Below the pieces are notes generated by a model. It was not told where the DNA came from. It ran no database searches and worked only from the letters and a program-made list of their open reading frames with translations. 64,000 nucleotides of DNA from Triglochin maritima (lineage: Eukaryota > Streptophyta > Magnoliopsida > Alismatales > Juncaginaceae): NCBI GenBank assembly GCA_963682175.1, contig OY821772.1, positions 47,514,925 to 47,578,924 of the forward strand, written 5' to 3'. The position numbers and the translations under genes are program-made. Position 1 is the first letter of the stretch, and each line of letters opens with the position of its first letter. Positions 1-64,000 of the stretch are shown here, in pieces.

Positions 1-1364
1 GATGAATAATTCAGATGCAGTTTGTAGAGGTCACCCTCTAAAATTCCAGAACCAACAAAACAAGAGTTATAATAAAGTTTAAGCATTCCATTTCCAAACT
101 GACATAAATAACCACAAAGGTCAAGTTTAGATACCGAAATTAAATTTCGAACAACAGAGGGAATATAAACTACATCATATAAATAGAGGACAAAACCATT
201 CTTTAATACTAAACGAATGGTTCCAACAACCTCAACTTCAGTCTCTTGCCCGTTAGCAACTTTAAGTTTCCTTCCTCCCTTTGGGAGTTTGGTCACAGAA
301 TGGAATTCTTGCAATGAGTTCGTAATGTGCACAGTTGCACCAGTGTCAACCCACCATGTATGTGAAGGAACATCAACCAAAAAGGATTCATAAATCATAA
401 AATTAGTTTCATTACCCTTCTTAGCGAGTCATGCTTTAAAGTCATCACACTCCTTCCTTACATGTCCAGACTTCTTACAAAAGTGACATTTCGGAGTAAA
501 AGCAGGCTTTGTACCAGATGTACTTGCTTTGTCATTAGCAACAACCGCCTTCATTTTCTTTTTCCCTTTACCGTTACCATTAAATTTTCTCTTTGTTGGA
601 CCATTAAAGGCAAGGTGTGCAAAGTCAGGCTTTTCAATTTTAAGCCTTTCTTCTTCTTCAACACACATAGGAATTAATTAACTCATTTTCCATTTCTCTT
701 TCTGCGTATTATAATTGATCTTGAAAGGACCAAAATGCGCAAGCAGAGAAGTCATAATAAAATGAACAAGAAAACCTTCAGAAATTGCCATATCCATGCC
801 TTTCAGTTTTGTGGCCATATCGCTCATCATCATGATATGTTCACGTATACCGCTAGTCCCATTATACTTGGTTGTGAGCATTTTCATTATAAGGGCACTT
901 GCATTAGCTTTGGAAGTCCCCTTAAACTACTTTTCAACAGAAGCCAAATACTCTTTTGCATTAAATGTCTTGTTAGCACTATCTTTTTCAGGGATTGCTC
1001 CCCGGATAGCAGGAGTAATAGAACTCTTCATAATCATTAGTGACATGCGATTAGAACACTCCCACTTTTCATAACTGGCATTTAGTTCGTTGGAACTAGT
1101 GGTTGTAGGAGGTGTGGGAGCATCCATACGAAAAGCAAGATCGAGTTCCAAAACACCTAGACATATTTCTATTTGCTCCTTCCAAGTAAGAAAATTTGTT
1201 CCATTAAGGGGTTCAATTCCAGATAGTTGTGATGTAATATGTGATGTATTCAATGCTGCAAAATTATCAAAATATATATGATGCTTACTTTCATTAACTA
1301 CATAAACCACACGAGAAACAAATGACATAATAACATTAATTAACTGTAATCTAACAGTTAACAA
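1..1364 (-). pseudogene. copia gag-protease fragment with three in-frame stops
   Basis: One reading frame encodes a UBN2-type copia gag (about 1364-690), a CCHC zinc knuckle of form C-x2-C-x4-H-x4-C (about 480-440) and an aspartic protease with the active-site triad in the context WWVDTGAT (about 365-330). It continues to the window edge with the usual post-protease region. The frame is never shifted, but stop codons interrupt it at 927-929, 678-680 and 429-431. The three gag segments share the same frame, so these are point mutations in an old copy. The start of gag is uncertain because several Met codons lie near 1364-1320. The product is not expected to be functional. Confidence 0.85.
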
Positions 1365-2654
1365 ACTGAAATTAACATTAAATACTCAAAAATATTTCAG
1401 TTAATTCATAACCGTTTTGCATAATTATTAATCTAAGTTGGTATGATTAATAACATGCACGTTAATATACATTTATAAATCAATTTACATCACCGTTGGG
1501 CAGAAAATAAATTGATTTACAAAATCATTAGTCATAAGAGAATTTATAAAATAAATCATGTCTATAATTAAAGTTGGTAAAATTATGTCCATGATTTATC
1601 ATACATAAAAATTGTGATTTAACACCACAAGATAACCATCACAAAAATTATTTAACAAAATAAAATCGACAATTAAAGTTGGTAAAATTGACGATAATCA
1701 GTCGTTAAATATATCATATTATGGTTAATAATTTTTCATAAGGCAAACATGTACAATAATTTTCCGTTGGATCAATTATTATACATGACAATCATAATTT
1801 TACATTTTTCATAAAATGCATAAATCATATTTAGAATTGCATGAGCATGAATCTCATAATATCGTGACATTAAATTTCTCTAAATTACATAAATGTAGGA
1901 AGATCAACGTCATTAATTATAATCCATAATAAACAAAATTGTAATAACAGAAAAGAAAATAATCACGATTGCAAATTATCCAAACAGAGAAAAATTGACC
2001 AACTTGCACGTTCCTTCGTCATGTCATCTTCATTCAGTTATTAATTTATAGACAAACATATATGGACAAATTAATCATGCACGATTGAGGGCAAACAAAA
2101 TCACATAAAGTCGGAAGATGTTAATCCAAGTAAAAAAACAACATCAAAAGATTCAAAAAAAATATTGTTATTTAACCATAAGGTACGGTCATATAGTTGT
2201 CTTAAGGTATTTCCAATTACATAAAAAATAAAGTTGAAAAGTCTGCACATGTCCATTATCGTGAAGTTTGATCTTTTCTTTTATTTAATTAATGAATAAA
2301 AGAAAATCAAAACGTGATTGGTTATTGGTTCGACATATAAATTATGCATTTCCAATCTCAACTTTCATAAAGGACATGAATAAAATGAAATATAAATATC
2401 TAATTTTAAATCAAGTTTTGTGGAAGATTTAAACATCACGTGTGGTCAAACATAATTTACCATACACAAACAATGATTTCGTCAATTTCCATATCACAAT
2501 TTATGCAACAGTATACAAAAATATTAAATTTTGGAAACACATCAGTTTAAAGTAATTTTAAATTTGGCGTGCAATAATAATCTAAAACATTATCATAATG
2601 ATTAAAAGCATGTCCAAAACAAATCTTAATATGTATAATATACGAATTTAGTTT

Positions 2655-2668
2655 GGCTCTTGATACCA
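2655..2668 (-). promoter_or_regulatory. primer-binding site (initiator tRNA-Met)
   Basis: The minus strand reads TGGTATCAAGAGCC two bases inside the LTR. This matches the usual plant complement of the initiator tRNA-Met 3' end (TGGTATCAGAGC) with one extra A, a form common in copia elements. Confidence 0.8.
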
Positions 2669-2670
2669 AA

Positions 2671-3050
2671 TGTTAGAAATAAGTATGTTCTAATACATTA
2701 AGAACATGATAAACAACAAGATCTACTACTAAATTCTATATAAAATAACATTAATGAAAACACTTACAACTAGATGTCAAAGACATCTTGAAGAACGTAA
2801 AGCGGAAGTGATCTTCAATTGTTTTCCCTAGACTTGATGATGGATGATCCTCTTGAATTTTGGGAGAAAATTTAGAGAGAGGATGGTGAAAATTAACTAG
2901 GGCAACAATTGGGACCAAAAATCTTTATTTATAGAATTTTGTGTGTGGTAGTTTCTTCCATCAAAATAACTACTCACTAACACACTTAATGGACATGCAT
3001 GACTTTAATTAATTATTTAATGGAATAATATAGACCACGTAATAATAACA
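2671..3050 (-). repeat. 5' LTR of the copia element
   Basis: A 380-bp LTR with ends TGTTA and TAACA. Its inner edge abuts the primer-binding site and its outer edge abuts the start of homology with segmental duplication copy 2. The second LTR lies outside the window, so divergence cannot be measured. Confidence 0.75.
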
Positions 3051-3314
3051 GTTATATATATTGTTAAACCCCAAGGTGGGGCGAAGAACGTGTGAATGTT
3101 TTTGAAGAAAATAAAATTGACCGGTCCAAGGAGATGTTCGAGAAAGAAACTACCTAATGCACAATATTGAATATAACTTTTACTGAATTTACCGTCCGAA
3201 TTTAGTAATAATTTTTCTTGCGTATACGCTATATAAAAGTTGAACCAATACTTACAAGTTACAGTAATGATTTATGATTTATTAACCATTTTTATATCTA
3301 CACATGTTTATTAT

Positions 3315-4276
3315 TGTTGAATATTGGTCTATGTTTGTTAAGGAAGCAAAACCAGGATGAAACGGTTGACCGGATGAGATCCGGTCTACCGATCCAAAAC
3401 TCCAGGCACTTTTGGCGATACAGGGTTTGGACGACCGAATTGGATTCGGTCCACCGAACCAAGGATCCCAGGCAACTAGGATCGGACGACCGAATTGGAT
3501 TCAGTCTACCATCAGAGGACAACAGACACTTCAGAACAATGAGTTCGGTAAACCGTTTGAGGGATTTTTGGTGTTCCGAGAATCTAAAAGTGTTTGTCGA
3601 AATTGGAATGGTCCACCGAGGGGTGATCGGTCGACCGTGGGGTTGTTGGAGAATTAGTTAGTTCGTGGGAGAAGGGTTCTCGCGATATACCGAGCCGCAT
3701 GAAGAAGCGTTCCAACGGTCAACCAGGAAGGATTCAGCTAACCGAATCGCAACATGAAGCGCTCATGTTTAGTCAAGGACAGTCGACCGAAGGAGCATCG
3801 GTCGACCGGTGCCCACGATTTTTCAGCATGGTTTTTGCTTAATTATAGCTCAGTTTTTTAGTCTATAAAAGGACTTGTTTGCTCTTGGTTTTAATATAAC
3901 GTACAAGTGTGATATTTCCTTCATTGTGAGTTGAGAGATTATGCTAGAGAAAGATCTAGGGTGATTTGGAGGACATATTGCCTCAATATACTTGTAATCT
4001 CGGTTGCTTCTCTTGTTGGAGAATCGGAAGAAGGAAAGGAAACCCGTAGGAGCCCCCTAAGGACGTAGGCACGTTGCCGAACCTTGTAAATCGCGTGTGT
4101 CGTGGTTGTTTTAGGTGTGCGTTTGTGTTTGCTTGTTTATTTTTCATCTTATTTGTGTTCTTGTTGCATTAAGTTTGGGAGAAGGTCTGAAGTTTATTTT
4201 CGCAAGTCAATATTCGGTATTACGTGGTGCATTTAATTTGTATCGTGTTAGTGCATTGTTAGATCTCCTCCGAGCA
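3315..4276 (+). mobile_element. solo LTR, copia type, with palindrome pairs
   Basis: A 962-bp insertion bounded by TG and CA and flanked by the 5-bp duplication ATTAT (3310-3314 and 4277-4281). Copy 2 of the segmental duplication has the empty site with a single ATTAT at 16928-16932, proving the boundaries. The 5' half holds degenerate CGGTCGACCG-type motifs paired 19-20 bp apart (for example 3783 and 3802). A TATA-like TCTATAAAAGG lies at about 3861. The distal part resembles the LTRs at 41824 and 45273. No internal coding region remains, as expected after LTR-LTR recombination. Confidence 0.9.
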
Positions 4277-5699
4277 ATTATCACTTGCATTTTCTTTTCG
4301 AAAGCATTACCGCTTGTATTTTTATTTTTTTGTAATTAAATTAAACCCAATACGTGGCCCACTTTGCTATGACTTGATCACTAGTCTAGATATTTCAAGA
4401 TAAATTAGGAATCTATCAACTAAAGTTATTAAAGTGATATTATAACTTGTATATTGTTAAAGCTTGAATAGTGTAGCCATTTAGCAACTAACTAAAAACC
4501 AAGCACAAGGTGTGGGGCCATAGGCATTATGTGACATAAAATTCATTATCTTGAGGTGTACGTGGCAAAAATATCATTCTAAAAGGGGACTTCCGAACTC
4601 AATATCAGTAAACTATAGCACGTAATACCACAAATTTCATCTGAGATAAGAGGTAGGTTACAAGATCCCATGGTAAAAATAAAGTTCAAACGCTGTCAAA
4701 CAGAATAACTGTAAGTGGTAAAGAAATTGACAAGAGCAACATAAAAATATCCGTAATATTCTCTTCCGTATTTTCTAAAAAAACATTTTTTTCATTACTC
4801 TCAAGTCTTTACTTTTTTCAACTCTCTTTTTTAGGTGTTCAACTCTGCAAACTCGTAATGGTGAACCTCACGTCATCTAAAGTTAGGCTTGGAATCTCCT
4901 CCAATAAAAGTTAGGCTTGGAATCTCCTCCAAAAAAAGTTAGGCTTGGAATTAAAGCAATAGAACCACCATCCTCTCACCTTCTTCTGAAAGCTTGTTCT
5001 CCACTTTTTCATACAAGGGACTTACTTATTCAACTTTCCCTTGAAAATAAGTCGGGTTAAATATCTTGAGTACGTATGAGTAGTTCATAAATTGGTGTTA
5101 TTATCAAACGGGAGGTGTAAATGTAAATTCCAAAATTTCTTTGGTAGTCAAGTTCCTCAATATAATTCCAAATATAATATAATAAAAAATTCAAACCTTA
5201 CATTTTAGTATATAATGCAAGTTATCTCTGCACATCAAAAATCATAAAATCAGACATATGTTTTCAACAAGATTAATACTAGAATAAAAATGAAGGCATC
5301 TTATTTGTCGGTTTATTGATATTATATGAAATGATTATCAAATTTTACGATTTTCGACGTACATGAATAACTTATGCCATAGATCGAAATGTACAATTTA
5401 GATTTTCAATTATATCAAAAATTATAAGTATATTGAAAGAACTTCAACCTCAAGTAAATATAGAGAATCACAGTCCCATGCTAGCTATTAAAAATAATCC
5501 TCTAAGCTTAATTAACTAAAGCTCCATCCAAAAAATTACTCGACCAACCTAATTGGTGGACGCTGCTTTAGTTAGCATATATTCCTTTCGCCATCCCACT
5601 GATATCTATCCACAAACTCAATTGCCATTTCGCACTTCACAGCAAAAAAAACTAGCAGATTGATAGCCCAGCTGCATTAAGCACAAGCTTGTTTTAGAA
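4277..5699. other. upstream region of EF-hand A, no gene seen
   Basis: AT-rich spacer shared with copy 2 (about 16930-18823), where it is diverged up to about 5440 and then almost identical. It includes a short direct repeat (4880-4953) and a block at about 5195-5445 absent from copy 2. No convincing coding sequence. A weak TATA-like ATATATTCC lies at about 5577. Confidence 0.6.
4880..4953 (+). repeat. short tandem repeat, three units
   Basis: The phrase AGTTAGGCTTGGAATCTCC occurs twice in full, followed by a third partial unit, with a period of about 27 bp. Copy 2 has only two units (about 18256-18300), so copy number differs between paralogues. Confidence 0.8.
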
Positions 5700-5984
5700 A
5701 TGGCGATTATAGGCCAACAAACGCTGCCTAAGCAAGACATGACCATAGCCGAGTTCAAGGCGTGGCTGAGGAGGTTCGACACCAACCGTGACGGCCAGAT
5801 AAACGTTGAGGAGCTCCAGCGTGCACTCCAGAGCCTCCGGGTCGGATCCGCAAGGAGGAAAGCGCGTAGAGGCATGAAGGAAGCCGATGTTAATGGCGAT
5901 GGTCTGATCGACAAAGATGAGATTGAGAGGCTTCTGGATCATGTTCAGAGAAATTTCAACACGAAAATCCCACGTGCAAAGTAG
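5700..5984 (+). CDS. small EF-hand calcium-binding protein A
   Basis: Intronless 94-aa protein with two canonical EF-hand loops: residues 27-38 (D-T-N-R-D-G-Q-I-N-V-E-E) and 63-74 (D-V-N-G-D-G-L-I-D-K-D-E). Acidic residues occupy positions 1, 3, 5 and 12 of each loop, with Gly at 6 and Ile at 8, so both should bind calcium. The core resembles the plant family of roughly 100-aa two-EF-hand calmodulin-like proteins beginning F-K-x-W-L. No signal peptide or membrane segment; probably a cytosolic or nuclear calcium sensor. Its partner is unknown. The protein is identical to the copy at 18824. The ATG is the first in frame and follows a long identical leader. Recognition is at family level only. 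Confidence 0.88.
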   Translation: MAIIGQQTLPKQDMTIAEFKAWLRRFDTNRDGQINVEELQRALQSLRVGSARRKARRGMKEADVNGDGLIDKDEIERLLDHVQRNFNTKIPRAK

Positions 5985-7802
5985 ACATGTATGTCCATGT
6001 CTACATGCAATAAGCATTCGTGTCTGCTGTTTATTTGTCGGGCGTGCATGCATGTATTAAACGTAGTGTGTTGTGTTCTTAATTTGAAATCTGGAAGTGT
6101 TTGCTTGATGTGTTTGTTCTTTTGGCTATAAAATCAACAAAGAATTTTGTTGTTATGGTATTGTGCAATATTTGATATTAGTAGATCATATTCTGACTAA
6201 GAGATTCAAGAAGTTTTTTGGCAAGTGATTAATGTAACCCCGATTGCTAATCCTAATTGGCAAGGGAAGATTATAAAGTGGTTATAGATAAACATCCATC
6301 CCCAGAACCTGGCTCAGAAATTATCAAATCAAAATGGTTACTAATAATGAAGTGCAAGTAAAAGGTGTGATTGATTTGTAGTTTGTTAGAAAACTTGAAG
6401 TTTTGGAACTCAAATTCTACAAGTTTCACGACTCCCATAATTTTATATAAATATGGGTACGTTATTCCACTTCCACAAAAAACCCAAAGGAAGTCAAGCT
6501 CCATACAGTTTAACCTAAAACTGTAATTTTCTAATAATATCTAAAAAATAAAATATTCTTCTCAACTTTATCAAAATATATTTTTTTGTACTAATCACCC
6601 AAATTTGAGTATTGGGAACTCGAGTTCCAAGGTTTCCTCTACTTCCTTTCAAGCAATCACACTAAGAAGAAAAAACCACCAAATGTGTCTTGCTATTATA
6701 GGCTCCAACCAAATATCACGCCCTTTGGTTTAACTAGCAAGAGTTAAATTAAATTAAGGAAAGGCGGTTCAACATTGAAAAATACATCATGGTCTCTAAG
6801 AACGTAATTACGCCAAATCTTGTTATATTTTGTGTGTACTTGTGCTTTGTTTTTTATTTGTTTGGTTTGGAAATTGTAATTGGATGTTTAGTGTCGTATG
6901 GTTCATGCTTGTGGAGTTGTGGTCTTGTGGGTGGCTCGCACCTGTCTTGGTAAAACATCTTTGGTTGTTGTTTGCTTGGAGTTATTCCACAGATTGTATT
7001 TGTGTCACGGTAAAGCATCTAAGATTGTTGTTTACATGGGAGTAAATCTAACTTTTTTTCATTCTTAATATATTAATATTTTAAATTGCAAATCAACTCG
7101 TTGGAATGTATATATGCAAACCAACTAGACAGGTCTCAGTCGATCGAATAACCATCACCATCATAGTTATTTGATTGCGATGATATATAGTGCGATCAGA
7201 TTCCAAACCCTAACCCCAACATTACATAGTTTTTCAATATTGTTGCTGGCAATATAATACACGTTCACTAAGTAAGTACGCAACTTAATTTACTTTTCCT
7301 CCACTAATCACCGTCCTACTCTAATTGGGATTTCGGACAACGAACACGTCCGGATGCAGTTTCAAACTTTGTTTATTCGAAGACTCGATCAAAATTTTAA
7401 TGATGTTTTCGTCTTAATTACTTCCACCTTAATCTCATGACATGTTTGATGTCTATCGTGATACGATCTGTAGTCTTCCATATTCCAATTGATTGGTTGC
7501 TTCTTTTTCCTGATATATGTTAGGCTGCTGCCACTTTATTCCACGCAAAATTAAAGATGAAGAATCATTTCATGATGAAAGAAATCTATAAAAAGTCATC
7601 ATATCAGTGGAGAAGGAATCCACATCTAAACCATCAGAAGTGGCGCCAGACCATATCAACCACCCAAACATCAAATCCATTGTCACGTGACAAATAGGCA
7701 AATAGTAGAATATACAAATTATTGAGCCACTTTCCATTATTCCTTTTAGCCTTTAGGTGACTTGACGCCGACCAAAACCATATGCATCACAGACCAACCC
7801 CT
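5985..7802. other. spacer between EF-hand A and B, no gene seen
   Basis: AT-rich sequence. From EF-hand A to about 7385 it is almost identical to 19109-19535 plus 27971-28935 in copy 2, then identity falls abruptly. The only open frames are short. One 71-aa frame at 6830 is identical in both copies, but so is the surrounding non-coding DNA, so its conservation is not evidence of a gene. Confidence 0.6.
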
Positions 7803-7811
7803 ATAAATAAA
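7803..7811 (+). promoter_or_regulatory. TATA box of EF-hand B
   Basis: TATAAATAA lies about 70 bp before the ATG at 7878. This spacing gives a leader of roughly 40 nt. Confidence 0.6.
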
Positions 7812-7877
7812 CCTCCAACTTAATCCCATAAATTGCACACAAACATATCAGAATTAATTTTGTGATCATAATCAACT

Positions 7878-8198
7878 ATGGCAATCACGCAAAGCCCAAT
7901 CAATAGGCAGCCAGTAATGGTAGTCAACAAATCGGTGGCCACTGACATGTCGGTGGAGGACTTCAAGGACTGGCTGAAGAGGTTCGACGTGGACCAGGAT
8001 GGGCGCATAAGCCGCAACGAGCTCCGGGCGGCTATCCGGGCGGTCGGGGGACGGCTCAGCAGGTGGAAGAGCAAGCAAGGCCTCAAGAATGCTGATTCCG
8101 ATGGCAATGGCTACATAGACATTGGTGACACGGGAGAGGTTGATCATCTCATCTCCTTCGCCCAAACCACCTTGGGAATGAATATTGAAACTTATTAG
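7878..8198 (+). CDS. small EF-hand protein B, second loop altered
   Basis: Intronless 106-aa protein related to EF-hand A. The first loop, residues 37-48 (D-V-D-Q-D-G-R-I-S-R-N-E), is canonical. The second, residues 73-84 (D-S-D-G-N-G-Y-I-D-I-G-D), ends in Asp instead of Glu at position 12 and is followed by T-G-E-V-D where A has a regular helix. Asp at position 12 generally weakens or shortens calcium coordination in EF-hands, so this loop may prefer magnesium or bind weakly. There is a 24-residue N-terminal extension before the F-K-x-W-L segment. The gene is absent from the paralogous position near 29640, where flanking sequences are joined. A good TATA box supports expression. Family-level identification only. 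Confidence 0.87.
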   Translation: MAITQSPINRQPVMVVNKSVATDMSVEDFKDWLKRFDVDQDGRISRNELRAAIRAVGGRLSRWKSKQGLKNADSDGNGYIDIGDTGEVDHLISFAQTTLGMNIETY

Positions 8199-9801
8199 TT
8201 TTGGGTAATTAGTGGCTAATTTGGTATTGTTATGTAATAAGTCGCTTGTCGATATATGTATGGTTTTAGAAGAAAGTTGGAAACCAATGTGTTTCTTTTG
8301 CCTGTAGCTCGCTTGATCCCTTGTATATAACCTACAATTGTGGCAATAAAACAGATTAATTATCAAAGCCAACTTAAATTGGTGCAGATAGTCTCAATTC
8401 ACTGAACTCACTTTCATAAATTGTTTTAGAATTTTGTCTTGAACAATGCTTGACTATTTCCCAAAGCTAATAATGCATAACAAAAGTAAGTAAAGACGAT
8501 ATTACTTGAGTTTTATTAAGCAAGAAACTTTATACAAATCAAATGCATATATTCCTATAAATATTGTCGTGTTACTTCAAATGGACCACACACAATTGTT
8601 GAAAATATGTGTTATTATATAGATAGACGTTGGGAAAGTGTTAATTAATTAACTTTGATTTTTGTATTAAAATATGATTAGGAACGCTGCAACTTTTTGC
8701 TAACATGCATGGAGATATGGTATGGCATGATCTGTTAAGGTGCAGTTCATGCCCGTGTATTTTCTATTTCAGAAACGTTCTCCTAAATAACCGTTTTAGC
8801 AATTCAATTGGAATGTATATTGACAATTATTTAACTATCGACATTTATCTTTTTATATTAACAATTTCATGCAAATCCTCGATACGTATTTAATGGTATG
8901 CTGATATTAGATTTCATGTCTCCCCACTATTACTCTCTCTTTTCATGTGATACAATGCTCTTATATTTTTGTTGTTCAAATAAATCCATTTGACTAACTT
9001 TTTCATTGCTATCAGTTTGCCACTTTATTCCGTTAGATTTAAAAAATGAAGATTCCGCATGCGATAAAGAATAAATTATCTCCAGGATCGAATAAAGTTA
9101 CCTGTTTTGATTCCTTGTGGACCTTTCATTTTTTCTGACGATGCTACGAGCAATTTTCGTTAACAAGGCTGAGATTGGAGTAAGCTGAGTTTAATAACAG
9201 CTAATTATTATCAATTAAATTTAGAAAACTATTTGAATGGATATGTTAAGTTTGAAAGTCAAAAAGATTGTCCAATTTTGACTTTGGGTTCCAAATCCGT
9301 ATCCGGATCTTAATCGGGTCATATTCAGACGGATATGATCCACGTCTCTCCCCGCCCCGAGTCTGAACGACGAGTCAACGAACCCTACACAACGGGTCCA
9401 TCGTTCAAATTTGGTGTCTAGGTGTGCGCAGCGCAGGATGGGGAAAGGTGCGATTTTTGGTGGTGGCGAGGTTTTCGTTGGGAAATTAGAGCTCTTTCCG
9501 GATCTAGGTGGAGATGGGACCGGGAAATTTGGGAAATTAGGGTTCTAGATGAGATGCAGAGGAGAAAGGCCAAAATTATGATGGCGGAAAATCCGAAATT
9601 AGGATTTTTGGCGGATACGGTACAGATCAGGAAGAGAAAGATGCAACTTTTGATGCCGTAGAAAGGAAAAAATTCGCAATCTCAATGGCGGTAATTGCAA
9701 TTTCCGGCACAATATATGATTTTTGGATTGGAAGATGAAGATATAATTTTTATGTTGGAAAGACTTTGATAGAGAGTTAGGGATGTGGGAATAGGAGGAG
9801 A
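8199..9801. other. spacer between EF-hand B and the F-box gene
   Basis: No convincing gene. 8480-9320 aligns with 29660-30330 in copy 2 at roughly 90 percent by eye. About 9340-9705, which includes a short open frame at 9422, is present only here. The region just before 9802 is the F-box leader and aligns with 30330-30990 around the hAT-type insertion there. Confidence 0.5.
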
Positions 9802-11327
9802 ATGGATATGGAAATGTTGGAGGACCATCTAGAGGAATCGTTGGTAAGGGAGAATGCCGAGGGCTTAACTGTTTCAATACAAGATAGGTTTAGTAATTTG
9901 CGCCGCGAGATTATTGATACCATACTCGTAAAGCTCCCTATCAAGGACGCAGCAAGAACTAGTGTTCTGTCTCGGAAATGGAGGTACAGATGGCACTCCA
10001 TGTCGAAGCTCATGTTTGGACGGAAATCTTTGATTCGGCAGCAGTCCAAGTGCGTGAAGCAACAGGAAGACGGCTGGAAGAAGCTCGCGAGAATTGTGGA
10101 TCAAGTTCTTGTTGTTCACGCAGGTCCAATTCGAGAATTTTCGCTTGTTGCCGGGCTTCCCGCTGCCAGCGATGTTGATCGGTGGTTGATTCGCCTAATG
10201 AGGGTTGATATTAGTTGCCTCACACTTTGGTTCTTGTATGGCAGACTTAGACTGTCGTCACATGTTTTTGCTTGCGAGTTGTTGGATAAGTTGATACTTC
10301 ACCGCTGTGAGCTTAGACTACCTGTTTCATTCAGAGAGTTTCCAAGGCTCAAGTCACTAAAGCTTTGTAACGTTTTGGTTTCTGATGATGGACTTGGATT
10401 GCTAATCAGCAACTGCCCTTGCCTGGAGCAATTGGTGTTGCTTGGTGTCGAGAGCTGCCGTCATCTTCAAATTTATGCACCAATGCTGGTGAAATTAATT
10501 CTCCACGGTGCATTTCACGATTTATGCTTTGCCTATGGCCCTGAACTTATTTCTGCAAACATCGGTTTATCCCTCTCTAGAGACATTTGGCACAGTTTGG
10601 GTAAAACCCGTAGTCTAGATAAGGTTTTTGGAGGCATTCAGACAATTAAGCAGCTTTTCATGGAAGAACAATTCCTGCAGGTGATAAATTGGTTATTGTC
10701 TAAAATAAAATCAGTCCTTTTACTTGTTAAGATGAGAAAAGAACTGACGCAAATTTTTCCTCCCCTTATGCCTTATGCCTATTGTAGTTTCTCTCTGAGA
10801 GCTGTGGACTGGAGAGCCTTACCATGAAATTTGAGCACTTGAGTAGAATTCACTTGGATATAAATTTCTCGTCATTAAAGCAGACATTACTTGTTATTAG
10901 CCTCTTCAGAAGCTCTCCTAATTTGCAGAACCTCTCCTTGAAGGTGATTTTCTAGTTAGGCCATCATACATATACAGATATTGTTTGCTTTGTTCGTCCA
11001 TTTAAAATTTAATAATTTTTGGTTCAATGATTTCCATAGGCAATCATCGAAAATGATATTAATCGCCCTGTTATTAACTTTTGGGAATCACAACAACCTT
11101 TAGACTGCTCTTTGGACCAGCTAACGGTGGTGGAGATATCCGACATTATTGGTGCCAAACATGAACTGCAATTTATTAGATTCATTCTTGCGAATTCTCC
11201 AATGCTTGTCACAGCCGAAGTAACAACTAATCAGACTAAACGAGTACTTGACGAAGCAAAAATGTTCAAGGAGTTGTTGAGGTTCAATAGAGCTTCAGAT
11301 CGGGCACAAATCATATATTCAGATTGA
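9802..11327 (+). CDS. F-box/LRR/FBD protein, three exons
   Basis: Modelled exons: 9802-10680, 10788-10943 and 11040-11327, all phase 0 with GT-AG borders, giving 440 aa, the usual size for plant F-box/FBD proteins. An F-box lies at about residues 29-66 (L-R-R-E-I-I-D-T-I-L-V-K-L-P-I-K-D-A, then S-V-L-S-R-K-W). Leucine-rich repeat-like segments follow (residues 150-345), and the last exon holds the FBD region ending F-K-E-L-L-R-F-N-R-A-S. Such proteins are substrate adaptors of SCF ubiquitin ligases, with the F-box binding SKP1-like proteins. The substrate is unknown. Reading through the first donor would add a short tail and stop at 10827; the spliced model restores the family pattern. The copy at 30990-36194 is a pseudogene. 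Confidence 0.85.
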
Positions 11328-12205
11328 GGGAATCATATGACATTTTGACTGAGATTGCAGGTACTAATTTGTTTTCCAAATGTTTAATCTGTTAAGTCCA
11401 TTCGATAATCATACATAAGCTGGTTATTTTTGGTTGCTAAAGATTATTATAAACTCCACTGCATTCTCATCTGAGGAATCATCACAGGATTTTTATGTGG
11501 GCAAGCCGTCTACCCTTGATGATAAGAATGGTGTGTGTCATTATTATGGTAGTAATGTTGACAAGATGAGCATCATAGCACGGTATTGGTATTTGGTAGA
11601 ATTGCATGACAATTTTGGTAGAGCGACTCATCGATCAGTTTGGGGTGGGAGTCATGACACACTTCGCTCTACAGATATGTTAATGAATCTGTATCGTTCT
11701 TTTTCCCAAGTAAGCTGGGTAAACCTTAGAGAAAATATTTCACTGGCGTGAGCACCCAGAAGCTGCTGAATGTTAGGATTCTTTGTGTAGATATGCCCAT
11801 TTTTCAGCATTTTTTTGTGTATAGTTAGGATTCCTGGATATTTCCTGATCACTTAATGTAAGGATGTTTGTCTAGAACAATAAGAATGTTTGATCATATC
11901 TCAGTGCATGATCACATAACGTACAAGAAAACTGATTATTGACTATGAAAAACTAATAGGAAATAGTGCCCTTTTTGTCTCAAGTGAATGTTTTCCTCTG
12001 CCTTTTGTTCTTTCATTTCAATAATTGGTTTTTAAATATATATACGCGTAATTCTTTATTTCGCATTTTATGGTTTTGTTTGTACTACATACATGAGTTC
12101 TACATTACAAGCAGCTTACCTTTGGACGCTTAATCGCTTATCTTTGGACGCTTAGCATAGTAGTGTTATTATTCCATGTTGGTCCAGTGCCTCCAAAAAG
12201 AACAA
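11328..12205 (+). other. 3' region of the F-box gene, duplicated
   Basis: This stretch is shared with 36195-37057 in copy 2 and most likely holds the 3' UTR and downstream spacer. A 105-aa open frame at 11434-11751 is not kept open in copy 2 because of small indels, so I do not call it coding. Confidence 0.5.
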
Positions 12206-12304
12206 GTAGCGGATATTGTTTCCTTCCACTCAGGCGTCCTTACAGTGTTGAATGATATACTACATCTATTGAAAAGCCTAGACCATTTTTGATTAATTGT
12301 TTTC

Positions 12305-12820
12305 TTATCTTCTTTTTAAAAGGTTCTTTCGATGGTTGTTTGTTAGGCGTCGGAAACCACGTCTTTCCCACGTCCGCAAAATGGTCCCCACAAACGTTGT
12401 TTTTTGTCTTTTTCGACCAGGAACGGGGCGAGGACAGGAGGTTGGGGTCCGAGCAGAACCAGACCTGACTCGGTTTCCAGATTCTATGTTTTCTCTGACT
12501 ACATAATCATCAAGACATACATTTTCGTTTTGTAATTTACTACTGTTTCTAATCATGTATGCAGTTATGTCTTGTTTAACAAAGTCAGGAACTTTATCAC
12601 AAGGTCTAGCATTGCTACCGGATGTGTGTGCAAGATGTTGTTTGTGACGGGCTATACCACCTTTAGTTTCCTTACCACATAACTCACAGACAATGCAGTT
12701 TTTATCATTAGCACTAATGTAATGTGCAGTATTCCAACTGTGGTCATTTGTACGGGTAGGTCTTAGGTCATCGTAACTCTCGTGATGCGTGTGGAAACTA
12801 GTGTCGGGTACGTAGGTCAT
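12305..12820 (-). pseudogene. N-terminal fragment of a hAT transposase (BED finger)
   Basis: 171-aa frame starting with ATG at 12820. It contains a zinc-finger pattern C-E-L-C-G-K-E-T-K-G-G-I-A-R-H-K-Q-H-L near residues 47-65, the BED-finger arrangement seen at the N-terminus of plant hAT transposases, which bind the transposon ends. The remaining 100 residues are low in recognisable domains and end at a stop at 12305. A full hAT transposase is about 600-800 aa, so this is only the first part. Confidence 0.65.
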
Positions 12821-13139
12821 ATCTTAAAACTAGACTAATATAAAAAATTATACTAATATGAAAATGAAATACTAATTAATTTAATTCTAAAGAGAAGTTA
12901 GAAAGAGTGTACTTGATTTTGGCGGTTGAAGAATGAAGAACCGGATCGGAGACTTCACTTTCCAACTTCAAAACTAAGCACCAGACCGGAGACTTAATCG
13001 CGGAAGTTTGATGATTAGAATAGAATTATGAAGAAAAAGAGAATGAGAAATGTGTGAAAAATGGAGAGGTTTGGAGGGGTTTATATAGAATTTGTGGTAG
13101 TGGGAAACTTGTAATTTAAAAAAAATAAAAAAGTTGATA

Positions 13140-13285
13140 GCCGTTGGAGTGCCTCCAACGGCTATCGCCTAGGCGATCGCCCATTTCGCCCATCTTTGTT
13201 GGGCGAAAGGCGGTGGTCGCCCACCGCAACGGGTGGTCGCCCACCGCGACGGGCGGTCGCCTACCGTCTAGGCGATCGCCTACGT
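13140..13285. repeat. subterminal palindromic repeats of hAT remnant
   Basis: A hairpin GCCGTTGGA-GTGCC-TCCAACGGC (about 13139-13161) is followed by GGCGATCGCC (13172-13181). Four related units then have TCGC centres at about 13217, 13237, 13257 and 13275, a spacing close to 20 bp. Units read like GGTGGTCGCCCACC or GGCGATCGCC. Such subterminal repeats are usual transposase-binding sites in hAT elements. Confidence 0.7.
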
Positions 13286-13467
13286 GAACATTGGTTTATT
13301 CAATATATAAAAATAATCATTTTGCTCTTTTATATTCTCGTGTCGTTAAATATTTGTTGAGATGCACTATTCTTTAACCAACACGGTAATTTTATCTCGG
13401 TAATTAATGTTTCATGTCAATTATCATGATTGTAAATTATTTTTGATATACATACGAAAAAGAAGAG

Positions 13468-14026
13468 ATCATATATCTTCAAAAACCAAGCAAAAAACGA
13501 ATCGGAGAATGTTATCCCTTTGTGATGGGGCGGTGGATTCCACTGTGTCTGTGTTGACAAGGAATGAAGCACTTTGAGACGATTGCAACATTCAGAAGCC
13601 TGCAATCCATGAAGTTGAATAGTTGCAATATTAGTAATGTAGAAGTATTGTCTTCTCACTAAGAAATTAACATATAGATATAATTTCATATATTAATAGA
13701 AAATTAAAATGCTTCCATCGATTATTGCCACTTTTGCCAAATGCTCGGAGTGATCCCCACAAAATGAGTTTGACGTCAATTCAACAAATTGATCCATTGA
13801 TTCCAAACAGATATATATGTGGGAACTTTGTTATCCATTGCTTTTGGAATCCATCCAACCCTCTTGGGTGACACAATCTCTTATTAACTAACTACAACCA
13901 ACTAAATTCGATCGACCGACTTCACCATGATGTCTCTTTATCCATTCCAACCACCACAAACGGAAAATTAACTGAAATTCATGTATGGATAGTTACTTCC
14001 ATTCTTAACGAACAGTTCCACTGGAA
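13468..14026. repeat. 559-bp tandem duplication, unit A
   Basis: Begins GATCATATATCTTCAAAA and ends at the next occurrence of the same phrase at 14027. It is repeated at 14027-15514 with few changes outside the Harbinger insertion. No gene seen in the unit. Confidence 0.85.
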
Positions 14027-15514
14027 TGATCATATATCTTCAAAAGACCAAGCAAACTAAGGGCGTCCACTATCATGACCTAGGTCTCCTGATGATCTAG
14101 GTCATGCACACACTATCTTCCTTTCTCTCTATGTCACATTATCATAAACTGCCTATTTCTTATTCACTATTCATCAATTTACCATCATCTAGGTCATCAC
14201 ATTCTCTTTCTTTCATATCATTAGTTTTCTTCTCAACTTTTATTTTATTACAAAATCATTTATATTTACCAAAACATTAAAAATCTATTTGGAAAAATCA
14301 AAATATCAATAAATCTTGTATTTCATTTTATAACCTATCTCATCAGGATGACTTAGGTCATGATAGTGGATGACCTAACTATTTATCAGAATATAAACCC
14401 CCTAATTATTATAACAAATAACAAAACAAAATACCAATAAATCTTGTATTGTTATTTTTTATCATTTTTAATATATTTTTTAAATCTTATATTTTTTTAA
14501 ATATGTTTTCTAATTATTATTTTATTTTTTAAATTTTGTTTTAAATTTTTTCCTGAATCGACCTACGTAAATGAGTGTAGTGAGTGCACACCCCCACAGA
14601 CTTGATAACCTCACCTATTTTTTGTTTTAATTAGTTTTAATTTTTGTTTAATATTTAGTTGTAAATAATTCATTACGGTGGATATGAGGATTTGTTTTTA
14701 TGGAATAAAATAATTCAACTTTTCAATATGTTCTCTCCTACACATGATTTTGAAAAAATTAACAAAATATTTAATTTTAAAAAAAAAATTAAAAAAGATT
14801 ATAAAACATATTTTAAAAAAATTAAAACAAAAAGATTATAATTTTTTTATAAAAAACAAAACCAAAAACAAAAAAACAAAAAAAACAATAAATCCACCAC
14901 GACCAGGTCGGTCGGTGAGGTGGCGACCTCCACTGGGTATGTCTTCGGTGGATGACCTCCCATAGTGGATGGTCTAAAGCAATTGGAGAATGTTATCCCT
15001 TTGTGATGGGGCGGTGGATTCCATTGTTTCTGTGTGGATAAGGAATGATGCACTTTGAGACGATTGCAACATTCAGAGAAGCCTGCAATCCATGAAGTTG
15101 AATGGTTGAAATATTAGTAATGTAGAAGTACTGTATTCTCACTGAGAAATTAACATATAGATATAATTTCATATATTAACAGAAAACTAAAATGCTTCCA
15201 TCGATTATTGCCACTTTTGCCCAATGCTCGGAGTGATCCCCACAAAATGAGTTTGACGTCAATTCAACAAATTGATCCATGTATTCCAAACAGATATATA
15301 TGTGGGAACTTTGTTATCCATTGCTTTTAGAATCCATCCAACCCTCTTGGGTGACACATTCTCCTTATCAACCAACTACAACCAACTAAATTCGATCGAC
15401 CGACTTCACCATGATGTCTCTTAATCCATTCCAACCACCACAAACGGAAAATTAACTGAAATTCATGTATGGATAGTTACTTTCATGCTTAACGAACAGT
15501 TCCACTAGAATGAT
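14027..15514. repeat. 559-bp tandem duplication, unit B (split by MITE)
   Basis: Matches unit A once the Harbinger element 14061-14974 and one TAA are removed. It ends at about 15514 with the phrase TTCCACTAGAATGATC, matching the end of unit A. Confidence 0.85.
14061..14974. mobile_element. Harbinger/Tourist-like MITE, 914 bp
   Basis: The terminal inverted repeats are GGGCGTCCACTAT and, at the other end, the complement of GACCATCCACTAT. It is flanked by the 3-bp duplication TAA (14058-14060 and 14975-14977) typical of PIF/Harbinger. The interior is AT-rich with no transposase. Its left half and the TTATCA...CCCTAATTATT segment resemble both ends of the larger element at 40600-48070, so it is probably a deletion derivative of that family. 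Unit A of the local tandem duplication shows the site without the element. Confidence 0.85.
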
Positions 15515-15897
15515 CGAAACGTATGGATTCATATGACGTTTGGTTAAAAAATTAAATAAAAATGAATTTATCCACTTAAAATCAACTTCTGGATATTAAG
15601 TAGCAAATTTAAAATTTGTGTGTGCGTGTGTTTTTCACACGTACGTACAATTCTCTTCAGAATTTTCAATCAAAATAATTTTTTAACTACCCAGAAAGAA
15701 AACCAAAAGGCTTGACAAGAATATGCAATTATGCTTTCCAGGAAGAAGAAAGGAAAAGATTCCCATAGAACAGTACGCTCTATATAGCCATCAAACATGA
15801 ACATTATGGAATGCACTTCACTAATTAGAGGCAATCAGCCACTTAATATTGAGTTGATTTCTTCTGTAACTCTTAAGAGCTAGCTAGTTTGATCAAG
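15515..15897 (+). other. promoter region of EF-hand C
   Basis: AT-rich spacer. A TATA-like TATATAG lies at 15781-15787, about 110 bp before the ATG at 15898. Nothing else recognised. Confidence 0.5.
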
Positions 15898-16221
15898 ATG
15901 GTGTACATATTTTTGGGCAATGGACGTCACGGCCATCCAAGGCGGAGCGAAATGACGGAGGAGGAGTTCAAAGCATGGCTCAGAAACATGGACGTGAACA
16001 AAGACGGAGGTTTGAACAAGAAGGAGCTCAAAGACGCACTTCGAGTGCTTGGGCTCAACTTCTGTGGTTGGAAGGTGTGGAGAGCCATGGCTCACGCAGA
16101 CCTCAACCACGACAAGTACATCGAGGGACAAGAGGAGCTCCAAAAACTTGTGGATTATGCTCGGAAAAGATGGGGCATCGTAATTACTGCAGATGAGGAG
16201 GAATCGTGTGTGCTCCACTAG
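15898..16221 (+). CDS. small EF-hand protein C, second loop degenerate
   Basis: Intronless 107-aa protein. The frame is open to a TTG at 15889, but the first ATG is at 15898 and I take that as the start. The first EF-hand loop, residues 32-43 (D-V-N-K-D-G-G-L-N-K-K-E), is canonical. The second, residues 68-79 (D-L-N-H-D-K-Y-I-E-G-Q-E), has Lys instead of the near-invariant Gly at position 6, so calcium binding there is doubtful. The C-terminal W-G-I-V-I segment and the F-K-A-W-L-R start match a plant subfamily of two-EF-hand proteins. It lies outside the segmental duplication, between its two copies, and is a more distant paralogue of A and B. Confidence 0.86.
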   Translation: MVYIFLGNGRHGHPRRSEMTEEEFKAWLRNMDVNKDGGLNKKELKDALRVLGLNFCGWKVWRAMAHADLNHDKYIEGQEELQKLVDYARKRWGIVITADEEESCVLH

Positions 16222-16671
16222 TGAAACGGATAGCATGCATCTTAAAGGTGACTTCAAGGTGTATCAACAAAATAAATAATTAAATAAGTACATGTGCTTT
16301 AATTTCCACTGCCATAGTAAATTATGCATGCATCCTATTGCCATGTATATATATTAATATATGTGGTTATGATTACGTATGCCTCCTGCAACAAATCTGT
16401 TGGGATGATTCCCTGTAGAGATGTGCATGCTTTGTACGTAAGATGTATTTACGTACTACGATAATAATAAATAAATAACTGAGCCATTATTTAAAAACAC
16501 AGGTTTTTGTTCTGTTTTGTTTGGTTACGTGCATAATTTCTTCCGATTTTTCCAATCGACGGTCTTTTTAGGATGTTACATCTTAGGTGTTTAAATTAAG
16601 TTTTTTAAGCCGAAGTACCGTGACATCCCACTCCAAGGCAGTCGGAAGCTCTAAGAAACCATTCCAAAATT
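16222..16671. other. downstream of EF-hand C, no gene seen
   Basis: AT-rich 3' region of EF-hand C up to the start of duplication copy 2. No coding sequence or element recognised. Confidence 0.4.
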
Positions 16672-17257
16672 GTTATATTATATGTATTGCGGTTAAACCC
16701 CAAAAAGTGTGGATTTTTTTTGAAGAAAATAAAATTGACCGGTTCAAAGGAGGTGTTTGATAAAGAAACTACCAGATGCACAATGTCGAATATATCTTTT
16801 ACTGAATTTACCATGCGAATTCAGTAAGAATTTTTATTGCGTATACGCTATATAAAAGTTGAACCAATGCTTACAAGTTACAGTAATGATTCATGATCTA
16901 TTAACCATTTGTTTATCTAACATGTTTATTATCACTTGCATTTTCTTTTCGAAAGCATATCCACTTGTATTTTTACTTTTTTGTAATTATATTAAACACA
17001 ATACGTGGCCCACTTTGCTATGACTTGATCACTAGTCTAGATATTTCAAGATAAATTAGAAATTTATCAACTAAAATTATTAATTTGATATTATAACTTG
17101 TATATTGTTAAAGCTTGAATAGTGTACGCATCTAGCAAGATAAATTCATTATCTGGGGGTGTGGCAAAAATATCATTCTAAAAGTAGTAGCTGTAGATAT
17201 CTTTCTTGTTTTTCTACTACTTCCGAACTCAATATTAATAAATTATAGCACTTAATA

Positions 17258-17954
17258 TGTTAGGGAATAAAATAAATCACAAATACGTAGCGGATTCAAA
17301 AATAGCAAATCCAATAGAGATAGAAATCACAATTGCAAATCCACAAACACTAAATCATACAAAACACACAAGATTTAACGTGGAAACTCAATACGAGAAA
17401 AATCCCGGATGACACAATCCCAATCTACTATAGAGAAAACGAATTACAAAGAGAGACTTACAGGACACACGAACAACCGACGAGAATACCCAGTTAAATT
17501 TGCTCACACCGAATCTACAATGATGTTCTCTCTCTTTTCTCTCAAGAATACAAAGTAGACAATAGAAATTATTTTAAGACAAATGGGGACGCAATTGCCT
17601 TTATATAGTAGGTCAAAACATGTATTAATTGCACCAAAATTGCGTGGAGAAAAGTACAAAGCGTGGGCAAAACTGGGTCAAACGGTCGACTGAACTTCAA
17701 ACTGTATCACAATCCAGGGCTTCCTCGGTCGACCGAAGCTTAAGTTCTGGTCGACCGAAAAACAACAGACATTTTTGCCCAGCTCTGAGTGTGTGCCCGG
17801 TCGACCAAACAACTACTATCGGTCGACCGAAAAACGACAACTACTTTGGCTGGACAAATCAGAACACACGTCCAGTCGACCGAACTCCTTTCGATCGACC
17901 GAATGTCTATTTTATCTCACAAATACTTTAATCACATCTTCAAGGTAAACTACA
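17258..17954 (-). mobile_element. solo LTR, copia type, minus strand
   Basis: An insertion absent from copy 1. In plus orientation it starts TGTTAGGG and ends GGTAAACTACA, so the minus-strand LTR is TG...CA. On the minus strand CTATATAAAGG (about 17600-17612) is a TATA box, with the palindrome motifs upstream of it (TCGA centres at 17686, 17729, 17751, 17801, 17823, 17876 and 17895). The left flank ends TAATA and the paralogous right flank resumes after TAATA at about 17967. A few extra bases (17955-17962) blur the right duplication, so the right edge is uncertain by about 10 bp. Confidence 0.75.
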
Positions 17955-18823
17955 CTATAATATAATACTACAATTTTCATAAGTTGTCAGACAATTTTCA
18001 TAGGTTACAAAATCCCATGGTACAAATAAAGTTCATAAGTTGTCAGACAAAACAACTATAATTGGTAATGAAATTGACAACTTCAAGAAGAGCAACATAA
18101 AAATATGCGTAATATTAACTTCCGTATTTGCTAAAAAACATTTTTTTTCATTACTCTCGGGTCTACTTTTTTCAACTCTTTTTTTAGGTTTTCAACTCTC
18201 AAACTCCTAATGGTCAACCCAACATCATCTCAATTCTCAAGGAAAGTGCCGAATAAAGTTAGGCTTGGAATCTCCTCCAAAGAAAAATTAGGCTTGGAAT
18301 TAAAGCCCATCAAGTGGCATAACTACCCCTTTTAACTTCTTCAAAAAGCTTGTTCTCCACCTTTTTTATGTAAGGGACTTGTTCAACTTTCCATTCAAAA
18401 TAAGTCGGGTCAAATATCGTGTATGTAAGAGTATGTATGAGTTCATAAATTGGTGTTATTATAAAACCGGAGGTGTAAATGTAAACTTTACTCGGCAGCA
18501 GGATTTCCTTAATTTCTTTGGTAGTCAAGTTCTCGGTATAATTCCGAATTTTAATATAATTAGAAATTCAACCTCAAGTAAATATAGAGAATCACAGTCC
18601 CATGCTAGCTATTAAAAATAATCCTCTAAGCTTAATTAACTAAAGCTCCATCCAAAAAATTACTCGACCAACCTAATTGGTGGACGCTGCTTTAGTTAGC
18701 ATATATTCCTTTCGCCATCCCACTGATATCTATCCACAAACTCAATTGCCATTTCGCACTTCACAGCAAAAAAAACTAGCAGATTGATAGCCCAGCTGCA
18801 TTAAGCACAAGCTTGTTTTAGAA
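17955..18823. other. upstream region of EF-hand A copy 2
   Basis: Collinear with 4640-5699. The first part is visibly diverged from copy 1. From about 18563 onward I see no differences before the coding region. No separate gene. Confidence 0.5.
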
Positions 18824-19108
18824 ATGGCGATTATAGGCCAACAAACGCTGCCTAAGCAAGACATGACCATAGCCGAGTTCAAGGCGTGGCTGAGGAGGTT
18901 CGACACCAACCGTGACGGCCAGATAAACGTGGAGGAGCTCCAGCGTGCACTCCAGAGCCTCCGGGTCGGATCCGCAAGGAGGAAAGCGCGTAGAGGCATG
19001 AAGGAAGCCGATGTTAATGGCGATGGTCTGATCGACAAAGATGAGATTGAGAGGCTTCTGGATCATGTTCAGAGAAATTTCAACACGAAAATCCCACGTG
19101 CAAAGTAG
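18824..19108 (+). CDS. small EF-hand calcium-binding protein A, second copy
   Basis: 94 aa, identical in protein to the gene at 5700. I see one silent difference in the coding region (GTT versus GTG, residue 36). Both EF-hand loops (residues 27-38 and 63-74) are canonical. The 5' leader is also identical over about 260 bp, so both copies should share proximal regulation. About 430 bp downstream of the stop lies the young gypsy element, which may affect its 3' end or chromatin state. It probably has the same role as the first copy, as a small calcium sensor with unknown partner. Confidence 0.87.
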   Translation: MAIIGQQTLPKQDMTIAEFKAWLRRFDTNRDGQINVEELQRALQSLRVGSARRKARRGMKEADVNGDGLIDKDEIERLLDHVQRNFNTKIPRAK

Positions 19109-19535
19109 ACATGTATGTCCATGTCTACATGCAATAAGCATTCGTGTCTGCTGTTTATTTGTCGGGCGTGCATGCATGTATTAAACGTAGTGTGTTGTGT
19201 TCCTTGGAATCTGGAAGTGTTTGCTTGATGTGTTTGTTCTTTTGGCTATAAAATCAACAAAGAATTTTGTTGTTATGGTATTGTGCAATATTTGATATTA
19301 GTAGATCATATTCTGACTAAGAGATTCAAGAAGTTTTTTGGCAAGTGATTAATGTAACCCCGATTGCTAATCCTAATTGGCAAGGGAAGATTATAAAGTG
19401 GTTATAGATAAACATCCATCCCCAGAACCTGGCTCAGAAATTATCAAATCAAAATGGTTACTAATAATGAAGTGCAAGTAAAAGGTGTGATTGATTTGTA
19501 GTTTGTTAGAAAACTTGAAGTTTTGGAACTCAAAT

Positions 19536-21445
19536 TGTAATAACCTAATCTAAAACATCTTAATTAACTAAACCTAAACCTAATTAACCTAATCTAATCC
19601 TGGAATAGTGTAGCATGAGGTGTTGATTTAGGATTGGATGAGGTGGATGTTGGATAAGAATTGGTTTGCCTATAAATTGGAAGGTAAGGTTAATAAAACG
19701 TTTTCTTTTCCTTTTCAACAACCAGAGCTTGAGAGAAGAGGTTAGAGAGAAGAAGAAGAAGGAGGTGAAGAAGAAGAGGAGAAGAAGTGAAGAAAGAGAA
19801 GAAGAAGTGGAGTGAAGTGGTGCAAGCTTGGGAGGCTTCTTCACTCGACCAAAAGGTATGTCAAATCTTCATTATAACTCACTTGTGCCTTGTGAGTGTT
19901 GGGGATCGACGTTGGTGTCGAATTCCCCGTCGGAATTCAACCAATTCAGAGGTTGAAGACGACGATCGGTCGACCGGTGCCTGTGGGCAGTCGACCGATC
20001 CTATTATTATATTGATGTTTACCCGCAAACGGTCGAACGATGTCTATGGACGGTCGACCGTTATGCCAAATTCATGCGGGAAAAAGGGGATATGCTGTTA
20101 TCGGTCGAACGGGACCACTTAGCCGGTCGACCGAATAACGATGAGAATGGGTCGGTTGGGGATTTTGACTTATTAAACGGTCGAACGTCCTTTACCTTGT
20201 TCGACCGATCCATTCGATGCTAAGTCGGTTGGGAGCTTTGACCATCAAAACGGTCGACCGCTCTTTAACTCTCGGTCGACCGACTGAGCATTTAATTAAG
20301 CGGTAGAGTGCTTGTGTTGTTTCGGTCGAACTGTATTTCAGTTCCGGTCGACCGAACGAGACTTGGGCAAAATATTGAAATCCCTGTTATCGGTCGAACG
20401 TCCCCTTGGTTCGACCGGTCGGATATATATATTATATAAAATTGTATAGCGTAGACCTTCCAAACGGTCGACCGCTAGATGACTTTTGTTCGACCGATTG
20501 GTCGGTAATTCGGTTGGCGTGGTTCGACCGGTAGATTTGTTTGTACAGTACTGTGTACTGTGTGGGGGACCGGTCGACCGGTGTGCTTGTAGCGGTCGAC
20601 CGATCTGCCGCAGGTTGGTGGATTTATCCACACGCGATCCGTCGATGTCAGGTCGACTACCGGCTCCGAGGCGACGGTTGATTACCAGCTTTGAGAGCTA
20701 CGGATTTCACCTTCGACGAAGGCGTATTATTGTTGTACCTTTTTCCTCTCTTACCGAGCGGGGTGTGAGGGATGTGTACCGTAAACCTTGGGCAGTTTGC
20801 GAGGGTTTAGCGGTAGGCCGAGGATGTTCCGGCAGGGTGCGCGCTAGGCGACTCTTGGGGGAGCAGTGACTGTCGTCTGACCCGAGTTGTGTATTCGGCG
20901 GGCTGACTCGCTCTTTGGGTGCGGCGTGTACCAGGGGTTCCTTCCTGCACTTTTTGGGGAGCAGTGGTGTCGACTGACCCTTGTGAGGCAGCAGTGGACT
21001 GACTTGACCCTAGTGGCAGGAGTGGTTCAGTGCCGCGGAGGCGGTGAGGGCATTATTGTGGGCCCGAGGCGGATGATCATGTGCATAGCATTGCATTGTC
21101 TTTAATTCCTTTTTATATTTTAGGAGGTTTGGTATACGGGGTTCCTGCAGGGAACTCAGGCATGTTTGTTTGTTTGCATTTCAGGTAGCGAGCAGGGTTA
21201 GAGTTTGAGGTGGTGACCGAGGACGGTGCCCCCGAGATCAGATCCTGTAGTTGTCAGTTTCTTTCTTTTGAGGTGATTACATATTGTATAGCTTTGGTCG
21301 TAATCACAGTCAGTTTGTATATTTGACTTCCACGTGGATCATATTATATTATATATGTTGGTTTGTTTCCCGTGACGTGCCCAGTGCTGACCGTTGACGG
21401 TCTTTATTATTGTTTAAATTTTCCGCTGTTTTCGGGTACGTTACA
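19536..21445 (+). repeat. 5' LTR of gypsy element
   Basis: 1,910 bp, ends TGTAA and TTACA. TATAAAT lies at 19671-19677. A palindrome-pair array occupies 19967-20605, flanked by donor-like AAAAG|GTATGT (19855/19856) and acceptor-like TTTGCATTTCAG (ending 21184). Confidence 0.95.
19967..20605 (+). repeat. paired CGGTCGACCG palindrome array in LTR
   Basis: TCGA centres lie at 19970/19991, 20033/20054, 20105/20127, 20181/20201, 20254/20276, 20326/20348, 20394/20411, 20468/20490, a single at 20524, and 20574/20596. Pair spacing is 17-22 bp, mostly 20-22. Pair-to-pair period is 63-76 bp, mostly 68-76. First members all begin CGGTCGA and second members all end TCGACCG; the inner halves vary (ACCG or AACG; CGGT or GTT). 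The same array is repeated in the 3' LTR at about 26492-27130. Confidence 0.9.
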
Positions 21446-21448
21446 ATT

Positions 21449-21460
21449 TGGTATCAGAGC
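21449..21460 (+). promoter_or_regulatory. primer-binding site of gypsy element
   Basis: TGGTATCAGAGC three bases after the LTR, complementary to the initiator tRNA-Met 3' end. Confidence 0.9.
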
Positions 21461-21568
21461 GTTGATCTCGGCGTACTTGTCTAAAGAAACCACCTTTGAG
21501 TTAGGAGTTAGGTCTAGAGGATCATGCATGCACAGATTATATTGATATTGTCTTGTTTCCTTTGGCAG

Positions 21569-24500
21569 ATGCCTCCTAGACGGGGGAAGGCGGTTGCCCA
21601 TACTCGCGGTGAGAGTGAGACTGCGAGGGATGAGGCTTGGGAGGATGAGCGTCGGACGTTGTTCGATACGGTCGGACGTCTGACAGAGATGCTACAGCAG
21701 CAGACAGCACAGACTGGGCAGACGGGGACTGGTGCTATGCATGACCGGTTTATGCGCCAGCATCCGCCTACCTTTCTGGGGCAGTACGACGCAGAGGCTG
21801 CGGAGGAGTGGATCTTCATGATGCAGAAGATCTTCAGTGCTATTGGTTGTCCTCCAGAGGCGAGAGTGGGCTTGGCTACTTATGTTTTGGGCGGTGCTGC
21901 GTCCAACTGGTGGAGGTCCACATCTGCAGTGGTGTTTGCGGACAGAGATGATATAGCCTGGGAGGAGTTCGTTGGCGAGTTCAACGAGCAGTATTTTCCG
22001 CAGCATGTCCAGGATCAGAAGAGGGAGGAGTTTCTGAGTCTTCAGCAGGGAGACATGACCCTAGCAGGCTACATCGGGAAGTTCAACGCCCTTGAGCGTT
22101 ACTGTCCCGAGATGTATGTTACACAGGAGCAGAGGGCTGGGAAGTTCGTCCGGGGGCTCCGAAAGCAGTTGAGGACGAAGGTGCTGACACACATGCCGAG
22201 CACGTTGGCCGATGCAGTGAAGAGTGCCTCTGTTCTTGATCGTGACTACAGGGAGAACTACCAGGATGAGAGGAGGCCATCAGGTAGGTTCTCTGGGAGG
22301 CCAGGAGGTCAGACTGGAGGGAATCCGGGCAAGAGGCCCCGATACGAGGGAGCAGGAGTTGCAGTACCACGACCAGAGCCTTGTGGTACTTGTGGGAGGT
22401 TTCACTCCGGGCCGTGCTTCACCCCCGGAGCATGTCATGGGTGTGGCCAGCTGGGTCACTTTATCAGGAGCTGTCCGAGCCGAGGAGCTGGGCCGAGCAG
22501 ACCACCGGGTTTACCCGCACCAGGCAGAGGAGGAGGCGGAGGTAGACTACCTTTCAGACCCCAGCAGGGGCAGCGCACTGGCAGAGTTTTCACCATCCAG
22601 GCAGAGGAGGCTCGGGATGGAGGCGCTGTCGTGGAAGGTACACTTCTTGTCGCAGGTTCAGTAGCTAGGGTGTTATTTGATTGTGGCGCGACACACTCGT
22701 TCATCTCAGAGCGATTTGCGGGAGTGTTGGGCTGTACCCTTGCGATGTTGACTGCCACTTTGGAGGTCAGCACACCCCTGGGTCTGGTGGGCACTGTGGG
22801 GAGATTTGTCCCCGGCGCCACGGTTGTTTCGGGAGATCAGGAGTTTCCGGCAGACCTGGTCTTGCTACCGATGGAGGACTTTGATGTCATACTTGGGATG
22901 GATTGGCTGTCCCAATATGATGTTCGAGTCTTGTGCCGTGAGAAGAAGATTTTGATCCCGAGGAAGGGTTTGCCTGATATTCTGATTAGAGGGATCAGAA
23001 GCAGAGGGGGTCGCATTATTGTATCTGCTGTGAGAGCTCAGAGACTGTTACAGCAGGGATGTGCAGCTTTTCTGGCGACACTTGTAGTTGCGGAGGCAGA
23101 GTCTCAGAGGCTAGAGGACATTGAGGTGGTGCAGGAGTTCGCGGATGTTTTTCCAGCAGAGATTCCAGGTTTACCACCACACCGGGAGTTGGAGTTCGGC
23201 ATTGAGTTGGTAGCCGGCACTACACCACAGTCGAAGGCTCCATACCGGATGGCACCTGCTGAGTTGACAGAGTTGAAGAAGCAGTTGCAGGAGTTGATGG
23301 ACTCTGGATTTATCAGACCGAGCGTCTCGCCTTGGGGTGCACCAGTTTTGTTTGTGAAGAAGAAGGACGGATCCTTGAGGATGTGCATAGACTACAGGAT
23401 GCTGAACCAGGTGACGGTGAAGAATAGGTATCCCTTACCTAGGATTGAGGACCTCTTTGACCAGCTGCAGTCAGCGAAGGTTTTCTCGAAGATTGACCTG
23501 CGTTCAGGATATCACCAGTTGAGGATCCGAGATGAGGACATCCAGAAGACAGCCTTCAGGACGAGATATGGACACTATGAGTTCTTGGTGATGCCATTTG
23601 GATTGACGAATGCTCCGGCAGCGTTCATGGATCTGATGCACCGGACATTCAGGCAGTACATTGATATATTTGTGATTGTCTTCGTGGATGACATCTTGAT
23701 CTATTCACCAGATGTGGAGCAGCACAGAGAGCATCTGAGGATTGTACTCAGCATCTTGAGGGCTCAGCAGTTATATGCTAAGTTCTCAAAGTGCGAGTTT
23801 TGGTTGGACAGAGTGGCGTTCCTCGGACACATTGTATCGGCAGAGGGGATATCAGTGGATCCGGCGAAGGTAGAGGCAGTGACACAGTGGAGGACCCCTA
23901 CGAGCGTGACGGAGATTAGGAGCTTTGTTGGACTGGCGGGTTATTACCGTCGCTTCATCAAAGACTTCTCGAGATTGGCAGCACCACTGACGGCTCTGAC
24001 GCAGAAGGGAGTCACTTTTGTTTGGTCGCAGAAGTGCGAGGACAGCTTTCAGGAGCTGAAGAGATTGTTGACCACAGCACCAGTTTTATCATTGCCGAGT
24101 GGCACGGGTGGATTCGTGATTTATAGCGACGCTTCAGGTGTTGGCTTAGGATGTGTACTTATGCAGCACGGGAGGGTGATTGCATACGCATCCAGACAGC
24201 TGAAGGTCCATGAGAGGAATTACCCGACACATGATTTGGAGTTAGCAGCAGTGGTTCACGCACTGAAGACCTGGAGACACTATCTTTATGGCGAGCAGTT
24301 CGAGGTGTTTACAGATCATCAGAGTCTGAAGTACCTGTTCTCGCAGAAGGAGCTGAATATGAGGCAGCGCAGATGGCTTGAGTTCATTAAGGACTACGAC
24401 TTCACTATCTCTTACCATCCGGGGAAGGCGAACACAGTTGCAGACGCTTTGAGCCGGAAGGTGGAGGTATCAGTAGCAGGCCTATGCATTCAGGAGTGGA

Positions 24501-26011
24501 GACTGCTAGAGTCCTTGGCAGAGTGGAGGCCATTTGCTGATAGCTCTGAGGGCGCAGTGATTGCCGGATTGAGAGTAGAGCCTCAGACAGTATCAGCAGT
24601 GATTCATGCTCAGACTACAGATGAGGAGTTGAGCAGTTTGTTACAGTTAGCTGCCAGAGATGGGTCAGATTTCAGAGTTGGAGTGGACGGAGGTCTGAGA
24701 TTCAGAGATCGTATCTGGGTGCCGAAGACAGAGGACCTGAGACATGATATCATGGAGGAGGCACACAGATCGAGATATTCCATTCATCCAGGGAGCACCA
24801 AGATGTACAAAGACCTGCAGCGGAACTTCTGGTGGCGAGGTATGAAGAAGGACGTTGCAGACTTCGTGTCGAGGTGTTTGGTCTGTCAGCAGGTGAAGAT
24901 CGAGCACCAGAGACCAGCAGGGCAGATGCAGAGGATTGAGTTGCCCGAGTGGAAGTGGGAGCACGTGACGATGGATTTTGTTACGGGGCTACCGAAGACA
25001 CGGAGATTCCACGATGCGATTTGGGTTATAGTCGATCGACTGACCAAGTCGGCGCATTTCTTAGCTATTAAGACCACTCTTGCTCTGGAGGGTCTAGCTA
25101 AGTTATATATTGAGGAGATTGTCAGACTTCATGGCGTACCAGTCAGTATCATTTCAGACAGAGATCCCAGATTCACTTCGAGATTTTGGGAGAGTCTACA
25201 AAGAGCACTGGGGACGCGTCTGAAGTTTAGCACAGCTTTCCACCCACAGACAGATGGCCAGTCAGAGCGGACGATACAGACATTGGAGGACATGCTGAGA
25301 GCGTGTACACTTGACTGGGCCGGGCATTGGGATGAGCATTTGCCGTTGATCGAGTTCGCCTACAACAACAGCTACCACTCGAGTATTGGAATGGCACCCT
25401 ATGAGGCATTATACGGGAGACCGTGTAGATCGCCGGTATGCTGGAGTGATGTGGGCGAGAGACAGCTAGTTGGACCTGACATTATCCAGTTGTATTCAGA
25501 GAAGGTCGACGTGATTCGGAGACGACTAGCTACGGCGCAGAGTAGGCAGAAGAGTTATGCTGATACACGGAGGCGTGAGCTGACTTTTGAGGTAGGAGAT
25601 CATGTCTTCCTGAAGATCTCGCCTTCCAGAGGGGTGATGAGATTCGGGAAGAAGGGGAAGTTGAGTCCGAGATATGTCGGACCGTTTGAGATATTGGATC
25701 AGGTTGGTGAGGTGGCGTATAGGATTGCTTTACCGCCACAGTTTGCAGGACTTCACAACGTCTTCCATGTTTCTATGCTGAGGAAGTACGTGGCCGATCC
25801 AGCTCATGTGATAGAGATATCAGTACCGGAGATCCAGCAGGATTTGTCGTTAGATGAGAGACCAGTAGAGATTGTGGATCAGATGGTACATCAGCTCAGG
25901 AGGAGAGCGATTCCGATGGTGAAAGTCAGGTGGCAGCATCACAGTGTCAGAGAGGCTACCTGGGAGATCGAGGAGGATGTCAGGAAGCAGTATCCAGAGT
26001 TGTTTCGGTGA
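21569..26011 (+). CDS. gypsy Gag-Pol polyprotein, intact frame
   Basis: 1,480 aa from the ATG at 21569. The frame is open from an ATG at 21524, but 21569 follows an acceptor-like CTTTGGCAG and begins M-P-P-R-R-G as in many plant gypsy Gags. Order, with approximate residues: retrotransposon Gag (60-210); CCHC knuckle [14 protein letters not shown] (near 290); aspartic protease near 370 with D-C-G instead of the usual D-S/T-G; reverse transcriptase (565-760, F-V-D-D near 705); RNase H (850-960); integrase with HHCC finger (near 1060-1110), D at M-D-F-V-T-G and the [11 protein letters not shown] segment; then a chromodomain-like end (V-K-V-R-W...A-T-W-E). No stop or frameshift. The polyprotein would be processed by its protease and integrate cDNA into the nucleus. 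Confidence 0.95.
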
Positions 26012-26060
26012 GTCTGTTGTTTCGAATTTCGCGGACGAAATTTCTTTAAGGATGGTAGAT

Positions 26061-27970
26061 TGTAATAACCTAATCTAAAACATCTTAATTAACTAAACCT
26101 AAACCTAATTAACCTAATCTAATCCTGGAATAGTGTAGCATGAGGTGTTGATTTAGGATTGGATGAGGTGGAGGTTGGATAAGAATTGGTTTGCCTATAA
26201 ATTGGAAGGTAAGGTTAATAAAACGTTTTCTTTTCCTTTTCAACAACCAGAGCTTGAGAGAAGAGGTTAGAGAGAAGAAGAAGAAGGAGGTGAAGAAGAA
26301 GAGGAGAAGAAGTGAAGAAAGAGAAGAAGAAGTGGAGTGAAGTGGTGCAAGCTTGGGAGGCTTCTTCACTCGACCAAAAGGTATGCCAAATCTTCATTAT
26401 AACTCACTTGTGCCTTGTGAGTGTTGGGGATCGACGTTGGTGTCGAATTCCCCGTCGGAATTCAACCAATTCAGAGGTTGAAGACGACGATCGGTCGACC
26501 GGTGCCTGTGGGCAGTCGACCGATCCTATTATTATATTGATGTTTACCCGCAAACGGTCGAACGATGTCTATGGACGGTCGACCGTTATGCCAAATTCAT
26601 GCGGGAAAAAGGGGATATGCTGTTATCGGTCGAACGGGACCACTTAGCCGGTCGACCGAATAACGATGAGAATGGGTCGGTTGGGGATTTTGACTTATTA
26701 AACGGTCGAACGTCCTTTACCTTGTTCGACCGATCCATTCGATGCTAAGTCGGTTGGGAGCTTTGACCATCAAAACGGTCGACCGCTCTTTAACTCTCGG
26801 TCGACCGACTGAGCATTTAATTAAGCGGTAGAGTGCTTGTGTTGTTTCGGTCGAACTGTATTTCAGTTCCGGTCGACCGAACGAGACTTGGGCAAAATAT
26901 TGAAATCCCTGTTATCGGTCGAACGTCCCCTTGGTTCGACCGGTCGGATATATATATTATATAAAATTGTATAGCGTAGACCTTCCAAACGGTCGACCGC
27001 TAGATGACTTTTGTTCGACCGATTGGTCGGTAATTCGGTTGGCGTGGTTCGACCGGTAGATTTGTTTGTACAGTACTGTGTACTGTGTGGGGGACCGGTC
27101 GACCGGTGTGCTTGTAGCGGTCGACCGATCTGCCGCAGGTTGGTGGATTTATCCACACGCGATCCGTCGATGTCAGGTCGACTACCGGCTCCGAGGCGAC
27201 GGTTGATTACCGGCTTTGAGAGCTACGGATTTCACCTTCGACGAAGGCGTATTATTGTTGTACCTTTTTCCTCTCTTACCGAGCGGGGTGTGAGGGATGT
27301 GTACCGTAAACCTTGGGTAGTTTGCGAGGGTTTAGCGGTAGGCCGAGGATGTTCCGGCAGGGTGCGCGCTAGGCGACTCTTGGGGGAGCAGTGACTGTCG
27401 TCTGACCCGAGTTGTGTATTCGGCGGGCTGACTCGCTCTTTGGGTGCGGCGTGTACCAGGGGTTCCTTCCTGCACTTTTTGGGGAGCAGTGGTGTCGACT
27501 GACCCTTGTGAGGCAGCGGTGGACTGACTTGACCCTAGTGGCAGGAGTGGTTCAGTGCCGCGGAGGCGGTGAGGGCATTATTGTGGGCCCGAGGCGGATG
27601 ATCATGTGCATAGCATTGCATTGTCTTTAATTCCTTTTTATATTTTAGGAGGTTTGGTATACGGGGTTCCTGCAGGGAACTCAGGCATGTTTGTTTGTTT
27701 GCATTTCAGGTAGCGAGCAGGGTTAGAGTTTGAGGTGGTGACCGAGGACGGTGCCCCCGAGATCAGATCCTGTAGTTGTCAGTTTCTTTCTTTTGAGGTG
27801 ATTACATATTGTATAGCTTTGGTCGTAATCACAGTCAGTTTGTATATTTGACTTCCACGTGGATCATATTATATTATATATGTTGGTTTGTTTCCCGTGA
27901 CGTGTCCAGTGCTGACCGTTGACGGTCTTTATTATTGTTTAAATTTTCCGCTGTTTTCGGGTACGTTACA
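26061..27970 (+). repeat. 3' LTR of gypsy element
   Basis: 1,910 bp, nearly identical to the 5' LTR. The differences I see are all single substitutions: GATGTTGG/GAGGTTGG, TATGTC/TATGCC, ACCAGC/ACCGGC, GGGCAG/GGGTAG, GGCAGCAG/GGCAGCGG and GTGCCC/GTGTCC. Confidence 0.95.
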
Positions 27971-29249
27971 CAAATTCTACAAGTTTCACGACTCCCATAA
28001 TTTTATATAAATATGGGTACGTTATTCCACTTCCACAAAAAACCCAAAGGAAGTCAAGCTCCATACAGTTTAACCTAAAACTGTAATTTTCTAATAATAT
28101 CTAAAAAATAAAATATTCTTCTCAACTTTATCAAAAAATATTTTTTTGTACTAATCACCCAAATTTGAGTATTGGGAACTCGAGTTCCAAGGTTTCCTCT
28201 ACTTCCTTTCAAGCAATCACACTAAGAAGAAAAAACCACCAAATGTGTCTTGCTATTATAGGCTCCAACCAAATATCACGCCCTTTGGTTTAACTAGCAA
28301 GAGTTAAATTAAATTAAGGAAAGGCGGTTCAACATTGAAAAATACATCATGGTCTCTAAGAACGTAATTACGCCAAATCTTGTTATATTTTGTGTGTACT
28401 TGTGCTTTGTTTTTTATTTGTTTGGTTTGGAAATTGTAATTGGATGTTTAGTGTCGTATGGTTCATGCTTGTGGAGTTGTGGTCTTGTGGGTGGCTCGCA
28501 CCTGTCTTGGTAAAACATCTTTGGTTGTTGTTTGCTTGGAGTTATTCCACAGATTGTATTTGTGTCACGGTAAAGCATCTAAGATTGTTGTTTACATGGG
28601 AGTAAATCTAACTTTTTTTCATTCTTAATATATTAATATTTTAAATTGCAAATCAACTCGTTGGAATGTATATATGCAAACCAACTAGACAGGTCTCAGT
28701 CGATCGAATAACCATCACCATCATAGTTATTTGATTGCGATGATATATAGTGCGATCAGATTCCAAACCCTAACCCCAACATTACATAGTTTTTCAATAT
28801 TGTTGCTGGCAATATAATACACGTTCACTAAGTAAGTACGCAACTTAATTTACTTTTCCTCCACTAATCACCGTCCTACTCTAATTGGGATTTCGGACAA
28901 CGAACACGTCCGGATGCAGTTTCAAACTTTGTTTATTCGAAGACTTGAAATTTGACATGCTCGGTCAAAAATTCAAAATTGTAATGATCTTTCGTCTTAA
29001 TTACTTCCACCTTGATCTCATGACACGTTTGATGGCTATCATGATTTTTAATATTCGAAGACTTGAAATTTGACATGCTCGGTCAAATTCTTGGGCTGCC
29101 ACTTTATTCCACGCAAAATTAAAGATGAAGAATCATTTCACGATGAAAGAGATCTATAAAAAATCATCATATCAGTGGAGAAGGAATCCACATCTAAACC
29201 ATCAGAAGCTGCGCCAAACCATATCAACCATCCATATATCAAATCCATT
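27971..29249. other. copy 2 continuation of spacer, no gene
   Basis: Collinear with 6406-7680 in copy 1. Nearly identical to about 28945, after which the copies diverge, including small local rearrangements around 28945-29095 where the phrase GACTTGAAATTTGACATGC is repeated twice. No gene. Confidence 0.5.
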
Positions 29250-29520
29250 AGACCGTCAATTTTGACTCAGTTCAACTCGAAAAACGTTCGATTTTAGTTT
29301 AACTTGAAAACGAAAGATCTTAATGAAAAATAAGAAAAAAAAATCTTCCAACTTGGTTCGGTAACGAACCACTCGAACTCGAAAAAAATTGAGACTCGCT
29401 TCGATAGCTCGTTCGAATTTTTTATTGTTCTATTTATAATTATTTTTTGTATTTGGTAATAACAGAAGATAATACATATACCTCAAAACTTTACTCTACT
29501 CGACTCATTTACATCCCTAA
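29250..29520. mobile_element. hAT-like MITE, 271 bp
   Basis: Absent from copy 1. Flanked by an exact 8-bp duplication AATCCATT (29242-29249 and 29521-29528), the size made by hAT transposases. The right end reads ...TTTACATCCCTAA. Inside are repeated CTCGAACTCG-like words in both orientations. No coding capacity. Confidence 0.85.
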
Positions 29521-29528
29521 AATCCATT

Positions 29529-30406
29529 GTCACGTGACCAAATAGTAGAATATACAAATTATTGGGTCACTTTCCATTATTTATTCCTTTTAGCCTTTAG
29601 GTGACTTGACGCCGAGCAAAAACACATATTCTTCACAATGTATGACAGAAATAAGTAGAGACGATATTACTTGAGTTTTATTCGGCAATATACTTTATAC
29701 AAATCAAATGCATATATTCCTATAAATATTGTCATTTACTTCAAATGGACCACACACAGTTCATGCCCGTGTATTTTCTCTTTCAGAAACGTTCTCATAA
29801 ATTACCGTTTTAGCAATTCAATTGGAATCTATATCGACAACTATCTAACTATCGACATTTATCTTTTTAATATTAACAATTTGTTGCAAATCCTCGATAC
29901 GTATTTAATGGTATATTGATATACATATCGACATTACTCTCTTTTCTTGTGATGCAAGCCTCTTATCCTTTTGTTGTTCAAATAAATCCACTTGCCAAAC
30001 TTTTCCATTGCTTTCAGTTTGCCACTTTATTCCTTTATATTTAAAAAGTAAAGATTCCGCATGCGATAAGAAGTAAATTATCTCCAGGATCGAATAAAGT
30101 TAACAGTTTTGAATCCTCGTGGACTTTTCATTTCTGACGATGCTTCAAGCAATTTCGTCAACAAGGCTGAGATCGGAGTAAGAAGAGTTTAATAACAGCT
30201 AATTATTAGCAATTAAATTTAGAAAACTATGTGAATGGATATGTTAAGTTTGAACGTCAAAAAGATTGTCCAATTTTAACTTTGCGTTCCAAATCCGTAT
30301 CCGGTCATATTCAGATGGATATTCACGGGTACAATTTATGATTTTTGGATTGGAAGATGAAGATATAATTTTTACGTTGGAAAGACTTTGCCAGAGAGTT
30401 AGGGGG
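29529..30406. other. copy 2 spacer with scar of EF-hand B loss
   Basis: Aligns with 7690-7780 and then directly with 8480-9320 and 9705-9790. Near 29635-29650 the sequences flanking EF-hand B in copy 1 are joined, so the gene and its promoter TATA box are missing. Near 30330 the block matching 9340-9705 is also missing. Confidence 0.7.
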
Positions 30407-30968
30407 TAGGGCTGGCAAATTCGTGTTTCATGTCGTGTTTGGCATGAACACGAATTGACACGAATTGTTTTTACTCAACTCGAACACGAATATAAACACT
30501 TATTAATAAAAAATAGGCGACATGAACACGAAAATCTAATCTTAAACCTGAACACGAATTTGGTAACCCGAACACGACCTACATTGACACGAATCCATTT
30601 TTCGTGTTCGTGTTGACACGAACACAAATTAACCCGAATAACTCGAACTAACCTTTTTGACACGAATTTTTACAAACATGAATTAACATGAACACAAAAT
30701 AACTTGTTTGACACCAATTATGACATGTTTGACACAAATTTACACAAACACGAATTAACCTGAATACGAACTAGCATGTTTGATACGAATTACACGAAAC
30801 ACGAACCCGACTGGAATTGCAATTCGTGTTATTCGTGTCAACCTGAATTACACGAAACACGAAATACTTTAACCCGAACCCGACCCAAATTACAGTTCGT
30901 GTCAACTCAAATCGTGATATTTAGTGTCGGGTTCGGGTTTCGTGCCATGACCCAAATTGTCAGCCCTA
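30407..30968. mobile_element. hAT-type MITE, 562 bp, CACGAA-rich
   Basis: Termini TAGGGCTGGCAAATTCG and the complement of TAGGGCTGACAATTTGG. Exact 8-bp duplication TTAGGGGG (30399-30406 and 30969-30976). Copy 1 has the uninterrupted sequence near 9775. The interior is dominated by short words such as GACACGAA, GAACACGAA and TTCGTGT in both orientations. No transposase. The terminal signature and TSD size are those of non-autonomous hAT elements. Confidence 0.9.
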
Positions 30969-31261
30969 TTAGGGGGAGGGAATAGGAGAATGGATATGGA
31001 AATGTTGTGAGAGACCATCTAGAGGAACCGTTGGTAAGGGAGAATGCCGAGGACTTAATTGTTTCAATACAATATATGATTAGTAATTTGCGCCACGAGA
31101 TTATTGATACCATACTCGTAAAGCTCCCTATCAAGGACGCAACGAGAACCATTGTTTTGTCTCGGAAATGGAGGTACAGATGGCACTCCATTTTGAAGCT
31201 CATGTTTGGACGGAAATCTTTGATCCAGCGGTAGTCCAAGTGCGTGAGGCAACAAGAAGAT

Positions 31262-33197
31262 TGCTAGATCCTAAACCTTGCTCAAGGCTAATCACATTTT
31301 GGCTGAGTTAATTGGTGTTTATGAGGAGAGAAAGGTGAGGGGTGATGTGGAGGCTTAATTTGGATTGGTGGATGGGTTTGGGTGGAGTATTTAAGGTAAA
31401 CCCTTCCCTCTTCTCTCTCAAATCTGTCTCTCCCTCTTAGCTCTGAAGTTTGTTGGTGTGGTTGGAGAAGAAGAGAAGGAAGAGTTCAGGACGAGTTGAC
31501 GTTGTTGGCGTGATCGTCGCTCGCTCATAAAATCACCGGAGAAGAGCTTTTGCGAGGAAGTGATCGTCGTGGTACTTTAGTGGTTTCTTCAAACCTTCAT
31601 GGTATGCCTAGTTTCTTGTTAAGACTCACCCAATGTGTGTGAGTGATGGATTTAGTCGACGGTAGTCGTTAGGCTCGTCGGAGGTAAACATGGAGTAGAG
31701 TTTCTGCTGAGAAGGGTTGACCAGTTAGTGTAGTGGTCGACTGATGTTAATGAGATTGCAAGAGTTTTTCCTTGCACCAGTCGAACGATGCCTTGGGTGG
31801 TAGACCGAGATCCCTTTATCGTTCGACCGATTACATTGTTGGTAACTCGGTTCAGGCCTAGACCTTCAAACGGTCGACCGCCCTTTTGATCTGTTCGACC
31901 GATGATTTCTGGATTGGTCTGGACAGAGTGTGGACCATCTAAATGGTCGACCGCTAGTCGATCTGTTAGACTGATGACTTAAGTTAACTTAATGTCTGTT
32001 CGATCGGTGCGAGTTTTGTTCAACCGATGTGATTTAGAGAAACGAAGGAAGTGCCTGGAGATTTTCACTCGACCGGGAGCCATTTGTCATTCGACCGGTG
32101 GTCTTGAAATGTTGTTGGTGTTGTGGTGTAAACCTTCTAAACAGTCGACCGTCTGTGACCTGTGTTCGACCGGTTGGTTGTTTTGTTAGTTAGCCATGGG
32201 AGTTGATTCTTTTAGTGGTTGGTTGTCCCTGGCTTGGTTCGACCATTTTCGGTTGTTCTGTTCGATCGTTGGTGTGACGGTTGAGACACTTGCCTGGTTC
32301 TGGAGAGAATCGGTCGACTGGATGTTTGGTTTCAGTCGACCGTTGTTGCTCTGTTTTGCACTTGTGAGGTGTTTTTGTGTTGTCGTCCTTGTGAGGTGGT
32401 TTGTTTGGCAGACGTTTTTCCAGCAATGATGCCTTGTGTACACGCATGATATAGTGATTGGGTGAAAGAGCCCTAGAGTCCCGTAGTTGTTTATGTGTAT
32501 CTATGGTTGGGCTGGAAAACCCTAGAGCCCAGTTTGTGTGGTACTGTGGTTGGGTGAAAAAGCTCTGGACCCCTGTAGTTGTTTGTGTGTAGTTGTGGTT
32601 GGTTGAAATGGGCTTGGAGCCCAGTTTGTGTAGTACAGTGGTTGGGTGAAAAAGCTCTGGAGCTCCGTAGAGCGTTCGGATTGGTTGAAGGAGCCCTGGA
32701 GCCCGAACATTGACCGCGTGATAGAGGGTTGGGTGAAAAAGCTCTGGGGCCATGGTCTTAGGTCGTAGTAGTTGTGGTTGGGTGAAAGAGTCCTGGAGCC
32801 CGGCCTTGTGATAATGTTTCTTCTACTATGGATAGAATTGCACGATATGTCTATTGTATCTTGTTCATATATGTGTTAGGAGTTTGGCATACGGAGTTTC
32901 CGTTTGAAAACTCAAGCATCATTGCATGTTTACCTTTCAGGCCAGGAGCAACATTAGAGGGTGGTGACCGTAGAGGAGTACACGTGTGACGTGATCCTAT
33001 TTTTCACCTTTTGGAGCTCGTAGTAATTATATGTATATTTTTATAGTATTTTGATGTAATCACACTTTTGAAACATTCTAAGATATATAACATATATGTT
33101 GGTGCACTCAGTGTTTATTTCTTCTGTAATATTCTCGTGTGTTGGTTTGATGATCTTTTACAAAATTTAAATTTTTTCGCTGATTGAGGATGTTACA
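31262..33197 (+). mobile_element. solo LTR, gypsy type (LTR A), 1,936 bp
   Basis: Starts TGCTAGATCC and ends GATGTTACA, parallel to LTR B and to the LTRs at 19536. It holds degenerate palindrome pairs (for example TTGA/TCGA centres 31717/31737 and 31781/31801) and a minisatellite (about 32455-32805). Donor-like ATG|GTATGCC (31601/31602) and acceptor-like TTTACCTTTCAG (ending 32940) match the positions in the other LTRs. The flanks are AAGAT and AATAT. The same microhomology lies at both edges of the missing 650 bp in copy 1, so a deletion before insertion is the simplest account. Confidence 0.85.
32455..32805 (+). repeat. minisatellite in LTR A
   Basis: About seven units built around GGTTGGGTGAAAAAGCTC followed by TGGAGCCC, spaced irregularly at 40-65 bp. 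Confidence 0.8.
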
Positions 33198-34390
33198 AAT
33201 ATGGAGAAAAGAATTGACGTAATTTTTTCCTCCCCTTTTATGCCTTATGCCTATATTGTAATTTCTCTCTGAGAGCTGTGAACTGGAGAGCCTTACTATG
33301 AAATTTGAGCACTTGAGTAGAATTCACTTGGATAAAAATTTCTTGTCGTTAAAGCAGACGTTGCTTGTTTTTAGCCTCTTCGGAAGCTCTCCTAATTTGC
33401 AGAACCTCTCCTTGAAGGTGTTTTTCTAGTTAGGCCATCATACATATACATATATTGTTGCTTTGTTCGTCCATTTAAAATTTAATAATTTTTGGTTCAA
33501 TGATTTCCATAGGCAATCATCGAAAATGATATTAATCACCCTGTGATTAACTTTTGGGAATCACAACAACCTTTAGATTGCTCTTTGGACCAGCTAATGG
33601 TGGTGGAGATATCCGACATTATTGGTGCCAAACATGAACTGCAATTTATTAGATTCATTCTTGCGAATTCTCCAATGCTTGTCACAGCCGAAGTAACAAC
33701 TAATCATGTAGGATCCTATCCTAATCCTAATTGAGTGTTTATTGTTGTTAGGTGGTGATTAGGAGTTGCATTGGACGGCTGGGATTGAAGATTGTTGGAT
33801 GAGGGGTTGAGATGGAGTGGAGGTGAGATGAGTGGTGGAGATGGAATGGATTGGAATGGATGGTTGAGATTGGAGGAGGAGGAGGAGGAGATATTTATGG
33901 TGAGCTCTCTCTCTCTCTCTCACTCTCTCGCGACTCTCTCCCTCACGTTTCTCTCCCACTCTCAGTGGTGCTCCGGCGAGGAAGAAGAGGTGATCTCCGG
34001 CGAGTGGAGCTCGGAGTCGTACGTGTTGGAGGTGAGTGGTTGGTTGATAGCTCATCTCGTTCGTTTCTCATTTTGGTTCACTCTCTCTCTCTCTCTCTCT
34101 CTACCTCACTCGTGTTTCGGTGGTCGTGGTTGGTTGGTGGAGGTTGCCGGAGGTGGAGTTGTGGTTGTGGATCGTCGAGGAGGTGTTGATCGTCGTTCGA
34201 GCGAGGGATTCGTCGATGGATCGTGATTTTGGGGAGACGTGCTCGTGGAGGCGTCGTCGTGGTTCTTCAAAGGTTTCTTCAAACCTTCCGGTATGTCAAC
34301 CCGCTCACTTAAGTATCGTGAGTATTTGGAAGTCAACGGTAGACCTTCCGGCTCGTCGCAAGTAAACATGCAACAGCTTTTATTGCTTGA

Positions 34391-35070
34391 TCGGTCGACC
34401 GGTTGGTGCAAACGGTCGACCGTTCGTGAAGAGATTTCGGGTTCTGCCTCAAATCGGTCGAACGATGCCCCAGGGGCGGTCGACCGATTGTGCGTGGGAG
34501 GCAAGCTTGGGGAGATTCGGTCGAACGGGTCCCCTTTGTCGTTCGACCGTGTGCACCGACATGGGTCGGGTAGGGCGTTGACCATCTAAACGGTCGACCG
34601 CCTGTATGACTTCGTCCAACCGTGACTTAAGTGAGAATAGTGGTCGGTTCGACCGAAGGTGGTTTCGGTCGACCGAACTTGTTGCTTAGCGTGGGGGGAC
34701 GCTCTGGTGGAATTCGGTCGACCAAGAGTGCTCGGGCGTTCGACCGAATTCGTGGCGCGTGCGAGGGATCATTCCCTGGTGGGATTCGGTCGACCGAGAG
34801 TGCTCGGGGGTTCGACCGAATTCGTTGTGGAGTTGTGGGATTTGTCCATGGTGACTTTCGGTCGAACGGGGCCCCTTTGCCGTTCGACCGATTGGTCGTT
34901 TTGTTCGTTGAACCTGGGAGTTGACCATCTAAACGGTCGACCGTCCATTGACTTTGGTTCGACCGAACAAGTGTTGTTGGTGGGAATCGGTCAACCGATG
35001 GAGTGTCGGTCGATGTGATTGCCCTGTATTTGCTTGATTCGGTCGACCGGGACTTTTGGTTCGGTCGACC
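34391..35070 (+). repeat. paired palindrome array in LTR B
   Basis: TCGA centres at 34395/34416, 34458/34480, 34521/34543, 34594/about 34615 (degenerate), 34649/34669, 34718/34740, 34790/34812, 34862/34884, 34937/34959, 34991/35010 and 35043/35065. Pair spacing is 19-22 bp, with 22 in most. Period is 63-75 bp through most of the array. Confidence 0.9.
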
Positions 35071-35179
35071 GTTTGTGTCCAGTTTTGCACTATGGAGGTG
35101 TTGTGGTTGTGGTCGTCCGTGTGGGGCGAGTTGTGATGCTGATGTTCTTTCGACAAGTGTGCTAGGGTGCACGAGTGTT

Positions 35180-35705
35180 GCGGTGGTTGGTTGAAAGAGA
35201 CATGGAGCCTCGTAACTGTGTGAGAGCTTGAGTTGGCTGAAAAAGGCCTGGAGCCCAGATTAGAATGTGGTGTTGCGGTGGTTGGTTGAAAAAGACCTGG
35301 ATCCCCGTAACTGTGTGAGAGCTGCGGTTGGTTGAAAGAGACCTGGAGCCCAGCTAGTCTGTGCGGGGTTGGTTGAAAAAGACCTGGAGCTCCGTAGTGC
35401 GTTCAGGTTGGCTGAAAAAGGCCTGGAGCCTGAGCAGAGACCACGTGTAGGGGTTGGTTGAAAAAGACCTGGAGCCCTTAGACGTTTGGGTTGGTTGAAA
35501 AAGACCTGGAGCCCTTGGTCGTGTCGTGGTAGCTGCGGTTGGTTGAAAAAGACATGGAGCCCTTGGTCGTGTCGTGGTAGCTACGGTTGGTTGAAAAAGA
35601 CCTGGAGCCCAGCTTGGCGACGAGTGTGTGATGTGGTGGTTGGGTGAAAAATCCCTGGAGCCCCGTGACTGTGGTGTGTGTTGTAGTTGGGTGAAAAAGC
35701 TCTGG
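35180..35705 (+). repeat. minisatellite in LTR B
   Basis: About eleven units centred on GGTTGGTTGAAAAAGACC followed by TGGAGCCC, separated by variable 10-40 bp spacers. LTR A carries the same repeat with fewer units. Confidence 0.85.
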
Positions 35706-37057
35706 AGCCCAGCCTGTTTGAGATGCTTTTCTTGTTAGTAGAATTGCATGCTATGGTGTTTTCATTTCATGCATTTTAGAGTTTGGCATACGGGGTTTCC
35801 TTCTGGAAACTCAGGCATTGTTGCATGTTTACTTTCAGGCCGTGATCGGCGATAGGGTTGGTGACCGAGGAGAGGAACACCGCTACCGGATCCAGCTTTC
35901 TCTCAGTTGAGGTCGAGTGATTACTGCTTTCGTTGTATAGTCTTTTGATGTAACCACAACTTTTGAAATACTCTGATGTTCATATATATATATTATATAT
36001 ATGTTGGTGCACTTGTCTTCCTTATTTGCGTAATATCCTCTGTTGATTGTGTGTTATTAAAATTTAAAATTTTCCGCTGTGTTGGGGATGTTACAAATCA
36101 GACTAAACGAGTACTTGACGAAGCAAAAATGTTCAAGGAGTTGTTGAGGTTCAATAGAGCTTCAGATCGGGCACAAATCATATATTCAGATTGAGGGAAT
36201 CATATGACATTTTGACTGAGATAGCATGTACTAATTTGTTTTCCAAATGTTTCATCTCTTAAGTCCATTTGATAACCATACATAAGCTGGTTATTTTTGG
36301 TCGCTAAAGATTATTATAAAATCAACTGCATTCTCATCTGAGGAATCATCGCAGGATTTTTATGTGGGCAAGGCGTCTACGCTTGATGATAAGAATGGTG
36401 TGTGTGTCATTATTATGGTAGTAATGTTGACAAGATGAGCATCATAGCACGGTATTGGTATTTGGTAGAATTGCATGACAATTTTGGTAGAGCGACTCAT
36501 CGATCTGATGGGGTGGGAGTCATGACACACTTCGCTCTACAGATATGTTCATGAATCTATATCGTTCTTTTTCCCCAAGTTAGCTGAGTAAACCTTAGAG
36601 AAAATATTTCACTGGCGTGAGCACCCAGAAGCTGCTGAATGTTAGCATTCTTTGTGTATATATGCCCATTTTCCAGCATTTTTTGTGTATAGTTAGGATT
36701 CCTGGATATTTCCTGATCACTTAATGTAAGGATGTTTGTGTAGAACAATAAGAATGTTTGATCATATCTCAGTGCATGATCACATAACGTACAAGGAAAC
36801 TGATTATTGACTATGGAAAACTAATAGGAAATAGTGCCCTTTTTGTCTCAAGTGAATGTTTTCCTCTGCCTTTTGTTCTTCCATTTCAATAATTGGTTTT
36901 TAAATACATATACGCGTAATGCTTTATGTGTTTTTTCCGCATTTTATGGTTTTGTTTGTACTATGTACATAAGTTCCATATGACAAGCAACTTACCTTCG
37001 GCCGCTTAGCTTAGTAGTGTTATTATTCCATGTTGGTCCAGTGCCTCCAAAAAGAAC

Positions 37058-38174
37058 AACGAAGTTAGCCTTGTGTATGAGTACTAATAGTGAAATTATA
37101 TACAAATTAGTCTCCGAGTATGTTACAAAAATAGTACAATTGGAGAGAGATGTAAATCATGTAATCTCGAATGGTCGGAGTTCGTAAACATGAGTAACGG
37201 ACGTTGCATCTAAAAAAATAATTTAAATTAAAAATAATAATTAAAATACATCCAAAAATATATAAAAAAACCCAAAAACCTCTAAATACCCTACCGGGCG
37301 CGGCACAACAGGGGACCCGTCGGGCCGGACCGTGCCTAGGTCCCATCTAATCGTGCCGGCCCGGACCAATTAACCTAACGGGTCGACCAGCCCGGTCCGT
37401 CGATTACCTAGGTCTAGGGGTTGGGATGAAGTAAGTAAAATGAGTGCAAGGAAAAACGTTCTAATTAGACTTTCCACAAAAAAGGTTATAATTTGCTGCA
37501 TTTCACCCAGCCACTGTTGTTTTTTTATAATAAAAACATGTGACATATATTCCTGCATGGTTTGTTCTTTTTTCTTCCGATAAGCTATTCCTGCGTGGTT
37601 GTAGTTGCACCCCAAAGATCGGTACTATCAATTTCTGTATATGTAGTTGCACTTAAAGTTAGAAGACAGACTATGTAGACACAGGAATAAGTTCAATAAA
37701 AGATTAATACTACGATTCCCAGCAAAGAAATATATATTGTTTTCTGCTATAATACATATGAGCTGCTAAGTCCAGTTGGAGCTGAGTTTTCGACTTCTCG
37801 AAGTCTCTAATTTCAGTTGGCCATTTGACACATAATAATTCCAAAAAAAACTTCTTAAATGCACTGGTATCCTTCATGAAAAGCAAACTTCCCCGTTTTC
37901 ACCATTTCATTTGAAAATCGCAGAGCACACCCTATGTCATGATGTCGCACGACTTAAACTAAGTTAGAACAAAAAAAAACTCAATCCATTAAAAGGTGCA
38001 CCACCACGACTCATTCTGTAATTCCAATACTTCAAATAAAAATTAAGTGCATGCATCCATTTCCACATTCCCATATATCCACTATATATATGTAAGTAAC
38101 AATTAACTAAAGCCCAACTCATATAATTTCTTTCGTATCTATAACTATAACTAAACAAAACAAAGCAAATCGCA
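37058..38174. other. spacer after the duplication, no gene seen
   Basis: AT-rich. A GC-rich block at about 37295-37410, with repeated CCGG/GGCCGG words, resembles the interior of hAT-type MITEs, but I could not find both ends. No coding sequence. Confidence 0.4.
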
Positions 38175-38753
38175 TCAATCACTAGCAACAGTAGTAGCAC
38201 TCTCCTCCTCCGCCACCGCCCTCCTCCTCTCGACGATCCTCCTCATCAGCACCACCTCCTCCGCGGCGTAAACGCACAACCCCATCCCACACAGTCTCTC
38301 CTGCACGAACCTCGAGTTCACCACCACCTCCAGCACCTGCTGCCGACTCAGCTTCTCCAGCACCCCAAACCTCCCACTCCCACTCCCAAAGTACGATACA
38401 GCCGGCATGTACTCCAGGGCCGCCACCTGCGCCTCCAGGAACCGCACGTACTTCCTCGCCTCCTCCAGCACCTCGCACGTGTACATCCTCCGCTGCGACG
38501 GGAGTAGCGTCGCTAGGGTTCGGGCCCGGTCCGAAATGGTTCGTTTTCGCTTCCGGGTGGGGGGCGGGGTTGGGGTTGGGGTAGGGAGGGCGAGGGATAG
38601 TTGGGGTGGTGGTGGCGTGAACAGGTAGGGAGTGTTGATGGAGATCGACGGGGGGAAGGGGGGAAGGCCGGCGGCGAGGCAGCGGGCGTTGAGGAGTCTT
38701 TCCTCGTCGGAGATTTGGACGACGAAGGGCATTTTCGGGATTCCCAACTCCAT
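38175..38753 (-). CDS. atypical bHLH transcription factor
   Basis: Intronless 192-aa protein. A proline-rich segment (about residues 25-65) is followed by K-R-K-R and a helix-loop-helix region (about 70-115: S-D-R-A-R-T-L-A-T-L-L-P then Y-T-C-E-V-L-E-E-A-R-K-Y-V-R-F-L-E-A-Q-V). The basic region lacks the usual H-x3-E-x-x-R-R E-box-contact pattern, so E-box binding is doubtful. It may act by dimerising with other bHLH proteins. It resembles plant bHLH117/118-type proteins by layout, a tentative placement. The C-terminal part (120-180) is a leucine-rich helical region. The first ATG is at 38753; a second Met at 38732 (M-P-F-V-V-Q) is an alternative start. A TATA box lies at 38790-38796. Confidence 0.75.
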   Translation of the reverse strand: MELGIPKMPFVVQISDEERLLNARCLAAGLPPFPPSISINTPYLFTPPPPQLSLALPTPTPTPPPTRKRKRTISDRARTLATLLPSQRRMYTCEVLEEARKYVRFLEAQVAALEYMPAVSYFGSGSGRFGVLEKLSRQQVLEVVVNSRFVQERLCGMGLCVYAAEEVVLMRRIVERRRAVAEEESATTVASD

Positions 38754-38789
38754 TGGAATTTGGGAGGAGGGAAGGGAAGGATGGGGGGT

Positions 38790-38796
38790 TTATATA
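38790..38796 (-). promoter_or_regulatory. TATA box of bHLH gene
   Basis: TATATAA on the minus strand, only 37 bp before the first ATG. This implies a very short leader, or use of the second Met at 38732. Confidence 0.6.
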
Positions 38797-39787
38797 GGGA
38801 GGGAGTGACACGTGGCTGGTGTTGGTTGGATGTGCATGGGCTGTGAGCGTTGGTACGGACTGCGCCGGGAAGGTGTTGGTGTTGTTGCGAGGGAGGTTTG
38901 TCGTTTCTGATTTCGAGCGTTGGATTGGGGATGAGGTGGATTGGACGGTTGAGATTGGGTTGAGGCCTGACGGGGTGGTCGGGGGGAAGATTGTGACGTC
39001 TTGCTTTTTGGAAAACGACGTGGATTGCGGCCAAATGCGGGTAATATCCTTTCAGTTTTGGTCTGGTAATATCCGGACAAGAAAAAGGAAAGGGTGTTTT
39101 CGACGAGTAAAATATATTTTGTTACCTTTTTCAGTTTTTCTGCTGGATTTTTTTTAAGATTTATTTATTAACACCGATAATTATTTATATTTCTTAACGC
39201 TAACTGTAATACGAGTATAGTAACTATAGTTATGTTATCTTATTATTTAACTAATAAGTTCACACGTTGAAGGTGGCTCATGTCTAACCTTGGAGAGTTT
39301 GGCTTCTGGTTGTAATGATTAATGTGAGAGATGAACCAGCAGTTTTAGAGGTTCAACTAGCAAGGCAGACATCGTATGAAAAATAATTGTGCGCGGTGGG
39401 TTTAGTTGAATGAGGAACCAGAACTGTATTTCGAAGTAAATGTGTCAACACATAACAAACCGTTTATCAAGGTTTTGGTTGTCATATCTTTCATTTTATG
39501 AATATTCGTTCCCCATGTTTATTTCCTTGATCATTCATTCAGGTAATGGATAATTACTTTAGGTTACTGATGGTTTCATTGTCATCCAAGCTTAAAGAAT
39601 GTTAAAACTTCTCACGTTTTACCTCATTTATTGATTATCCTGTAAGCTAGTGTCATGAGCAAACCGAGTATTATTTCATTTTCATCTGCACTCAGACTTG
39701 TAACGGGCCGAAGCCCAATAAGAACCAGCGTTGACTTATAAAAGCTAGATGTAATAAGAGCTAATCAGGTATATGTTCATTTGACCC
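38797..39787. other. upstream region of bHLH gene, no gene seen
   Basis: The GC content is higher for the first 300 bp and then AT-rich. Open frames here on both strands lack any recognisable domain. Confidence 0.4.
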
Positions 39788-40576
39788 TATGGCTGTCAAG
39801 TTCTGTTCGGGATCGACAGATCGCTCGATGTTCGTTCGATTTTGCTCGAAATTGCTCGGATCGGTTAGTAACGAGTCGAGCACGAGCAGACCCCGCTCGC
39901 TCGATACTCGCTCGATGCTCGCTCAATTATCGCTCGAAATCTGATTACTATATCCAATTATTTGATTAACCTGAATATTCTATCCAATTACCCGATCGGT
40001 AAGGTGTTAAACTCATTAAATAAACTAATTTACCAAACCCAACAATCCATTTAACAAACCAAACCAAAATACTCATTAGAATCAAAACCATATTAGTACT
40101 AAACTTTTCATTTTTTTTATCATTCTTTTCTACACCAAAAGTTCAAATAAATTAAGGTTTAGGTCAGGTAGATGATCTTATTTATAAGATGTTGATGTTG
40201 TGAGTTGTCCTACAATTTAGAAGATTGTGTTTGATTTTAATATTGTGTTGATTTTGTTTGATCCAAGTGTATAATCTTATTTATAAGATGTTAATGTTGT
40301 CGTATAATTTATAAGATTGTGTTTTATTTTAGGTGTTAATTTTAAGATTGTGTTAGTAACCATTATTATATTTGTCTTAAGTAATTTTATAATTTACTTA
40401 TTAGGACACCATTATTAGGAATTCAATACCAAAAAAATGTTTAGGTTAACGAGCCGCTCGTGAGCCGCTCGCGAGCAGATCGAACTAAGCACGAATAGAT
40501 TTTTCCGCTCGAAACCCTTAACGAGCCGATCTTGAGCAGACTCGGATCGCTCGTTTAGAGATCGATTACACCCCTA
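39788..40576. mobile_element. hAT-type MITE, 789 bp, GCTCGAT-rich
   Basis: Exact 8-bp duplication TTTGACCC (39780-39787 and 40577-40584). Termini TATGGCTGTCAAGTTC and the complement of TAGGGGTGTAATCGAT. Both ends carry many GCTCG/CGAGC words (39800-39925 and 40445-40565); the centre is AT-rich. No transposase. Confidence 0.85.
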
Positions 40577-40903
40577 TTTGACCCTATTAGCCATGTTGAG
40601 AGCATGTATAGTCATGACACAGGTCATCTATTTTTTTCTCTCTCTTCGTTCTCTCCTGCCACTCATCATGACTCAACCTTATATTTCTCCTTCGTTATTC
40701 ACCCATTAACCATGACCTAAGTCATCCAATTATCTTTAATTCACATCATTAATTTTCTTCTCAACTTTTATTCTATTCCAAAATCATTTATATTTACCAG
40801 AAATATTAATAATCTATTCGGAAAAAACAAAATAACAATAAATCTCGTATTTCTTTATTACATATATTTTATTTATTTAACACATTTATCTACAATACGT
40901 GAG

Positions 40904-40985
40904 TGATGTCTTATCTTGTCGGACTGACAATCTACAAGACGCGCATGGTGTCTTATCTTGTCAGACTGACAATCTACAGTACATG
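40904..40985 (+). repeat. direct repeat inside Harbinger element
   Basis: The phrase GTCTTATCTTGTC(G/A)GACTG with ACAATCTACA occurs twice, about 48 bp apart, before the ORF1 leader. Confidence 0.75.
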
Positions 40986-41823
40986 TGTGATTTCAATTTT
41001 GAAACATTGTTTGGGAATATAATTATCTTAAAACCATCTTTGGGAAACTAATAATCTGAAAAAACTTGTTTAGGAAGCTAAGTTAAATCAGAAGAAATTC
41101 TCTATAAATACCCTCAAGTTCACCTTAGTCATCACACACAACTTCATTCCCCTCAACCTTCCAAACTCTCTTGAACCCATGTCTTCTGCTGACCACAACA
41201 CTGAGGGCCATCAAACACCCCCAGTCCCTCGTCGTCTTTTTGGCTCAGGGGCAGGGGGAGCACCACCTCATGAACTGCACTACACAGAGGGTCCGCTGCG
41301 GGAGACTGGGGCCTTAAGGATTTGCCGCGTACTCCCAACTAGATCCCTACTACTGACCTATCCTTCCACACGGCGTAGGAAGTAGTACCCAACCATTTTC
41401 CGAACCATACTCCGAACATCCACCCCTGCACCAAAACTGGGGGAGCTCCCAACATCCACCCCCACACCAAAACTGGATGAGCTCCCAACAATACTATAGA
41501 CATCCAACCCGACACCAAAACTAGGGGAGTACATCTCAACCACAATACTCGCAACAACTCCAATCCCCATTGCAAATGTACAACCAACTCCTCAGTAGTC
41601 AATCTAGCAGGAACGAGGATACCACTACCCCAAATGACGAGGATAGCGACGACACAGACCCTTGCCTCGTCGGCCTGTCCCAACGTGCACCAATAATGGC
41701 TACCAACCCCTTTAAAAGTAAGAACGTATGGGTGAAAGAAGAGGACGAAGCCCTCGTTTCGTCGTATATGGCGATTAGTTGTGATGCAACGGTGGGAACT
41801 AACCATAAGACAATGCTACTTTG

Positions 41824-43417
41824 TGTTGGCTTTTTGGCCTTAATCCGTATTTTGATGATGTAATTAAACCTAATCTTAATAAGGACATGTAGATTAGCAC
41901 ATGTAGTATAATAGTATACATATTGTATTGTGCTAACATCTACAGGTGATCAAGACTCAAGAAAGAAGAAGAATCAAGTCAAGACATGTAATCAAGCTAG
42001 GATTGAAGACATGTAATTTTACCTTTCTTTGAGAATTAGGAACTTATGTGAATTGAGCATAACTTAAGCTAATATGCATGCATTCACACACTAGGTTCCT
42101 TTTAGGAGTCACACACAAAATATCATATTATTTGGACTCCATTAGATCACCTAAACACCTAAAACATTGGTCGCCAGTCTGCCTGAGTTCGGTCGACCGT
42201 TCACCTTTCGGTCGACCGGTTATACACAATATTTGTTATACCAGACCAATCCGTTCAACCGATCACATTTCTATTAACCGTTTACCCAGACCTGTTCGGT
42301 CGACCGGTAGACCTTCGGTCGACCGTTTCGTTTGCCATTTCTGGTAAAAATACGACCGTTTTATTTGTCGTATTATACAACGGTCGTATACACATTTGTC
42401 TCAATATTCACCCCCATATACATTAGAACCGGTCGAACAAAATACATCTTTCGGTCGACCGTTTAATTCGTGAAAACCCCCCTGCTATCGGTCGACACAA
42501 GTTTGTCCAACCGATCAAGATTTCTCTCTACCGAACCCAGTAGTTCGGTCGACCGGTACCTGCTCGGTCGACCGTTGACCTATAGAACTTAAGTGATTCG
42601 GTCGACCAGTACCTATGTTCGGTCAACCGATCCATCAACAGACTCAAGGGTTCGGTCGACCGATACACCTTTCGGTCGACCGTTTCTGGACAGATTTCTG
42701 AACCCGATTTTCTGTTTTGTGTATCTTGCACAAAACCCAATCAAATCTTGTCCAAACGGCTAGAAATCTTTAGGAGCTTATAAATAGAGGTTCACACTTA
42801 GTTTTCCACAAGATTTCACAACTCCAAAGTGTCAAACTTATAGTGAGATTTTCCACAACCTCAAAGCTCCCAATTAGTGATTCCAAAGCCTAATTTCCAC
42901 ATCCTTCATCACACAATCATCTAGCAATTGTTGTGCTCAATTAGAGAGTGAGTTCCACTCAAGTTACCATTGTTGTAAAGAGAGCAAGGGTCTTGATGAA
43001 AGCCCAAGACAAAGTGAGCAAGGGTCTTGGTGAAAGCCCAAGACAAAGAAGTAGAGATTTCGGTGAAAGCCCGAAGTGATCCTCTCGGGTTGTGAGAGGT
43101 GGTGCCAAGCTCGGCGAGGGTTGTTCGCGAGCTTGAAGACTTGTAAAAGGTGTTGCTCCCGGCCCGGAACGGGGAGGCATAGTGAAGACGCAAGAGGGGC
43201 TCGAACGGAGATTCGAGAGGGGCTTGCAAGAGAGGACGTAGGCGCGGCCGAACCTCTGTAAAACCGACGCGTCTTCTCTTTGTGGTTTGCATTACTTTCT
43301 ACTTGTGTTTGATTTGTTTTTAATTTCCGCTGCATTTCTTTGATCGATCAACCAAGTAGTTAATTAGGGTTTAATAGTGATTAGTGGACCCATAACCCAC
43401 ACGATCCTATTCCAACA
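41824..43417 (+). repeat. 5' LTR of gag-only element
   Basis: 1,594 bp. The palindrome pairs at 42190-42690 lie upstream of TATA-like CTTATAAATAG (about 42778). TCGA centres include 42193/42212, 42300/42319, 42433/42455, 42549/42568, 42602/42623 and 42656/42676. Confidence 0.93.
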
Positions 43418-43432
43418 TTTGGTATCAGAGCC
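43418..43432 (+). promoter_or_regulatory. primer-binding site of gag-only element
   Basis: TTTGGTATCAGAGCC directly after the LTR, complementary to initiator tRNA-Met. Confidence 0.9.
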
Positions 43433-43468
43433 TCGTTCGTTAATTTTGTTCTTAACCGATAAATTAAC

Positions 43469-44638
43469 ATGACTCTTAATGCATCCACACCAAATGAATC
43501 ATGTAAACCACCATATTTTGATGGAAATAACTTTAGCTCATGGAAATTTAAAATGTCTTCATTTATTAAATCCATGAATGCTAACTTGTGGTTTATGATT
43601 CAAACTCCATATGAATCACCTAGATATCATATTAGTAAATGGAGTTTAGAAGATGAGAAAAATGCATCCCTAAATGCTAAGGCTATGAATGTCATATTTT
43701 GTGCATTAGGAGATGAACTTTTTAATGTTGTTTGCTCATGTGATAGTGCTTATTCAATATGGCAAACATTAGAAAAGAATTTTGGTGAAGGAGATTCACC
43801 AACCGGGAAGAAGGGAGAAGCAAATCCTAAGGATGTAGCTCAAGCAAAGAAAATGGAGATTAACTCAACATCTTCATCATCATTAAGCTCATCCGATGGA
43901 GAAAGTGAAGATGAGGTATCCTCTAGCTCTTCTTCAAGTAGTAGTTCAAAAGATAATGCCCATGATTTTAATGAACTACAAAATGCATTTCAAAGATTAT
44001 TTGAAAAATATAAAGAACTTCACAAGACTAATCAATTAGCAAATGAGCAAATCCATGATCTTAAATGTCAAAATGCATCTATCTTAGATGATAAAACGAA
44101 TTTGCTTGCTAAAATTGATGCTCTCACTTTAGAAAATGCATGCTTGAAGAATGAGTGCTTAAATGTTAAATCTAACTCATCTAATGCAATTGAAAGTCAT
44201 ATGCTTGAAAATGACAAAATTGACTTGCTAAAGAAACTAGATAAATCATATCTTGAAAGCAAGCAAACTTTAAATGACTTAAATTGCATGAATGAAAAAG
44301 TTGCAAATTTAGAGATTCACATGCTTAACATGAATGAAAAGCATAATTCCATGATTAAAAATCTAAATTGCTTAAACGAATCTCTAGCAACTAAAAACAG
44401 TGAACTTAATGTCTTAAATGAAAATTTGTCAAATAAATTGCATAAGTTCACACATGGCAATAAAAACAATTTTTATGTTAAAAACTTTCCTATTCAAATT
44501 ATTGTTAAACATAATGTTGCCATGAAAAAGAAAGTAAGTGTAGAGGTACCAAAATCAACTTGGATTTGGGTACCAAAAGCTAAACTTAATGGACCCAAGC
44601 AAAAATGGGTACCAAAATCTACACTTGTAGGAGCTTGA
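43469..44638 (+). CDS. truncated copia Gag-like protein
   Basis: 389 aa, uninterrupted. The N-terminal 100 residues match copia Gag (P-Y-F-D-G-N-N-F-S-S-W-K then S-I-W-Q-T-L-E). A serine/acidic-rich linker (about 130-165) leads into a long coiled-coil-like region rich in Asn, Leu, Lys and Glu (170-330), and a C-terminal basic segment with repeated W-V-P-K. The CCHC knuckle expected in copia Gag is absent, and the usual UBN2 mid-region looks deleted between L-E-K-N-F-G-E-G and K-K-G-E-A. It could assemble with Gag of an autonomous relative to package the RNA. No Pol follows. Confidence 0.85.
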   Translation: MTLNASTPNESCKPPYFDGNNFSSWKFKMSSFIKSMNANLWFMIQTPYESPRYHISKWSLEDEKNASLNAKAMNVIFCALGDELFNVVCSCDSAYSIWQTLEKNFGEGDSPTGKKGEANPKDVAQAKKMEINSTSSSSLSSSDGESEDEVSSSSSSSSSSKDNAHDFNELQNAFQRLFEKYKELHKTNQLANEQIHDLKCQNASILDDKTNLLAKIDALTLENACLKNECLNVKSNSSNAIESHMLENDKIDLLKKLDKSYLESKQTLNDLNCMNEKVANLEIHMLNMNEKHNSMIKNLNCLNESLATKNSELNVLNENLSNKLHKFTHGNKNNFYVKNFPIQIIVKHNVAMKKKVSVEVPKSTWIWVPKAKLNGPKQKWVPKSTLVGA

Positions 44639-45272
44639 GGAAGAGATTGGTGGTGACCGGGTGAGCCAAAGCGTCGAATTCGAATCCGGTTGCATCACCA
44701 AATCAAGATTGGAGCTATTCAAGATTCAAGTTTGGTATAAAAATTTCTATCTCTAAAATTTCTGAAAAATAGCTCTAATCTAGTTAATATGCTTAATTGT
44801 CATATCCTTAGAGTTTAATTCATTGCAAATCATATACCCTATTCATTGCAAATCTTTTACCACATCCATTAATTTTAAATGTCAAATTTTAAATGGATGT
44901 TAGAATAAGGCTTAAGTTGAAACTTAAATGAACTTAACTTGAATCATATTCATTGTTTCCATTTAGCCTTATTGATAGGGGGAGCTTAATTGTCATATCT
45001 TTTATTAGAGTAATGAAGTGCTAAATTTAGGGGGAGCTACTTCATTACAAGACATCCAACTCTATGCTTAAAGTCATAATTAATTGTTGTTTTTGATGGA
45101 TGTCAAAGGGGGAGAAGTAATAGATTAGGGATACTTGAAATATACATGAAAATTGTCAAGAAAAACTATGCACATCCATAGGGGGAGCATTTATATGCAT
45201 AGTTAACTTATACATTTTTCAAGTATTAGGTTGGTTTAAGATATAGGTTGCCATCATCAAAAAGGGGGAGAT

Positions 45273-46866
45273 TGTTGGCTTTTTGGCCTTAATCCGTATT
45301 TTGATGATGTAATTAAACCTAATCTTAATAAGGACATGTAGATTAGCACATGTAGTATAATAGTATACATATTGTATTGTGCTAACATCTACAGGTGATC
45401 AAGACTCAAGAAAGAAGAAGAATCAAGTCAAGACATGTAATCAAGCTAGGATTGAAGACATGTAATTTTACCTTTCTTTGAGAATTAGGAACTTATGTGA
45501 ATTGAGCATAACTTAAGCTAATATGCATGCATTCACACACTAGGTTCCTTTTAGGAGTCACACACAAAATATCATATTATTTGGACTCCATTAGATCACC
45601 TAAACACCTAAAACATTGGTCGCCAGTCTGCCTGAGTTCGGTCGACCGTTCACCTTTTGGTCGACCGGTTATACACAATATTTGTTATACCAGACCAATC
45701 CGTTCAACCGATCACATTTCTATTAACCGTTTACCCAGACCTGTTCGGTCGACCGGTAGACCTTCGGTCGACCGTTTCGTTTGCCATTTCTGGTAAAAAT
45801 ACGACCGTTTTATTTGTCGTATTATACAACGGTCGTATACACATTTGTCTCAATATTCACCCCCATATACATTAGAACCGGTCGAACAAAATACATCTTT
45901 CGGTCGACCGTTTAATTCGTGAAAACCCCCCTGCTATCGGTCGACACAAGTTTGTCCAACCGATCAAGATTTCTCTCTACCGAACCCAGTAGTTCGGTCG
46001 ACCGGTACCTGCTCGGTCGACCGTTGACCTATAGAACTTAAGTGATTCGGTCGACCAGTACCTATGTTCGGTCAACCGATCCATCAACAGACTCAAGGGT
46101 TCGGTCGACCGATACACCTTTCGGTCGACCGTTTCTGGACAGATTTCTGAACCCGATTTTCTGTTTTGTGTATCTTGCACAAAACCCAATCAAATCTTGT
46201 CCAAACGGCTAGAAATCTTTAGGAGCTTATAAATAGAGGTTCACACTTAGTTTTCCACAAGATTTCACAACTCCAAAGTGTCAAACTTATAGTGAGATTT
46301 TCCACAACCTCAAAGCTCCCAATTAGTGATTCCAAAGCCTAATTTCCACATCCTTCATCACACAATCATCTAGCAATTGTTGTGCTCAATTAGAGAGTGA
46401 GTTCCACTCAAGTTACCATTGTTGTAAAGAGAGCAAGGGTCTTGGTGAAAGCCCAAGACAAAGTGAGCAAGGGTCTTGGTGAAAGCCCAAGACAAAGAAG
46501 TAGAGATTTCGGTGAAAGCCCGAAGTGATCCTCTCGGGTTGTGAGAGGTGGTGCCAAGCTCGGCGAGGGATGTTCGCGAGCTTGAAGACTTGTAAAAGGC
46601 GTTGCTCCCGGCCCGGAACGGGGAGGCATAGTGAAGACGCAAGAGGGGCTCGAACGGAGATTCGAGAGGGGCTTGCAAGAGAGGACGTAGGCGCGACCGA
46701 ACCTCTGTAAAACCGACGCGTCTTCTCTTTGTGGTTTGCATTACTTTCTACTTGTGTTTGATTTGTTTTTAATTTCCGCTGCATTTCTTTGATCGATCAA
46801 CCAAGTAGTTAATTAGGGTTTAATAGTGATTAGTGGACCCATAACCCACACGATCCTATTCCAACA
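45273..46866 (+). repeat. 3' LTR of gag-only element
   Basis: 1,594 bp. The five substitutions seen relative to the 5' LTR are CTTTCGG/CTTTTGG, TTGATG/TTGGTG, GGGTTG/GGGATG, AGGTGT/AGGCGT and GCGGCC/GCGACC. Confidence 0.93.
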
Positions 46867-47619
46867 CTTTGGAGAGAAGTGAAAAATTTGTACGACGAAG
46901 CGAGACTCACAAACGAGTGACTGAAGCCACGAAACCTCAACTCTCTCAAATGGCGTTGGAGGAGGATAAATGATGCTACTATGAAGTGGGGCAGCTACAT
47001 GGATGAGGCCACTCGGTAAACCAGAAGTGGGGACAACACGAACGACCTCATCAGGCAAGCTCACGCGATTTATGAGCACACTTATGGGATGACCTTCACG
47101 TACTACCACACCTGGTTGATGCTGAAAGAGTACCCCAAGTGACAGTCTACGGTCCCCATGCCCTGGGATGATGCGTGAGGATAATTTCTAAAGTAGTCCT
47201 ACCCGCCCATCCATCGGTTCGTCCTGGAAAATGGGTCGTACGGACTCGTCGAAAGCAAATTTGTTAGGCTATCCTCATCCATCAACTACGACAGAATTTG
47301 TCACCCCAAGTGCACCTTATCCAACGAGTGTAAAGAAAAGCAAAAGGAAAGGGAAAACAATGATTGAGGATTCGGACGTGGTCGACAACGACACACGTTT
47401 CCAGTCTCTTCAGGTCGTGGCCTCGGTCAAACATGATGAAATTGCACTTCGCCGAGAGAAGATAACGTTGGAAAAGGAGAAAGAAGAAACTCATCAGACT
47501 TTTATGAAGTACGACCTTTATATTTCATTTCTGAATGCCAAAGAACTCGACATCCTGGGCATGAAGGATGAAATTAATCTGGAAAGGATCAGTGACGAAA
47601 TCTTTAAGTAGAACTCTAC

Positions 47620-47710
47620 CATTTTTTATGACCTATCTTCCCTATTTTCAGTTTATGACCTATCTTCCATATTTTCAGTTTAAGACTTATCTTCCCTATT
47701 TATTTTATCA
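47620..47710 (+). repeat. short tandem repeat downstream of ORF1
   Basis: Three units of about 30 bp built on GACCTATCTTCCCTATTTTC followed by AGTTT, with the last unit diverged. Confidence 0.75.
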
Positions 47711-48073
47711 GTTTAGAATATCAGTTGTTATTTCAGTTTAGTTGTTGTTTTTTATTTAAATTTAGTAAAATATTCCATATTTCAGAGAAGTTTGTGTATA
47801 TCAGTATAATTTCTGTACGTTAATTATAACGTTATCAAAATATAATAAATCATAACTCTAATTATTATCAAAATATCAACTAAAACTACTTAAATCCTAA
47901 CTATTTATCAAAATATAAACCCCTAATTATTAAAACAAAAACCAAAACCAAAACAAACAAAAAAACCCGGACCAATCGAGTCGTGCCAAGTGGAAAACAA
48001 CTCGGTCGACGACCGGGTCGTCCGCGGTCGTGAGGGTTCATCTGGGCGGATGACCCCGTTAAGGATGCCCTAA

Positions 48074-49395
48074 GAGGTAATATAAAAATGGTTTTCCCCA
48101 TCCAAAATCCAATTCAATCTGTTGGGAGATTTTGAAAGGCTTTCCTCAAATCTCCATTTCAGATTACTTGTCTTCTATTTTTCCTTATTTGGATCTCAAG
48201 TTTTTTACGTGGTACCAGTGACCATACTATGGGATACACATGCATTGTTAAAGATCACAATTTAAATGTCCAAACAACAAATTGGTAGAGTATATTGAAG
48301 GAGAAATTAATATGTCAAAAAAGAAATTAAAGTTAGATAACATATAATGTGATAAATTTTTAAACAAAACATATAAAGATTTTAACGTTTAAAATATAGA
48401 AAACACATTAATTACATTAATATAAATTTTGAGGTTAGGAAAATCCTCTTTTATAAAGATTGGATAAGAGATCAAAGCATTCTTAATGGTCGTGCGTACC
48501 CACCGGTGCACTACGCGGACTGCCACATCCGCCTCACCCAAGCGTTACCACGGGCACCTCACCCGCACGTTGCCCGGCTGTGAGGATGATCGAGCGGTGG
48601 GCGTCCCGATCGCCGCGAAGGGGAGAGAGGGATGAAGTTTTTTGTTAAAACTCTTTAAAAATTCATTTTAAATTATTTTATCAATTTTTTCTTCTAAAAA
48701 TATGTTTTTTATTTGTTTTGATTTTTAGAGACTTTTTGTGTTTTTTATTTTGTTTTAGCTAAGATTGATCTTTAAATGACGTGGATGGTAGAAAATATAG
48801 GTTGTGTGGGGTGTTTTTGGGCGTGATTAATGAGATTTTTTGGGTGAGTTGGGTAAGCTTATGTGACAGAAAAAGAAGTTGACGTGGTAGAAAGAGAAAC
48901 TAACGTGAGTAGTACTAGGGCTGAGCATCGGTCCGATCAGGACCGGAAACAAAAATTCAGATAGGCGGACCGAAGACCGGACCAGACCGGTTCGGTCCGG
49001 TCCAAAAACCCGATTTTTTACCTTAAATTTTAAAAAAAATTTGGACCGGACCGGACCGGATCCAAATTTTTTTTCGATCTGGACCGGAACCCGGACCGGT
49101 TGGTTCCGGTCCGGACCGAACTCGGACCGGACCGGATTTTGCTCACCCCTAGACGTCACAAAGAGAAAAAACAAGACACCAAGGTAGTCCGGCCAACGTT
49201 AAACATTCTCGTGGAGCACTTTGCTCAGCTCAACTCTTATATTTTGGGAAGCAATAATTTCACAAATAATCTTTAATTAAATAAAAATTTGCCCAGAGCC
49301 CACGAAGAAGTCTTACCAAAATTTCGACAGTCATCGTTTCGCGCCATTGCTTCCAGTGAAAGCCAACGAGGGAGCGAGCGAGCGAGCGAGCGAGA
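48074..49395. other. spacer upstream of RAD54-like gene
   Basis: AT-rich, with a GC-rich block at about 48490-48620 whose origin I cannot name, and a MITE at 48916-49151. The last 100 bp are the gene's leader, with a GAGC repeat just before the ATG. No other gene. Confidence 0.45.
48916..49151. mobile_element. hAT-like MITE, GGACCGG-rich, 236 bp
   Basis: Termini TAGGGCTGAGCATCGG and the complement of TAGGGGTGAGCAAAATC, the same terminal style as the elements at 30407 and 39788. The interior is almost wholly made of GGACCGG/CCGGTCC words in both orientations. I did not find an 8-bp duplication, so the exact ends are provisional. Confidence 0.65.
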
Positions 49396-52300
49396 ATGGG
49401 TTCCAGCGGCGACGAAGAAGACGAGCCCTATTCCGATCCCATCCAGATCGACGACGACGACGACGACGAAGATTTCACTATCGGCGACGAGGACGACGGG
49501 GAAGAGCGTTCGGACGCCGTCGAAGTCGAGAATCCACGAGGCCGCAGGGCGTTGGGCACCCACGAGGACAAAAAGTCGCAGAACGTCGCCGCTCTCGTCG
49601 GGTAACTTTTCTCTCTCCGATAGCTTCTCTTGTGGATCACAACAAACATCGCCGGTGTTTGCGTGGTTTTGGTTTCGCTTTGGGGGTTTTACGTTTGATT
49701 CGTCATATTGAGCAAGTGTTGGTACTTTCCGATTTTTTCACGATTCCCTTACGAAAATCGTAACTACTGAAGTTGATTTTCAAATGTTGCTCTAACCGCA
49801 GTGGCTAAATATCCCTATATAACAGTGTTCTACATGAGTGCTTTGCGGTCTAGGGAGTAAGCGGTTGAAATTATATGTTCCAATTCAATATTAGAATTGA
49901 TACTCTTAAGAATTTTAGGCTCAATTTTTTTTTCTGTCAAATGAATGAACCTGTGCAACTTTGTTTTCCGATCGTTGCTCTCATCAAAACAGCAGTGCCA
50001 GTGCAGCACAACATATCTATGCATTCATAAATGTATACGTCATGGAATTGAGATTTTTGTCATTTTGTATGGCTGTTCAGAAGAGAATTTCTGTGGGCAT
50101 CTTGTTATCTAAGACAGTGATCAATTTATATCTAATATTTGTTTTCCCTGAACCACGGATGTACTCGGCTCTATGGCTTCTGTGTGCATGTAGTAAATTT
50201 TCAGAATGCTAATTTCATATACGCCATTTTTCCCTTTAGTTTCACTTCCTTTTGCATGTCCACATTTTCACACTAAAAGGTCTAACCCCTTTACCTTTTG
50301 TTGGTTTCACAGAGGAAATCTTACTGTAAAGAGGCAATCATTAATTCCTCGACTTCTTTCAGTGTCAGAGGGAGCAGCAGTGGCTAGGAAACCATTTAAA
50401 CCTCCATCAGAAAATGGCTACAGTAGCGGGAACGTAGAACTTGCTCGTCGTCTGTGGGCTCGAAAGAAATTCATCCCATGGGCTCGCTCAAGACCAATAC
50501 TAGTTCCTATAAGTAATGTACCTCCTGCTGTTCCTGTTGATGATTCATCAAATTCTAGCCTGCCACCAGGTGTGGAGCCTTTGATTTTATGGCAGCCTGA
50601 AGGGTTAGAAATGGGAAATGAACACTGTACGCCTATTGCTGTGGATCCATTGCTTGTCCGATATCTACGGCCCCATCAAAGGTGATATGATTTAATCAAA
50701 GTTCTAGTATTTTTTGTCCTTTTGCTCTATGTATAGAAAACAGATTTTAAACTCTAGGATTGCTTCCTGCTATGTATGCCATCCTAATGTTTCCCTTTCC
50801 TCTGGTTGGATCTTAACTGTCAGTCTGCCATTCTGCTGCTTTGGATCCTAAAGATATAATTTTACAAAGAGATTATCTTTCATTTCGAATTTTGATGGAG
50901 AAATTACTAATTCACTCTCTTTTACCAGTTGATTATCTTATAATTTCCCTATTATGTATCTACATGTTTTGGAAATTGTTATCATCCATGTATACTTCTC
51001 AATTCCATGATCTATTGTTTTCTTATTGTTGATTTTGACATTGAGAGAATTGGTTGAACAAATTTAAGATATTGTATACAATGTTGAGTGGTTACAAGGA
51101 AAAGGAATCCAATACTCTTTTTATTTTGATGATTAAATGAAAAAACACCTGACTAAGATAAAAAGTAACCATGCTGTGGTAGTAGTTATAGTTTATATCC
51201 AAAACGAATGGTCAAAAAAAGTTTAGATTCAAAACATGGAAACTTAATGATCAATTTTCTATCCTGTTATGCAGCGATTTTTCGATTTCATTATCGATAT
51301 TTGAGAATTTTGGAAAATAGGCCAAATTGAGTTTCCTTGGTGAAAGGAGGCTTGCTATTTCTTTCTTCTTTATTTTCTAAGGCAAAATCCTTTTCCTCAA
51401 CATAGAAATAAAGACTTCTCATGTGAACATGTGAAATCCAAGAAAAGATTTATATAAAATAAGAGGTTCCACATCAAATATCAACAAATACACTCATTGG
51501 GGTTTCATGTCCCTCATTTCTATTTCTGATTTATTAATGCTTTCATGCAGAGAAGGGGTACAGTTCATGTTTGAATGTGTTGCTGGTTTACTTAGCTCTG
51601 ATGGTATTGCTGGATGTATCCTTGCTGATGATATGGGGTAATTAACTTCTGTGTTCGTTCACCTTTTCTAATGATTTCTGGCTGTTATGGCACCAGCAAA
51701 GTTGAACTAACTTTCCAGTTTATTGAAATATTCCTCTTGTAAATTTAACTCCTATCATGTATACCTCTGCAGATTGGGAAAAACTTTACAATCAATCACA
51801 TTACTTTATACACTTCTTCGGCAGGGTTTCGATGGGAAGCCAATGGTTAGAAGGGCTGTTATTGTGACCCCCACTAGCCTTGTTAGTAATTGGGAGTCTG
51901 AGATTAGTAAGTGGGTAGGAGAAAGAGTTCGTGTGCTTTCTCTATGTGAAAGCACAAAGGCTGATGTCATATCAGGAATTGATACATTTTTAAAGCCTCC
52001 TAGCAATTTACATGTATATATTCTTGACTCTTGGCCATTTGCAGCATTTATTGTCTTTAGTTCATCATGTGGCATTACGTGATATTTATTTAGACTATGA
52101 TTCTCGTCGCAGGTGTTAATCATTTCTTACGAAACATTCCGCATGCACTCTTCAAAGTTTGAAAAAGATGGTTGCTGTGATTTGCTTATTTGTGATGAAG
52201 CACATCGGTTGAAAAATGATCAAACATTGACCAATCGAGTGAGTAAATCAATCTAATTATGATATCAAAGGCTTTGTATGTGAGCTGCAAATTACCTCAG

Positions 52301-55300
52301 TTCTTAATTTACATCTATCACTTAAACTGCAATGGTTCTTATTTTCGTCCTTATTCTCTTAACCAGGCATTAGCTGCTCTTCATTGTAGACGAAGAGTCT
52401 TGTTGTCTGGAACCCCAATGCAGGTATTATATATTCGGAGTTGCTTCTTGATTATGGTTTTCTTTTTAGTTATTTGATTGGAAATTTGACCTCTTAACAT
52501 TCCTCTTTTGCAGAATGATCTTGAGGAGTTCTTTGCCATGGTCAATTTTACAAATCCTGGTATCTTGGGAGATGCAAGCTATTTTCGTCGTTATTATGAA
52601 GTGAGTCTGAAACACCATTTCACTTTACATTCAAACCTGCTACTCTAGAAGTCACGTTTTGTTCTTCTGAAGTGACCTGGAATATCTATAGAATTAAAAC
52701 CTATTGATGAATACCTAGAATCCTCGTGCCCAGTTTAATGCCTTTTACTTGAGAGGTGTTTGTACCATGCCGCCATTTAATGTGACAGAGCACTGCAAAA
52801 TTATGGCATGAGTTCATTATAGATGCCAAATAAATAACTTCTTAAAGAGTTAAATGATACCATATTTTTCTTAAGCAAATTTAATCAAATGTTGGTTCAC
52901 TTTTGCACATAAAACCTAATGAACATTATAGGCGCATTGGTCAATGGGAGTAGTTATAGTGCTTTAGTGTTTATGTTTACTTAGGAAGCCTTTTGAAGGA
53001 CGAATCATTTATTCACTCTTATTTTGCTTGCACATGGTATGCTGATTTTTTGCCCATCTAATTTTCTTCTGATGATTATTAACATTTAACTTTCGTCTAG
53101 TCACTGTCAACGTGCCTGTCAGTTATTAATTATTGTAACAGACTTAGGTTTCTTTTCTTACAATTGTTGTTCTTAACGTTTATTTCCTCTACAAATCACT
53201 GTTTGGTCTCATGCCGATTCTTCTTTTTCCAGTATTCAAGCATGACTGAAATTTCAAATACTATTTTTCTTTTCTTTTGATGACCCAGAATTTCCCGACA
53301 CTCACTCCCACTTCAAAGCACTTTTTTTATTTCCTCATCCTATCAACATCCAAAAGATATTTTTTACACTATATATTAACATGCGGATACATTAAGCTAT
53401 TCATTAATTCACTACACTTTTTATTGTTATTTTGGTTAAGACACCAATCATTAGTGGAAGAGAGCGTACAGCAAGAACTGAAGAGAAGAAGTTGGGTCTT
53501 GAACGGTCTGGAGAGCTCAGTGCAAAAGTAAATAAGGTACTCCCCTGGGGATTGACTCCCACTCTGAAATATTTCCTTAGTGTTTCGTGACCTTCCTACC
53601 TGTAAGATGAAACCAAACTGTGATTGTTCATTTCAGTTTATCTTGAGGAGGACAAATGCTTTACTGTCAAATCACTTACCACCAAAGGTATGCTTTTTCT
53701 CATTCCATCCAAAAATGCCTTATGGAAGTTTGGACAGGAAAATTACTTAGCATTTGTAACCTTAGCAATCAATAGCAAGTTACACATTTGCAATGTGGTT
53801 TTCATAATTTTGTTTTAAGTAATTACTTCCCAGAAAATATAAACTTCTTAGGCTCTTACTTCTGTTACCATGAAATTTCTTACAATGTTTTTTTGGAGCA
53901 GATTGTTGAGGTTGTTTGCTGCAGATTGACATCTCTTCAACTTCAATTATACAGTCATTTCTTACAATCCAAAAATGTGAGCATTTATGATTTGCTTGAA
54001 ATTATAATTGAAATCTCCTAATGCTGATATCATCTATGTATTTTATCAAATATCTCCTTACAGATAAAACGTGTGATTGCCGATGATACTAAGAAAACAA
54101 AGATTTTGGCGTATATCACTGCTCTGAAGAAGTTATGCAACCACCCAAAGGTATATAATTATGTATGGAGTTGCTCTTACTTTTTGTGTGCCCCTTGCTC
54201 ATGCATGATATCTAGTTGCTTCTATGTAACACTTTTAGTGATTTTAAGATTCAACACGTATGCCCGGAGTTTCATGTTTTGGTGTACGTGGCCACCTTTT
54301 TAGAGTTGTAGTTACAGTAAACAAAAGAAATTAGCTGGAGGGAACATATTTCGGTAAAAGATAACACAGAAACTTTGATTTCTTCATTTTGGACTTTATG
54401 GAAAGCGTTTTCGTCATATGATTATATATCATTCCACCTATATAGCATTTATTATGATTACTCGCTCAAGAGTCCAAATTACTAAATTTAGTGGTCCCTT
54501 GTCATGATTTAGTGTTTCTAGTACTAAGTTATTTTTATTTTAATCATTGTTTGTACCAAACTATTCAGCTTATTTATGATACAATCAAAAGTGGAAGTCC
54601 CGGCACTTCAGGTTTTGAGGATTGCCTACAGTTTTTCCCACCACAACTTTTCGCAGGGAGGTAATTGGAGTCCTCACATTGTTCTCAGTGTTTTCTTCCA
54701 AAGGAAAAAAAATGTAAGTCACATGAAATTTTCTGTTAGATCTGGCTCATGGACTGGTGGTGATGGAGTTTGGGTCGAATTATCTGGGAAAATGCACGTG
54801 TTAGCAAGGTTGTTGGGCCAGCTAAGGCAGAAAACTGATGACAGAATTGTGCTCGTATCAAATTACACTCAGGTTTGTCACCGTGGTTTCAAATGTGCTT
54901 GTATCTTAGATTCTGTGAGGAATAGATTCTGATATAGGATACGGGTACGAGATGCCATAAGTGGAACACCATATGGCAAGGATATGTTTCTATTAACTTT
55001 TATATGAACATTATGTCAATCCTAAAAAGAAAATTAAAAATATCACAGATACATAAAGACATTTACAAAATGAATTTGAAATGAAATATAATGGTGATAG
55101 AATAAATTATCACTAGATAGCTCAATCCATAAGCTGACAAGCCTCTATGGATGCATATTCTATAACTAATACTATTCTTTGTTCTTTATATTGTGATTAT
55201 AATGTTATCTAGAAGTATCCATAGGTATCTTGTAAATACCCAAAAGTATCTGAATGTAATATTGTAATTATTTAATTAGAGTACTCCTAAGGAAGTAGCA

Positions 55301-58300
55301 CGTGTATCCAAAAGTATCTGGTGAGTATTGGTAGCTAATACCGGTACAATATGAATGTGTCAAGGGTCTGGAAATTTAGTGCTTCCTAGATCGATATAAC
55401 ATGTGTCGCTTTTTACTTCGATTTGGCAAATTATGTTTGATGCCTAATTTTTTTTATAACACCCCTTATTTATCTTGAGTAGGGCAACTTGTCCTCGATG
55501 AGAGAATTCTTCATTTTCCTTTTGACATCCAGTAATGATTGTTTCCATAACTCAGACGTTGGACTTGTTTGCTCAATTGTGCCGTGAAAGAAGATATCCA
55601 TATTTACGCCTTGATGGTAGCACATCAATAGGCAAAAGGCAGAAATTGGTCAACTGCTTCAATGACAGCTCAAGGGTGTGTATCTTCTCATTTTCTCTTG
55701 GGACTTTAACTATTTGGTCCATTAACTTGTGTGCTTTTTGTAGGATGAGTTCGTATTTCTCTTAAGCAGTAAGGCTGGTGGCTGTGGGCTGAACTTGATA
55801 GGTGGAAACCGTTTGGTGCTTTTCGACCCTGATTGGAACCCTGCAAATGATAAACAAGTAATTTAAATGTGATTCAGTTGCAAATGTGAACTTGTCACGA
55901 AAAAAGATTTAGTTATATGAAGCAAATCAATCTTTTGTGGTATTTTGAATCATCATTTTCTGAATTAATTTTGGCTAGGCCGCTGCAAGAGTATGGAGGG
56001 ATGGGCAGAAGAAAAGAGTATACATATATAGATTCTTAAGCACGGGAACAATTGAAGAGAAGGTTTGTTACAAAATTTTGAAGAATGTATTACTATATTT
56101 AACTTATTTTTCCAAGGATAATTGTCTTTTGATGGGTGTGTTTGGATTCGTTACTTTAACTTGCGATTTCAAAGTGTGGCATTTGCGAATTCTGTCTCAT
56201 TGACTATGCACTAAAATTTGCATTTCCTATATGGTATTTTAAATTACCAACTCTATGCAAAACTTGTGAAAATCAAATTTCATGTTGAGAGGTGGAATTT
56301 GCGAATTCCACATGTCTTTCAACATTTAAATCAATACACTATGCTAAATTTTGTTATGATCACATGCACAATATTAGTTTGATACAATTTTGAACTCCAT
56401 GTGAATTAGCAAAAGCATCACCAATAAGATATCATATGAGGTTTTAGCTATTTTCATAATTTTATTTAAAATGGCATTCATCCGAACAAGGTAAATGTAA
56501 ATGTTGGACTTATAAATCCCGTCAATTGGAAGAATCGTCGGATTTACGAGGGGTGGATCCAAATACACCATTATAGAATCTTCCAAGAATATTAATTCAC
56601 ACTTGACAATGCGTTTTAGCTACTGTCAAAAAATTTGGTTTGTCAGGCGCACCTAAGGTGTTCCTTTTGCCCTTTTGTAGGTATATCAGCGCCAGATGTC
56701 AAAGGAAGGACTACAAAAAGTTATTCAGCAGGAACAGATGGGGGCTCAAATGATGCAGGTCATACTTGTCCTTCAGTTTCAAACTTTAAATGCTTACATA
56801 TCAATCCTTCAAAATATTGTGTACTTGAGCTTCATAGCTGACTAGTTATGGTTCACAGATTGAAAAGTTGATGTATTTTAATTTAATATTGTGATATTAG
56901 TTTTCAGCTTTTTAGGTGTTCTTATGCTCCACCCTGCATTGGTTGTAAATTCTATTTGATGCATAATAAAATATGCAGGAAAATTTTCTTTCAGCTGAAG
57001 ACTTGCGAGATCTTTTTACCCTACATGAAAATACTCGGTATGGGTTCTTTTAGCAACCATTGCATGAAATTGTCTTTAGACACTGTGATCCTAGAATTAT
57101 GTATACAATCAATTACTGGGGGGAAAAGTATACTATCGTTTTTTGGGGTAAAATGCTATCCTTTTTTATTTGACTAATACAATAAACATTTCCAACTTAC
57201 GAAAGCTTTCACCTGATTCCTAATTTTGCAGGTCCGAAATTCATGAGAATATGAACTGCAGTCGTTGCTGCATGAATGCTGTGACTGTTGGCCCCAACGA
57301 ACATGCAACGGAAGCTAGCAACAATAGTGTGTCAGCAGGTGATACCACCCATGCTGATGAAATAGTGGATGATATAGGCAGATTTGCAGAAATTTCTGGA
57401 TGTTTGGGAAAAGTGTCAGATTCAGAGAAGCAGGTGATATCACTTCCCGTATAATCATGTTGATATATTTACAGAAGTTTCATAATAGTTGAGAATGTAA
57501 ACTTCAGGTGGGAACTCCTCTTGAGGAGGATCTGGGAAGCTGGGGTCATCATTTTACTCCGAATTCAGTCCCTGATTCCGTTCTACAAGCTTCAGCTGGT
57601 GATGAGGTAAATTCCCATTGTGTTTTTTATTGGCAAACATTCAATCTCTAGAACATATTTTTTGTGTTCATTATTTCATTGTAGAGATAATTATTGTTAT
57701 TTATTTTTCTCAGACATGGCATTTTAAACAACTTGTGTCCATTCCTAATGGAGACAAAGATTAAGTTTTTTTTTAGCTTTTGGGTTACAATGGACTAAAT
57801 CAACGTGATTCATATAAGCTTTCTACGATTCTTATTTGTTGTATATTAACAGAAAATTGTCTACGCATCAGATCACATGTTAATTGGAAACGACCTCAGG
57901 TGACATGGGTATGGTTACGACATGCCAACTTAATGTGGAGTCTCTTTTGAGGTTTTAGGGTAATGTTGACCTTGACGAGGGTTTTTTTAAACAACTTGCT
58001 GTTTTTTGTACTTGAAAGCAATAATTCTCCTATGACATGGAGGGAAGTAATAATAATAAAAACCCTGATAATGTTCTGTACATCTGGTTATGACATGGTG
58101 ATGATTCTGGTAAAGCTTGTTCTTTGCCTCCTTAACGTCTCCTCAATTTTCTAGTTTTAGACCATGCCAAGATTCTAGTGGGGAGATTTGCAGTTTTGTA
58201 CTGTTTTTAGAAGAAACATATCTATCATAAAAAGTTCAATGTAATTTTTTTGCCCAGTGATATAATTCTTTTTCTAAACCAAAAGCTACAAAGCAAGTTC

Positions 58301-58657
58301 TACATTTTTTTCCGTCAGGTTACTTTTGTTTTCACAAACCAAGTTGATGGAAAGCTGACGCCAATTGAATCGGTAGAAAGAACAAAACATAAGGAACTGG
58401 ATGCACAAAAGCCCTCTCCCAACAGCGTGAGATCAATATTCAATCCACAACCAAGAAATCAATCAATAACATCCTGTGACTGTACGGCCAAGACAGCAGT
58501 GAGTGAAGCCCGCATTTTCACGCATAATGGATGCTCATCATCTAAAATCCATCTTTCTGGTCTAAGATCATCAAGAAAGCCTAGAAGCTCTCTCAGTAAT
58601 CAAATTCGTCCAAGACAGGTTCTTGTTTCAAATGAGTCAGATGATGATTTTGTCTAA
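49396..58657 (+). CDS. RAD54: RAD54-like SNF2 DNA-repair ATPase, 21 exons
   Basis: Modelled exons: 49396-49601, 50313-50681, 51551-51637, 51773-52013, 52113-52238, 52367-52423, 52514-52600, 53441-53536, 53637-53687, 53902-53976, 54064-54150, 54569-54660, 54740-54872, 55556-55675, 55744-55857, 55979-56062, 56681-56758, 56979-57037, 57232-57433, 57508-57606, 58319-58657. All borders are GT-AG and the total is 2,802 nt, 933 aa. Acidic N-terminus, Walker A in D-D-M-G-L-G-K-T (about 218-225), D-E-A-H at 329-332, then helicase C motifs (L-R-L-D-G-S-T near 585; R-V-W-R-D-G-Q-K near 651-658). The insert between lobes and the R-D-G-Q motif match RAD54 rather than other SNF2 classes. It is expected to assist RAD51 in homologous recombination in the nucleus. 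The frame is intact and no transposon lies inside. Confidence 0.93.
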
Positions 58658-61411
58658 GTAATATGGGAATATCTGCAAATTTCAGTGTGGCTTGCTCGGC
58701 AACATGTTTTGAATCATACTCTTCAAGTCAGACACACATGCAGCCGTCGACAACAAGTTGCCTTCCCTGATCATGGGAAAATCTCTTCTTGTCAGATACC
58801 ATCTTAGGTAGATCTCAGATCAATGCAACATACACATACATGATTACAGTCTTGCAATTGGACATCCATACCTTATTATTCAATACTAAGAGTTACAGAA
58901 GGCAGACCGTTTCACGAACTGTTCCTTTGAGATCACTTGAAATCCTTTAGGAAGTGATAGCTACACGTGAGCCTTGTTGTCAACTAGAATTTCTTCCTCT
59001 GATCTAGAGCCACCACCACTTTTGCAGTATGTATATAAAACTGAGCACGGCTAGGCAGACTTGTCACATTAACACTTCACTGAAGCTTGCTTCATCTATC
59101 GTGAATCAATATATGAATGAGCTGGGAATTGCTTAGAAGATCTGGTTTTGGAATATTTTAAGTTGCATTGAAGGTACTCTATGAAACTCTATTATGAATA
59201 GCACAATGCACTACAGCCAGTTCGACTTCAGTTTAACAATCTTCAAGTTTCCTCGGACATGGTGATTGGAATTTCCTTGTTTTGGATGTCTGTGGATGTC
59301 TATGATGCATCTCTTCCTAGTATATCTTCTGCATGGATATATACCTGCATCGAATGTTACGAATCAGCCATCGGATCTTCTAATATGGTTTGAAAGTAAT
59401 TAATTTTACTTGTGAACCACATCATCTTATTTGCTATTGCGTTTTTTTTTTAATTTACGAGTTGTGTAAAACTGTAAATATCAATCAGGTATGACTTGAA
59501 ATCATATTATTTGATTCTATTTCAACAAAATTACCTGTCAGATTAAACAACAATATCATCTAAATCTGCTGCAGCCTGCAGGATCTGTTTTTCTTTTGGA
59601 TTATAACAGTAATACACGGTTAAACGTCTATAACACTGTTGACTTCAATTTCAGAATTTGCTTTCCAATTGAAGTTCTTTTGATGGGTAGTGTTGCAGAT
59701 ACCTTTGCTTGTAGTTTCAAGTGCAAGTGCAAACTGAGCATTGATTGTGGTTGACTGGGCATCTCTAATCTTTCTCAACAGGGGAGATTTGTGTAGCAAG
59801 AGCAACAGCGTAAACACATGGTGCAGTTGGAAGTTCTAAATCCATGCAGCTGGCCTCTGCATTGGTTCAAAAGAACTACTTTTTTGAAGTAACGACTACC
59901 ACTTCCAAGTATCAGGTAATTAACTTTTTGAGAGAAGAAGCTTTTAAACGCAAATTCATTAACAACATCAAAACTGAACAACAGAAGACTTAATGTCACA
60001 TGAATTAACAGTATATGTTAAGTCAGATGATCTCTTTTGGGATTTTGTTCTTTTTTATGGAACCTTAGTTTTTAAAATTCTTTGAAACATTATTTTCAAA
60101 AGTTATTTTTTCTATCACAATGTACTTAATTTTCTTCCTTTTTTTTGAAAGTTACAATGTACTTAATTTTCGAAGTGCAATTCATTTTTGTTGGGGGGAG
60201 AATTATTTTGTCTTGGTTACTTTGACACAAAATATACCTATTTAATTGCCTTTTTCGAAAGCATTTTGAACAAAGCTAAGGAACGTATTCAATTCCAGTA
60301 GATCGAATACTGGCAAACAGAGGAGACCTGGAACTGGGAGACCTCGCACTTTTTAATTTCCAAATCTTGACTTGTTTTTTTTTATTCAGTCCCTTCACTT
60401 CGAAATCCACAACTTACTTATCCTATTGCTCCGCTCCTTTTGTTCTTGGATATCTTCTGTTAAACCCGTCATGAAAACCCCATCCACTGGGGTTTGGTTT
60501 GTATCTTGACAAACCGAATTCCCAATGTACAAATTTATCTAGACTTGGGCCAGGCTTTGAATTGCTTCTAGACAAGCTGGTGAGAATGTTTTTTGGTATT
60601 TGAATTACTATGGATTAAATCAAAACGGCTAATTGTTTACGTTTCTTATCTATTTTGATTCGAAGTAGTAGATGGTCGACTTGCGTTCCCTATCACAAAG
60701 TCAATTGCCTTATCAAGGCTATGACTACATAAAACGTATGACCAAACCCACCTCATTCACGTCGAACTTTCTTTTAAGACGGTGGGGGTGGTATTGGTAT
60801 TGTGAACATATAAGATGGAAACCATCATAAGTCGTTCAAATTCATGCACACACCAGAAGAGTACCAAAACTTTGCAATCATGAAATTTGTACAGTGCATC
60901 ATCGAATAACAAAAGAGTAGAAATAAAGAACCATTCAAGGACTTCCCAAAAACAACGGGAATGAGTAAACGCCACTCGACAAAGAAGATTAAAGAAAACA
61001 AAACATTTGAAGGAAAAAAATTAACTAACGATCCGAGTTGCTGTCCTTTCACATGGTCATCCCCTTCCATTCAACCAAAAGTCGAATCTCAACACAGTAC
61101 GAAAGAACCTTTAAATCTCCTTTGTCCTTCAACAATCAACACCCATCTCACCTAGACACGAACTACAACCATTGTACAGACTACAGAGGAATCATATCCC
61201 AAACTTCCATCATTCTTCAATTCCTGCAACAACAAGGGCATCAATACATCACCATATAAATCTTCACTCAAAAACAAAAAAACAGCCTATGAAATATAAT
61301 TTTCCTTTTGTTAAACGTGTCATGAAGGAAAAAACAACAACTAATTTCCTAAAAAAGACCGAAAATATCAAAACATGATGGCAAACAAATCACATAAACT
61401 TCACCTGTAAA
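58658..61411. other. 3' region of RAD54-like gene and spacer, no gene seen
   Basis: The first several hundred bases probably contain the 3' UTR. The rest is AT-rich with only short open frames. Exons of the minus-strand gene starting at 62409 may lie here, but I could not identify one with confidence. Confidence 0.4.
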
Positions 61412-61483
61412 GATGCCTTAGTAGGGCTCGAACCTACAATATCACTGTTATGAGCGGTACGTTTCAACCAACACTATGGCACC
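61412..61483 (-). tRNA. tRNA-Met(CAU)-like sequence, degenerate
   Basis: The minus strand folds partly as a tRNA. The T arm is perfect (GTAGG-TTCGAGC-CCTAC) and contains a consensus Pol III B box (GGTTCGAGCCC). The anticodon loop CTCATAA gives anticodon CAT. The anticodon stem has one mismatch and one wobble. The acceptor stem pairs over about six bases but with an extra or mispaired base near position 66. It may be a tRNA pseudogene, an organelle-derived tRNA or part of a SINE; no poly(A) tail or target duplication is evident. Confidence 0.4.
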
Positions 61484-61937
61484 TAAACAACACACTATAT
61501 CTTCAACGCAATTTTGGAAAATCAACCCATGATATCATCAGATAGATGATGAAATACCTTTTTTCTATCTCCCACATAAAGTACTCACAAAAAAATAAAC
61601 CTTGAAAAATAAACACATGAACGCACAACTATTTTCCGATAAATCTACTAGCTAAGCAAACAATATTTGGATAACGCCAACCCAAGTCACCAAAAACAAA
61701 ACATAACTAGTTACTAATTTTATGACATTATTCTTTTTCATGAAAAATTTAAAAATACATAATAAAAAACAGCGTTAAACGTGTAGGACTATAACCAAAC
61801 CAACTGGGGTAACTCAGCCAGTACATATCTAGTCCTGAATTAAACAGCATGACTAGAGATCAAATCCCAACATGTGAATTAAACGCTTTAGATGAAAGAA
61901 AAAGAAAAATAAAAAGAAAGAAAGGTTGGAAGTTTAC

Positions 61938-62409
61938 CTGAGAGGGTTGTATGTTGGTACTGGTGGTCATTCTTCTTACCCGCCACACCGGTATTAGCAG
62001 CAGCAGAAGAAGTAGTAGTAGTAGTAGTAGTAGTAGGAGGAGGTTTCTTGAGGCCAAGAAGCTCCTTCCAACGGAGCGGCACCTTAGCGGGGTGCCTAGA
62101 GTGGCCCTCATCCCCGAGCATGAGCTCCTCCCTGAGCGTCAGCTTGCGGTCGTTGAGGGTCACAAGCCTTCCCTTGAAGAAAACCTCGTCGGCCGCAATC
62201 ATGGGGTGGCTGCTGTTACCGGCAGGGGGGATCGAGGAGAATTCGAACCCGGGGACCGCCGGGTCCAGCGGCCTCTCGTGCTTGATGCACGGCCCCGATG
62301 AGTCCATCACGAAGTCGTTCGAGAACGATATTCGGGGACCCATCTGGGGGATGCCGCTGTTGCTGCTGCTCTTGTCCGAGTTGTTGTTGTACATGTTTAT
62401 GCATTCCAT
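61938..62409 (-). CDS. uncharacterised plant protein, first exon
   Basis: First exon of a plant-specific gene, 157 complete codons. It includes P-R-I-S-F-S-N-D-F (residues 24-32), F-E-F-S-S (about 55-59), A-A-D-E-V-F-F-K-G-R-L (about 72-82) and T-L-R-E-E-L (about 90-95), a combination typical of an uncharacterised family near DUF1645 or the membrane-associated kinase regulators. A Thr run (about 125-133) follows. A strong donor CTCAG|GTAAAC lies at 61938/61937; the open frame beyond it is low-complexity read-through, so I end the exon there. Later exons were not found. No signal peptide. Function unknown. Confidence 0.65.
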
Positions 62410-62440
62410 CTCTCTCCTCTCCTCTCCTCTTCTCTTCTCT
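62410..62440 (-). promoter_or_regulatory. GA-rich leader tract
   Basis: Just upstream of the ATG the sense strand is a purine run of GAGAG/GAAGAG units. Such GA repeats in plant leaders can bind GAGA-type (BPC) factors; that role here is inferred. Confidence 0.4.
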
Positions 62441-62571
62441 TCCCTACTAGGTTTTGTGTATGTTTGTTAAGCCAACACTTTATAAGATATTGCTACTACT
62501 ACTACTCGATCGTATGTGATGTTAATTTGTTTGTGTTGGTGGTTGTGTGTGGAGAGGAGAGTGAGGAGTAC

Positions 62572-62583
62572 AATGTATATATA
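62572..62583 (-). promoter_or_regulatory. TATA box of uncharacterised gene
   Basis: CTATATATAC on the minus strand about 165 bp before the ATG at 62409, giving a leader of roughly 130 nt. Confidence 0.55.
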
Positions 62584-64000
62584 GAACACACAACGCCTCT
62601 ACTACGTCGACATCATCATGTTATTAATTATTGATATTTACCATTTCATCATTCGTAATATTTAAATAATTCTTATTGTTTCTTAGTAGTAAAAATATTT
62701 GAAGTTATTCAACCGCTAGCTAATTCAGTTCAACAATTTACCGAGTAGATTAGCTCGAGTTGTTTAGTACACAAAGAATTTTATTAAGGATGTGATAAAT
62801 TTAGGAATGATATGTTCAAATTAATTATGACTGACTTGGTTTTGTTCAAAGTGTGTGTCCTCACAATGTTTAATATAGTGAATGAAATACTAGTTAAGTA
62901 TTATTTTGTACTATGTTACTATATATATCTTAAGTCTGATTACCAAGGACGAGGTCTATTTTTTTTAAAAAACTTATATTGTAGTTTGTAATACTAAGAG
63001 CATTTTATCCATACTTGTTGAAATATATATGCATATATATGGAGGTAACATGCCTAGAGAATATACTTTGAACTTTCTTTTGATACTTTCAATCATTTTA
63101 ATTCGTTGTAAATAACTGGTTCCAAATTGAAGGTCGCACTTTAATATTTCATATAATTATTTACATATAAGAAATTACAAATAGTTGTACGTTGCAGCAA
63201 TTATACTGTGATTAAGTGTTCCTTTGATGATTTACTTCCATACTTGCTGCCAAGTGCCAACGGAAAACTGGGAGTAAACAATTGCGTACGTCCAAGTTCT
63301 TAGGTGGTTTACCAATTGGTTAAATGAACAGTAAGGATGAGATTACCCAAAACAATCACTAACTGAGTCTTAATATAGTCAAGATCAGTGATTAATTCCA
63401 ACGGTCTTATTCTTGTTTTGAGAGGTTGGGATTTGAAATGAGGGTGAGAGAGTAGAATGGATTAGATAAATAAAATAAAAAACAAACCAAAACAACCGAT
63501 TGAGATTAGTTCAGTTCGAGATTCTTTATCGCGAGATAATCAAGACAAAAGATCAAATCCTAACAGTGTCACTCCCGTGTTTGAGATGTTAAGGATTTTT
63601 TATGGAATTGGTAGTAGAGTAGATTAAATAAAAAGAATTACCGAAAACAAATTTAAGCAAAAAAGATAAGGCTCCCGACTACTTTCTCTTGCTTTCAAAT
63701 TTTGTTCCTATTAATGGTTATGCATGTCATGTGGTATTGAATGCCAGGGCAGAATCCGGATCTGTGGACATATATTTACTCTTTAATATAGTTTTGTTGT
63801 CACCCAACTACATCCACTGATCCACTATTCTTCTTCTTTGCCATTCTACTAAACGACAACGGTGATGTCCGCCAATTTTCACTTATTTTTACATTTACAT
63901 CTCTTCTTTCTTTATCAATCATGTTGTAGAATTCAAATAAACCTACCAGTGGAGTACATGTTTGGTTGAGCCACGTTTTCAAATATATAGCTAAAAAGTA
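62584..64000. other. upstream spacer, no gene seen
   Basis: AT-rich sequence to the window edge. Open frames are short and without recognisable domains. Confidence 0.4.

Follow-up and report, generated by a model that had tools for sequence, protein, structure and literature searches.

A paired ten-letter palindrome occupies LTRs of both copia-type and gypsy-type retrotransposons in Triglochin maritima

Retrotransposons and palindrome arrays of the window

The window, by which we mean the whole 64,000-base stretch of Triglochin maritima DNA that was analysed, contains LTRs of six families, three of copia type and three, related to one another, of gypsy type, and all of these are filled with the ten-letter palindrome CGGTCGACCG (Table 1). 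The eight LTR copies make up 13,011 of the 64,000 bases, and within them lie 49/49 exact copies of the palindrome and 87 of the 89 copies with at most one mismatch. The first-pass annotation had described the same paired motif in both kinds of LTR, and the counts bear this out: the window has 154 occurrences of CGGTCGA where 2.76 are expected, and 40 of the pair CGGTCGA-N5..25-TCGACCG where 0.00 are expected, and in a motif-blind search CGGTCGACCG ranked first among palindromic 10-mers in 6/6 window LTRs. The separation of 19–22 bp ascribed to the pairs also holds, adjacent spacings of 17–22 bp being enriched (37 observed vs 11.0 ± 2.9 under random placement). In the gypsy pairs of the window, the inner half is less well kept than the outer half.

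The LTR limits proposed earlier were confirmed by their TG..CA ends, with the orientation of 17258–17954 corrected to the minus strand, and readable 5-bp target duplications were found for 3315–4276, 19536–27970, 33707–36095 and 41824–46866. The families had been called unrelated; this is upheld for copia vs gypsy, but the gypsy LTRs form a single lineage and not three, all being related to one another. The element at 19536–27970 has the gag-PR-RT-RH-INT order of Ty3/gypsy elements in a single frame, together with a C-terminal Chromo match that is sub-threshold (18.3 bits, cut-off 25.1).

The copia-type element at 41824–46866 has several marks of a Sirevirus: five GGGGGAG tracts (multiple identical PPTs) lie between 44980 and 45272, ahead of the 3′ LTR, and palindromes with a CGG-CCG core reach the eight or more copies of Sirevirus RM boxes (nine exact copies in the 5′ LTR and eight in the 3′ LTR). 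The window copy is gag only, and no RT match was found downstream of related loci in 5/5 stretches. The LTRs of copia families A and B have relatives elsewhere in the genome (L067 for family A; L061, with a copia gag, for family B) and adjoin copia pol in L105 and L104, respectively; the RTs of these two loci are sisters at 59% identity, in a tree that held no Sirevirus RT, and GGGGGAG tracts are absent from both.

The array had been placed upstream of the TATA box in copia-type LTRs and downstream of it in gypsy-type LTRs. This arrangement is seen in the window, with the qualification that the gypsy TATA box is weak in 2/3 LTRs; its position in gypsy was judged from the window LTRs alone, the sampled gypsy genome loci ending short of the upstream region. 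Upstream of a conserved TATA box is where the array lies at 41824–46866 and in 8/8 Sirevirus-type genome loci. In 8/8 Sirevirus-type LTRs, TATAAA begins 105–107 bp beyond the first base of the last unit (about 106 bp in 41824–43417), compared with 63 bp in two relatives of copia family A. For the predicted intron of the gypsy LTR, the acceptor TTTCAG/G is present in 18/20 gypsy genome loci, whilst the lack of a U-rich composition counts against the call.

Table 1. Retrotransposon features and palindrome arrays of the window
Feature	Position	Strand	Details
Solo LTR, copia family A	3315..4276	+	LTR ends and TSD ATTAT; TATAAA at 3864
Palindrome array, copia family A	3363..3808		pairs 19 bp apart
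Solo LTR, copia family B	17258..17954	-	no clean TSD; array upstream of TATA box on minus strand
Palindrome array, copia family B	17683..17901		7 units; pairs 19–22 bp apart
5′ LTR, gypsy element with intact gag-pol frame	19536..21445	+	TSD CAAAT; 99.7% identity to 3′ LTR
Predicted LTR intron enclosing whole array	19856..21184	+	donor AAG/GTATGT, acceptor TTTCAG/G
Palindrome array, gypsy 5′ LTR	19967..20602		19 units (≤2 mismatches each), with 9 pairs
gag-pol open frame	21518..26011	+	1497 aa; Ty3/gypsy domain order
3′ LTR, gypsy element 19536–27970	26061..27970	+	array 26492–27127
Older solo LTR, gypsy relative	31262..33197	+	array 31734–32342
Solo LTR, gypsy relative	33707..36095	+	TSD AATCA
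Palindrome array of the 33707 LTR	34392..35071		20 units (≤2 mismatches each); most pairs at 22 bp
5′ LTR, gag-only Sirevirus-type copia element	41824..43417	+	TSD CTTTG; array 42190–42682
Copia-type gag open frame	43463..44638	+	no pol after it
3′ LTR, gag-only Sirevirus-type copia element	45273..46866	+	array 45639–46131

Distribution in the host genome

All of the data come from one genome. An F-box protein used as a query had six relatives in plants, the closest at 37% identity, and a gag query had two hits. In the 1.06 Gb of the host genome the pair pattern has 157,084 forward matches, and a reversed control has 0. When LTR-PBS-gag junctions were taken in coordinate order, 28 of 30 carried an array (20 gypsy, 8 copia), and of the perfect CGG-N4-CCG palindromes in the 30 PBS-anchored stretches, 192/198 are CGGTCGACCG. 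The array is not universal among the retrotransposons of this host: it is absent from 6/6 stretches adjoining an Athila-type primer site and from 29/30 of the loci around the top copia RTs.

Helical spacing of the palindromes

Distances between palindromes follow a comb of 10.5 bp in most families, and two abundant gypsy families are without it. With one representative for each of 12 array-bearing LTR families, the best period is 10.5 bp at a coherence of 0.52 (gypsy 0.46, null sd 0.059; copia 0.56, null sd 0.085), and the between-pair gaps alone (n = 53) give a best period of 10.4 bp, exceeding all 20,000 smoothed nulls. Once within-pair distances are removed, L062 (0.06) and L068 (0.13), which represent the two largest of the sampled gypsy families, are near phaseless, as is L086 (0.02, n = 4), and L101 stands at 0.29. 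Taken by themselves, the copia gaps (n = 14) favour 8.5 bp (0.51) slightly over 10.5 bp (0.47), and the copia family A LTR of the window prefers a period of 9.1 bp. Exact-unit pairs across the genome number 345 at 36–38 bp, 9,780 at 41–43 bp, 24,807 at 51–53 bp and 5,660 at 57–59 bp; weighted by copy in this way the counts form no clean comb, the 8,631 pairs at 46–48 bp nearly matching those at 41–43 bp.

Sequence shared between copia and gypsy LTRs

Convergence on one host factor and the exchange of an LTR module between families had both been proposed for the sharing. With the palindromes masked, 9/9 copia × gypsy pairs of window LTRs score within their own shuffles and have no long common tract, so the exchange of a long module is unsupported, within the limited power of the comparisons, and convergence is retained as the reading developed below. 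A single recombination event had been expected to show itself in most families lacking the motif whilst those of the window shared long tracts; the lack is partly true, as the Athila-type and copia RT loci indicate, and such tracts were not found in the masked comparisons.

Among masked copia × gypsy array pairs, 4/48 score higher than any of 40 shuffles, where about 1.2 would be expected; the signal comes from short segments flanking a palindrome, for example the 9-bp spacer AATTGGATT, which is common to both and is enclosed by two palindromes, or a shared 10 bp adjoining a single one. The masked test is weak inside arrays, because 2/4 gypsy × gypsy array pairs run for scale also stay within shuffles, and an old transfer or an exchange of single pairs may therefore have escaped it. 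It is accordingly possible, if on balance unlikely, that template switching, gene conversion or nested insertion carried an LTR segment or single pairs from an element of one superfamily to one of the other, with later spread and divergence. The four matching pairs favour such a transfer, and the rapid divergence of spacers would render an old one invisible; against it stand the absence of a long tract, the different position of the array relative to the TATA box in the two superfamilies, and the different modes of within-pair spacing (19 bp vs 22 bp).

Palindrome columns are more conserved than spacer columns in 12/12 between-family alignments, although only 3/12 exceed every slid mask and alignments of this kind gravitate to palindromes. 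Between the 19536 and 33707 LTRs the palindrome columns are 87–90% identical and the spacers 45%.

Possible function of the arrays

The reading that we prefer, with moderate confidence and on the evidence of sequence, is that paired copies of CGGTCGACCG about two DNA turns apart most likely form a putative platform on which a single dimeric DNA-binding protein would sit, each of several unrelated lineages having presumably taken it up to power its own transcription. Selection would act through this protein and not through the structure of RNA or DNA; the protein would bind each palindrome as a dimer, with two dimers side by side, and would probably act as an activator of transcription. Adoption by copia and gypsy lineages would have been independent and would have happened more than once. 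Single pairs, arising by chance or borrowed, would have been selected in each lineage, which is the likely route, and in gypsy this may have been followed by tandem duplication of a block of about 72 bp, the platform there sitting downstream of the TATA box and within the predicted LTR intron.

As has been proposed for maize Sirevirus palindromes, each pair here could instead fold back as an RNA or DNA hairpin that feeds siRNA production or packaging. Maize small RNAs are in excess on Sirevirus palindrome clusters (PMC10760457), and 6/6 arrays form more stable RNA folds than their dinucleotide shuffles (z -2.7 to -9.8). With the palindromes kept and the spacers shuffled, however, 3/6 arrays lose their advantage over random (z 0.5, 0.0 and -0.3) and the other three keep some of it (z -1.4 to -2.6). 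At the variable stem position, the inner half-sites of the gypsy pairs are Watson–Crick paired in 12/28 cases where about 13 are expected from the margins; this lack of covariation argues against selection for hairpins, which moreover need neither self-palindromic units nor a 10.5-bp comb running from pair to pair. Neither the covariation test nor the spacer shuffling supports selection on hairpin pairing, and we consider it improbable.

Similarly low is the probability that we attach to a role in chromatin rather than activation, in which the dense CpG palindromes would serve as a signal for methylation, heterochromatin or nucleosome phasing that the host either imposes or tolerates. CpG observed/expected is 1.1–1.7 in the arrays vs 0.3–0.9 in their spacers, the decay of the array in the 31262 LTR is mainly by CpG transitions (17/31 departures from the palindrome), and a 10.5-bp comb also fits nucleosomes. 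A methylation target, however, requires no fixed decamer, yet the 192 palindromes counted above have an identical middle.

VANC of the Arabidopsis element Hiun is an element-encoded anti-silencing factor, and a protein of that kind, used in trans by unrelated families, would suit the presence of the array on a gag-only copy; it is nevertheless very improbable here, where a domain search of the one intact gag-pol frame returned the usual retrotransposon domains only.

Resemblances to the B-box, MSA/MYB and other plant motifs were weighed and dropped, and the insertion preference for palindromes described in PMC6911290 is irrelevant to palindromes that sit inside LTRs.

Relation to known LTR motifs

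LTR promoter motifs are known mostly from cases described family by family. The copia half of the present system is already known: Sirevirus RM boxes are palindromes with a CGG-CCG core, found eight times or more in each element, chiefly within the upper half of the LTR and upstream of the TATA box, where they form CpG islands, and the Vitis unit is CGGTCGACCG (Bousios et al. 2010, PMC2829016). The copia unit of our host is identical to that of Vitis and has the same place upstream of the TATA box. In contrast, that account, as far as it was available, covers Ty1/copia and has RMs absent from classic non-Sirevirus elements, whereas here CGGTCGACCG is found also in gypsy LTRs and in a copia clade without Sirevirus marks; nor do fixed pairing and 10.5-bp phasing figure in the same portion of it.

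In maize the Sirevirus LTR palindrome CACCGGACNNNGTCCGGTG, which is also found in Helitrons, has been given proposed cis-regulatory and hairpin roles; there, as here, a single palindrome dominates the structured regions of one host's copia elements, but Ty3/RLG elements are generally without a peak of such structures, whilst the gypsy LTRs studied here are full of CGGTCGACCG (PMC10760457). Del/Tekay elements are gypsy elements with long LTRs (1.1–4.8 kb) that in monocots have a length-variable CpG-rich stretch, and in the cluster holding all eudicot Del elements the predominant pattern is the absence of a CpG island; long LTRs with a CpG-rich stretch are thus a point of likeness, and palindromes go unmentioned in the available part of that work (PMC4029996). 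The sites of the ONSEN heat element (HSFA2) and the W-boxes of EVADE (WRKY) are LTR cis-sites bound by a host transcription factor, in single families as far as the available part of the source describes them (PMC12786077), whereas here one motif spans superfamilies in more than 100,000 copies.

Apparently new are the gypsy half, the further copia clade, the use of one palindrome by both superfamilies, and the phasing. No report of CGGTCGACCG in gypsy LTRs was found in the literature searched, which covered few subscription journals and is weak evidence of absence.

A palindrome common to both superfamilies and present as about 150,000 pairs in 1 Gb of genome would offer one point of access to the activity and silencing of retrotransposons. 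Extending the dimeric-protein platform to other plants, it is conceivable, though we put this forward tentatively and with some doubt, that every plant host possesses a single LTR ‘control word’, i.e. the site of a single dimeric host factor (CGGTCGACCG here) that is captured repeatedly by unrelated lineages, lies on one helix face and governs a large share of the retrotransposons of both superfamilies. What binds CGG-CCG boxes, a question that comes from the Sirevirus RM work, is made directly testable by the arrays, which offer perfect, dense and paired bait for protein capture, and array-free elements (Athila-type and several copia lineages) provide controls within the same nucleus.

Scans of IMG/VR for paired palindromes returned 9 and 18 stretches, with L004 in both and 26 loci in all; their GC content is 0.53–0.73, and their composition is not plant-like.

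Distribution of the palindrome

Dense arrays of CGGTCGACCG, the ten-letter palindrome under study (here termed the unit), are found in six LTR families of the 64-kb window. All 49 exact copies lie inside LTRs, as do 87 of the 89 copies with at most one mismatch (leaving two outside), and a search made without the motif of the first-pass annotation returned CGGTCGACCG as the top palindromic 10-mer in 6/6 LTRs. That annotation had described a paired motif in both copia- and gypsy-type LTRs, which is borne out by 40 matches to CGGTCGA-N5..25-TCGACCG in the window against 0.00 expected; the observation is real, very abundant and partly known already. In the 1,063,122,952 bases of the window's genome, CGGTCGAMCGN{8,18}TCGACCG has 157,084 forward and 157,582 reverse matches, counts that include overlapping matches within triplets, against 0 for the reversed control. 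The looser CGGN4CCG-N8..12-CGGN4CCG has 142,826 (control 2,838). The first 100 pairs listed form 25 arrays within 420 kb, with a start-to-start spacing of 22 bp in 44 and of 19-22 bp in 83. An apparently unrelated IMG/VR stretch (L003; 7.8 kb, GC 0.55) has 11 CGGTCGACCG-like units.

Features of the window, with the LTR elements that carry arrays
Feature	Position	Details
Gypsy element	19536-27970	LTRs 1910 bp, 99.7% identical
Solo LTR, kin of the gypsy element	31262-33197	
Solo LTR, kin of the gypsy element	33707-36095	
Second tandem repeat in gypsy LTR	35175-35713	GGTTGAAAAAGACCTGGAGCCC-like unit, downstream of palindrome array
Sirevirus-type copia element	41824-46866	gag-only interior, 43418-45272
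Solo LTR, copia by relatives (A)	3315-4276	
Solo LTR, copia by relatives (B)	17258-17954	
F-box/LRR block, tandem duplicate, first copy	3087-12205	one LTR insertion
F-box/LRR block, tandem duplicate, second copy	16704-37059	enlarged by four LTR insertions
Direct repeat, 535 bp	13500-14031 and 14981-15515	95% identical; no array, no clear LTR ends

Element lineages with and without arrays

The gag-pol frame of the gypsy element (1497 aa) contains RVP_2, RVT_1, RNase H, integrase and SH3_Tf2-1 domains, with a chromodomain below threshold. Non-autonomous Sirevirus-type copies may be common, as the window copy is gag-only and none of the five stretches L111-L115, each lying downstream of a related locus, has an RT match. 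The two copia solo LTRs are so assigned because their relatives adjoin copia pol: L067 (74% to copia A over 511 bp) in L105, and L061 (75% to copia B over 615 bp, itself containing copia gag) in L104. The RTs of L104 and L105 pair as sisters on the tree (59% identity, support 92/94). They join L116, presumed from its position to be part of the element L095, which has no array, in a 100/100 clade that excludes the RTs of nine RVT_2 loci, eight of which are without the unit. The duplicated F-box block offers natural empty or near-empty sites for five of the insertions.

Of the first 30 occurrences of the primer site TTGGTATCAGAGC on contig C1, which include near-identical neighbours (L084/L085, L086/L087, L091/L092), 28 have an array, called as four or more units, each with no more than one mismatch, within the preceding 1.5 kb; L095 has no unit and L098 one. 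Twenty of the 28 match gypsy gag-pol (60-99% identity) and eight the window's copia-type gag (27-35%). Perfect CGG-N4-CCG palindromes in the 30 stretches are CGGTCGACCG in 192/198 cases. No unit was found at 29/30 loci around the best RVT_2 matches. Of 12 such loci inspected for their reach, nine extend only ~0.75 kb past the pol stop and the remaining three stop earlier in frame, so that an array in a long LTR could have escaped notice. The sole exception, L043, which is also the ninth RVT_2 locus of the tree, has four units (L043:480-571) ~1 kb upstream of copia RT. The unit is likewise absent from 6/6 stretches, five of them closely related, upstream of a primer site that we take to be Athila-type.

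Conservation and phasing of units

Between the 19536 and 33707 LTRs the palindrome columns are 87-90% identical and the spacers 45% (slid masks reach at most 72%); comparison with the older 31262 LTR gives 67-72% and 43-50% (at most 65%). Palindrome columns exceed spacers in 12/12 further alignments, and every slid mask in 3/12. Where the older LTR deviates from the palindrome, 17 of the 31 changes are CpG transitions, the pattern that methylation would be expected to leave. In gypsy pairs the outer half keeps 258/280 letters and the inner half 231/280 (Fisher p 0.0009), a bias significant on its own only in the 19536 LTR, and no covariation was found at the variable inner position of these pairs. 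This half-site pattern is more readily reconciled with a factor that recognises double-stranded DNA than with a hairpin.

Distance coherence in the window peaks at 10.5 bp (0.44 vs -0.004 +/- 0.044), with the copia-A LTR alone preferring 9.1 bp. A sample of 52 stretches (30 primer-site-anchored, 16 chosen for arrays and 6 from the window) comprised 14 LTR families, 12 with arrays; when each of these 12 is represented once, distances cluster near 22, 42, 51-53, 63-64, 72-75, 85, 94-96, 105-108, 115 and 124-128 bp, and the best period is again 10.5. This phase holds in gypsy and copia separately when all distances are taken; 8.5 bp fits the copia gaps alone (n=14) slightly better. With within-pair distances left out, coherence exceeds 0.5 in 8/12 families (two with n=3) and is low in L062 (0.06), L068 (0.13), L086 (0.02, n=4) and L101 (0.29); pooled, it is 0.48 (leave-one-out minimum 0.43). 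Copy-weighted genome counts of exact units are 345 at 36-38 bp, 9,780 at 41-43, 8,631 at 46-48, 24,807 at 51-53 and 5,660 at 57-59. Distances of 46-48 bp number 17 in the sampled stretches; the L074/L062 family accounts for 10 of them and the family of the window's intact gypsy element for six.

Origin of the shared arrays

The best reading, of roughly even probability, is that CGGTCGACCG arrays are a shared platform for a candidate protein, adopted by several element lineages. The first-pass annotation had offered convergence on one host factor or exchange of an LTR module. An old or short transfer between copia and gypsy LTRs is possible: with palindromes masked, 4 of 48 array pairs (8 copia x 6 gypsy stretches, several of the same family) beat the best of 40 shuffles where ~1.2 were expected, the largest excess being 18 vs 11 (L103 against the 31262 LTR). 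The array test is weak, because only 2/4 gypsy x gypsy and 2/6 copia x copia array pairs, run for scale, exceed their shuffles. A long recent module was not seen in the 48 array pairs or in the window LTRs, where with palindromes masked 9/9 copia x gypsy pairs score within their own shuffles and gypsy x gypsy pairs far above theirs.

Published Sirevirus repeated motifs are built on a CGG-CCG core and sit upstream of the TATA box; their Vitis unit is identical to CGGTCGACCG, and classic copia elements are stated to be without repeated motifs (PMC2829016). In maize, a different palindrome lies at the centre of copia structures, and Ty3 elements generally have no peak (PMC10760457), in contrast to the gypsy arrays seen here. 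Across ten angiosperm genomes, the Del cluster that includes all eudicot copies predominantly shows no CpG island (PMC4029996). A literature search with limited coverage of subscription journals returned no report of gypsy arrays, a second copia clade, a single shared decamer or phasing.

Position in the LTR and a predicted intron

Arrays were said to lie upstream of TATA in copia and downstream in gypsy, and this holds: TATAAA follows the start of the last unit by 105-107 bp in 8/8 Sirevirus-type LTRs, 63 bp in two copia-A relatives, 65 bp in the window copia-A LTR (3799 to 3864) and 87 bp in copia B, and in the window the gypsy array is downstream of a TATA-like box. There it sits between a donor-like GGTATGT/C (3 window gypsy LTRs) and an acceptor-like TTTCAG|G (the same three and 18/20 genome loci), from which an intron is predicted. 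With a start assumed at 19705 in the 19536 LTR, the donor-acceptor stretch has 17 ATGs, exon 1 none and exon 2 one. Splicing is counted against by the predicted intron not being U-rich (T 0.29, GC 0.51; exon 2 T 0.36) and by the general lack of introns in plant LTR elements (PMC12786077). Just upstream of the predicted acceptor, a conserved short inverted repeat ends GGAAACTCAG|GCA or GGGAACTCAG|GCA; it is found in gypsy loci L074-L102, ~284-325 bp before the primer site, and in the window gypsy LTRs.
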